Positions 1-64,000 of a stretch of DNA of 64,000 nucleotides are shown here, in pieces. The translations under genes were made by a program, and so were the position numbers. The notes beneath the pieces are model-generated. The model saw only the letters and a list, made by a program, of their open reading frames with translations, was not told the origin of the DNA and did no database searches. The stretch is from Pseudo-nitzschia pungens (Eukaryota > Bacillariophyta > Bacillariophyceae > Bacillariales > Bacillariaceae), in contig CM074769.1 of NCBI GenBank assembly GCA_037355855.1, positions 620,001 through 684,000 on the forward strand. Direction: 5' to 3'. The stretch's first letter is position 1; each line of letters opens with the position of its first letter.

Positions 1-233
1 AGATTCTGCGAATGTATATGCCGCGACAGAAGGTGTACATTGCGGTTCTGCAAGAATTTTTGACACTTGTCAGAAGAATATACTACTAAGGTTACTGTGT
101 TGAATTTTTGCGATGTTTGTTTCTGATCTCACCGAGTGATGCCAATTTTTGTCATTCCAATTTGACGCAAGCAGGAAAAGCCAATTTTTCGGATAATTTG
201 TTTTGGAAAAACTACTTTTTTCATTGCGAAGAA

Positions 234-572
234 ATGAGAACCGAGGAGCTCAACCATCGTCTGGCAGAAACAACAACATCTTCGGATGGACCATCAAAAC
301 CGACGACTCGGGTTGGGATAGCTTCGTCGGAAGAGAGCATCGGTGTGACAAATACAAAAGGTTGCGATGAAGATGATCACGACGGTGACGACTCATCGCT
401 GGTGCCCGCGGGATCGGATTCAGAAGAAGACGACGATTCATCATACGTTTTTCAATCGCCACCCAACACGGGGGAATCATTTGCGACAATGAGATCCGTT
501 GACGACGATCTCGTTCTTGTGGACACCCAGGCAAAAATGAAGGGAAGAAGCCCGAACAAAAATAATTGTTAA
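234..572 (+). CDS. small acidic hypothetical protein, possibly a 3' exon
   Basis: An open frame of about 112 codons starts at the ATG at 234 and ends at the TAA at 570-572. The frame is open upstream to about 108 without an ATG, so this could be the last exon of a gene that begins outside the window. The product is rich in Asp, Glu and Ser: a run of acidic residues at about residues 45-75 is followed by a Val/Leu/Asp-rich tail ending in Lys-Asn. There is no recognisable domain, signal peptide or membrane segment. It converges with the CCT-domain gene at 864-3207, and the roughly 290 bases between them hold no clear gene. I do not recognise it; the composition suggests a disordered nuclear or regulatory tail, but that is inference. 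Confidence 0.35.
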   Translation: MRTEELNHRLAETTTSSDGPSKPTTRVGIASSEESIGVTNTKGCDEDDHDGDDSSLVPAGSDSEEDDDSSYVFQSPPNTGESFATMRSVDDDLVLVDTQAKMKGRSPNKNNC

Positions 573-863
573 ACTGCTGTAAATCACTTTTTTATTATTA
601 ATGATTGATCCATGTGACTCGCTCGTTTTTGAATTTGGGTGAGACAATCTGTCAGGTCGAAGCAGACTGGTATTTTTCGCACGGATTATACGCTCGCCAT
701 CGCTACAAGAATAACTGAGTTCGACCTTGTTTGCAGTGTCAATCCAGTGTTCCGCGCTGGTTTCTGAAACAAAGCTCAAACCGAGTAAGTTACGAAAATC
801 CTCGGAAATTGTCTCTCTGTACCAATTAAGTTCCAATTAGAGTAGACTAGATTACAACAAATA

Positions 864-3207
864 TTACGTCAAACTCATGAGCTCCCTCATAAGCAGTTCG
901 TCATCCTTCTTAACAAAGCGCCCTTTAACTCGTAGACGGCTATCTGCAAAGTTCTTGCGAACGTCGTATTTTACGGTCTTCGTCCACACTCGATGGTTTC
1001 TCTTTTCCAAGAAACGACCGATCCGGACCTTGCGACTTTCAGGAGAATACGCACCGATCCAACCATCGGGGCGTTCGACTTCCAGCAGTCCGTCTTCCCC
1101 AACCTTGGATTTAATATTTGGATCACTCATAGAGCGAGGTCGGCCCGACCCCGGAACGTGAACTTCTTTTTCTTTCGACTTCTCCTGTTGCTCCAGCACT
1201 TCCTTCTTTTTTTGTTTTTCTCGTTTGGCCCGTTCTTTCATTTCCTTCTTTTCTTGTTTTTCTTTTTCCTTCTGCTCCTTCTTCAACTGCCTTTCCTTTC
1301 GTCTCTGCTCCTTCAGTTTTTCTTTCGCAATGGCAGCAGCGGATGGTGGCTTCGGGACCCTGATTGTTGGAGGAGCTGATTTTCGTCTCGGAGGTTTCGG
1401 CGATTTTGTTTTGTTCTTGGATTTCTGTTTTTGTTGCTTCTGTTGCTTCTTTTGTTTCTGTTGCGTCAAAAGCTGTTGAAAGTGGTGCTGATGCTGCAGC
1501 TGTTGCTTCATGATTTGTTGTTGCTGCTGCTGTTGCTGTTGTGGTTGCTGCTGCTGTTGTTGTTCTTGTTCTTGTTGCTGCGATGACACCTCTGCTGGCC
1601 CAGACGATGACTCCATCCAGCGACCAAAATTTGCTTGTGTATCGTCGGTCTGATTCCCGATCAGTGGAGAAAACAGAGAGTTTGACCGTGATCTGAAGTT
1701 GTCGAGATCGATCGACATCGCAGAGTTCGCACGAGATCTATGATGTTGTTGCTGCTGCAATGCCAATTCTAACGCGGACCAAGTCGAATTTGCACGTGTG
1801 CGATTTTCCAGAGCGGACCAAGTTGAGTTCGACCGTGATCGAATGTCGATTTGATCTCCCTGTTCCCAATTACCAATGCCACCATCAAACTCAAGATCCC
1901 CGATTCCATCCGAAGCTACGGAACCGGTTTTGCCGTCTGCCATGTTATGAGCACCGTGTTGCTCTTTTTCCTTCACATTGAGAAAATCGAAATCCAATTG
2001 TCCCAACAAATCGATTTCTTCCGTTGCTTTGTTAGAAAGTGAGCCACTGTGCAGTATATCCTCTAGCATTGTCGCATCGCCCTGCTCATATCGATCAAGC
2101 GCATACTGAATTTCATTATCTTGCCCCGAAATGATTAAATCCTTTAAAATCCCCTTTTGATCTCTATTAATGATCCCCTTTTCTTCTAATTCCGTTGATA
2201 CTAACAATCGCTCCTGATAGACTCTATCAGATACGTTCAGCAAAGACAGACGGTTAGACAGCGAAACATTGATCGTTGCGGACTATTCGAAACATAACGG
2301 TACTCACTCCTGAACGAGGTCTTTTCCCAAAGTGCATCGTTTCGTAAGACGTAGACAAGCTAGTTGGCGGTGTGTGCGATAGTTGTTGTGTCAATGACAA
2401 TTCGTCGTCGCTTTCTGTCTGAGTTCTTTTGAAGACCTTGCTTGCTGCCACAGGATCCTGTATGTTATTCATGAACCATCCGCTTTCTCTAGAGGGTTGA
2501 GCAAAACTTGTCTGGTTGGCATTATTAGCCTGAATACGTCCCGGAGACAAGGATTTCTCTGGAATGGGCTGTAAGGGGTTGAAATTTCATCGCCGATGAT
2601 GGTTCTGTAATGCGTGCGTTACTTTCGTCGTGGTCATCCCCATTATCGTCTCCATCGTCCTCCATGACACCATCGGAGCTAGATTCCAACACACTCTCTT
2701 TGCTCGTGGACGCTCGATTCTTTGAGACGGAACTTTCTCCATCCGTGGTGGGAGTTGTGTCCATCTGATTAGAGTTTACAACACCGTTCATTCCTGCCAC
2801 ATCCATCGTCCCCAGGGTGACGGTGTCGACGGCATGGTCCATATCGCCATTCAATCCTGTTCTTCCGCTCTCGCTACCGGTATCAGTCATCGTCAAGTCC
2901 ATTTCATCTATCGCGTCGTCCTCTTCTTTTCGCGAATCTTCGCGGATAACCATCGTTCTGGTCCTCATGTTCCTCCACAATGTTTTGCGAGATCCACGAG
3001 TCGCTCGTTGGGAGAGGCGTCGTCTTCGCTCTGATAGCCAAGGCTTGTCTTTCGAAATTCCACGTCCCGGTCTCCAGGAAACTGATGACAGAGCCTCGGA
3101 AATTCGAATGCGTCGGCGTCCTTCTAATTTCCAATTCGACTTCGTTGAAAGTTTTCGGCCTTCCTAGTGTTTTGTTGTTGCTGTGAATGGTAAATAGCGA
3201 TTCGCAT
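864..3207 (-). CDS. CCT-domain transcriptional regulator (needs four +1 frame changes)
   Basis: The C-terminus is a clear CCT motif: a basic stretch containing RIGRFLEKRNHRVW, then YDVRKNFADSRLRVKGRF. CCT domains (CONSTANS, CO-like, TOC1) act in nuclear DNA and NF-Y binding. Before it lie a Lys/Arg/Glu-rich helix, a poly-Gln block (about 1500-1570) and Ser/Arg-rich repeats (RSRSNS, RANSTWSALE). A region near 2050-2240 contains the conserved-looking ELEEKGIINRDQKG. Upstream, an acidic Asp/Ser-rich N-terminus can be followed to an ATG at 3207 (MRIAIYH...). The pieces lie in four successive frames, each +1 from the last, near 3143, 2941, 2525-2620 and 2240-2290; the total length (2344 bases, 1 mod 3) fits four extra bases. 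For the third, a 211-base GT-AG intron (2569-2779) is an alternative. For the fourth, a 25-base GTGAGT...TAG gap (2283-2307) restores the frame but is implausibly short. The CCT end is secure; the 5' model is tentative. Confidence 0.72.
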
Positions 3208-4390
3208 CACACAGAATCCAGTTATGAAGACTAACCCCACGTACAGAATCTTGATTGCTTTCGTGCAACCACTCTGCAAGGGTTTGAATTGGGGGTATGT
3301 ACGGTAACTTACTGGTAATTACGGTATTGATGTGATGGATGCAGAATTGCTTAGGGACTTGTTCCTTTCTACTGCAGATGCACTCGTGAGAGCAAGCAGT
3401 AGGAACTACCGTAACTACTTCGAGGTAAACAATAATTTAAGTACAGAAGAAAATACTTCGTACTAAGGAGGGGAATGATGGGCACCGAACCGTAGGTTTA
3501 TCCGCGTGCAACAATGATATTGAGTCGAACGATCAGCACTGACCCGGTTGTGCACGAGCGCACATGTTCGGTCAAGCGCAGCAACCGGTAATCTTATGGA
3601 GTCGTACGTTCACGGTTCACATTCGTATGAAATAAATAATGTAACGTACCTGGTACGTCTCCTACCGGGTACTCGTACGTGGAATCAATCGAAATTCTGT
3701 TTGAGTAAACCTTAAGGTTAGCTACGAGTAAGGTTTAACCTTACATACCATGCTCGATCAGCTGACCAAGGGTTTTGATTTTGTACATCACGGATAACAG
3801 CCCTTTCAGAGGCAATGCGGTATGTAAAATCTTTACGAGCACGGGTAATAATGTTCTTGTGATCACGAGTAACCTCAATCGTTAAAAACAGGGGAACGAG
3901 TTCAGTACGGTACGCAGTAATACTGAAAGATTTCATTCGATGTAGTAGAGTTAGTACCATGTAGTGACGACGACACATTGTTGTACTATTGTTCTTGCAG
4001 ATAAGCAGTGTTCGCAATGTGAGAATTATTACACGTATGAAAATTCGATCTTACGAAAAGTTCAAGTTCTCTTCGTTCTTCTGAGGCAATGAATGAAGAA
4101 AGAAATTGTCCAAAACAACGTAAGAACGCGACCAAGTTTCCTTTCGGGATAGAAACGCTTATTTGCGTCACTGATCCCGCGTGACTTCTCGTGTTTCCCT
4201 TTGTTTACGGTAACTTATTTTGTATCGATAGTGACGTTCCAAATACGGTTACATACGGGTAGATACTACCGTACATGCAGAAAAGACCGGTCGATAGAGA
4301 GGTTGCAATCCAGGGTATATAGAAATTGTACAGATCCTACGTTAGGGCTCAGCATCCTTGGTAGTAGCACCCTCCATAGCAGCCTGTTAC
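3208..4390. other. intergenic region, no gene seen
   Basis: No convincing coding sequence. The stretch is rich in short GTAC-, TACCGGTA- and AAGGTTA-type words (for example around 3300-3330 and 3713-3740), which recur in other gaps of this window. Open frames on the minus strand at 3718-4171 are short, have ordinary non-coding composition and match no family I know. Confidence 0.5.
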
Positions 4391-4592
4391 AGCATCCTGC
4401 TAGGCTTCCTGCTTAGCATTCTGTAGGCTGGTGTTACTGCTGGGAACCAAGGTATGTACTAGCTAAAGACAATCCATGTTTACCTCGACAGCATCCTGCT
4501 AGGCTTCCTGCTTAGCATTCTGTAGGCTGGTGTTACGGCTGGGAACCAAGGTATGTACTAGTAGCTAAAGACAGAATCAATGTTTACCTTGA
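4391..4592. repeat. tandem duplication, about 99-bp period, two copies
   Basis: The word AGCATCCTGCTAGGCTTCCT begins at 4391 and again at 4490. Each copy continues through the same CTTAGCATTCTGTAGGCTGG segment and ends in a GTTTACCT word, with only a few substitutions and short indels between copies. No coding content; it lies between the CCT gene and the coiled-coil gene. Confidence 0.85.
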
Positions 4593-4865
4593 CAGCCTGT
4601 CGTTCCAATGCAAAGTTGCGATTAGGCTGTTACTTCTTGTCTTTCAGATCTTTATTGCTTTTCATATGGGCATGAAAACATCTGTCACAACGATTGTTCC
4701 TAACTAGCACGACCAATACAAGAACTAGTATCAAACTGTTAATGGAGCGAGGACATGGCTGTGCCGTTCGTTGTACCACATTATTATTGTTTGCACCGAT
4801 GAATAAACGATAACACCAACTATTTTATCTGTATTCAACTCCGTTCATTTTCCTTCATTGGTTGC
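4593..4865. other. intergenic region, no gene seen
   Basis: A/T-rich spacer downstream of the coiled-coil gene on the minus strand. It probably holds that gene's 3' untranslated region. No structure beyond simple words was seen. Confidence 0.4.
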
Positions 4866-6322
4866 TTATGGCCCGCTTTCCATATCATTGGAATCGTCCT
4901 CAACCAATGTAACTTCAATGTTTGCCGTGTGATTGTAATCTTCTTCTCCATTTGCATCCTCCACAGTATTTGCCGTGTGATCATAACCTCCGTCTCCGTA
5001 TGCTTCGTTTATCAGGTCGGTAGCATCGAGTGGTGACATGGAGGGGCTGGTATGCGACGAGATCACCGCATTTATCTTGTGGATCATGTCGTCTTCCGGA
5101 CCAGAAAGTTGAGAGCCGTGCTGCCCATTTTCAAGATGTCTGTCTTCATGGAAAAGAGGTTCTCGAGATTTGAGAAGGGAAAAGTCCACGTGCAACGACT
5201 GTATCTTTACTCTCAAGTCGTGGTTGTCTTCCAAAAGTTTCTGTATTTGATTTGTCTGGTGTTCGATCATTTTTTGCTGTTCGTTCATGATGGTTTGATT
5301 CTCTTTTATCAATTGGTGCTGCACGGCAAGAGTGGAATTCAACGTATACATCTGCATCTGCATCTTTGTGAAGAGCGATCCCAGATTCTCCTCCATTTTC
5401 GTTGATTGTTGTTTGAACAAATCGATCATGTTCTCCTCCGTCTTCTTTGCCATGAAGGACAATCCGGCCATTGCAGCGCCGAGATCGGACTGAGTGAGGG
5501 GCGGTTCCCTTCCCGCCATCGAAGTCGTCACCGACGGGTTTGAATTTCGCTGATTTTGCGGAACCCTTTCCATGTTTGCAGCCGCGACGGGCATGGACAT
5601 CACGGATGGATTCCCCTGGCTTCGTTCAACACCTTGCAGGTTTGGAGCCGCTGCGGGTACCTTCGTTGTCGTACCACCCGCATTCGGAGCCTGAGAATGG
5701 TTTGCTATTCTCGCGGTAAGCTTCATGAAATGGAGCTTCACGGATGTCGAATCCTTGGTCGAGGCAGAACTTGCGAGCTTGATCCTGAGACGCGATATGT
5801 TTCCGAGGCCCGCCCGGAACGACGCAAATAGCTCGGTGCCAGTCGGCTGTTTTCGGCATAGGATGTCTTTCCGTTTTCGTCCTTGTTCAATCTATATGGT
5901 ATCCCCTTGCAAGTCATCAGATACGTTTCTTTTCCGTCCGGGTTCGTCAAAAATATTTCGACAGCCTTCCCACTAAAAACGATTTGGAGACCCCCGAAGA
6001 AAAACGGGGAGTTGCGTTTGGAATCGGTGGAGGAGTTGGGAGGTACGGGCTCGATGTGCTCTACGATGAGGTGTGCCGGTGTTGGAATAGAGTAGTAATC
6101 GAGGCTTTCGTCATCGGCCGAACTTCCTGCAGTGCTCTCTTGCTTTGGCTGTAACAGAAACGAGGATTTTTTCCCTTTTTCTTGAAAGAGAAGTGCCTTT
6201 CCAGAAGTGTCATCTTTTTCGATTGTGGCGAGATTTCCGTTCGATGATGTTGTGAAACAGCAAGTCAGATGCGGTTTCGAAGCAGAATCGGCACGAGTCT
6301 TTGTAGTATTCGGATCCGACAT
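4866..6322 (-). CDS. coiled-coil protein with a conserved-looking VVPGGPRKHI segment (two +1 frame changes)
   Basis: Start ATG at 6322 (MSDPNTTKTR). Residues 1 to about 150 are Ser/Thr/Lys-rich and end in a segment containing VEIFLTNPDGKETYLMTCKG. Next comes a compact block, ADWHRAICVVPGGPRKHI followed by ASQDQARKFCLDQGFDI, then a Pro/Ala/Asn linker. A Gln/Glu/Met-rich coiled coil of about 90 residues follows (ending near KIQSLHVDFSLLK), and the C-terminus is acidic. The three parts are in three frames, each +1 from the previous. The changes fall near 5844 (an AGC CGA context) and near 5714 (TAC CGC GAG, giving a smooth FHEAY/ARIANHSQ join). No GT lies in the bases just before the first change, so a local intron there is unlikely. 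Length 1457 bases (2 mod 3) fits two surplus bases, giving about 484 residues. I do not recognise the family; the middle block looks like a small globular domain. Confidence 0.6.
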
Positions 6323-7014
6323 TTTTCCTCTCAATAGTATTTGCAAACGCTGTCAATGGCGATTGTCGGAGTGACCACTCGAACCAAGATCGATGTGTCG
6401 ACGGAAGCAATGACGGATACGAAGTAATCTTGCTTTGTCATCTCGAGAACTGGTAATCAGAACAGATAAATTGGTTGAGCCATTAGGCCTAAGGTTACCG
6501 TATTCTAAATTAATACCCTTACATGGACGACAAACTCTGATCCAAATTTTTTCGACCTATGCCCAGAATTTGTTTTGTTGTGCCATAGGATGTTGTAATC
6601 ATACCGTGAGTGTACCCGATGGTACGCGTGTGACTTGTAAGATACTAGCAACGCTAAAAAACAAAGTATTGAGTATTGAGTAATATTGAATAGTCACAAG
6701 ACAAATCTCCTTATTTGCTTTCAACTGGAACACTGGAACGGACTTCTGTTGTTCCAACGCTTCTGTTGTTCCAATGACTAACACTAACCTGTCGAAACCA
6801 CTATCTTTTCCCATCACATTCTTTTCATTTCTGTGACGTGCGACGCATTTGGCCGATCGATCGAAACTTGTGCGGAGCGAAGAGATCAGGTCGATTCTTT
6901 CTTTTGATTGACAGCAGAAGCATCGAAGCTCAAAAAAAGGACACATTTATGGTACACGTACCCGTGTCCTCGTCGTTCATTATTATTTTGTGAAATCCGC
7001 CGTGCCTCTCTTCG
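6323..7014. other. divergent intergenic region
   Basis: Lies between the 5' ends of the coiled-coil gene (-) and the DUF229 gene (+), so it should contain both promoters. It carries an AAGGTTACCGTA word near 6490 and an inverted CCAACGCTTCTGTTGTTCCA word pair near 6750. No coding sequence was recognised. Confidence 0.4.
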
Positions 7015-9756
7015 ATGGATGGGCAGCGCGGAATCGATCGCATGAAGCAACGGGTTCGACGGCAAGAGCCGCCACAGCCATGGCAAAAGGAAGCAAGATG
7101 TCAGCGTTCATGGAACTGCGGCGCGAAAATATTGTACCTCCAAGTTTCGTTCGTTATTTTGTCGTTCCTTTTCTCCCTGACATGTTCGTTGTTGTGGTTT
7201 CGGGTGGATTCCATGCGAATCGGTTCCGATCTCGTCGATCGCGTCTCGAAAGCCGCTGTTTTCCCCCCCGCACGAGTTCACGAACCGAAATCGGTCTTTC
7301 ATCAATCAACGCAAGAAACGAAAGCGCATCAAACATTCTCGGTGGATCAAACCCATTCCGCAACACAAAACAACAGTGTTGTTGTTGTTGCCGGAGCCGT
7401 CATGAGCGAGTTCGCTTGCAGAGTTTTGTCGCGACACGTCACGAGCTCGAACGTTCTCGTTGTTGCACCCGGTGCCGTCTCGCTCGCTCTCGCAGCCACA
7501 GATCCGAATCACGGGCATGACGGCGATGGTGCGACTCATCGAGAATCCGTTGGAGCTGCTTTTCTTCGGGCCGGTGTGGCAGAGGGCCATTCCATTCATG
7601 CGATCAATGATAATGGGTCGAGGGAACAACCATACACCGGGAACCACCAACCAACATTGGATGATTGGTGGAATTCGTTTGGGAACGTTGGAAACCAAGA
7701 TGATGCTCGAAATTTTGCCACAAATTCCGAGTTTTGGTTCTCTACCAACCCAAATGAAAAACCGTCATGGATCCTTCTTGCAGTTTTTGATTCCGCTTTT
7801 GGTTCGGGGGACTATTTGTGGAAGAAGGCTAGTTCATTCTTGGAAGAATGCACGGTGACATACATCGTTGTTGCTATACATTCGGTCAAACTCAAGGATG
7901 GATCTTATCGGTTTTGGGGTCTAAATGCAGTGGAGTCGCTTCTGCGGAGGAGATACAAAATACAGAATTTATCTTGCTCCCATTATCATGCAACACACGG
8001 TGATGCAAGCGACACTTTCGAACGATACGGCCCGAATGCCCTGTTTCAATCAGTTGAGCAGGTGAAAGACTTTCTTCGGTGGGGAGCCGATGCATCAGAA
8101 GTGTACGGAGAATCAACACAGCACGACGTTTTCACGAGTTACATTTTTGCGACCCAAGGCCTCGATTTGGCTATTCCGACTCCGCAAATCTATCTCGAGC
8201 AAGGAGGGACGGAAATTGACGTGTTCAGCATGCACGACATGAACCATCTTCCGCCACTCAAGTCATGCCCCGAAGCAGAGAATTACGACAAGTATTTTGA
8301 CTTTGACTTTGACGAGGTCAGTGAACCTTCATGCGTCTACAGTTCGACCTACTATTATTTCGGTTGAGGCCATTATTGTTCGCTCACTTTTCTTCTCTTC
8401 GATCAATGCGTATAGAATTCTTTGCGACTACAACTCTCCGACGAAACATTCATAGAATATTCGCTGGAGAAAAGCGGGGAAGGGCTCAGCGAGGAATTCT
8501 CAATTTGGATGAATGGGAAGACCCTGTTGGAGTCGGAAGCTATTTGCATAAAACACAGAACTGGTCTGGCCAAATGCAAAACTCGAATCGCTGATGGCAA
8601 CATCCCGAAGAACATTGTTTCTGGGAATAGTCAGAGCCCCAATGTTCTGTTGATTCTTCTCGATCCAATAAGTAGGCCACATTTCGATCGCGCAATGACA
8701 AAAACGAAAACCGTGCTGAGTGAATTGAACTTCACGAAATTCGGAAAATACACAGCGGTAGGGCCAAATTCAGGACCCAACCAGGCGGCCTTGTATTCGG
8801 GTATCAAGTTGAAAAATCGAGGTGATCTTCACAATCATCTCGGTGCCGATGAGTGGCTATGGGATCGATTGAGGGCGGCAGGTTACGTCACGTTAAAAGC
8901 AGAGGATAGTTGCATCGAAAACTCGAACATGATGCAGAGCCTTGCACCAAATACGACGCATGGAAGTGCTCTAGAAGGACTTTTTTGTTTTGACGCTTTC
9001 TCTCGACCAAACTGCATCGGACCGGACCTAGCTTCATCGATTCTTTTCGACTATGGAGAACAGTTCATATCCACGTATGAAAACTTACGAACGAATACTC
9101 ATTCCAACTTGCGATGGGCTTCGTTCATGCACTTCATCGATAGTCACGAGGATACGATGATATTATCAGCTAGCCTTGATCCGGGTCTTTCACAATTCTT
9201 GAAAAATATGGCAGAAAAAGGTCATTTTGAGAATTCAGTAGTCATCCTAACCTCGGATCACGGCCTTCACTACGGACCGAACTTCCCGAGCAGGAAAGGT
9301 CGTCGAGAAGCAACGGAACCCATTCTATACTTGCACATTCCGCCGTATCTTCGCCATTCAATTGACATGGATACGCTGATTTCGAATTCTCGTTTATGGA
9401 CAACACCATTTGATGTACATGAGACAATACTTGAACTCACCCAAACTTCCTCGAAAAGTTCAAGTGGTCTTCGAGCAGGCCACACCTTGACGAATCATCT
9501 CCCCAAATCGAGAAGGGAGTGTAAAGAAAACTCCGATTTGATTCCAACGACATATTGTGATTTGCAACTGAACGAGACAATAAAAGACGACAACGCTCAT
9601 GGTTTTTGTGGAGTTCCGAAAAGGATGCCTACAATTAATTCTTTCTTTATGGATATCCCTCCGCTGAAACGGCGGCCCTTGATGAAGTTGGACAGCAAGT
9701 GCCGTGATGAGAAGCAACAATTGTCAGATGGCAGCATCTGTAGTAAATATGGTTGA
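7015..9756 (+). CDS. membrane-anchored DUF229 (alkaline phosphatase superfamily) protein
   Basis: Two exons, 7015-8316 and 8416-9756, joined by a 99-base intron (GTCAGT...TATAG). It removes in-frame stops and joins FDFDE to NSLRLQLSDE in phase 0, giving about 880 residues. A short basic N-terminus is followed by one hydrophobic segment (residues about 40-62, VSFVILSFLFSLTCSLLWF), a type II signal anchor. Exon 2 carries the DUF229 (PF02995) pattern: PNVLLILLDPISRPHFDR near its start, then NQAALYSG, LRAAGYVTLKAEDS and VVILTSDHGLHYG. The Asp and His residues of these motifs correspond to metal-binding positions of the sulfatase/phosphatase fold. The gene probably acts in the secretory pathway or at the cell surface; the substrate is unknown. 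Neither exon contains a frame change, which makes it a useful intact control. Opposite-strand and shifted frames here are shadows. Confidence 0.85.
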
Positions 9757-11908
9757 AGTTTGTTTTTACCCGCTCCCATAATTTGCCTCATACAAGTGAC
9801 AGGACCTGATTTTCGTAGGGAATAAGGTTTCCCCAAGTACCACTAGTATCTGTTTAACTCTCAGACTCACCCAAGGTTGTGGGTTGTCGTTGCTTCGAAT
9901 GGAACAGAAGTCGTTTCATGCTTCGGTCTACTGGTCTTATAGAACGACGTGTCCCCGTGGCTTCAACTCAATCGTGTTGCGCGTCTAGGCTTCTTTCGCT
10001 GGGCTTGTCCCCTTATTTCGATTCAGTCGTTTCTTACTGTTGTATCACCACTGTTGTCCTCTTGTTACTGCTGATGCTCTTTCGTTGGGAGGCACGGCAT
10101 CTGATGCTCTTTCGTTGGGAAAAACGGCATCCATGCCTAGACTTGGATGTAAAAGAACCATCTGACTTCCCAGAGCTAGGGGACGTCGCACGGTGGGCAT
10201 TCTTCCGCTGGCCCTACTAGAAGGGGAACCTGCGGGAGCGCTCTGCCGCGTCCCCAGGACGTTAGGAGAATCGCCACAACGCGATAAGAACACCACCGAC
10301 GCCAGGACGCTGGCCGGAGCCCGGAGGACGTCAAAAGCTTGGTCAGCAGCGGCATCCATGCCTACTCTTGGAAGTAAAAGATCCATCTGATGGATGTAAA
10401 ACTCAGCTGCAAGTGCCTGTTGTGGCCTCTTTGACAAACATGGGGGCCAGTCTATTTGGAATCGGGGTTGGCGCCGCTTTCGCGGTTGCGTTCGCGTTTT
10501 TCGTTGCTAGCGAAACGCCCAGGAACGGATGCCCTGCTGTGGAAGTCCAATTGTTCGGCGATCGCTTCTTGGTGTTCCACCGCCGAGGCCCAAAACGGGT
10601 TGTTGCAGATGCTTCGAGATTCGTTGGCGCTGGCGCTTTCACCATTGAACAACAGCCGACGCTCCGTGCGTTCAACAAGAAGGGGCGCCACAGTGCCACA
10701 AGCCTGCCGTTCGCTTCCAGCCCGAGAGAATCGGTGCCCCCGGTCAACGGACTGCAAGGATCGTCTTACCACAGTCGAGGTGTCGTTGTCGTGAGTTCGC
10801 TGTCTGTGATACAAGAAGAAGGGACGCCGCCTTGTCCCCGTAATTGAAGACCGTTGCTCTTGAAAGGCCGCCGGAATGCCATCACCAAGGGGTGTACCCG
10901 TGGTGACTTCTCATAATATGGTTCAATGCGTTCATTCCGGAGCATGTCCTTGTAGAAACAATAACCACTCCCCCCGGACTCACCTGGATGAGAAGGAGGT
11001 TGCGTTGCACTCAACAGCCTTCAAGCTCATCAGGAAACCATGTCAAAGCAATTGAAACGAAAACACCATGGAATTTAAGCAATAACAACTCCCCGCCGCC
11101 GTTGTCCCCGTTGAGTTAAGGACCGAGAGCAGGAGCTTTCTCGGGCCCTCGCAATTTAGACAGTAGTAAGTCGCAATTTAAACAATAACAACCCGCCCCG
11201 GACAGCTCGTACGTCCCTCTGATTGTAGATTCGCAACAATTCCACGTCATTGTGTTTGCTATTCGTCCTCATGAGCGCCGCGGCAATACAGACGCGTCCT
11301 TGGCGAGATCGCAAAGCCGTAGTCGCCGAATGATTCGGACTCGAGTGCGTAATTCAAACAATAACAACCCCCCCCCCCCCTGGAGCAACCCGGACGCAAA
11401 GGAGACCCTGTGGCAAGGGGAGAACTCTCCCAGGCGCCGAAAGAAGTGGCAAAAACGAAAATAGACTTAACTGGCAGCAGCCTGATAAGGGTGTGTTTTT
11501 CTGTCTACGGAATTTCTTTCACTGACTTAGTCACTCAAGGAAGGGGGAGAAGTCCAGGGCATGTGGTCTTCAGTATTCTTCGTCCGTGTAATAGCTTTCA
11601 TTTTGTGTCCGATGGAATAACCGCTGTCGCCCACCTTAATATGTCTGACGAGACTAAAGATTCGCTGCGCATTGAATACATCAGACGAATGGAAAGAGGA
11701 CACTATAAAGTTCGATGAAAGAACTCTAATCTGAAAGCTGAGAGACAAAGACGGAAATCTCGAATTACGCTTTCCACCCGAGTGCATTTTTGTTGCAATA
11801 TGGGACTGCTCAAAACAATTTATTCTATCTTTCACTTTGATAGCGGCACGCAACAATAGATCATAGATAAGCATTATCGCGACGTGGTGCGCAATCTAAA
11901 TCAGTTTG
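9757..11908. other. repeat-bearing region without a supported gene
   Basis: Several 100-160 codon frames occur on both strands (for example plus 10368-10847 and minus 10045-10747). They overlap each other, lack motifs and follow repeats, so I do not call them. A 30-bp tandem duplication lies at 10071-10130. A word near GGCATCCATGCCTA followed by AAGTAAAAGA recurs at about 10127 and 10350. A CAATAACAAC word followed by a C-rich run recurs near 10960, 11080, 11190 and 11360. The region may be a decayed element or an unrecognised gene with frame changes. Confidence 0.35.
10071..10130. repeat. 30-bp tandem duplication
   Basis: CTGATGCTCTTTCGTTGGGA occurs at 10071 and again at 10101. Each copy is followed by a related 10-base tail ending ACGGCAT. 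Confidence 0.9.
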
Positions 11909-12934
11909 TTATTCCGCCCATACCAAATTGTCGAAAAACTTTTTCCCGGTTTCGACTCCGAGAAACAAAGCAGCATTTGCCGGAAACGCACGTATTAATG
12001 TCGGTCCGAGGCCCGCATAGAGACCACCTACTCCTCGTTGCTTTGCAATTTTGATCAATTCGGGAAAGTAACTCCCAACGACCTTCGTGTCGTATCGGGA
12101 TTGAACCTTTTTGTTGTTGAAATCAAGACAGAAACGAACGAAGAAAATTGTCAGAATCATGGATCACCTTCGAACGCTCACGGAATTCATTTGGTTTGGT
12201 CTGTCACAATTACACGTAGCGAGGGAAAAACTCACATTCGTCTTTGGTACATCAAAAGGCATGGCAAAAAGCCAACCCCCCATTCCCGCAATACCGCCAC
12301 TCAGGAAGTAGTTCAATTCATCCGGCATGCTCGGAACAAACGTTCGGAAGCAATAGCACGACAATTCATAACCGCCAAAGAACAATGCGTAGAACGACGA
12401 GTCCCGAGCGAGCTGGGCATCAAAGCCCACAAAAAACGACCTCAAGCCCTGCCGTTTCATCATTTCTCGAACAATTTGTTGGGAGGTGACGTGACGTTCC
12501 GTCGAAATTTGCGTCTTGGCCTTGACAATTTCACTGGGCAACAACACCGTTGCCGAGCAGCAACCAGTTATGGCACCCATCGCAAATGGTTTCCAGAGAC
12601 TCGGCGGTCCATCGGTAGAGGCACCATCGTCGTTTGTATCCGGAAAGGCGCGCTTCAATGCTTCGTTGACACCAAACGCCATGCAATTCTCCAGAATCAT
12701 TCCTCCCGAGGTAGGCAAAGCTCCTTTCCAAAAGGCCGTGATTCCTTCGTTCCTCAGAATCGAAGTGGTAGAACCAAAGACGGTCGAAAACCGATCCGGA
12801 CTGGTCTGCATTCTAACCTTCACGGTATCGAACGGCTGGCCAACATAACAGCAACACACGCTTCCGATCGATGCCGAAAAAAGGTCTCGGGTTACGGCCC
12901 GAGGCTCCAGTACATCCTTGTTAACCTCGCTCAT
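11909..12934 (-). CDS. mitochondrial carrier (SLC25) family protein 1
   Basis: Exons 12236-12934 and 11909-12106 are joined by a 129-base GTGAGT...AAG intron in phase 0 (PKTN/VQSRYD). Start ATG at 12934 (MSEVNKDVLE); about 298 residues, the usual size for the family. The three repeats of about 100 residues each carry the signature: PFDTVKVRMQT, then PSEIVKAKTQ, then MPFDVPKTNVQ, each following a glycine-rich transmembrane helix. These proteins sit in the inner mitochondrial membrane and exchange small metabolites. The signatures resemble amino-acid or carboxylate carriers, but the substrate cannot be told from sequence alone. The gene is intact, with no frame change. It runs divergently from TIMELESS with a gap of about 2.4 kb. 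Confidence 0.9.
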
Positions 12935-13851
12935 AATATTAATCAATCAAGGATCTTGTTATGAATGGATTCCTCGATACGTTGTATCTTCTGCAGTACT
13001 ATCGTCGTATATATTACCTGCCTCTGCGGATGGTCACCAACAACCTCCAACCATGTCACGGTTCGAACGCAGTTTGTTTTTCCACAACATATATTGCGAC
13101 AACCTCCCCCCACAAGAAATCTTTCGACGGCAACGTTTGCAAGTGATTGTCGTACGTACGTTGTCCGGTTCCGGTACTTGTGCATTCTCATCCCGACCCG
13201 ATGATTGATGGGATTCATTCAATTGTTGATTTTTGTTTCCAATCATTTTCCTCCTCTCGGTACACGTACCGTAGTCCCACTCTGCTCGTACCGGTAATTA
13301 CGTATTCATGTTATGAGCTCAGTGGTTATGCTTTACGTAAGGTTAACGTACTACCGTGCTGCACTTTCAACTTGTGCTTCGGACATCGAACATTCAAAAG
13401 AAAAAACACGACCTAAGTTACAGACAGGTTACAGAGTGAACTTTACTTATGCCCGCGTCAGATCGCTCTCTTGTTCACAAGCGGATTTTAATCATTCAGT
13501 CTGATTGTTCTTTGGTTCCCACTTCCCACGGCTATCGATTGAAAGAAGTCAGGTTCAAATCTGTCGCTCGAGTTTCCCAAGGAGAGCGATCCACATCTTC
13601 CGCTCTAGCTTCGCAAGGCAATCGATCAAGATCGCTATCTTGTTCATAGTACTACTGAGCAGATTAATCCAGATAGTTCTTTGGTTCCCACGGCCATTGA
13701 TCGGAAGGAGCCAAGTTCGAATCTGTCGGTCGAGGTTGTCTAGTTTTGCTTCGTTTCGTTTCTGCGCAATATTGAGTTACATTCGACGGCTTTGTTCCTT
13801 TCCGTTAAGTTCCGTTCTGTTGCACCACCTTGCCTACTACTTTGCCACTGA

Positions 13852-13910
13852 ATCGAATCGAATCGAATCGAATCAAATTGAAGTGAATTGAATTGAATTG
13901 AATTGAATTT
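13852..13910. repeat. GAATC/GAATT pentanucleotide array
   Basis: A run of GAATC units turns into GAATT units with few interruptions, upstream of TIMELESS. Confidence 0.9.
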
Positions 13911-13972
13911 GGGTAGGATCGTTTCGGGCCGTTAGTTAGTCAGTTAGTTAGTTCAGTGAAGTGTTGGGTGGT

Positions 13973-14006
13973 ACCAAACCAAACCAAACCAAACCAAACC
14001 AAACCT
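13973..14006. repeat. CCAAA pentanucleotide array
   Basis: Six to seven perfect ACCAA units in a row. Confidence 0.9.
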
Positions 14007-14064
14007 CACCGGAACCGCTCCCGTTCCTCATTTGCCGCAATGTAAGAAGGGACACCACAACAGC

Positions 14065-14098
14065 AACCACAACCACAACCACAACCACAACCACAACA
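14065..14098. repeat. ACAACC hexanucleotide array
   Basis: Five to six perfect hexanucleotide units. Confidence 0.9.
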
Positions 14099-14924
14099 AC
14101 GGCGAGGACGAGGACGAGTGGTTTGTATGCAGTCGAGTCGTCTTTTTCCACATAGCACACCAACCACACTGCAACATAGCATAGCACAGTACAGCATTGC
14201 AAACTAGCATCCTTGGTGGGCATGAGCGATGGGCAAGAGTAGCTGCGATCCATCCATCCATAATTACATATAATATACATACCGGTACATGCATTCCATA
14301 GATCCAACCCGCGACGAGAGTTACCAACCAACCGCGACTAGCGCCTACTTCACGCAACCTAACCGACGAGTGATCGATGCAAAACCCACAACTACAAAAC
14401 TGCACCTACCGCATCATGAAACAATGATACTGATTAACTTACGAAGTATTCCATATGACGCGAATTGCGAGTTTCCAGTTTCCGATCGGAACCCCGCATG
14501 TGAGTGAGTCCCGAGATCGGTTCGCGCCATTTTATTTTGGACGTGTTCTACATACACAAGAATACCTAAAACATACTTCGTACTACTTGTACTTGTAATT
14601 CTACTTCATACGAAGTAACTTAATTACTCTCAACCTTCTGTCCCAATTGACAATGCTGATTGCGATCCTCGTACTATTGTAGTAGTGGAAAAAGGAAGGA
14701 ACCACGGCCCGCCAAAACTGGATTGAGGCGGAAGGTATTGATTGAGTAAGGTTTATGTAAGCGAGTACGAAGTGAAGTACAATACTCGTTGGGTTACCGG
14801 TATGCAAGCCCACTTGTGTTGGAAATTGGAAAATAGTTTTGGGCACACAGCATGTGCAATAGGATGATGATGAGACTACAACACACAACGCACAACACAC
14901 AACAAACACTAGTGCAGCGCAACC

Positions 14925-14962
14925 AACACCAACACCAACACCAACACCAACACCAACACCAT
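14925..14962. repeat. CCAACA hexanucleotide array
   Basis: About six hexanucleotide units about 340 bases upstream of the TIMELESS start. Confidence 0.88.
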
Positions 14963-15301
14963 TACCAATACCAACACCGACCGCAATAACAAGCTTTGTT
15001 CTGTTTCTGTTTCTACTTCTATTCCTATCCATATCCATATTCATATCGATACCGAACACGGATACCCGCCCTTTTCTCGAAAGAACAATACGGCATTCCT
15101 ATTCTTACCTACACCCGAACTACTATCGGCACTGCACCTTTACACGTTCTGTAATAGAATTCGTATTGCCATCCAGATTCTGAAGCCAACCCTCTGGCTC
15201 TTGCGTTGAATATTGAACATTGAATTCATTCCCGATTGACAACACGTTGCACAACGTCGTCTGCTTCCACTGCCACTGCCGCCGCAGCGAGGAACAAGAA
15301 C

Positions 15302-18300
15302 ATGAACATGAACAGGAACAGGAACCGCCCCCCGGAGGATCGCGGCCCGCAAACGCGCAACGACAACCATGCCATTGCGGTAACTCCCCAGTCCAAACAC
15401 AAACAACAGCCCAAACACAAACACAAATCCGCATTCCTGCGCAAGCGCTCAACCAGCACCCCCCGCACCTCCCTCGATCGCCGCATGTCCGTCGACAAGG
15501 AAATCGTCGACGAACTGCTGCTGGTCTGCGGAGTGATTGGCACCACAACTTCGATTGCATCTACATCTGCATCTACTTCGAAATCGAAATCTGGTGCTCA
15601 TTCCCACGACGGCAACGACCAGCCAGCGCTGATTCCCGTCACGGACTGCCTCAACTGGCTGCAGGACCTCCAGCGGGCCCTCCGCCGCGACGAAGACTTG
15701 TACCGGCCCATCTCGCTGCTGCTGGGCCAGTGGAAGATCGTCGAGCAGAAACTCCTGCCGCTGGTGGTCTCGTGCAAGTACGACACGCCGCTGGTGGTGA
15801 CGGTCCTCAAGATTCTGGTCATTCTCACCAAGCCGCTGGCGGAAAACACCCAGCGGGCGGGACAAATGGTCATCGACGTGAACCACAAAAGCAGAAGCGG
15901 CAGCGGTAACGGCAACAAGAACGAGAGGGACGACAAGGCCAAGCGAGCGGTGGTGGAGCAGCAGATTCGCCTCCGCGAGAATGCCCTGGCGCAGGCCGAG
16001 CAGCGGATGGAGTACAAGCGGATGGTGGCCTACTGGTCGGCGGGCAAGGCGTCGGGTGCGCGCAGCGCTTCTTCGAACGAGGACAAGCCGGGTGGCAGCA
16101 GCAACAGCTGCAGCAGGAACGACAACAAGAACGGCATCCTGTCGGTCTTTGTCTCGCTGCTGGCCGAGCCCTTGTCGAGGTCGGGGGCCTCTCGGACCGA
16201 CGCGGACCACCTCACGATCGAGTTGGTATTGCACCTGATTCGGAATCTGCTCTCGGCGCAGCCCCTTCTCAACAGTGAGTGAAACCAAACGAAATGAATT
16301 GGAATGAAATGAACTGAACTGAAATGGAATGCAACAGAATCGATTCCTCTTGTTTTTGTTTTGATTTTGTTTTGTGCTAGGACTGTTTCTCACCGAGGAT
16401 TTTTTGTTGTTGGTTTTGTTTCTTCGTTTGCCTCCAAATTTGCTTCTGCTTCTGCTTTTGCTTTCGCGTTTGCTTTCGCGTTTGCCTTTGCGTTTGCCTT
16501 TGCGTTTGCCTTTGCGTTTGCCTTTGCGTTTGCCTATGCGTTTGCCTATGCGTTTGCTTTCGTTTCCTTGTGGTTCCGTCGCCCCACAGCCTCCCCCGAG
16601 ACGTCCCGGATGGCCGCCCGACTCCACCAGGACATGATCGTGCTCCTGGAAAACGAGCTGGTGCTGGAAATCCTGTTGGTGGTCGGACAGGACCTGGAAC
16701 TCCGAGAGAACGCCCAGTACAATCTCCTGGTGATGGAAATCCTCCACCACCTGATACGGGCCCAGGATCCCACCGCCGTGGCAAAGAGTTTTTTCGTCGG
16801 GAACACCGCGGGTGGAACCTGCGGTGGAAGCCGAAGTGGCAAACCACCATCGTCGTCGTCGTCGTCGGTCCTGGCCTCGATGCGCCTCCAGGAAAAGGCC
16901 CAGCGGAAGAACCTTCGGGGGGTCCGCCACGGACACTTCTCCGGAACGTGGATGCGCAAGCAGGCCGACGGCACCAAGCGGTTCGTCAGCGCCGTCGAGG
17001 CCGTGAATGGAAACAACAGCAGCAGCAGCAGCCATGGACCCTTTCGATCGGGCAGCAGAAGCAGCCATTCCCTGCGCAGCGGCCGCCAGTCCGAGCCGTT
17101 CATCGGATCGGGCCGGACCCTCAAGGTCCACACCAAGAATCCGACGGGCGCCATGACGCACACGAGCGGGCCGTCGGCGGTCCGGGCACACAAGACACTC
17201 CACAAATTCTGCGAGCGGTTCGTCGCCGACTGCTACGGGCCCTTTGCCAAGTCCCTCAAGAACGAGTTTCGGAGGGATTCCCAGCGACTGGAGGAAAGGG
17301 ACAAGATGGTCTTCTTTCCGGCTCGTCTGGTTCTTTGCCCAGTGGTCCCGGGCCAGAAAGACCAAGAAGACCGCCACCGACAATGCCGGCATCGGAAAGC
17401 TCATCATCACAATGGACGTCTTCACCTTCCACCTGGTGCTCAACGCCGCCGAGACGTACCACCAGCAAAAGAAACCCACCAAGCTGGCCGCGGCGGTGGC
17501 CGTCTACTCGGAAATGATCCACCTTCTCTACCGAATGTACCACAACCCAGACGATCCCACCGAGCACGACATGGCCATCGGGCTCATCGACCGGCTCTTC
17601 TACCACGGACAAGGACGCCCTCGATCCGCTCCCCAAGCTCTTGGCACGGTGGACGCCGGGGACGTCCACACGCGAGTACCTCTGCGACCTGGTCGAGATT
17701 GCCCACGTTTCGCTGAAATTGCTCGAGGCCAACACCAAGGAGGGCATCGAGTTTGTTCGGTCCAAGTCCGCCGGTGGAAACGGTTCGGCAGCGTCGGGCG
17801 TGGTTTCCCAGAAAATCGCCAAGATGAAGACGTACGCTTCCACGTTCGACGCCAAGCAGTACTTCGCCAAAAACATTGTCTCGAACAAGCTGGTGACCAT
17901 GTACACCTATCTCATGGACCAGTACAAGGTCAACGCGGCCGTGGTCAACCACCGGATCGTCACCATGTTTCGCCGCTTGATGCGCTTCGAGATTGCCACC
18001 CCCGAGGTGGTCGAAAACGAGACCGACGACCTTGCTCCCGCGAATCCGCTCGGGATCCAGCGCACCACCCTCGAGCCGATGCTGTACAACCTCCAGGTGA
18101 TTGTTGCAATGGAACGAATCCTCAACGACTCTTCCATCCGAAACGACGCGAGCTACGAAGCCGCTCCTGCAGCTGTGCACGGGTTTGATGCACGGGTTTT
18201 GGTGCGCGGCCGATTCCAATCCGATGCTGTACGTCGAGTGCCTCTTCCAGAACGCGGGGTACACGCCGCACCGGTTCTGCGAGGCTTTCACCAACAAGTA

Positions 18301-18772
18301 CGTGACGGAGGAACTCCGCATGATGGCAGAGCGGGAGCAGCTGGCGGAAGAACAGGAACGGCTCCTTTCGGACGAGACGGGAGGAGCAGCGACAGCAACT
18401 GCCAATCGTGACGACGACGAAGACGACGACGACGACGAAGCGGAGCACGAATTCACGGGAGACGCGGTTGTCTCTCCGGGAAAAACTGCTGGGGCAGAAA
18501 CCGACAGTGCCGTGACTACGGAACAAGAACCGACCAGCCAGGAATCTCCCGGAGCGGATGCGAGCTCGGTCGAAGCCGAAACAGCAGGAGAGGATTCTTC
18601 TGTAGTTTCCAAGAAAAAACAAACGCAAAAGCGGGGACTGGAGGACGACAGCTCGGACGACGAAGCCATTTTCGGATTCCACCACAGAAGAAACCCAGCC
18701 CTATTGCGAAGCGAAGAAAGCACGTCCTGGACGATGACGATGACTGACAGTGACGACGATGATAACGAATGA
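15302..18772 (+). CDS. TIMELESS/Tof1/Swi1 replication-fork protection protein (three +1 frame changes)
   Basis: Exon 1 runs 15302-16274 (ATG in the NMNMNRN stretch). A 315-base intron with GTGAGT and CCCCACAG ends follows, and exon 2 begins at 16590. The TIMELESS N-terminal domain starts near CLNWLQDLQRAL and continues with PISLLLGQWKIVEQKLLPL and TPLVVTVLKILVILTKPL. After the intron come an LLENELVLEILLVVGQDLEL helix and a SGTWMRKQADGTKRF segment. The core FFRLVWFFAQWSRAR block resembles the fungal Swi1/Tof1 FFYLVAWFLEAER-type sequence. The C-terminus is acidic with an ELRMMAEREQL helix. Three places require a +1 step: 17285-17335, 17600-17632 and 18125-18180. The blocks on either side are clearly one protein, about 1051 residues. 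It stabilises paused forks and aids checkpoint signalling and cohesion in the nucleus. Confidence 0.85.
16440..16562. repeat. hexanucleotide (TTTGCN/TTTCGCG) array inside the TIMELESS intron
   Basis: About twenty imperfect 6-base units of the TTTGCG/TTTGCC type fill the second half of intron 1 and stop just before the splice acceptor. The open frames they create are artefacts. Confidence 0.85.
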
Positions 18773-19496
18773 TAAGGACGACGAAGGAAGCAAATCCTCT
18801 TAAAGATTTCGGCCCGGCACGATCGCAAAAGGAATGAGATTAAATGCACACAAATGTTATCGTTGTCGACGTATGAATGAGCTCGTCATTCCCAATCCAA
18901 TACTTACGTCGGGGAAAAAGGTGCGGAATCAATCGGGAAATCAAACCGATGTGGACTCGCTTTGAATCGACAGGGGACTGAACTGGATAGTATTTGTTGA
19001 CGAAGAGATGAATCTAGGGTCTGCAACTTCTTGAATTCTGCTACCTCCTACTACCAATCCGCACTCGATCTAAGAAAACAAAGACGGAATTAGGAAACCG
19101 AGGTAGTAGCGACCGTCTTCTCGCAGCGGACTCTTTTTCGACATTAATTGTTGAGAAGGTCATGCAAAAAGGAAATAGAACGGTCTATGTCATAGTGAAC
19201 GATAACAAATTCAACACTAAATCAGTATAAACAGGTTTTTGAATTTGAACGTCGGAGTAGCTATGAACGTCTTCTCGTAGTTGATGAGGAACGACAAAAA
19301 GTGACCTTCGGATTTCAAGTCGAAGCCATTCAACGTTTTTCCGTAATAGTTCATGAGGTACTACAGAAATTGAACCGAGGACTTCAAGTTGAAGACATTT
19401 AAGAATACCCGTGGAGAGAAGGATTAGTGTTTGCCATCCGGATCGTTCCTAAAGCATGTTCGTTCCCTGGAATGGAGTGGTGGGCTCATCTTGAAG
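18773..19496. other. intergenic region with a diverged 68-bp tandem repeat
   Basis: Holds the TIMELESS 3' end and spacer. Around 19263-19400 two diverged copies of a unit of about 68 bases follow each other (GAACGTCTTCTCGTAGTTGA and CAACGTTTTTCCGTAATAGT, each ending in TTCAAGT-GAAG-CATT). No gene was seen. Confidence 0.5.
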
Positions 19497-20105
19497 ATGA
19501 TTCTCGAAACGAGCAATTGGAGTCGTGTCAACTTGCTGGGGACTATGTCGGGCCGGACATCATCGGTACCAAGAGTTGAACGAAAGTCACTGGATGTAGG
19601 AGACCTATTTCATTCATCATGCTACGGAGAACAACGCATACATATACTGGACGAACTGGAAAAACGACGACCCAAAAAAGATGAATACCATGAAGATCCG
19701 CCGCATCGCTTGCGTGAAAGGCTAAACCAACAACCCACAGACATGGCAATCGATGGGTGGATCGAATCTGGCTTGATATCGACGGTCGGAGTTTCCTTCC
19801 TTGCCGTCGATGACTTGCAGATGTGGGAGTACCGGGTATCCTCTCTCCTAACCAAGACCAACCGACAAAGTACTATTGTTGCGCCCTCCGTCCTGCCCCC
19901 TATAGGTGTCAACTACGAGATGTCCAACTCCAAAGGACACTCCGTTCGAATCGATGATATCTGCATATCTCAACGCGAGCGAATGGTTCAAACTCTGGTA
20001 AACTTTCTTGGAACGAATTGTTGTATCAAATCCCAAGACCTGAAGCGCATATCTACCGAATTGCGAGCTTTGTGGCATCCAAATGAAACCAAACAAATTG
20101 ATTAA
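19497..20105 (+). CDS. hypothetical protein
   Basis: An open frame from the ATG at 19497 (MILETSNWSRV) to the TAA at 20103, about 202 residues. The frame is also open upstream to 19431 without an ATG. The product has mixed composition: an EKRRPKKDEYHED charged patch, a WIESGLISTVGVSFLAVDD segment and a C-terminal helix with RERMVQTLVNFLG. No known domain, signal peptide or membrane span was recognised. It lies immediately upstream of the Cys-rich gene on the same strand with almost no spacer, so the two could be parts of one locus. Function unknown; the coding call rests on length and amino-acid composition only. Confidence 0.4.
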   Translation: MILETSNWSRVNLLGTMSGRTSSVPRVERKSLDVGDLFHSSCYGEQRIHILDELEKRRPKKDEYHEDPPHRLRERLNQQPTDMAIDGWIESGLISTVGVSFLAVDDLQMWEYRVSSLLTKTNRQSTIVAPSVLPPIGVNYEMSNSKGHSVRIDDICISQRERMVQTLVNFLGTNCCIKSQDLKRISTELRALWHPNETKQID

Positions 20106-20140
20106 ACTCTGTACTAGCAGTGGGTTGTCTCTTGTTGGCA

Positions 20141-21272
20141 ATGGCCTCCGCCGTCACGCTAGCGGATGCTGCGTTACGCATGGCATGCAAATAGCTCCAT
20201 GGTATCGAAGTACTGGTGTCAGCGCGCACTCTATGTTTTTGGTTCTCCTCCCGCTGTGTCGTCGCCGGGATTCCTTTCTCAAAAGGGCGAAGACGACGAC
20301 CGCCTTTTGGTACGCGTCCGGCAACTCCCCCGGTTGCGTGAGCGCCTTCACCGATGTGGCGGGCTTGGACGCCAAGGGTCTGTTTGGATTGCAGCGAAGT
20401 GTTTTGGTCGGTCCACAACGATTTCTGCCACTCCATCGACGAATCCTGCAACGCGTCATGCACAGTGTTCCAGGAATGCCGCGACATCTTCCACGCTGTC
20501 TTTTTGAATGCAATCAAGAGCACTGTCTGTATCCCTGGCGTTTCGGGCAATCCAACGATGATTTCTCGGACGCAGATTGGAGTTGTCGGCACGCGGGACA
20601 TTACACGTAACGACAACGTTCAGCATCTCCTCCGGGTACATCACGGAACCGCTTGACACGCAATCACCGGACCCAACCGTTGCGACCGATTGGATGCGGT
20701 CGCATGTGATGACGTGCGTGCGGGACAAATTGCTTTTGGGGGATGAGCGCGGGCGTCGACGGCTGGCGTTGTGACAAGAACGACTCGGAGTTCACGAGTG
20801 GTTGCGTTGAAAACTTTGCCCGCACCGCTGATCACCCGAATGGCGATTCCGTGCTGGATTACCACGAATTCAACCGTGGAACGGCACGCAGAGATTTCTG
20901 CAACGAAATACGGAACGGGCTGCGACCGAAATGTCTGCCGGACCCCGGACCGGTGCCGCCGCATTCTCCGAGAAATGGAGGATTGTTTTGCATACGCGAC
21001 GGGGTGCGACTTGTCGACTCTCACGCGGGCGCGTATGAAAAGGGGGCTCCTAGCAGCGATCTACGATGGGTTCATGGACGAGAAGACCACCGGTCGGGCC
21101 CTCGAGATGCACACCGGGGACTGGACTGCCACGATGGGATGGAACGACCGTGTCGTTTGCTTGTATTACTCTTGCCGATATTGCGTTGACGATTACGCTT
21201 ACAATTCTTACCGTTGTTTCCATGGAAGATCATTGCAATCATGGCGCAATGTCCCATCACGTGGAAGGTTAA
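20141..21272 (+). CDS. cysteine-rich protein with C-terminal membrane segment (up to seven +1 frame changes)
   Basis: Coding-like segments follow one another with each next segment in the +1 frame. Cysteine-rich blocks are FHSIDESC-like CHSIDESCNASCTVFQEC, an acidic WRCDKNDSEFTSGC block, DRNVCRTPDRCRRIL and DCFAYATGCDLSTL. These are followed by MHTGDWTATMGWND and a hydrophobic C-terminal span (ACITLADIALTITLTILTVV) ending at the TAA near 21270. Changes fall near 20177, 20301, 20375-20396, 20633, 20748, 20933 and 21149. The first two are less certain, so the start is tentative. Each interval contains a CGN codon. The cysteine spacing suggests an extracellular, disulphide-bonded domain with a membrane anchor, but I recognise no family. 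With so many interruptions a decaying gene is possible, although decay would not be expected to give only +1 changes. Confidence 0.45.
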
Positions 21273-21987
21273 AAGCCGGGTGGGATGCGAGTCGGAAAAG
21301 GATTTACACGATTTGTGCGCTCCCCGGCATTGTATTGTCCGTAGAATACCCTGATTGCGAGTGTACTTGAACTGGAAACTACTGATGTGCTACATACCGT
21401 ATACTACTCTGTTAAAATTGGATGGAAAGTTTATTTTTGTTATTACTATCCTTTGTTGCAAACGAATTGCGGACTCGAAATTGGTCAAGAAATGTGGCGG
21501 AGGTCGATTCGATTGATCTCGCTGCGAACGTGCAAAAACTGGACGCGCCGAGTCGGATGAGACTGCGCATCACTATCATAGTGCGATCCCGAGTTCGAAG
21601 ACGACGGGGTCAATGGGAAGCTCGATCACAAACCGCGCAATGATTGATTCTCAATTCATTCGTCACTTTGGATACGGAAAGCAAGAACCAACCCTACACT
21701 ACCAGTAATACGTGTAGTCAGGAAAGCAGCCATTTTTTGAATTGGTACATCGCAATGAGCAATACCTACGCAGGGATGCAGGCAGGTCGTCTCGTAGCTG
21801 ACTCGTTTTGGATCGACAAAGATTCGACCACATCTAGATTTCGCATGGCAAACAATCTTCTGTTACCATTATTTCTATTACAATTATATCAATGTTTAGT
21901 AGTAGTAGTATTACTATTATAAATATTAGAATACAACCAAGTGAATTGATAATGGCTGTACCGGTACGGCGTTGAAAAGCGTCTCAA
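21273..21987. other. convergent intergenic region
   Basis: Lies between the 3' ends of the Cys-rich gene (+) and the WKF gene (-). Short frames at 21422-21643 and 21644-21922 have no protein-like features. AT-rich TAGTAGTAGTATTACTATTA words lie near 21900. Confidence 0.4.
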
Positions 21988-22716
21988 TCAATCCGAGTCT
22001 TCCTTGCTGTTGTTGGAGTTCTTGACCAGGTCCAGGATTTTTCTGGCCCGCTTGTACTGCTTCCTCTTTTCGTGATCGTCCAGTTTTTTCCACAGCGCTT
22101 CCTCGTATTCGAGGTCTTCCGAAGAGACCGACGGGGTTCCCGGCGCGGTGGTTGTCGTCTTGGATCCCGTTTGTTCGTCGCCGTCGCCAACGCCGTCGCC
22201 ATCGTTGTCCTTGTCCTCGTCGTTCCTCCGGCTCTCCGTTTCGGTTCGTCCCCCCTTGTCGCCGCCGCCCTCGGGATTGTTCTTGCAATATTCCTTGTGC
22301 CTCCGACACCGGCGCGACGCTTCGGACCGCATTCGATCCAATATGGTTTTCCCTTCCAATCCCTCCAGGTATTCCAGGAGCAGAGCGAAGGTGGCTTTCG
22401 GCACCTTTTCCACCTCGTACATGTGGCGAATCAGCCAGCTCTGCGTGTTCTTGTTGAATTTCCAGGACGCCGCCGAGGCCTCCCGCGCCGAAGAATCCTC
22501 GCTCCGGCTCGCCTTCCACTGCGCGAGATAGGAGTGGGCTTCGTCGGGATGCTTGACGCGGCCGCTTGCGTTTCCCTTGTTCCGTTTCGGTTTCCGGTTC
22601 GCCGGCGGCGCGGGACTCGTTCCGTCGGCGGCTTCCGTCGGGGCGCCGTCGTCCCGGGCTTTCAGTATGTGTTTGCTGACGTGATTCTTCTTTTTCGCGG
22701 TCTTGCTTTTTGCCAT
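21988..22716 (-). CDS. WKF-domain protein (C7orf50-like)
   Basis: Uninterrupted, 242 residues, ATG at 22716 (MAKSKTAKKKNHVSKHI). A basic N-terminus is followed by a Pro/Lys/Asn linker. The WKF domain (PF10180) at about residues 85-140 contains ASWKFNKNTQSWLIRHMY then VPKATFALLLEYLEGLEG. An acidic Asp/Gly-rich linker and a Lys/Arg-rich C-terminal helix (EKRKQYKRARKILDLV) follow. The human counterpart is a nucleolar protein implicated in ribosome biogenesis; the basic ends here fit a nucleolar location. No intron and no frame change. The upstream gap of about 1.3 kb to the LRR gene is divergent and likely holds both promoters. Confidence 0.85.
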   Translation of the reverse strand: MAKSKTAKKKNHVSKHILKARDDGAPTEAADGTSPAPPANRKPKRNKGNASGRVKHPDEAHSYLAQWKASRSEDSSAREASAASWKFNKNTQSWLIRHMYEVEKVPKATFALLLEYLEGLEGKTILDRMRSEASRRCRRHKEYCKNNPEGGGDKGGRTETESRRNDEDKDNDGDGVGDGDEQTGSKTTTTAPGTPSVSSEDLEYEEALWKKLDDHEKRKQYKRARKILDLVKNSNNSKEDSD

Positions 22717-24044
22717 GGTGGATGGATTCGTTCGCGATCGCTCGATTCTATTCTATCCGATTCGATTCGATTCGATTCGATTCTATTCTATTCTACTACT
22801 ATTCTATTCGTATCCAAGTCGCCTTCGCCGTCGTCAGAGTTTCTTTTCTTTCTTCTCGGATGATGGGTCGATTTCGCAAGTGTAGTGCAATGGTCTCGGA
22901 TTGCCTTCGTCACTCTTTCGGGTTGCTTGCTGTGCTGATTGTTTGCTTGGTCGTTGTATATATACAGTAATCCTTTTCTGGATTTTTCTTGTCTTTACCT
23001 TGTCAAAGAAGTTTGAGTATTCGTCTTACTCGTAGTATCCGTAAGGTTACTCGGCTTTGATTGCACTAATTACGAGTACGGTACGAGTACGATTCTCGTG
23101 CTTTGATTCGAACACGGAACACAGTTGCTGGTTGCTCCTTCTTTCGGATTTCCGCTTCCGCCTCCGTCGTCCGTTGTTCCAAAATCACTGGTCGGTGGAT
23201 TTCATCCCCGCACCGATTTTGAGTGAGTCGTAATAATCGTAACTAAGACTTGACCGTAATGCGGTTGACAGACAGACACTAGTTTTTTTGTGTCATTCGG
23301 AAACGACCAATGACCAATGAGAAACGAACAAACTCAGTACGTTTGATCCTGATAGTACTCTTCATACATACATACGTATGGTATCGATACTAGGATTTAC
23401 TATTTTACCTACCTTAGTGAACGTGCAGTAAACAGTAGGAATCCGTTACGGGTTAGGAGTTACCTCGTTTGGGGATGCGGAAAGTAGGCTTCCCGGTGAA
23501 AATATCGGCAGGCACGCAGCAAAAGAGAGCCGGGTGGGGTGAAAAAAACAAATAATCCTACCGGTAACAGCAGAGGAATCCAATTATTTGGCGAGAAGGG
23601 CGGGAGGCACGTTTTGCGAAAAGAATGAATCCGTCAACTGTCACCTCGGCAACCGAAACTAACCTTACCAATAGTAAAGCCGCCAACACGATTACGTCCT
23701 CCCCGCTCGTCCAACCGGAACACACTTGCGATTGCTTGCTTGCTTTGATGGATTGATTGCGTGCGGTAATTACGGTAATTCACTCTCGTATTCGGATTGA
23801 TAAAACGCACACGTAACTAAGTTAAGTTACTCCTCTTCATTGAGAATATCAATCTGGTCTCGCGGAAGAAGAATCAATCATCGAATCAATCAATCATCGA
23901 AGAATCAATCATCGTCAACAATCCCCAGCTAGACCACGGACCAACCTACTAGTAGTACGTGTATTGGCGAAAGTTCCTTCGGCGTTCGAGGTGTCGGTGC
24001 CCAAAGCAATAATCTCTTTCGATCAACAATACTAGCGAGAGGCA
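22717..24044. other. divergent intergenic region
   Basis: Contains a perfect GTAAGGTTAC word at 23041, TTCGA-type simple runs near 22760-22800 (ATTCG units), GGTAATTACGGTAATT near 23765 and AATCAATCATCGA repeats near 23870-23910. No gene was seen. Confidence 0.45.
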
Positions 24045-26738
24045 ATGGAAGCCAGAACCGCAAACCGCTCCGCGGCGGACGCGCCCGGTCGGGGAGAAAC
24101 TTCTCGCGCGACCGAGAAGTCGTTTCGGAAACGAAACGAAGACGAGGGGAAAGCGGGGGATTTCGTCGTCTCTGAAGCGGCGGTTGCGGATAAATACAGC
24201 GTGGACATGGAAGGCGGAGACGACGGAGACGACGACGGCGACGACGAAACCGTGGTGCGGAAACGCCTCGGTTGCCGGAGAAGAACGCTGAAGGACAGGC
24301 TCTCGGCCGAGGACGATCGGCAGCAGCGAGAGGCGGACCGAAAAAAAGACGCCATGATTCTTCTCGACTGCATCCTGGAGAAAACGCAAACGCCCTCGCA
24401 CGCGCAACGAAAGAACTACTACCGGTCCTTTCGCAGGGCCGAAACGACGAGGCGGCGATTGGTGTTTACCTCGCCCCGCGTCATCTCGTCGGACGAGGAT
24501 TTGTTTCCCACCGATCATTCCCCCTACATGCAATCGAATCAGCGGTGGCAACAAATATCGAAGCAGGCGGGATGCCACAGGCAGGAGGGCATCGTCATGA
24601 ACATCGGGCGGAAGCCCGCCTCCGCGAAGGCCTTTCGGATCGGGATGATCGAGTCGGCGGCGGTCCGGGTCCGATCCCTGAACCTGTGGCTGAACCACCG
24701 GCAGGACACGCTCCCCGATTGGCTCGACATGATCGGCGAGGTCTTTGTGAACCTCGAGCACCTGACGCTCACGGAGGACATTTTTCCGGGAGAGATCGAG
24801 ATGGCGGTCAGCGCGAGGATGCGACGCCTCTACGTCCTGTCGATACTGCCGAATCTCAAGTCGATCGACGACATGGTCGTGACGTCCAAGGAACGGAAAA
24901 TGGCCAACCCCAACGGCTTTGCCGAGAGATCGCCCCGGGTCAAAACCGGCGAGACTCGGTCGGAGAAGGAGAGCGAGAACAAGCCGATCGACCCGGATGG
25001 CGAACACCAGGATCCCTCGCCGACCAATCGGTCCATCGAAGAAGGCGGCGACCCAAGGGTTCTCTCGCCGAGCAACAACAGCAACATTAACAGCAACAGT
25101 AACAACAGCAACAACAACGAGCCAATCGAAAACGACGACGATCAACGGGACGATTCGGAAGGAACCGCGGACGCGCCGGTTCCGGTATCGATCAACACGG
25201 ATTCGGTGGTTGGATCCGCCAGAGCGAACGGGAACGCGATCGAGGTGGAGATCGTGGACAGAGAATTTCGGGAGATGAAACTGATGGGGACGCAGACCAC
25301 CGCCAGCACCAGTCCCGCGTCCAACGCCGAGAGCACGATAACGGCCGCGGACTCGAACGAGGACGAGCGGCCGGACGAAAGCAACGACGAATGCGAATGC
25401 GAATACGGGGGGGGGCTGAACAAAATAGTAGTAGTAGCGAAGACCGATGACGATTCGAGGGAAAGGGGACTGAACGCACCGTCCGACGAGGAGATCTCCG
25501 TCGGTGGTGCCGGGAAGCGACGAAAGCGCGGAGCCGTCGATTCGGCGATCCGGGCGGAGGGAGACGACGTCCGAGCCGCCGCTTTCGAACGAACGAGCGG
25601 CGGCAACAACGGAACCCCGTCTCTCGCCGACGGCGCGGGCGGAGACGTAAACGAAAACGGAGACGAAACCGAAAACGAAAACGAAACGAATTGCGCGGTG
25701 ACGGTGAGGAGAAGCATTCGGAAACAACTCGACGGCGATGATAGCGATGGCGATCCGAGCGACACCATCGAGCTCGTTTCGGTCGCCAGTCACGATCTGG
25801 AATGGACCGCGGCCTGCGGCATCCTGACCTTTCGAACGGACAGGGCCTGCGCCCCCAGGATCCGCCTTCCCTTCTCCTCCTCCTCCTCCTCCTCTTCGAG
25901 AGACAAGAAAACCGACGCGACCACCGAGGCCTGCCAAAAAGCCGTCGAAAACCTGCGCAAGAAGGAACGGGAGAAGGGAAGCGGCGGCAGCGGCAGCAGC
26001 GGCGGCGGTCGTCTCAATTCCTGCACGCCGGTCAATCGACAATCGGAAGCCGTCGCTCGCACCCCGCAGGTCGGATGCTGCCCCATTCTGAAAAACGACG
26101 CCTTTCCGCAGACCAAGTTTTTGTTTCCGGCGGAAGCCAAGGGGGGCGGTCTCGCGCCGAGCGAAAAACCGTTCGAGTTTCATCATCATCTCTCGGCCAA
26201 CCAGCAGCTTCCGCCCTCCAAGTCGCTGTCGTCGCCGTTCCCGATGCAATTTCGAGAACGACAGAAATTGGCTACTGCGTGTAGTAGCAACTCCCTGGGA
26301 GGCGCGCAGTTGGTCGTGAACACGTCCGATTCGATGGAAGTGAGAACCGGGTCGAGTCGCGACTCAAAGGACGGTGCCGAAATGGAAACCATCGCTAGCC
26401 CTTTATCGATAGTGACGTCTCCCGTTTCTTCTTCTTCTTCTCCGGAGCACAGCAGCAACAACAACAACAAGCCCAAGAAGGCCAACAAGGGAGAGCTGCC
26501 GCCCAAGTGTCCTTCCGGAGGGACGAGACGCCAGGTTTCGGCGTGCAAGATTCTGAAGCACAGGAAACAAAAGACAAACCGTCGCAGAAAACTGAACGAA
26601 GCCTCCAAGGAAAGCGCTCGTTCCATTTCCGTCATGGACCTCGACGACGACGACGAATTCTGCGACGAAAATCTCGAAAACAGCGAAGAGATCGAATCAT
26701 CCGTGGATCGCTCGAACCAAGTCGTGACCGTCATGTAG
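24045..26738 (+). CDS. leucine-rich-repeat-type protein with long disordered tail
   Basis: One uninterrupted frame of 897 residues from the ATG at 24045. Residues about 1-110 are charged, with Asp/Gly runs. Residues about 185-285 carry LRR-type spacing: VRVRSLNLWLNHRQDTLP, VFVNLEHLTLTEDIFPG, then MRRLYVLSILPNLKSIDD and VVTSKERKMANPNG, a pattern like the cap that ends LRR domains in many protist proteins. The remaining 600 residues are low-complexity (Asn, Asp/Glu, Ser runs) with a basic block GGTRRQVSACKILKHRKQ near residue 825, which may be a nuclear signal. Function unknown; such LRR proteins commonly act as scaffolds. Many CGA codons are read here without any frame change, which matters for the recoding hypothesis. 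A 766-codon frame on the opposite strand is a GC-rich shadow. Confidence 0.75.
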   Translation: MEARTANRSAADAPGRGETSRATEKSFRKRNEDEGKAGDFVVSEAAVADKYSVDMEGGDDGDDDGDDETVVRKRLGCRRRTLKDRLSAEDDRQQREADRKKDAMILLDCILEKTQTPSHAQRKNYYRSFRRAETTRRRLVFTSPRVISSDEDLFPTDHSPYMQSNQRWQQISKQAGCHRQEGIVMNIGRKPASAKAFRIGMIESAAVRVRSLNLWLNHRQDTLPDWLDMIGEVFVNLEHLTLTEDIFPGEIEMAVSARMRRLYVLSILPNLKSIDDMVVTSKERKMANPNGFAERSPRVKTGETRSEKESENKPIDPDGEHQDPSPTNRSIEEGGDPRVLSPSNNSNINSNSNNSNNNEPIENDDDQRDDSEGTADAPVPVSINTDSVVGSARANGNAIEVEIVDREFREMKLMGTQTTASTSPASNAESTITAADSNEDERPDESNDECECEYGGGLNKIVVVAKTDDDSRERGLNAPSDEEISVGGAGKRRKRGAVDSAIRAEGDDVRAAAFERTSGGNNGTPSLADGAGGDVNENGDETENENETNCAVTVRRSIRKQLDGDDSDGDPSDTIELVSVASHDLEWTAACGILTFRTDRACAPRIRLPFSSSSSSSSRDKKTDATTEACQKAVENLRKKEREKGSGGSGSSGGGRLNSCTPVNRQSEAVARTPQVGCCPILKNDAFPQTKFLFPAEAKGGGLAPSEKPFEFHHHLSANQQLPPSKSLSSPFPMQFRERQKLATACSSNSLGGAQLVVNTSDSMEVRTGSSRDSKDGAEMETIASPLSIVTSPVSSSSSPEHSSNNNNKPKKANKGELPPKCPSGGTRRQVSACKILKHRKQKTNRRRKLNEASKESARSISVMDLDDDDEFCDENLENSEEIESSVDRSNQVVTVM

Positions 26739-26957
26739 TATCGCTTGCGCGCGAGACGCATTGCCCGGAATTTTGTTTTATTAAAACTTTTTAACGTAGA
26801 CTACACGAATGCGTATGCTATGATCTCGCATTACGGTTCTGCTAGTTTCGTGTGTTATTGTCATGGCGGCAACAATTTTGCATCAGAAATGATTGCGTTT
26901 CCTGTTGTGTCTACAGACAGGTGTCATTCGTGATGTGCCAGGCATACTAACTATTCA

Positions 26958-28207
26958 GACGACGACTTTGTGTCAGCTGGAGAAAGAAAGATCATGCGTT
27001 GTTATGTATTTCCATTTTGAATTTGTGAATAGTTACCTAATTATTTTTCACCGACTTAACCACTCCTACACCGACAATTCGTTGACCATCACGAACGACG
27101 AATCTTCCGAGAGAAGGAAAATCCGAAAATGGTTCTATCGAAACAGGCTTCTGGGGTTTAAGCTCTACGATACATGCATCTCCTCCTTGAACACTCGTTG
27201 GGTTCAATTCTTTGACTTTTCCGTTCCGACGGTCTATTGATTTCTTGATGGAGACCAGAGTGCATGGCGTGTGCGCTGTGTGGACATCAATGATGAGAGT
27301 GCATCCCGCAGAGATTTCTCCAGAATGTTTCTGCAAAATGATCTGCGCATCGAAACTAGAAACTTCTTGCGCAGGGCTTTGAGAGTAGGACATCACCTGC
27401 CCGGGAAAAATTTGATCATCGAGTTTGCCATTGAGGAGGAACGAAAGTATTTGCCCACATACTTGATCGAGACGGTTGACTGACCAGTGGTTCGGGTATT
27501 CCACCATCATAATATTCCTTTTGATTCCGGATGGTGTAAATTGAACTTCTATGGGTTCTTTGGATTCTATATTTACGAAACCGACGACGACTTTGTGTCA
27601 GCTGGAGAAAGAAAGATCATGCGTTGTTATGTATTTCCATTTTGAATTTGTGAATAGTTACCTAATTATTTTTCACCGACTTAACCACTCCTACACCGAC
27701 AATTCGTTGACCATCACGAACGACGAATCTTCCGAGAGAAGGAAAATCCGAAAATGGTTCTATCGAAACAGGCTTCTGGGGTTTAAGCTCTACGATACAT
27801 GCATCTCCTCCTTGAACACTCGTTGGGTTCAATTCTTTGACTTTTCCGTTCCGACGGTCTATTGATTTCTTGATGGAGACCAGAGTGCATGGCGTGTGCG
27901 CTGTGTGGACATCAATGATGAGAGTGCATCCCGCAGAGATTTCTCCAGAATGTTTCTGCAAAATGATCTGCGCATCGAAACTAGAAACTTCTTGCGCAGG
28001 GCTTTGAGAGTAGGACATCACCTGCCCGGGAAAAATTTGATCATCGAGTTTGCCATTGAGGAGGAACGAAAGTATTTGCCCACATACTTGATCGAGACGG
28101 TTGACTGACCAGTGGTTCGGGTATTCCACCATCATAATATTCCTTTTGATTCCGGATGGTGTAAATTGAACTTCTATGGGTTCTTTGGATTCTATATTTA
28201 CGAAACC
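26958..28207. repeat. perfect 625-bp direct tandem duplication
   Basis: Positions 26958-27582 and 27583-28207 appear identical throughout. The outer boundaries differ sharply (...CTATTCA before copy 1; ...GGTTTCAAC after copy 2). The unit covers the last third of the EF1A-like gene and its downstream sequence. The complete gene ends in copy 2 and a headless extra copy lies in copy 1. Confidence 0.92.
27037..27582 (-). pseudogene. headless duplicate of the EF1A-like gene 3' end
   Basis: The minus-strand frame repeats exactly the last 160-180 codons of the EF1A-like protein (from around EPIEVQFTPSG through the C-terminus with VVKSVKNN and stop). It has no P-loop, switch regions or own start, and the frame is entered only from the duplication junction. 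It is best read as a by-product of the tandem duplication. It could serve as an alternative 3' end if transcription or splicing ran through copy 2, but nothing in the sequence requires that. Confidence 0.8.
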
Positions 28208-28991
28208 GGTTTCAACACAGCCGTCCACATAGGTTCCCAAACCTTCCTCGTATCGCACATTTCGAATCGGAACGCGTAAGGGTTTGGAAATAAACCTTCG
28301 CACTCGTTTCAGAGCATCAAGGGCTTCGAGGAGTGTAGCTCCATCGTACCAACCCATTGTTTGCGATTGGTGTTCTATGTTCTCGTTTTTCAAGCCGGAG
28401 ATGGGAACAACGACGACATCCATTGGATTGTAACCAAGCTTTTGCAACGCGGGCAAAACTCTGCCCCGGATCTCTTTGAAACGATCTTCCGAAAAGTTGA
28501 CGGCGTCGTGATCCATTTTGCTAACGACGACAATCAAGTGTCTCACCCCCATTGCGGAAGCGATGGTAGCATGTTCGCATTCGTCGTCCGCACCCTCCTT
28601 GGAAGCATCGATGAAGAGGATTGCAGCATCTCCTTGACTTGTGGACGCTATCAAATTTTCGATGAACTCGGGATTTCCTGGTGAATCGATTAGGTGGAAT
28701 CTGTTATACTTGCCTTCTGTCTGCCACACTCTTGAATCAATAGTCGGACTAGGTTCCTGTAATATCCTTTCGTTGGCTCTTCCAGTGGTGTGCATTATTT
28801 GATGAATTGCCGTACTTTTGCCTGATATCAGATAGTCGATGGGACGAGAACGAAAGAAAACAACAAAATTCAACAGAGTCAGCAATGGGCACCAGATGCC
28901 ATTTCGCACATCAATCGGTTGGGCAAAACCTACCTGTGCCAACACGACCGATGGCCACGACATTAAAATGTTCTTTTGCTGGTGCAGGCAT
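27662..28991 (-). CDS. EF1A-like translational GTPase
   Basis: Exon 1 (28934-28991) encodes MPAPAKEHFNVVAIGRVGTG. A 112-base intron (GTAGGT...ATCAG) splits the P-loop codon, and exon 2 (27662-28821) completes GRVGTGKST, about 405 residues. G1 is GRVGTGKST, G3 is DSPGN in place of DAPGH, and G4 is VSKMD in place of NKMD. The C-terminal part has the two beta-barrel domains of EF1A/HBS1/eRF3-type factors, ending in RFVVRDGQRIVGVGVVKSV, close to the EF1A ending. It is therefore a diverged member of that family and may bind aminoacyl-tRNA or a release/rescue partner. The altered G4 Asn-to-Ser change is unusual. The gene is intact, but its 3' end is tandemly duplicated (26958-28207). Confidence 0.88.
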
Positions 28992-29752
28992 GATGATGAG
29001 TGTTCGTCCTAGTGCAATTCAATATGATTGTGTCCCATTTGCATTGATTAGGTCGGACCCATTTTTTCGATCGCGCATTTTGTTTCGTGCAAACACGTGC
29101 TTTAGTTCATGTGCACCTCTTTTTGACATGGATCTAATCAATGGATCTAATCGGATTGATCAAATTTTTAAAGTTTAAAAAATAATTCATGTTTGTGGTA
29201 CAAATTCTACGTATTTCTACGCTGAATGATACAGTATTTAGGACCGGATACAGAATAGTCATCGGTCCGGTTTTTCGGACCAGAGGTAGTAAAAATTTTA
29301 TCAATTAAAGAATGAACCTTGCGAACTGTCAAGAAACAGAACTCGTCGTCCCACCTTACCCGATCTTACCACCATCCACCAAAGAGTCCGATCTGGAGGT
29401 CTGGTCATCGAATCAGACCAAACTGACCGTCATCGTCCGTACGTCTCCCCTATCCACAAGTGAGTCGTAGTTTCACCATTCGTTGCGCGATGGCCTAATT
29501 TGCATTTTGAATTGGATTTTGGTTTGTCTTGGCACTGAGCACTGCGAGTGATGATAATTGATCATACCGTACGAGTAACCTTACCTTACCCATAGGCTCG
29601 TAAAAATCGTAATCTTTCTCTTTTAAAAAAAACATCTGGCGAATGCAACTCAACATCTTCCAGATCGATTGATTTCCGGCTTCAAATCTCTCCAAACTCC
29701 TGCGCGTACCAGGTGCCCTTGGCGCAATAACAATCAAAGCCACGAAGAAATC
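28992..29752. other. divergent intergenic region
   Basis: Upstream of both the EF1A-like gene (-) and the SLX9-like gene (+). Contains GTAACCTTAC near 29575 and a GGATCTAATC-type direct repeat near 29130-29150. No gene was seen. Confidence 0.45.
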
Positions 29753-30508
29753 ATGCCAAAAGCGAAGAGAAACGCCAGCTTGAGTCGGGTGGCGCGCCGA
29801 CGAGTTGCTGCTTCGGAAAACCTTCCGTCGCCGGCGACAAGGAAAAAGGAGGACGCCGGAGCCGGCACCACGGTTTCAATCGAGTCGCGTCCTCTCGGCG
29901 AGGAAAAAATAGCTACGAACGGCAACGCCGATGCCGATGCCGCCCAGACAGAAAACCAGAACAAGTCAAAAACAACAACGACAAAGACAACAACGGCAAC
30001 AAGGGCCGATGACAAAGACGAGCCGGATGTTCCGCAAAGACAACAACTGAGTCGTGGCCAAAGAAAACGACAGGCCAAACGAGAGCAATTCTTGAAAAAG
30101 GAAAAGATGATTCTGTCGTCGCTGATGTTACAGCGACAAGAAGATCAAAAGAAGCGAATCGATGGACTCGATGCTATCAAACAGGCGCTCATGGACACGG
30201 CAACCAAGAACGCCAGCGGTCCTGGGATCGAACCGCGGGTTCAGCACGTGACGACGAACAAGGCCAAGCGCCAATTAGTGGCGAAGGAAGTCGAGCACAT
30301 GAATCTGATTCTGCAGCACCCATCGTTCAAACAGGATCCTTTCGAAACGATGCAACAGCACTTGAAGAACACGTTTGCGGAGGAGAGGAAACAACAGGAA
30401 CTCTTGTCCAAGAAACGCACCGAACAAGAGAGACTCAAGTCGGAAGCAAAGAAATCGATAAAAAAGAAGTCTCAGAAGAAAAAGTACAAACCACGACGAA
30501 CCAGATGA
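29753..30508 (+). CDS. SLX9-like ribosome biogenesis protein
   Basis: Uninterrupted, 251 residues, ATG at 29753 (MPKAKRNASLSRVARRR). It is basic throughout, with a linker of Thr/Lys repeats, then LSRGQRKRQAKREQFLKKEK and a C-terminal helical region. VEHMNLILQHPSFKQDPFE in that region matches the SLX9/FAM207 pattern (a short E..h-N.VL..p.F..dPf motif), followed by a very basic tail. SLX9 acts in the nucleolus in processing and export of pre-40S ribosomes. The motif match is short, so the family call is likely but not certain. No intron or frame change. It converges with the tRNA deaminase at 30871. Confidence 0.68.
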   Translation: MPKAKRNASLSRVARRRVAASENLPSPATRKKEDAGAGTTVSIESRPLGEEKIATNGNADADAAQTENQNKSKTTTTKTTTATRADDKDEPDVPQRQQLSRGQRKRQAKREQFLKKEKMILSSLMLQRQEDQKKRIDGLDAIKQALMDTATKNASGPGIEPRVQHVTTNKAKRQLVAKEVEHMNLILQHPSFKQDPFETMQQHLKNTFAEERKQQELLSKKRTEQERLKSEAKKSIKKKSQKKKYKPRRTR

Positions 30509-30870
30509 CCACAATTCACGGTTTTCTTATCAGCTGTGTCTTATCGAGACTCTCAAAGATTTAATTTCTTTTCAAAGATTTTTATTCCATAATCTTTTTG
30601 CACCCCTGGTCGCAGTAAATCTTGAGAATTTGTTGTTGTAGCCCGGCAAATGATTGCAGCTCGAGCCATGCACCTGAAACAATCAGCTCACAACTCACGT
30701 CTCGGGATGGAACTTCCAACCCGCATCGCACGTCCAGCTCGACAAACTTGAAATGTAAGCTAGCTAGTCCACAATTCTGTGAGATCGTCTAAACGAGCAT
30801 TTTAGTACGTAGCCCTTTCATAACTGTTAGACTTCCAGCTACGAATGAATGAATACATACTAGTATCATA
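30509..30870. other. convergent intergenic spacer
   Basis: Lies between two 3' ends. Contains ATACTAGTATCATACTAGTA palindromic words near 30860. No gene was seen. Confidence 0.4.
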
Positions 30871-32018
30871 CTAGTATTCGTTGTCTTTTCGTCTTCGTTT
30901 GTCGTCCGGAGCATGAAAATTTTCGCGATCGTAGAAGGATCGCAACAGTCGAACCGCCTCTTTTTCGAGTATTCCGCTCTCGATTTCGTATCCCAAGCTC
31001 GTTCGTTGTTCCCCACCCGTGGATGCGTTCGCAGCGGAACCACTCGCTGTCTCTTCCTCGGCTTTGTGCAGATGCAAAATGGACCCGCAGCCCCCAAATC
31101 GATCGTTTTTGCAACCGAACACAACCCTTCGAATCCCTACCGTTGCCAAAGCGGCTGCGCACATAATGCAAGGCTGTTCCACACCACCACAATCACACGA
31201 ACAAGCAATGCGACACTTGAAATTTTGAGCGCAACACTCAAACAACGTACTAGCATTGTAGTGACATGGAATCAAACGGTTTTTGTTCCCAGCACACGGA
31301 CCAAGTTGTGTCGCAATGAAATCTTCCTACCGGTACTCACCTCACAGGTAACGTATAATTGGCAGTGCCGAAAGATGTCTTTCGATCGAAGCTCTTGTTC
31401 CACGATGCTCTGCTCGTTGGCTTCCATCCCGGCTTGGTCGGAGTTGTTGTCACTCACGACGGAACAAAAATTGTTTCTCCACCCAAACGAATTCGTCCAG
31501 TGCTCGGGATTCGAGGGTTCGTTCACCCACCGGTCTTCCCATTGCTGTTTCCGAGCCTTCTGAACGGAAAAGGGGACCGTCTGCGAAGACAATTGGCCCT
31601 TGCGGGGCATCTCCGGGGGGAGCCGCAGTTGATCACTGGAAATCCCATCCGTCAGGAGACGGTCGATGGCGACGATTTCGGCGTGACGGGTGGCATCCCT
31701 CGTGGCATTGACCTGGTTGGCGCCGTGGGAAATGACAACCGCGGAACGTTCTTTGGTCGGACGAGAACCTCTCGATTCCGACTCCGATTCCTTGTTCCGA
31801 CGCGAAATTCGTTCCCTCTTCCGGACGACCGCGGGATGATCGCTATCGAGCACAATCACGCAACCCACCGGAACCTCACCGACGTTCAGAGCTCTCTCCG
31901 CAACTTCCAGTGATTTCCGCATGAAATAGTGATCGTCATCGACATCGTCGTCGTCATCGTCATCGACATCGTCATTGTTAGCATCAATAGTAGGCTTATT
32001 GCTGGGTGTTTCGACCAT
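30871..32018 (-). CDS. tRNA-specific adenosine deaminase, ADAT2/TadA type
   Basis: Exon 1 is 31341-32018 (ATG at 32018, MVETPSNKPT) and exon 2 is 30871-31173. The 167-base GTGAGT...AACAG intron joins LYVTCE directly to PCIMCAAAL, restoring the catalytic motif; about 326 residues. The cytidine/deoxycytidylate deaminase fold is marked by FMRKSLEVAERAL, VGEVPVGCVIV, HAEIVAID (zinc His and catalytic Glu) and PCIMC (zinc Cys pair), then VVFGCKNDRFGGCGS. The enzyme converts A34 to inosine in tRNA anticodons as the ADAT2 half of the ADAT2/ADAT3 pair. The N-terminal acidic Asp run and a roughly 100-residue insertion before the second motif are extra to the bacterial enzyme. Inosine at position 34 is the base that reads CGA in many eukaryotes, which is relevant to the frame changes noted elsewhere in this window. 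Confidence 0.9.
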
Positions 32019-33899
32019 TGTTTGATGCGTTTGAAAACAAGTAGATACTATGATGATTTGAGATTGAGATTGGATTGTTTTCGGTGATGTGCGATGGATG
32101 GAAGTAATTATTGTGCATTGTGAGCCGTGTGCCATCCAAAAAATCTGATTTGTTGTGAGTTGCTTTTTGAAAGCTTGATTGAGAGTACGAGTGAGCATTA
32201 AAGAAGCTAATTTCGTACCATAAGATTACCTGAGCTGGAAATGAGAATTTAACGAAGAAAATGCGTGCGCTTTTCAAGGACTTTCACAACAATCATCAAC
32301 CGAAAACTTACTAGTAGTAGTAGTAGTGTTAGTGGATACTACTACTAGCGATTATGTTGCTTGGGGATAAGTCAGCTTTGCCACTACTATTGGGTGTCCA
32401 CTTTCCATGCAAAAAAGTAAAGTTGTGGTGGCTGTATCGTAAGATACGACGGCCTGGTGGTGCCGGCGCCCCCCTGTGGTCTGGATTGCACCATTCTGCT
32501 CCTGGAGTGACACCACATAAACAACCTGGTGGTGGCAATCTCCTCAGTACCAATAACTAGAAGATTTCAAAATGCACTTATCCCTTAGAACTAGTAGTAT
32601 CCAATGAAAGGCTCCCCGCGATGCAACGGTACCACTACCACCAGTTGTAGTAGTGCTTGTTTGTTGCGCAAGAAGAGACACTTTTTTCACCATGATCATA
32701 CACCACCACCAGCAGCCACGGCCGAATGCCCCCATCGACAAATTCCAACTCTCCACACCTGCTGCTTCTGATTGTGGTGGTGTTTTCCGAAAAAAAAGAA
32801 GAATCAGCAGCCATCATCAAATCGACCCACGTTGCCATCGTCGCATCGCCAGTCTCGAACCGGTTCGTTGCACTACATTGCGGAAACTGGATTTCAGAGT
32901 ACGTTCTGTTCTGGTTCGGGTGGTTGATTGATCCTATTGATCCTATGATACTAGTACTACTAATCTTGCGTCCGGTGGCCAGCAAACGCGACCGGTTATT
33001 TTTCCTTTTCGTTTCCCCGCCTTCGGATCTGCTGCCGGCGTAATGATGGATTAATGTTGTCGCCAGCTCGGAGTCATTCGCATCGAAAAAAAGACATCGG
33101 AACTACTCCGTGATCTTTCCCGGTTGGGCAACAATAAATTCGCAATCGAACCAAAGCAGGGTCGCTCTCCCCGTGCTAGCAGGTGCCGCGCACGAATGAT
33201 CTCGGAAGGAACACCGGACTGGTATAGCTTCCGCAAGAGCAGAAGTGATTTCCGGGCCGTGTTGTTTGTTGTGACTGCACGCACCGCACCGCACCGCACC
33301 CCCGTTCCATTGGGCGGCTTCTCCGATCGAAAGGTACGCGCGCACTTGCTTCACAAAAGAAGGTTCGAAATCAATCCAATGAACGAGTGCTCGTTCCGCT
33401 CGGCAGGAGGCGCAAGGAGAGGAACGGCATTCCGATCGATCGATGCCGGCATCGAGTCGATCCGAAACGCATCGAGATCCTGTCCGGGAAAGGGAGTCGA
33501 TTTTTGTTCTTGTTGTTCTTGTTGTTGAAAACAAAAAAAGAAGCAATGGCGAACGATGCTACGCTATTTTTTCCCCAATAAAAACCGCATCACGACGGCA
33601 CGCACAGTTCCCGGGCCTTGCATTCCGCAAAAAATAACAATGGTTTTCGAACGCGACAAACAATGGGTTTTCGAAGATGACAAATGCAGAGAATTTTGCG
33701 ATTCCGTCCGAGCCAAACTATCATTATTTGTTTCGTCGCTCCGTAATGGATCGCGCCGAATCCGTCCGTTCGTCATCATGATTCGTCCCTTCGTTCGTTG
33801 TCAAAGGCGCGCTTTATTTCTTCGTTCCTTCCTTCCTTCCTTCAATGTTCCAATTCGTTGTGTTTTTGTGTTGTTGTTGTTTTTGTTGTTGTTGTTTCA
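32019..33899. other. intergenic region, no supported gene
   Basis: Contains TAGTAGTAGTAGT runs near 32315, several CTACTAG words, and frames of 65-135 codons on both strands (for example 33124-33528 plus, 33103-33546 minus). These overlap and carry no motif. The last part (33800-33899) is TTG/TTC-rich 3' flank of the BAF250-like gene. Confidence 0.4.
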
Positions 33900-35874
33900 T
33901 TATTCGTCCGTCTTTGCGTCGGCGTCTTCGTCTTCCCGAACGTAGAGGTGATTGAAGGCCAGGTGGGCCACCCTCGGTTCCCGGCTGGCCAGCGCCACGA
34001 TGCGCTCCTGCAGATAGAGGCACCCGAGCCTGTTTTCCGGCGCCTTGGACAGTTCCCTCAGCAGCTGCGTCGCCAGCAGCGGCGCCTCGTTCCGTCCTGA
34101 CTGCGTCGCCAGGATGGGAAAAATGGCGTCGAAGACGCGATTGTTGGTGGCGGCGGCGGCGGCGGCGAAATCACCGTCGCGGTCGTTGTTGCGGTCGTCC
34201 TCGTCCCCGCTCTTGGTTTGGTTTTGGTGCGTCGTCGTCGCGGTGGTGGTGGTGGATGTTGTGGTGGTTGCCGTTCTTCTTTTTCTCGCCGCGGGCTTGG
34301 TCCCGAACCGCCTCGCGATGCCCGGCGAGTCCAGTTCCAGCAGCGGCACCAGGACCTCCAGCGCCCGGTCCCGGACGTCCGTGTCGACCGACCCGTCGTA
34401 TCCCACCGTCAGCTTGATGGGATTGACCCTCGTGACGATGGTCACCCTCGGATCGACGTACTCGAGGGCGTCGGATCCCAGCCGGGGAATGTACAAGAAA
34501 TCCGCGAGCCGCGTCAGGAGCGGGGACGGGATGTAGACCAGGATGGCCCGGGTGTTGGGAATCGTTTCGGTTTCCTGCATCTGGTCCTCGACGCTGCCGA
34601 TGACGCCGATCCGGGCCTGGTTGATGAATTCCTGTAGGAGCTCGAGGGCCACCAGGAGGACGGCCCGCGGCGTCCCGGTGTTGGTCAGAACGGCGCCGAG
34701 GGCCGGGAAAATGGCCCAGACGCGGACCAGATAGTCCTCCGTGAGCTGCAGGAGGGTGTCCCGGTCGATGTCCTGGACGTGGTCCTCCTTGGTGTCGAGC
34801 TTCTTGGCCAGCAGGAGGCTGCCGAATCCCCAGCTGCCGCTGACGGCCTGTCCAAAGGTGGACGGGTCCGGGAGCTTGGCGCCGTCCTCCGGGGGAGCCC
34901 CCCTCGCGGTGGACCGCAAAAAGAGCTTGTCGCAAAACAATTTCTGGCCCGTCACGTCCAGGTGCGGCGAGAGATTGATGAGGACGCTGAGTGCGTTGAG
35001 GACGATGCCATTGCTGCTGCTGCTGTTGCTGCTGCTATTGCTTTCGTCGCCGCCCGCCTCGCTCGAGGTTTCTTCGTAGAGACATCCCACCAGGATGGAA
35101 AGGACGTCGTTCGAGTAGGCCAGCAGGCGCAGATTGGCCGAGACAAAGGACAGATTCCGGAGAATGGTGAGGATGGCCTCGAGGCACCTGGCGTTTTCCG
35201 CCGAGAGGTTCTTCGCTCCCAGGTTGGCCCGACAGAATCGCTCCCACCGGCGTCCCTCGCGGGTCAGCGGTCCCTTCCAGGCCCGCTGGGGAGAAAAGCG
35301 AGGCTCGTCCGCGTCTTCGGTGGCAGAAGTATCGTCGCTATCGTCGCTATCGTCTTCGTTGTCGCCATCGGAATTGCCATTCTTGGCGTTGTTCTCCGTA
35401 TCGTCGTCGTCGTCGTCGTCTTCTTTCTTTTTAGTAGTATCGTCTTCTTCTTCTTGTTCTTCTTCTCGCGGATTCCAACCAATCACGCCGTAAAAGACGC
35501 CCGTCAGCGCCTTGAGAACGTGGTCCCCGTCCAGCGCGTAGTTGATGTCGTAGCTGGCCGTGATGCGCAGCAAATCGTTGAAGGGCCAGGTTCCGGTGCG
35601 CGGGGTTTTCGCTTCGGAGCCTCCGGGACAGGGATTTGCCGTCGGGGACGCCGGCCCGGGGCTTGCCGATGCCGCCGGCCATCGTTGCCGCGGATGTCGA
35701 TATCGATGTCGACGCCGATGTCGACGGCGGCATGGGGGACGAAGGCCTCGTGGGGGACCGGGGTCGCTTGCGGCTGGACGAGGTGGTGGCCGTGTTGGTG
35801 GTGTTGGTGTTGGTGCTGCCGGCAATGCTGCTGGCGGCGGCGTTCAGAGAGGCATCGTCGAAGAGCTGGAACAT
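33900..35874 (-). CDS. ARM-repeat protein resembling the BAF250/ARID1 C-terminal domain (one +1 frame change)
   Basis: ATG at 35874 (MFQLFDDASLNAAAS). The first about 85 codons are in one frame and the rest in the +1 frame; the join lies near 35590-35630, before TWPFNDLLRITASYDINYAL. Length 1975 bases (1 mod 3) fits one surplus base, giving about 657 residues. After an acidic insert come armadillo-type helices: CLEAILTILRNLSFVSANL, DVLSILVGCLYEE, VLNALSVLINLSPHLDV, AILVYIPSPLLTRLADFL, and a C-terminal DAIFPILATQSGRNEAPL stretch ending in CLYLQERIVALAS. The RNLSF and following helices recall the BAF250_C domain of SWI/SNF ARID1 subunits. A role in chromatin remodelling is inferred from that resemblance alone. 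Other ARM proteins are possible. Confidence 0.62.
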
Positions 35875-37265
35875 GATCGATCCAAGAATTAATTTAAATT
35901 ACTTCTTTGGTAGAGAATTATTATTATTAGTAGTAGTAGTAGTAGCAGTGGGAGAGAGATGATTGGTGAGACGAGGCGGGTTAGATCTCGAATTCGCTCG
36001 GATCCGACGGAGTCAATAGTGAGTAAGGCTTACCGTACGAAGTTATAAGCATTGGCAACAGTCTCGGACAGAGTTAAGTTAACCTTACTAGCACGAGTGC
36101 GAGTGCGAGTGCGAGTACGAGTATTGTGTGCACTGAGCACTGTACGGTCCGCAAGTGCCCAAATCAAAGCCTCAGAGGATTGGTGTAATAACGATGCGAG
36201 AAGGGTTAAGGTTATTGGTCTGCCGGTTGCGAACCGAGCAACCTACCGATAATCTTAAGGTTACCTTAACTTACTGTACGATGTTCCAAAGGTACCCGTT
36301 CGTTAACACACTTATTTTAGGTCTAATCCACACTTTTTACCCACACTTTTAAACTACCGGTACAGTACCGGTAACCTCACATACATTACCCATGTTCTTC
36401 TTCTTCTCCAGCAATCGAATCACCGAGACACTTCTTGCACCTCGACCGCACCACTCTTAACACTGTTGGGGTTGGGGTTGGGTTGTTGTTGTTGGGATTG
36501 TTGGGATTGTTGGGGTTGTTGTTGGTAGTTTCCGTGGGTAGGAGGAGTGTAAGTAGTGTATTAGTAGCAAAGTTAAAAAAGTGTGTATTCACACTTTTCA
36601 AAAGTGTGGTTTCGACCCATGTCCTGTTCCAAAACATACCGTACACACACCACTCGTAGTAGTACTCGTAATACTCTTCTATGCAGATACTGAAAGTCCG
36701 TAACAGTAAGGTTACTCAACGAAAGTGAAAGCAAGCAACCTGTCACTTACTGCTTGTCACACGTTGCTTTCATTACTGTATTATCACTACTACTACGATT
36801 GCGAACCCGTACGCAGTGAGAAGTACTACTGCGTATGGTGATTTCTTTCTTGCAGCACTCTTGTGGATGCCAACAACATGGTGCATCTCCTCCTCAATCA
36901 TCCCTTATTGTTCTTGCGTCCTGTTCGACTAGTAGTAGTACTAGTAGTATTTCGGAGAAGAGGGCGTGTCCGACCGACAGGCAACGGAAGGGGCGATGAT
37001 GGCGCATGCTCCTGCCGCGGAAGGCACACCGGATAGAATACCTCGCTGGTGTTGTTCTTGTGGCGGTAGTACTACTACTAGTACTACTGCTCTACCGTAT
37101 GTACTATCACCACATGCCAAAAAGACCATCGACCCAGCCACCCCATCGTTTTGCGGTGCTGGTCACGGAGGTACCGTACTTTCCACAACAGCAGCAGGTA
37201 GTAGTACCCCCACGGCGCATAGGTATTCGCAATTATCCAGTGCCAACGTGTACACGTAGCAAGCA
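35875..37265. other. intergenic region with many short repeat words
   Basis: Shows GAGTGC units near 36090-36120, GTAAGGTTAC at about 36706, AAGGTTACCTTAACTTAC near 36255, a GTTGGGATTGTTGGGATTGT run near 36490, and TACTAGTAGTAC runs near 36930 and 37070. No gene was recognised. Confidence 0.5.
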
Positions 37266-38596
37266 TTACAGGTATTTTTGATAATCGACCTCGTCGGACC
37301 ACATCCATTCTCCCTTGACGATGGTTGCGGCTCCGCTCTCCCGGGCCTTTTTGGTGGGCCGGCCTTGCTCTTCTTCATCTACTGCTTCTTCTTCTTCGTC
37401 GTCATCGTCGTCGTCGTCCATGAGATCGGCCAGCAGGTCGTCCTTGGTCGCCAGCGATGGCGCCGGAGTTGGTGCTCGGCCTTCGCTTTCGGGAGGAACG
37501 GTGGTCACCGTCCGTATCTTGACCCGTTGCGCACCCACAAAGTATCCCGACCGCACCCATCCGATCATTTGTTCCGTGGTCACCGTGTGGAGTTTTTGGT
37601 CTTCGTTTCCTTGGTACTCCCAGCTCGTCTCTTGCGCCGCGTTTGTTGTCGTCGCTGTCGTCGTTATGGTCGACGGTGTGGCTGCTGTGCTCGCACCGAC
37701 GCCGATCTCGTTCGACAACGCCGGAAACCTGCGAAGTATGTCTAGCTTGGTCATGCCATAGATATCCACCTCCCCCTTGAGCAACAGGACATTCGCGGCT
37801 CCGGCCAGATCGTCCAGGTGCGATTTGGCAACGAGATTGGCTCTGTTGTCGTCGCCGCCGCCGCTATTTGTTTCTGCTTGTTGCTGTTTGTTCGACTTTT
37901 TCCGGCGGGATTTCTTCTTCGGTTCGGCGAGCTTGCCGTAGCGCTGGATCGCCCGAATGATCGGTTCCCTCGGATCCCCCAGGTGGACGACGATGCGCCG
38001 GAACAATTCCTCCGTGGACAAGAGCGCGCTGTCATACAAGGCAGGCGCTATTCCCTTGGGCCGAACATTGGTGGCAATCCCGGCATCGATCGAGCTGGTC
38101 CCGCCCTTCCCGTTCGCAGCATTGCCGTTGCTGTTGGAGTCTCCTCCGTCTTCCTGCTGATCTTCCATGAGCGTGTCCGCCCACGCGTCGGCCTCCCCGT
38201 CCCCGGCCGGAATGTTCCGCCGAAAGACGTACGTGTCCCCGTCGAAATAGCCCGTCCCGTCGGTTTCCTCCTCCCGCATGTGAAAGGGCTCGATCCGGAC
38301 GCCCTCCGCCGCCAAACTGCGCTCGGAAGCGTCGATTTTCATGGTTTCGTCGCCGTCGTCGTTGTTATGGTGTTGGTGGTCGTCGTCGTCGTCGTCGTCG
38401 TCCTCAAACCGTGCGCTGGCTTCTCCCTTGCGCTCCCGGCGCCGTCGCTTGGCGGCGTTCAGCTGGGACCGGGACGGCACGCCGGCGTTGTCGGAGGGAT
38501 CGTCTCCGTCCTCCCGCTCGTTCCAGTCGTCAATGTCGTCCAGCTCGTCTTCGTTGCCCCGGGTTGGTTGCCTCTGTCTCTCTCTTTGCCTGCTGC

Positions 38597-38631
<35 letters not shown>

Positions 38632-38801
38632 CCCCGCATCGGACCCCCGTGGGAGGACGGCCGCAAGACCCCCGTGGGCTTTGGTGTCGACATCGACATA
38701 CCGTTGCTTCCCGTGAGACGACTCCGTTTCGGAGGAGGGGGATCGCTCGAAGACGACGTCGCCTCCGTGAATCGAACGGATCGTTTCTGGGAGGAGGACA
38801 T
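37266..38801 (-). CDS. CD2BP2/LIN1-like GYF-domain protein of the U5 snRNP
   Basis: Uninterrupted, 511 residues, ATG at 38801 (MSSSQKRSVRFTEATSS). The N-terminus has the KRSVRF start typical of CD2BP2/LIN1, a poly-Asn run, then DELDDIDDWNERED. The central GVRIEPFHMREEETDGTGYF and DGDTYVFRRN match the LIN1 'EGF.l.eE...G.fD..G.y' region. The C-terminal GYF domain is WEYQGNEDQKLHTVTTEQMI, then WVRSGYFVGAQ, ending in WMWSDEVDYQKYL. LIN1/CD2BP2 links to PRP6 in the U5 snRNP and joins tri-snRNP assembly in the nucleus; GYF domains bind proline-rich peptides. An acidic Asp/Glu run lies within the GYF domain as an insertion. No intron or frame change. Confidence 0.88.
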
Positions 38802-39688
38802 GGGTGGTGTTTCTTTGTTTGCGAGGGGCTTCCGTGCTGGTTCTTTGTGTCCCAAGGCTGTTGTGGTTGTGGATTGCGACCGAGGTATCGCTCCCTGTGT
38901 CCTAAAAAAGAGTTCTTGTCATGTTCGGAATCATCTGCTGTTGATCCATTATCCATTCACATCGATGATTGATGGTTCACCGGACGGAGGACGGGTTCAT
39001 ACGAATGTTTCAATTTTTTTTTAATTAAAAAATTCAAAATCATTGTTTGGAATCGACTCATTCGATTGATTTATGTTTGCTTCGTCCAATCTCAAAAGGG
39101 AGATGGTATGTTTGATGACTCATTCGACCAAATCGACGCAATGCGCGAAGAAATCCATCCAATCAAAAAACAGATCTTCCAAACCAAACCGTGACGATCC
39201 GTCGCGCAGAAGCGAGAGTCGCACCTTCCTCATTCCCTTCGGCGCTCACCCACCGAATGACGACCACATTGGAAGGTGCCGACGAAGGCTGCTAGCTGGT
39301 TCGTGGTAGGTTGTGGGTTTCCTTGTTTTTGAATACTTGTACTGTACAAGGTAAGGTTACGAGTAAGTTACTTGTAACTACGGGGAATCGCCGGTTCGAA
39401 GTCTCATCTCAATGAAAAATCACAAAATGCTTCGCCTCCAAAGGTAGTTGTTGTAGGGAAGCTGTCGGACTCCTCTCGCACCACAAGTCAGTGAAAACTT
39501 CCAGGTCCGGAAACAAAAGCATACAGAAGGTCTGGATAGATTGAATTCGCTCCAATCTGCAGCCAAAACCAGAGACTACGAACGCAACAATCACATACCA
39601 TAGGTGCCACAATTTGAACCGGAAACATTGGAATTCTCCCATAGTGAACAGCACACTAGTCCCAACTGCAGTCCGTCTCGTTTCAACC
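38802..39688. other. divergent intergenic region
   Basis: Lies between the 5' ends of the LIN1-like gene (-) and the polyprenyl synthase (+). Contains GTAAGGTTAC near 39352 and AAGTTACTTGTAACTA near 39370. No gene was seen. Confidence 0.45.
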
Positions 39689-41320
39689 ATGTCCACGCTC
39701 TCATTTGCCACGCACTCTCGGCTGCGAAGGATCCCCCAGGCACTCAAGAGGATTTCTACAAACAGCCTGGCGTCGCATTCTCCGCCCGCAACTCCGTCCT
39801 CTTCCACAGCGACGTGCCGCAGGATAACACACCCTCTCGGCGCGAGGCACAAGTCTTCGTTGTCGGCATCCATCGCCGACTACTTGTTCCCGGACTCGCT
39901 GAAGGATTCCGTTCAGGAGTCGGTCAAGACATCGATCCTGGACAAGGTGACCAGGGACGAGAGCAAGGTCTGGACTTCCGGACCCTACAGCAACCACCAA
40001 AACGGCAGCGTCCACCACAACGGACATCATCCGGACCATCGCCCCGTTGCAAACGGCACCGCCCCCAGCTCCGTGAACGACCAAATATCGGCTTGGCACC
40101 ACGATCCCCTCGACGATCTCTTGCTGCCGAACGAAACCACGCGCTACTGGCCGGAGCTGCCACCGGGGGTCCGAACGAATGCCGATGCCGATCCCATTCG
40201 GTTGTCCAAGGCCGACGTCGACAGCCTGTCCGAATCCATCCGCGAGGACCTGCTGGGAACGGACCACCCCGTGCTCAACCAGGCTGCGGCCTATTTCTTC
40301 GGAGACGCGGACGGGGGCAAAAAGGTCCGGCCCCTCATGGTGATGCTCCTTTCCCGGGCCATCGCGGACACGCTCGCCTCGGATTCCACCACCACCGCCA
40401 TCGATTCCTCCACAACAGCAACAGCAACAACAACAGCAACAACAACAAATCCTCCGGACTTTGCCCTTCCCCTGTTTGGGAACCAGACAAGCACGGTCTT
40501 CAGCCTACCCCTCGGATGGCAGCGCCGGGACCTCCCGCGGGCGCAGCGGAGGCTGGCCGAGATCTCGGAAATGATCCACACCGCCTCGCTCTTCCACGAC
40601 GACGTCATCGACGGGTCCGAGACGCGGCGGGGCAAGTCGGCCGTCCACATGGTCTTTGGGAACAAGATGGCCATCCTGGCGGGGGACTACCTCCTGGCCA
40701 GGGCGTCCATCTCGCTGGCGCGGTTGCGCCACGTCGAGGTGGTCGAGTGCATGTCCACCATCATCGAGCACCTGGTGCGGGGAGAGGTCATGCAGATGCG
40801 CGGAACGTCCAGCTCGGAGGGCGATCCGAACGAGCGGATGGTCTACTACCTCAAGAAGAACTACTACAAGACGGGAAGCCTCATGGCCAACAGCTGCAAG
40901 TCGGCGGCCCTCCTGGCGGAGTGCCCGCCGGAACTGGTCGTGGCCGCGTACAAGTACGGCAAGCACGTCGGCATGGCCTTCCAGCTGGTCGACGACGTCC
41001 TGGACTTCGAGGGGGACGTCCGATCGATGGGCAAGCCGGCGCTGGCCGATCTCCGGGCGGGGCTCTCGACGGCGCCCGTCCTGTTCGCGGCCGAGGAATT
41101 CCCCGAGCTGGAGGCCATGATGGATCGCAAGTTCCGGGAGGACGGCGACGTCGAGCGATCCCGGGAGCTGGTGCTGCGGAGCCGGGGGATCGAGCGGACG
41201 AAGGAGCTCGCGCGGGTTCACGCGGAACGCGCCATGGAAGCGATCCTCCCCTGGGAGGCCACCGAGCACCGCGACGCCCTCGTCAACCTGGCCTACAAGG
41301 TCGTGCAACGGACCACGTAA
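39689..41320 (+). CDS. long-chain trans-polyprenyl diphosphate synthase, organelle-targeted
   Basis: Uninterrupted, 543 residues from the ATG at 39689. The N-terminus (MSTLSFATHSRLRRIPQALK) is Arg/Ser-rich without acids, like a mitochondrial presequence. An upstream in-frame extension lacks an ATG. The prenyl synthase domain begins at VLNQAAAYFFGDADGGKKVR. The first aspartate-rich motif is LFHDDVIDGSETRRG and the second is FQLVDDVLDFEGD, with GKSAVHMVFGNKMAILAGDY and YKTGSLMANSCKSAALL between. The residues just before the first motif are small (TAS), which fits long products such as solanesyl or decaprenyl diphosphate for ubiquinone or plastoquinone side chains. A Thr/Ala-rich insertion of about 50 residues lies between the first helices. 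Function is secure; chain length and organelle are inferred. Confidence 0.92.
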   Translation: MSTLSFATHSRLRRIPQALKRISTNSLASHSPPATPSSSTATCRRITHPLGARHKSSLSASIADYLFPDSLKDSVQESVKTSILDKVTRDESKVWTSGPYSNHQNGSVHHNGHHPDHRPVANGTAPSSVNDQISAWHHDPLDDLLLPNETTRYWPELPPGVRTNADADPIRLSKADVDSLSESIREDLLGTDHPVLNQAAAYFFGDADGGKKVRPLMVMLLSRAIADTLASDSTTTAIDSSTTATATTTATTTNPPDFALPLFGNQTSTVFSLPLGWQRRDLPRAQRRLAEISEMIHTASLFHDDVIDGSETRRGKSAVHMVFGNKMAILAGDYLLARASISLARLRHVEVVECMSTIIEHLVRGEVMQMRGTSSSEGDPNERMVYYLKKNYYKTGSLMANSCKSAALLAECPPELVVAAYKYGKHVGMAFQLVDDVLDFEGDVRSMGKPALADLRAGLSTAPVLFAAEEFPELEAMMDRKFREDGDVERSRELVLRSRGIERTKELARVHAERAMEAILPWEATEHRDALVNLAYKVVQRTT

Positions 41321-44300
41321 CAAGAAGCAAAAGCGACCCACCCGATCGAAAAACCAACCAACCAACGAGCCAACCACAATCATTCAACGAGCCATTCGAC
41401 CAACACTGCTGGTGGGTAGTTGCTGTGTTCCGCGAGAGGCCGGCCAGGCTTGGAAAGGAATCATACAATGAATCGCAAGACTGTAAAAATAGAGAGACAA
41501 CCAAAACGACTAATACTACATTGGAATGGATTGGAATAGACCTCGTGTGTTTGTGCTTTTATGTTTCGCTTGTTCCCGTCTGTGATAAGAGACGATGCTC
41601 CCTGCTGGGGATGAATGTTCGCATTGTACTCAAGATACGGTGCCAAGCCAGCTGTTCCGGCCTGCCGAATTCGGAGTCGGTCACGTTTCTCAGGTAGAGC
41701 TACTCAATCCTCCCCGGAGTCTGGACTCCACCTGCGTCCTGGCAGCGTCAACAGTATGTTCTTATGCTGCTCCAAACAAAATGGAACAGCTCATGCTCCA
41801 GTCAACAATTCTCTCATGACAACGAAAGCAACTGGTGGCAGCGACCGTCCGATGATGATCATCATCATTCTCAAGCAATTCATCTCCGGCAGAGAAACCG
41901 TCTCGTGGTTTCACAGAACCACGACGTTCCCTTGTTGCGCTTCAGGATCCATCGGAAGTGAAGTTCAAGTTGTTTCTCTTGTGCTCTTAATGCTCCAAGT
42001 TTAGAGGTATCCATTCTGGGATCCCAAATGGGTGCCGTATTGTTTCGGTTCCTACTATTATTCTTCCTACCGATATCCTTTTTCTCCTTATTTTTTAGAG
42101 ACAGACATAACCTTACCGGTACCATAGTGGACATTCTCTCCAAATGTATGATTATTATGATGAATTCGTATAGTTCGTATTATATTATATCCATTTTCTA
42201 TGTCCTTTTTGTTGTAGCTTTTGCCATGGTGTCCATCCGAATCTTAAAAATCTTTACAAACGATAAGCCTTACCGAATGGTATCTTCTTTTTTTTCAAAG
42301 AAAAGACGTATCCAGAGTGAGGGCTGATACAGAATTACAGTACCGTATTGCTTTTGGTCCCCTCGCATGCATAGAAACCGAAGCACTACTGGACACACAT
42401 GGCACAGATGACTTCGAGGTCCCCAAATCCCGTGCCGGCCCTTGCTTGTCCAGCTCAAGAACCCACCCGACGATGATCCCTACGACGTTGGCGGGCCCTC
42501 AAGTGCAACCCCGATGATGGATCTTCCAGTGAATACATCATTGCCGGAACAAGAATCGATGCCAGCGAGGAGGAATAGGCCTTTTTGTTTCGGATCAACG
42601 TGACCAACCGAACCAGAGCTCGAGACAAAGTTAAATGTATTCCAACGTTCCACGAATGCGTCTTACAAGACTGAGGATTCACTGCTTCTGACAGCGGGGA
42701 CAGATTAGACTATTCCTGTCTTCCCGATGAATCCTAGCAACGGATGACAAGGCGCTGAGCCTGTGTCAACAAGGAGACAGTGGCCGGTATACTGGACATG
42801 CGAAACAATGTGCCGAGCTTGTGTCATTACAACATGCTGGACACTAGCAGCCTGCATGTACCGAACTGCGTTTGTACGGCCTACACGAACAAGACGATGA
42901 ATGCTGAAAGGTGCACAGTCAAGCAGATCTCCGAGAACTGGTGGGACGTGCACAGCATGGGCTTGCTTCTAAGGACTGCTTACAAGGACAAACGCCAGAT
43001 GCTTGAGAGCGTGGGACGCTCAGGCCACAGGGATGCTCCCTGTTGCAAAGAGACGGTGGCTCGTCCTACGAAGCAATAAAGTGTGGTTACAGGGACACGC
43101 TCATTTCTGTTGTTCGCGCACGTAGTGAAAGACCGAGCAATGCACCACGAGACCAGTCGCAAGTATTCACCGTTTCTGACAACGGGGAGAGATTAGAGTG
43201 TCTGTCTTCACGATGAATACTGACAGCTCAGTCACAGGAGGTACCGTGCTGAAATGGCGTGTATGTACACGAATACGAGGACATGCCGTCCGTGTTACCG
43301 CAACATGCTTAGGCAAGAACTCCGTAGAAGAGCAACGACGAGCGTCGACAGACAACCCAACGCTTGGAATTTTGATAAGCTCTTAGGTGATTCATCGAAG
43401 ACTCGCGGGGACAAAGAGGATGTTCCGAGTCTTGCAATCAATGCCACGCCTTTCATCCCTGTTATCAGCCGAATGCCAGTAGCCTGCAACAAGGAATAGT
43501 GCTAAGCCCACGGCACCTGCACTATAAAGACGCGTCCAATATGTAGAAGCACGCAGAGCGATGCAAACGCGGAACGTTTCTGTGTAAGTGAAAAGAAGAG
43601 CAACGGTGACGAGGTGATTCGTTCAAGACTCGAAGGGACAAAGTTGATGTTATAACGAGCCTTGCAAGAATCGAACCTGCATGTCCGAAGCTGTGACGAG
43701 GCGATCTAGTAACGTAAGGAATGATGCCCTGGTTACGGGGACATGTTCCTGTTACTGGAGCCCTCAGTATTGGGACATCCAAGGAATGCACGACAGAGTG
43801 CGATGCAACGTTGCGTGAAGTAGAAGACTATCACGACTAAGACCAGCGTCGAAAATGCCAAAGCAAGAGAATGCTGCCTAGCATGGTGTTTGACGCGACG
43901 AATACTGAACTGCTGTTCCAGGGACAACAACCAACGATGAACGGACCGGTTGACCCCATTACAAGAGCAGTATGGTTCAAATATGTTATGATCTACGAAT
44001 CAGGAGCTGCTGTTTCAACAACAGCAATATAGGAGCAGCGTGATTCGGATTGTCGACAACAAATTCAACGATGACTAACGATAATCGAACAAGCGTTCCC
44101 ACGAAAACCAAATGGAACAGTTGTCCTGTTCCGGGGACAGCTTGCTCACGAACTATGTCCATGGAGGACCGACGCTGCATGACGAGCAGCGCGACTCAGC
44201 ACGACAGGAGCTGCACGGACAGCAGATGGCAGACATCAGCTGAATCGATCTCTCGGCTGAGTCATGTCCAACCACGACGAATGAGCTGTACGATAGACAG

Positions 44301-44426
44301 CAACCCTTTCGGGGACCGGTGTGGTCCGAGAGGGCAAGGTGCGCAGGCTCTGGATTCGTGGATAATTCATGTCGGTAGGACAGTACGGTACCTGGTCGAC
44401 GGTGTTTCCTTTCGTTTCCTTTCGTT
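41321..44426. other. gene-poor stretch with decayed repeats
   Basis: No convincing gene. From about 42670 to 44200 diverged repeated segments recur. A GCTTCTGACAGCGGGGACAG-type unit at about 42680 returns at 43170. A GAAGACTCGCGGGGACAAAG-type unit at 43395 returns at 43625. Near 43640-43740 the minus strand has a tRNA-like T-arm (GCAGGTTCGATTCTTGC) and a CTTCGGA loop word but no acceptor pairing. Near 42100 an AACCTTACCGGTAC word is present. Confidence 0.5.
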
Positions 44427-45517
44427 TTGTTCTATATGCATTCTGCGGATGATCAGTTATATCCCAGGATGTGCTCCTTCTATTCGGTCAAAAGGGACGG
44501 GGGTGTCAGCAAATACGTTGCGGTCGGGGAAACTTCAGACAACCAAGCCGCGTACATCACGAACGGTCTCGACCTCACCGTGAAGTGGGCCCTGTCCGTA
44601 ACCGGGACGGGCACCGGTGATGTTCAGAGCCGTTTCCACCGGGTCGTCCAATTCCGGAACAGCGAATACGCCAGACGACATCCGGCGAAGGTTGCGGCCG
44701 GAATTCCGACGTACTTCCGGCCGTCATCAACCGGGAACGGCACCGGGTCCATTTCAAGAAGCGATACGGGAAAGAGGGCGACGTCAACAATTTATCCAAT
44801 GAGAACCGCTCATCCGTCGCTCGGACGATACCCACCCCGGGCGGCTTGTTCTTTACCTTAAGCAGCACCAAATCGGATAACAGCAGCGCATAATCGAGTG
44901 ACACACTCCTCTTCAAAACGAACAAAAATGGCAAAATGATATGGGCTGATTCCTACGATAGCGGTGGCGCCGATGGCTTGGATCTCGGAACGGCCGTGGT
45001 GAAAGTGAAAGATGAAGAGAAGCCGAAGGACGTCAACGCAAAACGCATCCTGGTCGGCGGGAAAGCAACTACTACCGATTATTTGAACATTGGCAATAGC
45101 AAGGATTCCTTTGCCATGGAGCTCGATGCAGACGGAAACATTGAACAAGCCGATGTATTTGGCTTTCAAAACGATCGCGGGAGACTCAGCGGAGACCTCC
45201 ACATTCACGAAACCGACAACGACGGGGTCTTGCTCATCGGCAACACTTTCGTTGGCCACCGATTTTCGAACCGACCGAACCTGGTCGAGCGATACAGAGA
45301 CGTGGATGGAAGCGGCAGTTGTGCCTTCCTGAATTTCGACGTCACCAACATTGGCAAGGAGGAGTACTACAACCTAGCAGAGAAGGAAGCAACTTTTGTA
45401 CCCATCGACGCCATCCCACAGGACTTCTTACTCGGTGCGGAGGAGGTGTCGCGTCAGCGACATATACAGTGTCCTGCGCAAGCCCCATCCGCAGCACCAA
45501 ATCCAACCTACTACTAG
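44427..45517 (+). pseudogene. decayed secreted/propeller-like protein gene
   Basis: Protein-like segments continue across the span, but a -1 change is needed near 44700-44790 (to reach GKEGDVNNLSNENRSS) and an in-frame TAA lies at 44891-44893 (SDNSSA, stop, SSDTLLFKTN). Recurrent motifs such as LDLTVKWALSV, LFKTNKNGKMIWADSYD, KRILVGGKATTTDYLN and DSFAMELDADGNIEQAD look like short beta-strand repeats of a propeller. The C-terminus APSAAPNPTYY resembles the start of the Ser/Ala/Pro tails common in diatom secreted proteins and is cut off by a stop. No start codon or signal peptide was found upstream, where the sequence is repeat debris. I regard it as a truncated relic. Confidence 0.55.
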
Positions 45518-45938
45518 GCACCACAAATGCGGTTCTACCAGTTACCGAATCCTTTTATCCGAAGGAGGCACTAAAGTCTAGCGGGCACGCTATTGTTGCT
45601 TCATTTCCATTCTATGTGATTCGAGCTACTAGGCCGTGATGGATGCGGATTTTGCACAAACAAAAAACCGTGCTGTACTTGTCTCTCAAGTAGAGAATCT
45701 ACCCTATCAATCCATCATTTCAAAACTACTAGCATAATATTGTAATCGCAATTTGATCGTGAACCGGTGCCGATAATACTTTTTGTTGTGCTCTGCAAAC
45801 CACAGATTGCATTTTGCTTCGTGTTCACCCACCAAACATTACTGCTGTTGGGTTCCTCGCGTGTCTCGCGCCAAACCAAACCCGTCCATCCCCCATCAAG
45901 GACCGGGTCGCGCCGTTCGGGTCCCCGATCGTGCGTCC
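45518..45938. other. spacer between pseudogene and lipB
   Basis: Holds the 3' flank of the LipB gene (-). No gene was seen. Confidence 0.4.
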
Positions 45939-47036
45939 CTACCTCAGCGGCGGCAGCGGCGCTTGGTCCACCAGCTCGATCCGAAAGACCTCTTCCAGGG
46001 CCTCCGCCATGAGCTTGGCAAATTCGCGCACCGTCGTGGGCTCCCTCCCCCTGGCGACCAGAAACTGGTTGAGGCAGCCCACCCTTCGTCCCTCCAGGCC
46101 GCAGGGGACGATGCCCCCAAAGTTGGACAGGCTCGATTCCTCGACGTTGACGGCCAGCCCGTGCTGGGTGATCCACCGCCGGCACTTGATGCCGACGGCC
46201 GCCACCTTGTGGTCGTCGATCCAGACCCCCGTCACGCCGTCCTCCCGCTCGGCGACGAGGATCGGGGGTTCGCTGCTGCTGCTGCTGCTCCCGGTGTCAC
46301 CGCCGCCGCACCGGGAGATGGCCAGCATGACGGCTTCTTCCAAAGCCCGCATGTACCAGTGAATGTCTTGCCTGTAGCTCCGCAGGTCGAGCACGGGGTA
46401 CACGGTGATCTGTCCCGGTCCGTGGTACGTCACCTCGCCGCCCCGGTCCATGCGGACCACCGGGACGGCACCCGACGATGCCGTGACGAACTTTTCGTCC
46501 GATCCGGTTCCCAGGGTGTAGACCGGGCGGTGCTGGAGCATGATGATTGCGTCTTTCCCGCCGCTGCCCCTGTCGGCGGGAGTGTTCGGGTGGTCGTCGT
46601 CGTCCGTCCGAAACGACGACGCGTCTGGATCGCCGGATACCAGCCGTTCGATGTGCCCGTCCAGGAGTTGTTTTTGATAGTCCCAGGCGGTCTGAAAGTC
46701 AATCAGCGTGGATTCCCCGTCGCTGCCGCTGTCGCTGTCACCACCGCCGTCTCGAGAGGAGGTGTAGTCCAGAAGGGACACTCGTCGTTCCGAAGGGGGA
46801 GGTTCTATATCGAGAACCTCGAAGAATCCGAGTTGTTGCTCCGAGATCATCATCCGTGAAGTACACGTAGTGGCGGAAGCCCCGGTGCACGGACTCGACG
46901 GCATCCCCACAATCACCAGCCCCCGCTGCCCAACGCATCGGTTCGAAAACGCCCATGCGTGGCCCGAAAGCGCCGACAGGGGCAGGATCACCGCGGCGAG
47001 AAATGACAGTAGTAAGATGCTTGCGATGAGTTGCAT
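45939..47036 (-). CDS. lipB: plastid-targeted lipoyl(octanoyl) transferase
   Basis: Uninterrupted, 365 residues from the ATG at 47036. A hydrophobic signal peptide (MQLIASILLLSFLAAVIL) is followed by GHAWAFSNRC, where the A-F junction matches the cleavage motif of the bipartite plastid-targeting signal in diatoms. The catalytic domain has IIMLQHRPVYTLGTG, MDRGGEVTYHGPGQITVY (LipB signature), GVWIDDHKVAAVGIKC with the active-site Lys, ITQHGLAVNVE, and FGGIVPCGL with the active-site Cys. The enzyme moves octanoyl from acyl carrier protein to lipoyl domains, here presumably of the plastid pyruvate dehydrogenase. Asp/Gly/Ser-rich insertions occur near residues 100 and 250. No intron or frame change. 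Confidence 0.93.
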   Translation of the reverse strand: MQLIASILLLSFLAAVILPLSALSGHAWAFSNRCVGQRGLVIVGMPSSPCTGASATTCTSRMMISEQQLGFFEVLDIEPPPSERRVSLLDYTSSRDGGGDSDSGSDGESTLIDFQTAWDYQKQLLDGHIERLVSGDPDASSFRTDDDDHPNTPADRGSGGKDAIIMLQHRPVYTLGTGSDEKFVTASSGAVPVVRMDRGGEVTYHGPGQITVYPVLDLRSYRQDIHWYMRALEEAVMLAISRCGGGDTGSSSSSSEPPILVAEREDGVTGVWIDDHKVAAVGIKCRRWITQHGLAVNVEESSLSNFGGIVPCGLEGRRVGCLNQFLVARGREPTTVREFAKLMAEALEEVFRIELVDQAPLPPLR

Positions 47037-49126
47037 CGTGATGGGTGTTTTTCGTTGTCCTCGGTCCGACAACAATCGGTGCCTCTGCCCAACAGCAATC
47101 CGAAGAAACCGATCACTGCTCCCAACAACAAATCAGAGTTGGTACTAGTCGGTGGTTGACTGATATGTGGAGTATGTACGGATAGGAAAGAGCACAAGTA
47201 AGGACTCATAAGGTTACCCGTACTGTATCATGTACGTACCGTACGTCTCACATCGAACATCAACAAACATCATCTAAAATCTTGCAAGTGACGAAATGAA
47301 TGAATGAATGAATCGAATCAACAATCTGAAATCAACTCGTGTGAGTCGACGACAGATTGACGTCAACAAAGAACTCGAACCCCAATGTAACGAAACATGG
47401 ATCTGCCCTTGTCCATCATCTTGCACGGGAGCGCGCTCTGATACCGTATATCGGTAAGATTCTTAACCTTACATACCACAGGGGTATGATCACCCCTGAC
47501 ATGCCATTCGGTAAGAACCTTAATTTATTTTGATGAAGGCTGGCTTATCTTTGCAATCATCGCTGTATTTCACAACCTCACCGTTCACAAGGTGCCAGGT
47601 GAAAAGTTTGAAAGTCGCCCAACGCAGATGTGACATTAGACATTATCATACCCATCGCACAACTCATGAAGTGTCCATAAGATCTTAGGCAATCCGGAAG
47701 GTTCCAACCATTTCGACCCATCGATGATGGCTTATCGGTACAACAAGCGCTTCAATCAACAGTCCGGGTTGATGGAACGACGTCCCGTGAGAGAGAGGAC
47801 CAAGTTAACGCACGGTACCACTGATTGGCAGTATGATTGTCGACAATGGCGCATTTCCATTCCTTGAGGCAAATATGACGTCTTTGTGATCCATACGACA
47901 GCGATTGGTATGAGTCAATGAGGTGATATCGTGCCATTCTCCGTGTGGCATTCGTTCCGGACCCGTACGAGTACGAGTACCGTCTGCGACGACAAGTTGT
48001 GTTTCTTTATAAAAAAAACATCTGACGACAAGAGAGGAACACGCGACAATTCTCGTGGAGAACCAGCAGAACCCAAAACGAACACGGAAGGGGTACGCAT
48101 ATCCGATTGACTGACTGCTTCCAATTACTTCGTTTTTGTAAATACGAAGAAACGCTCCGTCCTCGTACACATCGCGATCGGAGCAGAGTGATCATGCCAA
48201 CGAAACGAGTAAGTTCCGTTCCGTTCCGATTCAAAAAGCAGTACCGAGAGGAATTGATCGTTTGTCCGAGCCTCGTTCTTTTCCGTGCAAAAACGCGTCC
48301 GCGAAAGGGTGTCCGGTCAAGATCCAACCGCGGGACCTGATACTACGGCGCCAGATCGAACCAAATCGAGCGGAGCCCGGATTCTTTCTTTGTGTTCGGT
48401 GGGGTTTCTCGCGGGCATTTCTTTCGCCCACCCGGGACGCAACGACCCGTTTTCGACCGAGCACGACCTTTCCAAACCTTACCCCTGGTGCAGCGGAACG
48501 AATGTTCCGCTGCCCAAACAGTAAAACTAGGCCTCTCTCGTTTCGTTTCGTTTCGAACGGGAGAGGCTGGCTCAACGGGAGCCGGATCGAAGCCGCCATG
48601 TGTGTCTCGCGTCGAAAGCGGGTTTGTCTTGTTGCGCTTCCCGGTAGAGAATACCAACACCGGACGGTCCGCGGTGCTCGAGGAGGAATATATTTGCGGG
48701 GACTAACGGGACTCGGGAAAGGTTCCAACGAGACCCAACGAACGCCGCGCACAGTTGCTCGCTTTGGATTGTTCGTTTATGCTCTTGTGTTTTTTTTTTG
48801 CGTTTGGAATTCCTGTTGCGATTGCACTTGATCGAGGAGAAACGGACTTTGGTATCGCTCACTCAGTCTGCGTTGCTATCGAACTCTTTGCCCTCTTTGG
48901 TTTCTGTCCGCGAATCGCAAAAACGACCCGTCGCAGACCAGTTTCTGGCCGCGATCCGAAACACAGTAGTTTACACACGGAGTCTGCACTAAGGATAGAT
49001 CGAACGCCTAATATGTACGAGTGAGGGGAAAGTTTCGGAACCATCATGCGTCTCAAAAACGTGATTCCTCCATGAAGAACTCAATATCATTAATAGCTAG
49101 AATAAGTTTTGCATCCACCCCTTTCA
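47037..49126. other. intergenic region, no supported gene
   Basis: Contains AATGAATGAATG units near 47290, AAGGTTACCCGTACTG near 47210, TTAACCTTACATAC near 47465, and GTACGAGTACGAGTACCG near 47965. A 189-codon frame at 48262-48831 and overlapping minus-strand frames lack motifs and have skewed composition, so they are not called. Confidence 0.4.
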
Positions 49127-50504
49127 TTATATACTACAAGTGCGGTTTGGGCAAAATCCAACTCGAGCTTTCGCCGCCCAAACCGTCGGGAATCTTGTTT
49201 GCAAACCCGGTGCTTCCTCCGTCGCTGCAGAGTCAGTCCTTTTGGTACTTCGACGAACTGCCTCTGTCTCGAGGCCACCTCTCGCCCGCAACGAGACGCT
49301 GCCGCTGTCACAGTCGCTGCAATCCCTCGGTGACAGTGGCCAGACGTCGTCGCCGCCGTCGCCGGAGATTGCCGCGCGCCCAGCAAGGCTCGCGGCCGCG
49401 GCTCGCGGTCGTCCCAGCGCCGCAGCCACTCGCTTGGAGTGCTCGTACACGCAAAAGATCGTCCCGTTGACCGCAGAGGCACGCAGCAGAGTGACAGCGA
49501 GTCCCCTCGAGGTCATCAGCCGGAAATATCCCTCCGTCTGCAGCGTGGAGAGGGCCACCGTTCGGAGGGACCGCTCCTCCCGGCTCGCCGACAGCGGAAG
49601 GGATTGGATCCGAGTCTTGATCACGTCCACGGGATAGACGGTGGCCCAAGCCACGGACCCGGCCAGTCCGCCGGCCAGTGCCGACGTCCACCACGTGGCA
49701 GCATCGTTGGCAACCTCGCGGGTTGGATTGCCGTCGTCGATGAGCTCTTTGAGCGCGTGGTAGGTGGGAAAATAGACTGCCAGCGACGGGGTCTGTCGCA
49801 GTATGGTGGCGGACAGTCCCCGGTACAATCCACGAAGGCCGTGTTCGCTCCGCAGTATCCGTGTGGCGAGGGAACAGGAGGTGTTTGCCTCGCCCTTGTT
49901 GGACAGTTCCATTGCTGCAGTTGTTGTCTGGAGCTGGACCTTGACGAGCTCGGTGGGCGCCACTATCAGAGATGTCCATATCCCCGAGACGGCGCCGCAA
50001 AAGATTTGTTTCGATACGGTTTCTGTATCGGATTTTCGAAGCATCGGCGGATCTTTGGTAGTGCCGATCCCAGAACCTCGAGGCTGCTCCGTGGACGCCA
50101 AACATGTTGGCGTTGACGAGGGCCGCCGTTGCGAGTGGTGCACCGATTCCGCGGAACAAGCCGCGATACAGGGAGGATGTCCGTGCCGTTGGCATCCCGG
50201 ATCTCGCTTTTGCGGCGACGGCGCGGCTTCGTTTCGTGGCCAACGCGTTTGGGCGGGATCGTGGTGATGGTGATGGTGACTTTGAATGCTCCTCTTGATC
50301 CTGCTGCTGCAAACGAACCCTGATGGTATCGAACGGATGACCAACGAGAATTGCGGCGGTTCCCGCAATCCCTCCCGTTAGAAGATCTCTCCACACCGAT
50401 GTATTGAAATTCGTCCCTCGGTTATTCCGTTTCGTATTTCGCTGCGAAATTGAACTATTTCTGCGATCGATGCTCCGGGGATCGATCCTTCCTGCTTCTG
50501 CCAT
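49127..50504 (-). CDS. mitochondrial carrier (SLC25) family protein 2 (one +1 frame change)
   Basis: ATG at 50504 (MAEAGRIDPRSIDRRNSS). Repeat 1 (GGIAGTAAILVGHPFDTIRV) is in the first frame. Repeats 2 and 3 (PTELVKVQLQTT; VYPVDVIKTRIQS) and the C-terminus are in the +1 frame. The change must lie at about 50025-50075, between FWDRHYQRS and TVSKQIFCGAVSG. I checked the GT and AG dinucleotides in this stretch and found no pair whose removal gives the needed length (1 mod 3). Total length 1378 bases (1 mod 3) fits one surplus base, giving about 458 residues. The signatures fit the carnitine/ornithine-type carrier group (SLC25A20/29/45-like). An unusual C-terminal extension of about 100 residues follows the last helix. 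Inner mitochondrial membrane; substrate unknown. Confidence 0.82.
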
Positions 50505-52210
50505 TATACTCAAGAACTCGTCGAAGTCGTCGTCGTAGTCGTCGTCGCTATTGTTATTGCTAATGCAATTGCAATTGCAATGTCCCCCTTTTGGATGTCC
50601 GGTGGTAACTGCAAAAGATTGGTTCCAAACCAAAAATATTGGTTGGTGCTACATGGACTGAGGCGTTGGATCTATTTATTATCCTTAACCAATCCCTAGA
50701 GGGTTCGAACGAAGTGCTCTGCACGGATACCACTTTGAGCGCACTAGTCGCTTTGAAGCAACCATCCATCAGCAGAAGTGACTCATACGGAGAGCGGTAG
50801 GGAATCGAGAAAGCAAGAATTCATCTCGCAGATACTTCGTAACTATCATCTGGTATGGACCGATGTGGGTTTCACAAGTGCGTTTTGATTAGGCATTTTT
50901 TTCGTAGTAATAACCTTGTTGGCGGTTGGTGATTGTCGGCAATGATATATTTTTGGTCCTTCTCTTCCCCCAGAATGTTTCCGTTAGGAATACAAATAAT
51001 AACTACGTGTAACCGATCGATCGGCTTTCTAAGTGAATTCCATCCTTCTTATCATAGAAGACCGCTCGATCGGCGTTTTCTAGAAAATGTGTTCCATTCC
51101 TTATTGTCAATATGTACATTACCGGGTAAGTTACGGTAGCAATTCCCGTCCGTAAAATAGGAGCGAATCAAAATACAGTACTTCTTTTTTCCAACTTTTC
51201 CCGACGACCAATAAAATAAAAGAACATAATAAATAAGTAAGGAAAGGAGTTGATACTATTCTTTTTTGTTGATGATGATGCTTACAGGAGTAGTTCTTAT
51301 GTGACGTGTCATGTGACACGTCCAGTCAGAGGGTGTCAAAGGAAAATAAATTACTCCGTATGAATAGCCGGAACAGTAAGCAGGGATCAACTTGGCCGTG
51401 CTCACAATGCGATGAGCTACCTAAAGGCACGTTGCACCATGATCAGATGAGAGAGCTGTTTACAATTGAAATAATAGTATGAGCAACAGCTAAGGTTACT
51501 ATTGGGCTAGAAGTAACTTTTTTTTAGTTTTTTTTTTTCAAAAATACGAAGAAGTAGCACTTCGTAATAAAGGAAGAAACTTGCAACACCAGCAACACTT
51601 GCATACCGGTACTACTGCAGTACGTACTAGTAGTACTACTACTATCACTGGACAGTGTTGATATCTTGTTACAGCACTTTGACTCGGGTTACTGTTGAAA
51701 TACGGAGTTAGAATGATGCAATAACAGTCTTTTTTCTGTGAATTGTTGAGATGAGTGATTGCCATACAACATAGTAGATCTATCGCATTCTCAATACAGT
51801 TAGACTGTACTAGTATTACTGTGGTACGAGGCTATTTCCTCTTCATGATACATTATGCTTACGGTATGGCTTGTACAGGTACAGGTACGAGTATCCACAT
51901 CAGTGCGTACCGATTACCGATACGGTTATGTGTGTACGGTACACCATAATATGAGACCAAACCAAACCGTCTGGCAATCTGTCCTCCGCAACCTCCCGAG
52001 AACGTTATGACCATTACCGGTAAACCTTATGATGACTGATCATCTTCCGCTCAACAATCAATCTCAATCAATACGGTAGGTAAGTCAATCAACAAAAAAT
52101 CCAACAAAATAACGGAAAGCGGTTAAACGTTTAAGGTTACCTTTTACCCAAAGTAACTTACCTTTTTGACAATGAGAACATGATGTTCGTAGAACACGCA
52201 AGTTGTTGTC

Positions 52211-52305
52211 GTGTCAAACCGTGCCCTACGCTCGAAAACATACTACGTACGTAGTACTTGTTATGGTGTCAAACCGTGCTCTACCGGTACGCTCGAAAAC
52301 ATACT
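52211..52305. repeat. imperfect direct repeat, two copies
   Basis: GTGTCAAACCGTGCCCTACG at 52211 and GTGTCAAACCGTGCTCTACC at 52266 are both followed by CGCTCGAAAACATACT. The second copy has a 6-base insertion. Confidence 0.85.
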
Positions 52306-52629
52306 TGCGCCTTGAAGGATCGCGCTAAATCATACTTCATGCACGGGAAAACACACTCATGTGACAGTGCGCCGCGTTTGCAGCAACATGTGACAAAACA
52401 TGTCGTTGCTGAGCCAAAAAGGTCTATGAATCCTTTAGCCGTACGGTATGTATTGTGATCTACCGTTACAGTACTTTTTTCAATCTTGCTCGTACAAGAT
52501 AGGCTAGTTCTTATTCTACTGACGGAATGACTATTATTTCAAAACATGACATAACATTTATGTGACTCTTGATACTGGCAAAAAATCTACACGTGCTTTT
52601 CGATCGTGCGGACATAACGATTGATATTT

Positions 52630-52860
52630 TGGATTTGTCCACGAAGAAAAAATATGATAAAAAATTTTTGGTATGCAAAAAACATACTACGTGTTGATGT
52701 TAGCACCATTATTTACGGTTCCAGCATTATACTCACCCTATTCGAACAGTGTCAAGAAAGAAAAAACATGATAAATGTTTTTCTGTATGCAAAGAAATAC
52801 TACATCCATTATTGATCTCTCATTATACTCACCCTATTCGAATACCTCACAATAAACAAA
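52630..52860. repeat. diverged tandem repeat of about 115 bases
   Basis: AAGAAAAAAYATGATAAA, then TATGCAAA-AA and ATACTAC words, recur about 115 bases apart. CATTATACTCACCCTATTCG occurs near 52729 and 52825. Confidence 0.75.
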
Positions 52861-53284
52861 ATTTTTGGTTAAAAGAATTGAACATGAAACGGCTTTCACC
52901 ACATCATCAATTGCCTAACAAAAATTATAGTATCAATCAGAAGGGACCCATTGGAAATGCGAAGAACCTCTCTTTGGATTTTATCAAACCTGCCCAAGTC
53001 TTTATCTCTTCCGAATTACCTAGAAAAGTAGCTGAGCATGACCCACAAAATGTTTCCCAAGTTCCCAAGCAGTGTGATGAATCTGACCCTGGTACCGTCA
53101 GAAGAGGCGAAACGAGAACATATTCCGAAATCAGAAGTCCTCTGCCGTTTGGAAAATAACGCCGAGGTCTCATACTTTTGACGACTGCAATCACAGAACA
53201 TCACAGTTCAATATCCATTTCCATGCCAATCCCAACACATCACATTACACAAGTAGCAGATCAAAATACTAAATTCAAATCACC

Positions 53285-53821
53285 ATGCCACCATTCAGCC
53301 CCGAACCATGGATGTCTTCATCCGCCGCTCAATTCCACAGCGACGACGACGAGATGGACATTGCCGACAACTGCAACACGCGGTGCCAGCAGCAAGGACA
53401 ACAATCCGTGTCTCGACGCACGAAGCGACGAAAGCGCGTCCGCTTCACCGAATACTCGAAACTGAAATACATCCCCAGCCGCAATCAATACTCCCCGGAG
53501 GAACTGAAATCCATGTACATCACGGACGAGGACGAAGACCGCATCCGATCCGACATTTGCAGGGTGCTCCGAAAGCTCGAGGACGGAGACCTGCCCGACT
53601 CGGAATCCGAATATTTCCGGGGTCTGGAATGGAGGGGAATCGCCTTTTTGCACCACCAGAGAAAGGCCTCCAAGGAGATCGCGCTGTACACCCTCCTGAA
53701 CCAACAACTCGAGGCCGATGAACTCTCCGACGACTGGATCGAGAACGTCTACCGCAGAATGACGGTAGAGGCGGCACACCGGGCGATCCAGGTCGCCAAG
53801 TGGGACGCGCACTGTGCGTAA
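53285..53821 (+). CDS. small conserved-type diatom protein (RGLEW family)
   Basis: Uninterrupted, 178 residues, ATG at 53285 (MPPFSPEPWMSSSAAQF). After a basic TKRRKRVRFTEYSKLKYIPS segment comes YSPEELKSMYITDEDEDRIR, then YFRGLEWRGIAFLHHQRK, and a C-terminal helical part ending in VEAAHRAIQVAKWDAHC. I associate the arrangement (V-R-F-t......iPsr..ys.eE....wyt.ed...i..d....l.......RGLE) with a family of small proteins expanded in diatoms and of unknown function; this is recall of a pattern, not a search. No signal peptide or membrane span. Intact, no intron. Confidence 0.7.
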   Translation: MPPFSPEPWMSSSAAQFHSDDDEMDIADNCNTRCQQQGQQSVSRRTKRRKRVRFTEYSKLKYIPSRNQYSPEELKSMYITDEDEDRIRSDICRVLRKLEDGDLPDSESEYFRGLEWRGIAFLHHQRKASKEIALYTLLNQQLEADELSDDWIENVYRRMTVEAAHRAIQVAKWDAHCA

Positions 53822-54483
53822 AGAAAAAGACAACGACAACAACAACAACAATCACCGGGAGGAGGAACGGGAGACGATCTACCGTACCGCTCCGCGCCGG
53901 GAATTTTGGCAGTCGTGGCCAAAGATTTTGAATTCCTGACCGGCTGTGGCAAGCACACAACACAACCACAAACAGCCGCTACACGTACTGTACCATAGAT
54001 TTTTGGAAAATTTACGCTGGATCACAACACATACTAACCCAATCTGTATAAACCCAATCTGTATACTATGTAATACTATTATTTTAAAAGAACAACAAAC
54101 ATTCACGAAAGCAACGCAAACTATAGTATGACTTCCATATTGACTGGTATCGTTAGTGTTATTGGAGCTAGCCCTCTGCGTGTAGATTCTGCATCTAATC
54201 AAAGGGCCTTCATTGTTTTCAAAATTCGGCAATCGGGTGGGCCTCGAACCTGTTCGGAAAGTTCGGAAACTTTTGCTTTGGTAATCGTTTCATCATGTTG
54301 TGTACTTATTCGTATGAAGCAAGGCACATTGTGATTTCGAAGCAGCAAGAACTACTTCATTAGCCTTTCGTATTGATCGGAATCAAAAATGCACGCGTAG
54401 TATCAATAGTGGAGTATCATTAGTGTTGTATTAGCATAATCGTATTCAATAATAATAAAACTTCGCAGCAATGATATCTAGTA
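53822..54483. other. convergent intergenic region
   Basis: 3' flanks of the RGLEW gene and of the CWF19-like gene. A CAATCTGTATA direct repeat lies near 54040-54065. No gene was seen. Confidence 0.4.
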
Positions 54484-55853
54484 CTAGTCTTCGAGGTTCC
54501 GCGTCCAATCGAAGGCCTTCCACCGCTCGGCAAACTCGGCGACCAGCCGTTCCTCGAACCCGTTCGGAAACCGTTCCTTGCGCCGGAACCGCACCGGATC
54601 CAGTCCCATCATCCCCGCCAGCGTGTCGAGCCCGAACTCCCTCGGAAATCCCGACGACGACGACGACGACGACTCGATGAGCTGCGCGCACCCGGTGGTG
54701 GCGGTTCCGGCCGAGGTTCCCCCAGTCGACGCAAAAGTACGGAAACCGCTTGGGCAGGACGGACCGCAGCGGTTTTTGCGGCGTCGTGGGCAGGAGCTTG
54801 GCGGTGTGGGTCCCGAATTCCGCCGCCCGCTCCTCCATGGCGGACCGGAAAAAGAGGGGGGCGTCCCCGAGCTCGGCGAAGGGGACCGGGACGACCTCGA
54901 CGCGGGTCTGCCAGAGGCTCTTGCCGGGCAGGACCGTCTCGCACAGGACAAGGCCCCTTCCCTTCAGGGCGTACATGTTCTCGAGGCTCTTCCGAAAGCG
55001 CCCGAGCTCGTCCCTCACGCCGGGATCGTCGCAGTCCACCATCGACGGCGCGTGCTTCAGCGGGACTAGGTAGAACTGGTGGCCGGGCTCCAGGGAGGCG
55101 CTCGGCGGGGCCATCATCAGCGCCACGTGCTTTCCGAGGGCCAGCAGCCGGTGTTTCGCAAAGCTCGACGATTGGATCCACCAGGAGCACATCGACGTTA
55201 TGGATTCTTGCTTGCGGTAGCGATCGATCCGCCGCAGGCGATCCCGCCGCTCCTCCTTCTCGAGGTGTTTGGCGTTGCGCTTTCGTTCGCTCCCGGCGTG
55301 GTCGTAGTAGTCCGGCAGGTGTTTCTTCATCGTTTCGACCTCCTCGTCGCTGTCGACGGCCGCGGCCGTTCGTTCCTTGATCCTGCGCTTCTTGCCGACC
55401 CGGACGATGCTGCGCGCCATGTGCTCGTTCCAGGACATGGAGTGTTCGTGGTCTCCCCCCATGGATCGCTCCCTGGCCGCCAATTCGGACGCGGTCATGT
55501 CCTCCTCCCGTTTGTGTGCAGCGGGCATCCCGGGAGGACCCAGGACGATCACGGTGTCGTTATCGTTCTCGTTGCCGGGGGGAGCGGCGGAGGTGCCTCC
55601 AACCACGCGTTCCATGTACGACCTGCTGCTGCCACCACCGTCTTGGAGTGGAACACCGGAAGCAAGCGCTTGTTTCAGTTTCTCCGCCACGGAAAGATTC
55701 GCTGCGTTGCTTTTGCTTGCTGCTTCCACCACCGCTCTTTCTCGCCGCATTCGCACTCGCATCCGAAGTCGTGTCGTCGGAGGACCGAGGAGGACCCCGC
55801 TCCTTCTTGGCCTTTTTCTTTTTGGCCTTGCCCGTCCGAATTCCCGAGAGCAT
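54484..55853 (-). CDS. CWF19-like splicing/debranching factor (two +1 frame changes)
   Basis: ATG at 55853 (MLSGIRTGKAKKKKAKKE). The basic start is in one frame. The main body from NLSVAEKLKQALASGVPL is in the +1 frame (join near 55700-55725). The last about 70 codons are another +1 step on (join near 54690-54725). Length 1370 bases (2 mod 3) fits two surplus bases, giving about 455 residues. The CwfJ C-terminal domain 1 (HIT-like) is SSSFAKHRLLALGKHVALMM, then LEPGHQFYLVPLKHAPS and KGRGLVLCETVL. Domain 2 begins FPYFCVDWGN and continues after the shift with GCAQLIESSSSS and FPREFGLDTLAGMMGL, matching the YFsVdfG...HvIE..FP..FG pattern of CWF19. CWF19/Drn1 proteins act with the lariat debranching enzyme in the nucleus. 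The second change sits inside a conserved domain. Confidence 0.85.
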
Positions 55854-56533
55854 GGTATAGCCAACTGTCTCCGAGTTTGGGTTGCCAACTTATACTTTGC
55901 GTGTTTGGATTGATGTTGCGGTGGTGCAGTGTTAGTCCGCTGTCAAAATGTCAGAGCTTCCAAGACGGTAGACGGTAATTAACTTAGACGGTGTCTGCTT
56001 GTTAGCGGTGCCGGTAGCTGAGGTTTTTCGATATCATGTTTGTGATTACGAGTAAGGTTAACTTACTTACTGGTACGGTTGTGAATCCGCATCGTTTTGA
56101 CAACAACGGGGAGCGGGATGTGCTTGTGCGAAGTCGTAAGTTGCTACACTTTACGGTATGTTGGGAAAGATGACGGTAACTTATGTAGGATAGGTACGTA
56201 TTGAGTACTTCGTACCTCGTACTTGTAACCTTATTCAGTAACCTTATGATGAGGACAGGAATGGATCAGACGACAGATACAATCGAGTGAGTCAGTTGAT
56301 ATTCGATGGTGACTGATGCACTTTTTTGTGTTCTTCAATCTTCCATCTTCCGTCTTTCTCATTCTTCATTCTCATCATCTCTCTCAATCAATCATCAACT
56401 CTATCGAAATCAACGATCAATTCGTCGTTAATGCTGTGGCAAGCTGCGTTGCTGTAAACGATTCATCCGCAGCTCCGCTCCCCTAGACCCTACCACAGCA
56501 CGAACGAACTCCAAACAAAAAGGCTATCGCACA
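55854..56533. other. divergent intergenic region
   Basis: Promoter region for the CWF19-like gene (-) and the small gene at 56534 (+). Contains GAGTAAGGTTAACTTACTTA near 56050 and two GTAACCTTAT words near 56226-56245, plus TCATTCTTCATTCTCATC-type runs near 56360. No gene was seen. Confidence 0.5.
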
Positions 56534-56884
56534 ATGACACGCGGCGCAGCTACGAATAGCGACGGACCGGAGTCCGATCGCGACGATGGGTTCCGGTACA
56601 CGTACCAAACCGGAGACGAACCACCACGAAACACGAGCGACGACGAACCGTCTCGCGACCCCGAAATGGCGGGGGTTGCGATGGATTCGTTTCCGGTAGC
56701 GAAGGCGAAGGCAACGGCGACGGCGAAAGCGACCGATGCCCCCGCGCCGTCGGAGGGGTGCTCGTGGGAGTACGTGCGCGACGAGGTGTGGTGATACCTC
56801 ACAACGGACGGAACCTGCGCCCTTCCGCTCCTGTGCCTGGTCTTCTTTGTCCTTCCCATCCTCGTCTTGCACCTGTATCTGTAA
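56534..56884 (+). CDS. small tail-anchored protein candidate with an in-frame TGA
   Basis: ATG at 56534 (MTRGAATNSDGPESDRDD). The first 86 codons encode a hydrophilic, Asp/Pro/Lys/Ala-rich protein ending CSWEYVRDEVW, then a TGA at 56792-56794. The same frame continues for 29 codons to the TAA at 56882-56884 and encodes YLTTDGTCALPLLC followed by a strongly hydrophobic LVFFVLPILVLHLYL, a good C-terminal membrane anchor. If the TGA is read through (as selenocysteine or otherwise) or removed, the product is a tail-anchored protein of about 116 residues; otherwise it is a soluble 86-residue peptide. A GTGTGG donor-like word just before the TGA could start an intron, but no matching acceptor that keeps the anchor was found. 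Function unknown. Confidence 0.4.
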
Positions 56885-57991
56885 CTGCAGAAACGCGAGG
56901 CAACGATTTGTCCGCGGGCATGTGGGCATGCCCATGGAAATGTCCATGGGCATGGACGTGGCGAATCCGAGAGACGGGGTGGAAAGGAATTGGATTACGG
57001 GGCACGAACGGCGAGGTCTTCGTTGCGCGGACCGGTCGCAACTCTCGCTCGGCGGGGCACGGACCGCTGCCGCCGACGGAATTCTCTCCTCGGTCGGTCT
57101 TTGCGGAAACGGCAGGGGTCGAAAAAAGCACGGAGGAGAAGAGAAGAACGCGAGAGCAGAGTCGATTGGTCTGTCTTTCTCTCTCTCTCTTTCTCTCCGG
57201 GCATGCGCCGGGGGCAACGCCGAGAACGAACCGAGTCGCGTTGCGTTGCGTTCGTGTCGCGCAAAAGTCCGACGCACGGCGACGCACGCGAAAACAGTAG
57301 TGCCCCCGCTCCAAATCGCCGGCAAGCCCGGACGGAAAAGCATCGCACCGCATCGCATCTCACCGCACCGTGCTACACGCCCCGCGAAGAATGGATTCCA
57401 TTCCACGGTGGCAGCGGTCCGCTCCATTCCATTCCATTCCATTTGGCATTCCCATGGTTGGTTGGTTGTCTGTTTGTTTGGGGGGCAGAATGACGTTTCC
57501 GGGCAAAGGTACCGGTGCGTACGGTGCCGTAGGAGGAAGATGGCAATCGCTCGGTTTGCTGTCGTCCCCGACCGCGCCGTGCTGCCACCGCCACCGCCGA
57601 GGAAGCCGACCACGCCCTCCGAACCAATTGGCACACACCGCGGATGGGCACCGCACCGCACTGGAGACTCCGTATGGGAATGGTCCCGTTCGTTGCGGAA
57701 CCCAAAACGACGAGTTCTACCGTACCACATGTCAAACATTGCTGTAGCAAATAACGAACACGCATTATTGTTTGCAAAGAATGGGGAATCTAGTATTATT
57801 ATTGTTTTTTGATAGTTGTTTTTTGTTTGCCCTTATCCAATGATTCCTTTCGCGGACCCCTTGCCCGTTGCGGTACCGCGACTCTTCTCTCGTTCTCGGT
57901 CTTTGTCTTTTGCCTTGCCTTGTTTTGTTTGTTTTGTTTTGCCTTGTTTTGTTTTGCATGATTTCCCTCGGTCGCCTCCGCTCGCTCTATT
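56885..57991. other. convergent region, no supported gene
   Basis: GC-rich to about 57740, with many overlapping frames on both strands and no motif, then TTGCCTTG/TTTTGTTTTG runs near 57910-57955. Probably 3' flank of the small gene (+) and of the NASP gene (-). Confidence 0.4.
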
Positions 57992-60339
57992 CTACTCGGA
58001 GGTCTTGGCGCGCTTTGGCTCGGTGGGCTTTGTCGTCTCCGCCGACGAGTCGCCGTCCGCCGACCGCTTTTTCTTCTTTTTCACCACCATCATTGGCGGG
58101 CCCGCCGCGGCGGAAGCGGCGCCGTTCGCTTTCCGAGTCGCCGCGGCGCTCGCGGCCGCCCCGAACCCGATCGTCGTGGTCGATCCGTCGGCGTTGCGGA
58201 TCGCCGGTCCGTCGTCGTCGTCTCCTCCCCCGAGCCCCGCGGCGGCCTTCTGGGCCCTCACCTTGATCTCGGCCGCCTGCCGGACCCCCTCCCGGGACCG
58301 GTCCGCCTCGTCGACGGTTTCCTGGATCTCGTCCAGCAGCTGCCGAATGTCCTGGACGCGGGCGACCGTGTCGTCGTCGGCGTCGCCGATCGGGAGGGAC
58401 GCGGCGGCGTCCCTCCAGGCCCGGAGCGTCTTCGAGGCGGCGGCGGCGGCGGCGCTGCTGCCGTTGTTGTTGTTATTGTTGTGGGTATCGTCGTTGTCGT
58501 CGTCGTCGTCCAGTCCCGTCGTCTTGAATCCCGCGGTGGCGGAGGGTTTGCGGTCGTCGGAACACTCCGACGATGCCAATGCCGACGATGCGTTCCAGAT
58601 CGATTCCGGTTCGACGCCGCAGAGACCGGCCAGAATGCCGCAAAAGGTCTTGGCGCAATCGATCTGCTGCCGGATGCCCTTGTCGCAGTGCTCTCGCGCC
58701 AGCTGCGCAATCTTGCCCTTGTCGGCCCCGCCGTTCGATGCACCGGCAGATGCACCGGCAGATGCACTCGCACCCGCACCGTCATTCGCGCTCTCGCTCT
58801 CGCTCGCGCCCGCCAATTCCTTTTGCAGGTCGCTGCTGCTGGTGAGGTAGGTCAGCCCGAGGTTGAACTGCGTGTCGGCAATCTTCCGGTCGAGGTCGCG
58901 CGGATTCCCTCGCTCGTCAACGGTGCCGTTGTGCCGCTGCAGAATCTCCAGGCACGACGAGTAATCCCCGACGGCCGAGGTGTAGTTGCCGTTGATCCGC
59001 TGGAGATCGCCCTCCCGCAGATAAATCTGCGCCAGGTCGCTGTTGGATTGGATGTTGTTTGTCGGGCGCGCCGAGCGCCGAATGCCGAGCGTCGAATGCG
59101 GAAGGTCGAATGCGGAAGATCGAATGTCGAATGGCAAAGGCAACGAAACGCGAATAACGGGTCGTTTCGTTTCGTTTTGTTCGACGGGGAATGCGGCAAG
59201 CATCGATGCGATGCGATGCGATGCGATTCGAGCCAAGGATTGGAATGGAACGGTACACCGATCACAAAATGAGAACATAAACACGGAGCAAAAGCAAAGC
59301 AAAGGAAAACAAAGACATTAAAACAGAATCAGAATCCGAATCCAAACAAAAACACAAACAAAGACATCAAAACAGAAACAAAAACCGAAAGCAAGCGAGG
59401 ATCGGTAACGAGGCCCCCCCTCGCGCGCGTTTCGCGATTCCTCCGTGGCGTTCGGATCCGACTCCACGTTCGACGTTCCGACCGTTTCGACGGTTTGGAC
59501 TAAGTTACTCACAGCTGCAGCTTGGCCACCTCTTGCTCGGACCGATCGCCGATGGTTGCGTGCCTCAGCAGCATTTTCTCGACGATCGTCCGCGCCGCCT
59601 CGAAGTTCTCCCAGGCGATCTGAATGTCCTCGGCCATTTCGAAACCGGCATTGTCGTTGTTGTTGTTGTTGTTGTTGCTGCTGTTGTTGCTGTTCGTGTC
59701 GCTGGCCGAAGCGGCAGCGGTTTCCCCGGCAGTCCCCAGGTGCGCCCATGGATTGGAGGGATCTTGACTCGCCGTCGTTGAAGTCGTTGAAGCCGCCACA
59801 GTCGTTGCCGCCGTTACCATCGCCCCCACATCGGTTCCATCGTCCCGGGCCTCCTCGAGGCTGTAGAGGAGCGTGGTCCCGTACAAATAGTGGAGGGGCG
59901 CCAGGGATTCGTGCAGATCGATGGCGCTGTTGAGGTCGCTGTTCGTGTTGCCGTCGCTTCCCGAGAGCGAAACCCCCAGTCCCGATCGAATGGCGGCGGT
60001 GGTCTCCACGAGCTGCTGCTCGACGATGGAAAGGGCCTCCTCGAAATTGTCGACGTTGAGCAATTGCTTGGCCAGGCGGTAGCTCTCGGAGGTTTCGGAG
60101 GAATGATAGGTGGGCATTGGATTTGGAATTGGAATTGGCAGAAATGGAGACAAGGATTTTGAATGGGTGCTGTTGGACAGCGACGACGGGGGAGGATCCT
60201 TGAGCATGGAACGCGGCGGGGGTGGCTTGGCAGCGGCAGAAGCATTAGCAGCGACACTAGAACCGACGCCCGCGCTGGATTCCTCGGACTGTTTCATGGC
60301 CTGGTTGGACGGAGATTGTTTCGCTGGGGGAGCTGCCAT
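57992..60339 (-). CDS. NASP/Hif1-type SHNi-TPR histone chaperone
   Basis: Exon 1 is 59513-60339 (ATG at 60339, MAAPPAKQSPSNQAMKQS) and exon 2 is 57992-59039. The 473-base GTGAGT...AACAG intron joins KLQL to DLAQIYLREGDLQRINGNYT; about 624 residues. The first TPR is SYRLAKQLLNVDNFEEALSI, with the LAPLHYLYGTTLLYSLEEAR helix pair and an acidic/Asn-rich insertion typical of the interrupted TPR in NASP. The SHNi-TPR pair DLAQIYLREGDLQRINGNYT and AVGDYSSCLEIL follows, then TQFNLGLTYLTSSSDLQ. The C-terminus is basic (VVKKKKKRSA), a likely nuclear signal. NASP proteins bind H1 or H3-H4 and help histone supply. No frame change; strong intron support. Confidence 0.88.
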
Positions 60340-61639
60340 GGTTTCGTTGCGATGCGACTTTGTGTGTGTGTGTGTGTTTGCGAAAGGATATGGTTGGCTT
60401 GCTTGTGTTTGATGGTGGTGATGGTATGCAGTTTGTGTTTCGAGAGAATGGAAATCGGTAATACCGTATTCGGGTAACGATGTGGTTTGTGTGAGTGTTG
60501 TCTTTTGTGCTTCCCTTGCCGATTGCAATTACAATTCCATCCGTAAAGTATTACAAGTACTACTAATATTTAATCTTACCGTAACTTACCTGGTACAGAA
60601 ACAGGGACAGCGGGTAGTTGTGTTGTATCGTGATCAACTAATTACCAGTAATTTTACCGTGTTGGTACCGGGTAAGTTACTGTAAGTCTTATCCACACCA
60701 AGTTTGTCACACACGAACACAGACACTCCGAATCATCATCAAAAATACTTCGTACATGTTGTTCACCCGCACTCGACACGTTCCAATGCAACCAAAGAGT
60801 AGTTTCGGGACTGAGGACGCGTCCAACCAGGACGAACCGTAAGGTTACCGTACGTAAGATTACAGTAACCTTACTCGTTCTGTTAAGTTTGGAGGCGAAC
60901 AATGTGGCGCGCCAGGAATTCAGAATGCGAATCAATCGAATCCAATGTTTGTACGAGGTGTTTGTACGAGGGAGTGTACAAGTAAGTTACGGTAGCAGGC
61001 TCTGGCAGTCGTAATTTTAAGTTACTCGTATGATGTTGCTGTGATGGTCGGACAGGCAGTCGTCCCACCCCAACACGGCGCTGAATAAGAAGTACAGTAA
61101 AATAATATGAAACCGCAACCAAAGGCGCGGGAACCGCTTTGCACTTCGCGCCAAAAATACTGGCAATCATCATCCAACGTTGAACGTTGTTTTCTCTTTC
61201 ACGAACGACAAGGTAAGTTACGGTAACTTTCACTAGTAAGTGTAGGCAACATTCCTTCTTGGGGAGGAATGATGTGACTCACGTCGTAGAATCCCTGTAG
61301 AAACTGTACTAGTTTTGAGTTTGCGCAATTTTCAATTTCCCCGTTCACCGAAAGGCCGAACTCAGTAACTTGAGAGTAAGGTTAATTACACCCCCGTTGT
61401 GGTAAGCTACTTGTACTCGTACGTTCACTACGAGTTTGGTTCGTGACAACAACCACAACAACACCCGCAGGGACAACAATGATTGACGAACGCAAAGTGG
61501 TACCATACGGTAGGTTGGAAGAAAGTCCGCTTCAAGTATAACTATCACTACAACTGCAACTACAATTACAAGAACAACTACAACTACAATTACCGTACCA
61601 TTACCACTACCGTCACGACCGAATCCATCTACCGGCATT

Positions 61640-61682
61640 GGTACAGGTAAAGGTACAGGTACAGGTACAGGTACAGGTACTT
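61640..61682. repeat. GTACAG hexanucleotide array
   Basis: Seven near-perfect GTACAG units (one GTAAAG variant). Confidence 0.9.
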
Positions 61683-61878
61683 ACAGACATCCCACGACTG
61701 CACCCTGCAACCTATTGCGGCATCATCATCATCCCACGGTACGGTACGGCACGGCACTCTACTGTCCTTCGTCCTTAGCATAGCGATCTGGAGACATCTG
61801 CGGGCATTCCATTCGATCCACAACAAGCGAGAGAGAGACGATAGGAGGCATCCGTCCAATCCATACATACCGGTGCAT

Positions 61879-61880
<2 letters not shown>

Positions 61881-61913
<33 letters not shown>
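61881..61913. repeat. GA dinucleotide array
   Basis: About sixteen consecutive GA units. Confidence 0.95.
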
Positions 61914-61917
<4 letters not shown>

Positions 61918-62176
61918 GCGAAAAGAAGAAGAGACGCCGGCATCAACCACCACCCCGTTGCCGATTCGTTGGTTTCTCGATCCATCCATCGATCGATCGA
62001 TTGATTGATCGCTGCGGTCCGTTCCGATCCGTCTGGCACCGCAACGCAACGCACCTCGGTTGGCTACCGCACGCGCAGTCGCGAAAGCGCAGCGAACGCA
62101 ATCCATTAGTTACACGCACCGGACCTCACCGGACCTAACCTCGAAGCACAGCCCGTGGTCGAAGTAGCGCTTCGTC

Positions 62177-64000
62177 ATGCTTTCGTCCCAGCGATCCATC
62201 GCCGCCAGCAACGCGGTGATCGAGCAATCCGGGCGGATCCTAACGGCAAAGTACCTCAAAAAGGCAACCAGCAAGGTGAGTGAAGCGAAGCGAAGCGAAG
62301 CGAGGGGAATGGATGCAGCAACGAATCGAATGCCCGATCGAGGCATCGAGGAGGAGTCGTGGAGATTACGGCGCTTTCGGGCTGGATTGCAATTCAGTAG
62401 TGCGGTGCAGTGCAGTAGTGCAGTGCGGTGCATTCTTCCCACGGTTGCAATGCATGCATTGCCTTTTGTTCCGCCTCGACCTTGTGCATGGTGCAATCAT
62501 CGTCCGATGTTTCTCGCTGTCTCACTCCCGCCGTTGTTTTTGCAACGCCAATTGGTCTGACTCTTGGATTCTTTGGATTCTTTGGATTGGATTGGATTTG
62601 TCTTTCCACCAACGCATTCTTGCATGCATGCATCTCTGTTCTTGTCGTTGAACTTCGCATCCCGTGTGTGGTTTCCAAACACAATGCAATGCAACACAAC
62701 CACCGTACCGTATGCTGGTATGGCATGAAATTGTATGGTATTGGTGGTGCCACTCCACTCCTCCAAACGAAACCGTCCGCAACACACTACATTGCGAACG
62801 CACAATCTCGATCTCGCATTCCGAATCACACCGCATTCTGCAAACGCAATTTATACCAATCACCAATCACTCATTACTGAATACAATGTCAATTGTATCA
62901 TTCGCAATACCCAACAAAACAATCCGCAATTCACAATACGCAATACAAAATACGCAATACGCAATCCGCAATACCCAATACGCAATACAAAATACAAAAT
63001 ACGCAATATACAACACTAACAATCCTCAAAACAAAATGCACAATACGCAATACGCTATGCAAAACACTAACAATACACAATCCACAATCCACAACACCGC
63101 GCAATCCGCAATCCGCAACGCGCAGAAGGACCTCGCGCTCCGCCTCCGGACGATCCTCCGCTGCCTCCGGGAGGACGAATCCGTCGAGCCCGACGACCCG
63201 GTCCGCTTCCCCGGCCTGGCGGCCCTCTGCCACGCCCTCACCCACCTCGTCAACCACCGCGACAAGGAGGTCCGGCTCTACACGGTGGCCGCCTGCATGG
63301 AACTCTTTTGCGTCTACGCCCCCGAGGCGCCCTGGAACGAGGAGGAGACCCTCGACATTTTTAAGCAGACGATCCGGCAGCTGGCCAATCTGGGGCACAG
63401 CCGCTGCGGCGGCGGCGGCGGAGTTGCTGCTGGCGGCGGCGGGGGAGACGGCGCCCACTTTCACCAGTACTACCGCATTCTCGAGCTGCTGGCGGAGGTC
63501 AAGATTGCCGTTCTGCTGGTGGATCTCTCCAAGAAAAACGGGAACGACCAGCAGCGGCGACGCGGAACACGATCACCGCAAAGGGAGAGACGACAGGGGC
63601 AGCGGCAGCAGCAGCAGCAATAGTAGCAGCAGCGACAATAGTGATGACGACGATGATGATGATGACGACGACGACGACGATGCCACAAATACCAGCGACA
63701 GCAATGGCCACCCCCAACGCAAGCCGAACGCCACCAGCGGAGGCCGGAGACGTTCCAGCCGAGTCTTGGCTGCCACAAACTCCAAGAACAACACCAACAC
63801 CAACAACAAGATCAATAACAACAACAAGATCAAGAACAAGAACAGCATCAACACGGAAGCCCTCCAGGTGCTGTCGGAACTCTTTCGGACCCTGCTGCAA
63901 TCGGTCCGGAACCAGCATCCCCCGGAACTATTGGACTACTGCCAGAAAACCCTGACCTCGTGCATCGAGGAATTCTTCGAATCGACCATCCTGCCGATTC
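62177..64000 (+). CDS. PDS5/Spo76 cohesin-associated protein, 5' part (probable +1 frame change)
   Basis: Exon 1 is 62177-62275 (MLSSQRSIAASNAVIEQSGR...), followed by an 850-base intron from GTGAGTG at 62276 to GCGCAG at 63125. Exon 2 starts KDLALRLRTILRCLRED. The HEAT-repeat start matches PDS5: ALCHALTHLVNHRDKEVRLY, then VAACMELFCVYAPEAPWNEE, LDIFKQTIRQLANLGH, and YYRILELLAEVKIAVLLVDL. From about 63545-63620 the frame must step +1 to enter an acidic linker and then EALQVLSELFRTLLQSVRNQ and CIEEFFESTILPI, which continue past the window end. A 73-base GT-AG segment (63623-63695) would also restore the frame, but it has a weak donor and no pyrimidine tract. PDS5 regulates cohesin loading and release on chromosomes. 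The gene is partial because of the window edge. Confidence 0.83.
62880..63118. repeat. degenerate CGCAATAC-type array in the PDS5 intron
   Basis: Some twenty-five imperfect units of 8-10 bases (CGCAATAC, CACAATCC, AAAATACG variants) fill the 3' part of intron 1 up to the acceptor. The open frame through them is an artefact. Confidence 0.85.

Follow-up and report, generated by a model that had tools for sequence, protein, structure and literature searches.

Several genes in the window, the 64,000-nucleotide stretch of Pseudo-nitzschia pungens DNA analysed here, fit no single reading frame and require steps of one base forward inside coding sequence. From the pattern of the letters at these steps, we propose, with a probability of roughly 0.6, that the surplus bases are alleles of heterozygous SNPs that were both kept in the consensus of a collapsed diploid, and that the cell performs no recoding. 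The starting point would be a heterozygous diploid Pseudo-nitzschia collapsed into one consensus. In noisy PacBio CLR alignments a SNP may appear as a paired insertion and deletion, and a consensus that retained both alleles next to each other would gain one surplus base, so each such base would mark one heterozygous SNP, the allele pair at each site being predicted from the letters present. Short-read polishing, a step that we presume took place, would remove ordinary errors yet leave the allele pairs, because each letter of a pair would be absent from only about half of the reads. The residue after polishing would then consist of insertions only.

The claim of the initial annotation that some genes of the window are unreadable in one frame was borne out for TIMELESS, the CCT-motif gene and CWF19, with changes in the number of steps. 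TIMELESS, previously given three, aligned to residues 2-1080 of the 1080 residues of P0121 (88% identity by BLASTP, 92% in the alignment) with seven +1 steps, no -1 step and one intron. The CCT-motif gene, previously given four, starts near 2953, encodes a protein with 92% identity to P0241, and contains one +1 site plus an intron; the remaining proposed steps lie inside that intron or upstream of the start. CWF19 retains its two steps, one of them placed by Pfam and PDB matches on both sides and the other by frame only. No reading frame could be assigned in the Cys-rich region at 41.6-45.7 kb. The features, in window coordinates, are as follows.

864 to 2953, minus strand: gene for a CCT-motif (CONSTANS-type) protein, aligned across all 658 residues of P0241
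2214 to 2298, minus strand: 85-nt intron of the CCT-motif gene, with an alternative donor at 2307
2572 to 2578, minus strand: sole +1 site of the CCT-motif gene, from alignments to P0241 and P0242
15257 to 18800, plus strand: TIMELESS gene with one intron and seven +1 sites (Pfam PF04821; alignment to P0121, as for the sites below)
16275 to 16589, plus strand: GT-AG intron of TIMELESS, causing no frame change
17314 to 17319, plus strand: TIMELESS +1 site 1, Phe codon, with the surplus base inside this interval; P0121 is continuous there
17611 to 17614, plus strand: TIMELESS +1 site 2, Gln codon
18158 to 18160, plus strand: TIMELESS +1 site 3, Glu codon
18676 to 18678, plus strand: TIMELESS +1 site 4, Gly codon
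18699 to 18702, plus strand: TIMELESS +1 site 5, Pro codon
18744 to 18745, plus strand: TIMELESS +1 site 6, Asp codon, followed in frame 0 directly by a stop codon
18768 to 18769, plus strand: TIMELESS +1 site 7, in the acidic tail, likewise followed in frame 0 directly by a stop codon
54484 to 55853, minus strand: CWF19-like gene with two +1 steps (Pfam CwfJ_C_1, frames, and read-through alignment to PDB CWF19L2)
54691 to 54715, minus strand: C-terminal +1 step of CWF19, located to this interval only
55676 to 55739, minus strand: N-terminal +1 step of CWF19, within low-complexity sequence, approximate interval from frames only
62652 to 63999, plus strand: PDS5-like gene (Pfam PF20168; coding HMM) with a putative +1 step near 63549 in low-complexity sequence

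To count the steps by direction, we used a frameshift-aware protein-to-DNA alignment in which +1 and -1 steps were penalised equally. Against close homologues this gave 11 +1 steps and no -1 step, made up of seven in TIMELESS, one in the CCT-motif gene and three in mitochondrial HSP70, a gene outside the window on contig C11 that was aligned to P0003; we refer to these as the close sites. A self-trained coding HMM, applied to the window with equal penalties and without any homologue, called ten +1 and two -1 steps there, as against 13 +1 and 16 -1 steps in 200 kb of the repeat-rich contig C1. The earlier statement that all steps are +1 therefore holds at every close site but not in the HMM calls. 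Of these, the C1 counts were dropped as evidence on direction, being too noisy in repeat-rich DNA. One of the two -1 calls in the window, at 10453, adjoins a dispersed repeat. The argument that gene length modulo 3 equals the number of steps is circular, because it holds for any series of +1 steps closed by a stop.

In families searched genome-wide, the splits found by eye, other than presumed introns and gaps, were +1 among the matches listed (with scoring of 117 of the 225 PF00069 candidates, 14 of the 30 for PF00501 and 34 of the 100 for PF00270). Split pairs with a gap of at least about 65 nt were counted as introns from their coordinates, and part of them were inspected in sequence. HSP70 matches at C5:5852094-5853649, which run through several frames and many stops, were left out before counting, as were the rpoB rows of C25, C27, C28 and C7:4788 kb, which are plastid copies and served as a control. 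Twenty stretches around truncated matches, read by eye, held mostly GT-AG introns or N gaps (L038 and L033 were classed as introns on a donor-like GT alone, the acceptor being merely presumed), and they yielded additional +1 sites in L039 and L047, with L046 ambiguous. Steps, again all +1, also fall in conserved genes for chaperonin CCT subunits, mitochondrial HSP60 and HSP70.

The relatives examined, with 88-95% identity to the affected proteins, read in a continuous frame across the sites, and the surplus base is missing from close relatives at all 11 close sites (P0121, P0241 and P0003). For mitochondrial HSP70, nine of ten aligned proteins were 88-94% identical and the tenth, P0001, was 64% identical, all of them continuous. 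Some of these relatives lie on long contigs (P0005, 25,777 nt; P0033, 2.1 Mb) and, given that length, are probably genomic DNA. It is very unlikely that the surplus bases are real one-base insertions in the DNA, whether in decaying genes or in one damaged allele of a heterozygote. The acyl-AMP ligase gene L037 does show what a pseudogene should, a +1 step plus a TAA at a position that we take to be Gln in relatives. However, apart from its seven steps TIMELESS retains 88-92% identity to its relative, core chaperonins are among the affected genes, and decay should yield deletions and stops too.

We then asked what distinguishes the surplus letters themselves. At ten of the 11 close sites, either of two adjacent, different letters can be removed with the protein unchanged, TIMELESS site 7 being the only one without such a synonymous pair. 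The expected fraction is 0.73-0.80 for SNP pairs, 0.52 for four-base codons, 0.43 for random insertion and 0.40 for duplication of a base. Nine further sites, placed noisily via distant PDB homologues, gave a weak signal, with a synonymous pair in four cases (random expectation 3.8) and a transition pair in three. Over these 20 sites together, with the poorly placed second site of L034, L046 and both CWF19 steps standing outside the test, the log-likelihood was -32.7 for SNP pairs at a transition weight of 4 and -33.2 at a weight of 2, in comparison to -36.5 for four-base reading, -37.5 for random insertion and -39.1 for CLR-type errors. A refined model, in which the SNP lies beside a run, was the best on the close sites (-13.9) and worse on the nine distant ones (-22.6). 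Homopolymer error alone was rejected as insufficient: at four placed sites (TIMELESS site 6, L005, the first site of L034, and L037) no fitting deletion is a neighbouring duplicate, and on the nine distant sites its log-likelihood was -29.5 versus -14.4, while on the close sites it equalled four-base reading at -21.5 each.

The assembly itself offers a control for its error spectrum. Plastid-type rpoB is present at about ten places, and its copies L059 and L064 are identical across 1596 bases. Relative to L059, four further copies together carry 29 insertions and 6 deletions, counted as events (L060, 3:0; L061, 2:1; L062, 2:2; L063, 22:3), and therefore uncorrected errors in this assembly are insertion-biased. 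The premise that random errors should run in both directions fails here, and the suggestion of a systematic one-base insertion error gains support from these counts and from the single frame of the relatives. On contig C1, we compared nine repeat pairs, each at least 97% identical and longer than 500 bp. The five pairs with at least 99.6% identity had no single-base gap in 12,799 aligned columns, so generic error appears low there; the four pairs at 97.1-98.8% identity had 1, 5, 4 and 6. A second haplotype copy of window positions 1-20000 was not found among the 39 of 340 candidates scored, from which the window itself was missing too, so this negative carries little weight.

These controls bear on the main competing explanation, a possible but less probable one, in which the surplus bases are generic PacBio CLR insertion errors that survived failed polishing and are independent of heterozygosity. 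It accords with the insertion-dominated poor rpoB copies, in which 22 of 24 single-base insertions match the neighbouring base, and a duplication of the adjoining base is possible at ten of the 11 close sites. On those sites its log-likelihood is only about 1.2 log units below that of SNP pairs (-19.1 versus -17.9), the 20-site difference arising mostly from the nine distant, noisily placed sites. Against it stand that summed difference, the frequency of synonymous pairs at close sites relative to the 0.40 expected, the four placed sites that lack a neighbouring duplicate, and the gap-free C1 repeat pairs. In addition, a 29:6 ratio predicts a few -1 steps among about 20 sites (probability of none, about 0.02). 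Allele pairs and generic CLR error are thus only partly separated, and the small difference at the close sites, together with the gaps in the four less similar repeat pairs, lowers the odds of allele pairs and raises those of generic CLR error.

The assembly analysed carries runs of 500 N, presumably the gaps that 3D-DNA writes. We infer that it is probably the published P. pungens assembly, for which the report gives 67.11 Mb, 12 chromosomes and 62 scaffolds, a pipeline of PacBio CLR, Mecat2, Pilon and Juicer/3D-DNA, a heterozygosity of 0.82% and the project accession PRJNA1054348 (PMC11499653). Against this identity, the assembly analysed has 28 contigs.

A further explanation, which we regard as extremely improbable, is that cytosolic translation in diatoms involves four-base decoding or +1 ribosomal frameshifting, whether programmed or general. 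The occurrence of all-+1 steps in conserved genes would agree with recoding, as would the fit on the nine distant sites, where four-base reading (-14.9) does as well as SNP pairs (-14.7 to -14.8). However, the relatives stay in one frame, the insertion bias belongs to the assembly, the next 0-frame codon is not a stop at nine of the 11 close sites, and synonymous pairs at the close sites exceed the 0.52 expected for four-base codons. Comparing the four-letter words by inspection, we found that they differ among sites, with no slippery word or codon in common; a GATG or CTTGG shift word was apparent at several sites, but required residues put the step elsewhere. Across close relatives of mitochondrial HSP70, TIMELESS and the CCT-motif protein we observed no conservation of the sites. 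The narrower proposal that cytosolic ribosomes in this lineage of diatoms now and then take four letters for a single codon, where NNX and NNY are synonymous, is similarly hard to credit; if true, doubled wobble letters would be tolerated in essential genes. Outside ciliates we know of no nuclear genes in which non-triplet decoding is frequent, and recoding here, if real, would be the first case.

Programmed +1 frameshifting of the antizyme or yeast Ty type relies on a defined slippery word, usually at one site per gene. The steps in P. pungens share its direction, but their words differ and TIMELESS alone has seven sites. In Euplotes, too, many genes require +1 steps, and the shifts occur at stop codons, mostly after AAA (PMC10235951). 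The nine stop-free close sites and the step-free relatives differ from that system, and the initial proposal of frameshifting on a Euplotes scale is not supported.

A nearer parallel to side-by-side allele pairs is the collapsed PacBio assembly of Trypanosoma brucei Lister 427, in which reads were wrongly aligned around nearby allelic variants, leaving indel errors and ORFs cut short (PMC8445201). The assembly analysed would likewise be a collapsed diploid long-read assembly, and it too shows apparent frameshifts. Such errors could hide genes; the BUSCO score given for the published P. pungens assembly is 80.53% (PMC11499653). The T. brucei errors were shown by reads and phasing, whereas ours are deduced from a sequence signature and assembly controls (PMC8445201). 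The available part of the T. brucei account describes neither the +1-only bias nor the synonymous codon pairs seen here (PMC8445201). One-directional steps at synonymous positions may signal side-by-side allele pairs in collapsed long-read assemblies.

When relatives' proteins were aligned to the DNA, using codons together with four-base and two-base steps at about equal penalty and permitting GT-AG introns, we observed frame changes in a single direction in two genes of the window:

15257-18800, + strand: TIMELESS, seven +1 steps, zero -1, one intron (protein-to-DNA alignment)
864-2953, - strand: CCT-motif gene, one +1 step, 85-nt intron (protein-to-DNA alignment)

The same kind of alignment gave three +1 and zero -1 steps in mitochondrial HSP70 on contig C11, for a total of 11 sites with close homologues. 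CWF19 contains two +1 steps by frame, one of them backed by Pfam and PDB alignment. The initial annotation had placed four steps in the CCT-motif gene, of which one is a +1 step and the rest are intron and upstream sequence. Its claim that all changes were +1 held in the alignments of TIMELESS and the CCT-motif gene but not in the unguided evidence: a coding HMM that we ran without homologue guidance gave 10 +1 and 2 -1 changes in the window (13 +1 and 16 -1 on 200 kb of repeat-rich C1). The window also contains a dispersed repeat (10454-11577). Of the 49 matches listed for positions 1-20000, 48 fall in it, as short pieces spread over the genome at 76-96% identity. A perfect 626-bp tandem duplication (26958-28208) extends into an EF-Tu/eEF1A-like gene; rather than a true duplication, this may be a place where two haplotypes were joined without being resolved.

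Eight Pfam families (PF00118, PF00225, PF00012, PF00501, PF00133, PF00176, PF00069 and PF00270) served as queries against the whole genome; scoring covered 117 of 225 candidates for PF00069, 14 of 30 for PF00501 and 34 of 100 for PF00270. Among the matches listed, the majority were whole or split by intron-sized gaps, and those outside mitochondrial HSP70 held eleven non-intron steps, read from the sequence and all +1, in CCT delta, theta and zeta, mitochondrial HSP60, a kinesin, a SNF2 protein (two), an acyl-AMP ligase and three kinases (one kinase step, in stretch L046, is ambiguous). Nine of these places, hereafter the distant-homologue sites, were aligned to PDB relatives, and in each the best alignment crosses the step ungapped. 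The acyl-AMP ligase stretch (L037, C4:1499260-1500500) has, besides its +1 step, a TAA where relatives presumably have Gln, and could be a pseudogene, a damaged allele or a further consensus error. SNF2 domains also occur as equal-scoring pairs at widely separated points of one contig (C11:1027741 and C11:1213396; C1:4235414 and C1:7541809), which could be segmental duplicates, mobile elements or retained haplotypes.

The window lies at C12:620001-684000 in an assembly that comprises 66.9 Mb in 28 contigs, with two 500-N runs found and nuclear family matches on C1-C12 (eleven lengths seen, 2.3-9.7 Mb). We infer that this is the published P. pungens assembly, described as 67.11 Mb in 12 chromosomes (PMC11499653), though that description gives 62 scaffolds and runs of N may also stand for withheld sequence. 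The same source reports its construction with PacBio CLR at 261x, Mecat2, Pilon, Juicer and 3D-DNA, a heterozygosity of 0.82% and a BUSCO score of 80.53% (PMC11499653).

Redundant plastid-type gene copies (rpoB, PSII genes), whose gene content points to a plastid origin, are found on C5, C7, C23 and C25-C28. These copies, which probably also include dnaK and groEL, sit near contig ends on C5 (~5.85-6.01 Mb) and C7 (~4.79-5.20 Mb) and otherwise in small contigs, with very unequal error rates. Two rpoB copies, L059 and L064, are identical over 1596 bases. Compared with L059 as reference, four other copies showed 29 insertions against 6 deletions, counted as events, along with 10 mismatches; L063 alone contributed every mismatch, 22 of the insertions and 3 of the deletions, and one insertion and one deletion are common to L061 and L062. 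Insertion thus dominates the uncorrected errors of this assembly, so one-directional frame changes are expected of its residual errors. This agrees with a systematic one-base insertion error, one of two alternatives in the initial annotation, and we consider an origin of the steps in assembly error, whatever its kind, very probable. Among nine pairs of similar repeats on C1, the five with 99.6% identity or higher lacked any single-base gap, which a low rate of generic error would predict; the four at 97.1-98.8% had 1, 5, 4 and 6 such gaps, perhaps through true divergence.

The closest TIMELESS relative, P0121 (88% identity over 99% by BLASTP, 92% in multiple alignment), is labeled MMETSP1060, taxid 37318, Pseudo-nitzschia pungens, MMETSP being a transcriptome collection; a second, P0122 (61%), is labeled Psemu1. 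At 10 of the 11 close-homologue sites, either of two adjacent different letters can be removed with the protein unchanged, and at 8 of 11 the letter pair could be a transition. At one TIMELESS site the four-letter word can be read as either of the two glutamine codons, and the P. pungens relative has glutamine at just this position. The expected rate of such synonymous pairs is 0.43 for random insertion, 0.52 for four-base decoding, 0.40 for duplication and 0.73-0.80 if both alleles of a heterozygous SNP stand side by side in the consensus (SNP pairs). The distant-homologue sites add little: they gave 4 of 9, versus 3.8 expected at random, and four-base decoding and SNP pairs fit them equally well.

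Log-likelihoods of the four models
Model: 11 close sites; 20 sites, summed
SNP pairs: -17.9; -32.7
Four-base decoding: -21.6; -36.5
Random insertion: -22.1; -37.5
CLR-type errors: -19.1; -39.1

The SNP spectrum used here is our assumption (transitions weighted by 4, with 15% of non-synonymous changes retained); a transition weight of 2 changes the 20-site SNP-pair sum to -33.2. The close sites separate SNP pairs well from recoding and only slightly from generic CLR insertions, which have the lowest sum over 20 sites and which we regard as the less likely source. We propose, with a probability of roughly 0.6, that the steps are mainly allele pairs. In noisy long reads the alignment would represent a SNP by one insertion and one deletion, bringing both alleles into the consensus, and short-read polishing would retain both letters, each being absent from just half of the reads. 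Because polishing would clear errors at homozygous places, the surviving steps would all be +1 and would fall where the genome is heterozygous, most often at the third base of a codon. A documented precedent is the T. brucei assembly, in which allelic variants have produced indel errors (PMC8445201).

The steps are very unlikely to be recoding, the initial annotation's other alternative, which invoked +1 ribosomal frameshifting on the scale of Euplotes. Relatives read in a single frame through the close-homologue sites, including mitochondrial HSP70 proteins encoded on long contigs, probably of genomic DNA (P0005, 25,777 nt; P0033, 2.1 Mb), and the +1 direction is explained by the insertion bias of the assembly, as seen in the rpoB copies. 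Among the papers listed, no title or abstract opening dealt with +1 frameshifting as a frequent event in nuclear genes of diatoms; one of them, on diatom organelle genomes (PMC12949581), reportedly mentions ribosomal frameshifting. The word "frameshift" is absent from the main text of the P. pungens genome paper (PMC11499653). Inspection of the site words revealed no common motif, and at 9 of the 11 close-homologue sites the next 0-frame codon is not a stop, unlike the frameshift sites of Euplotes as described in PMC10235951.
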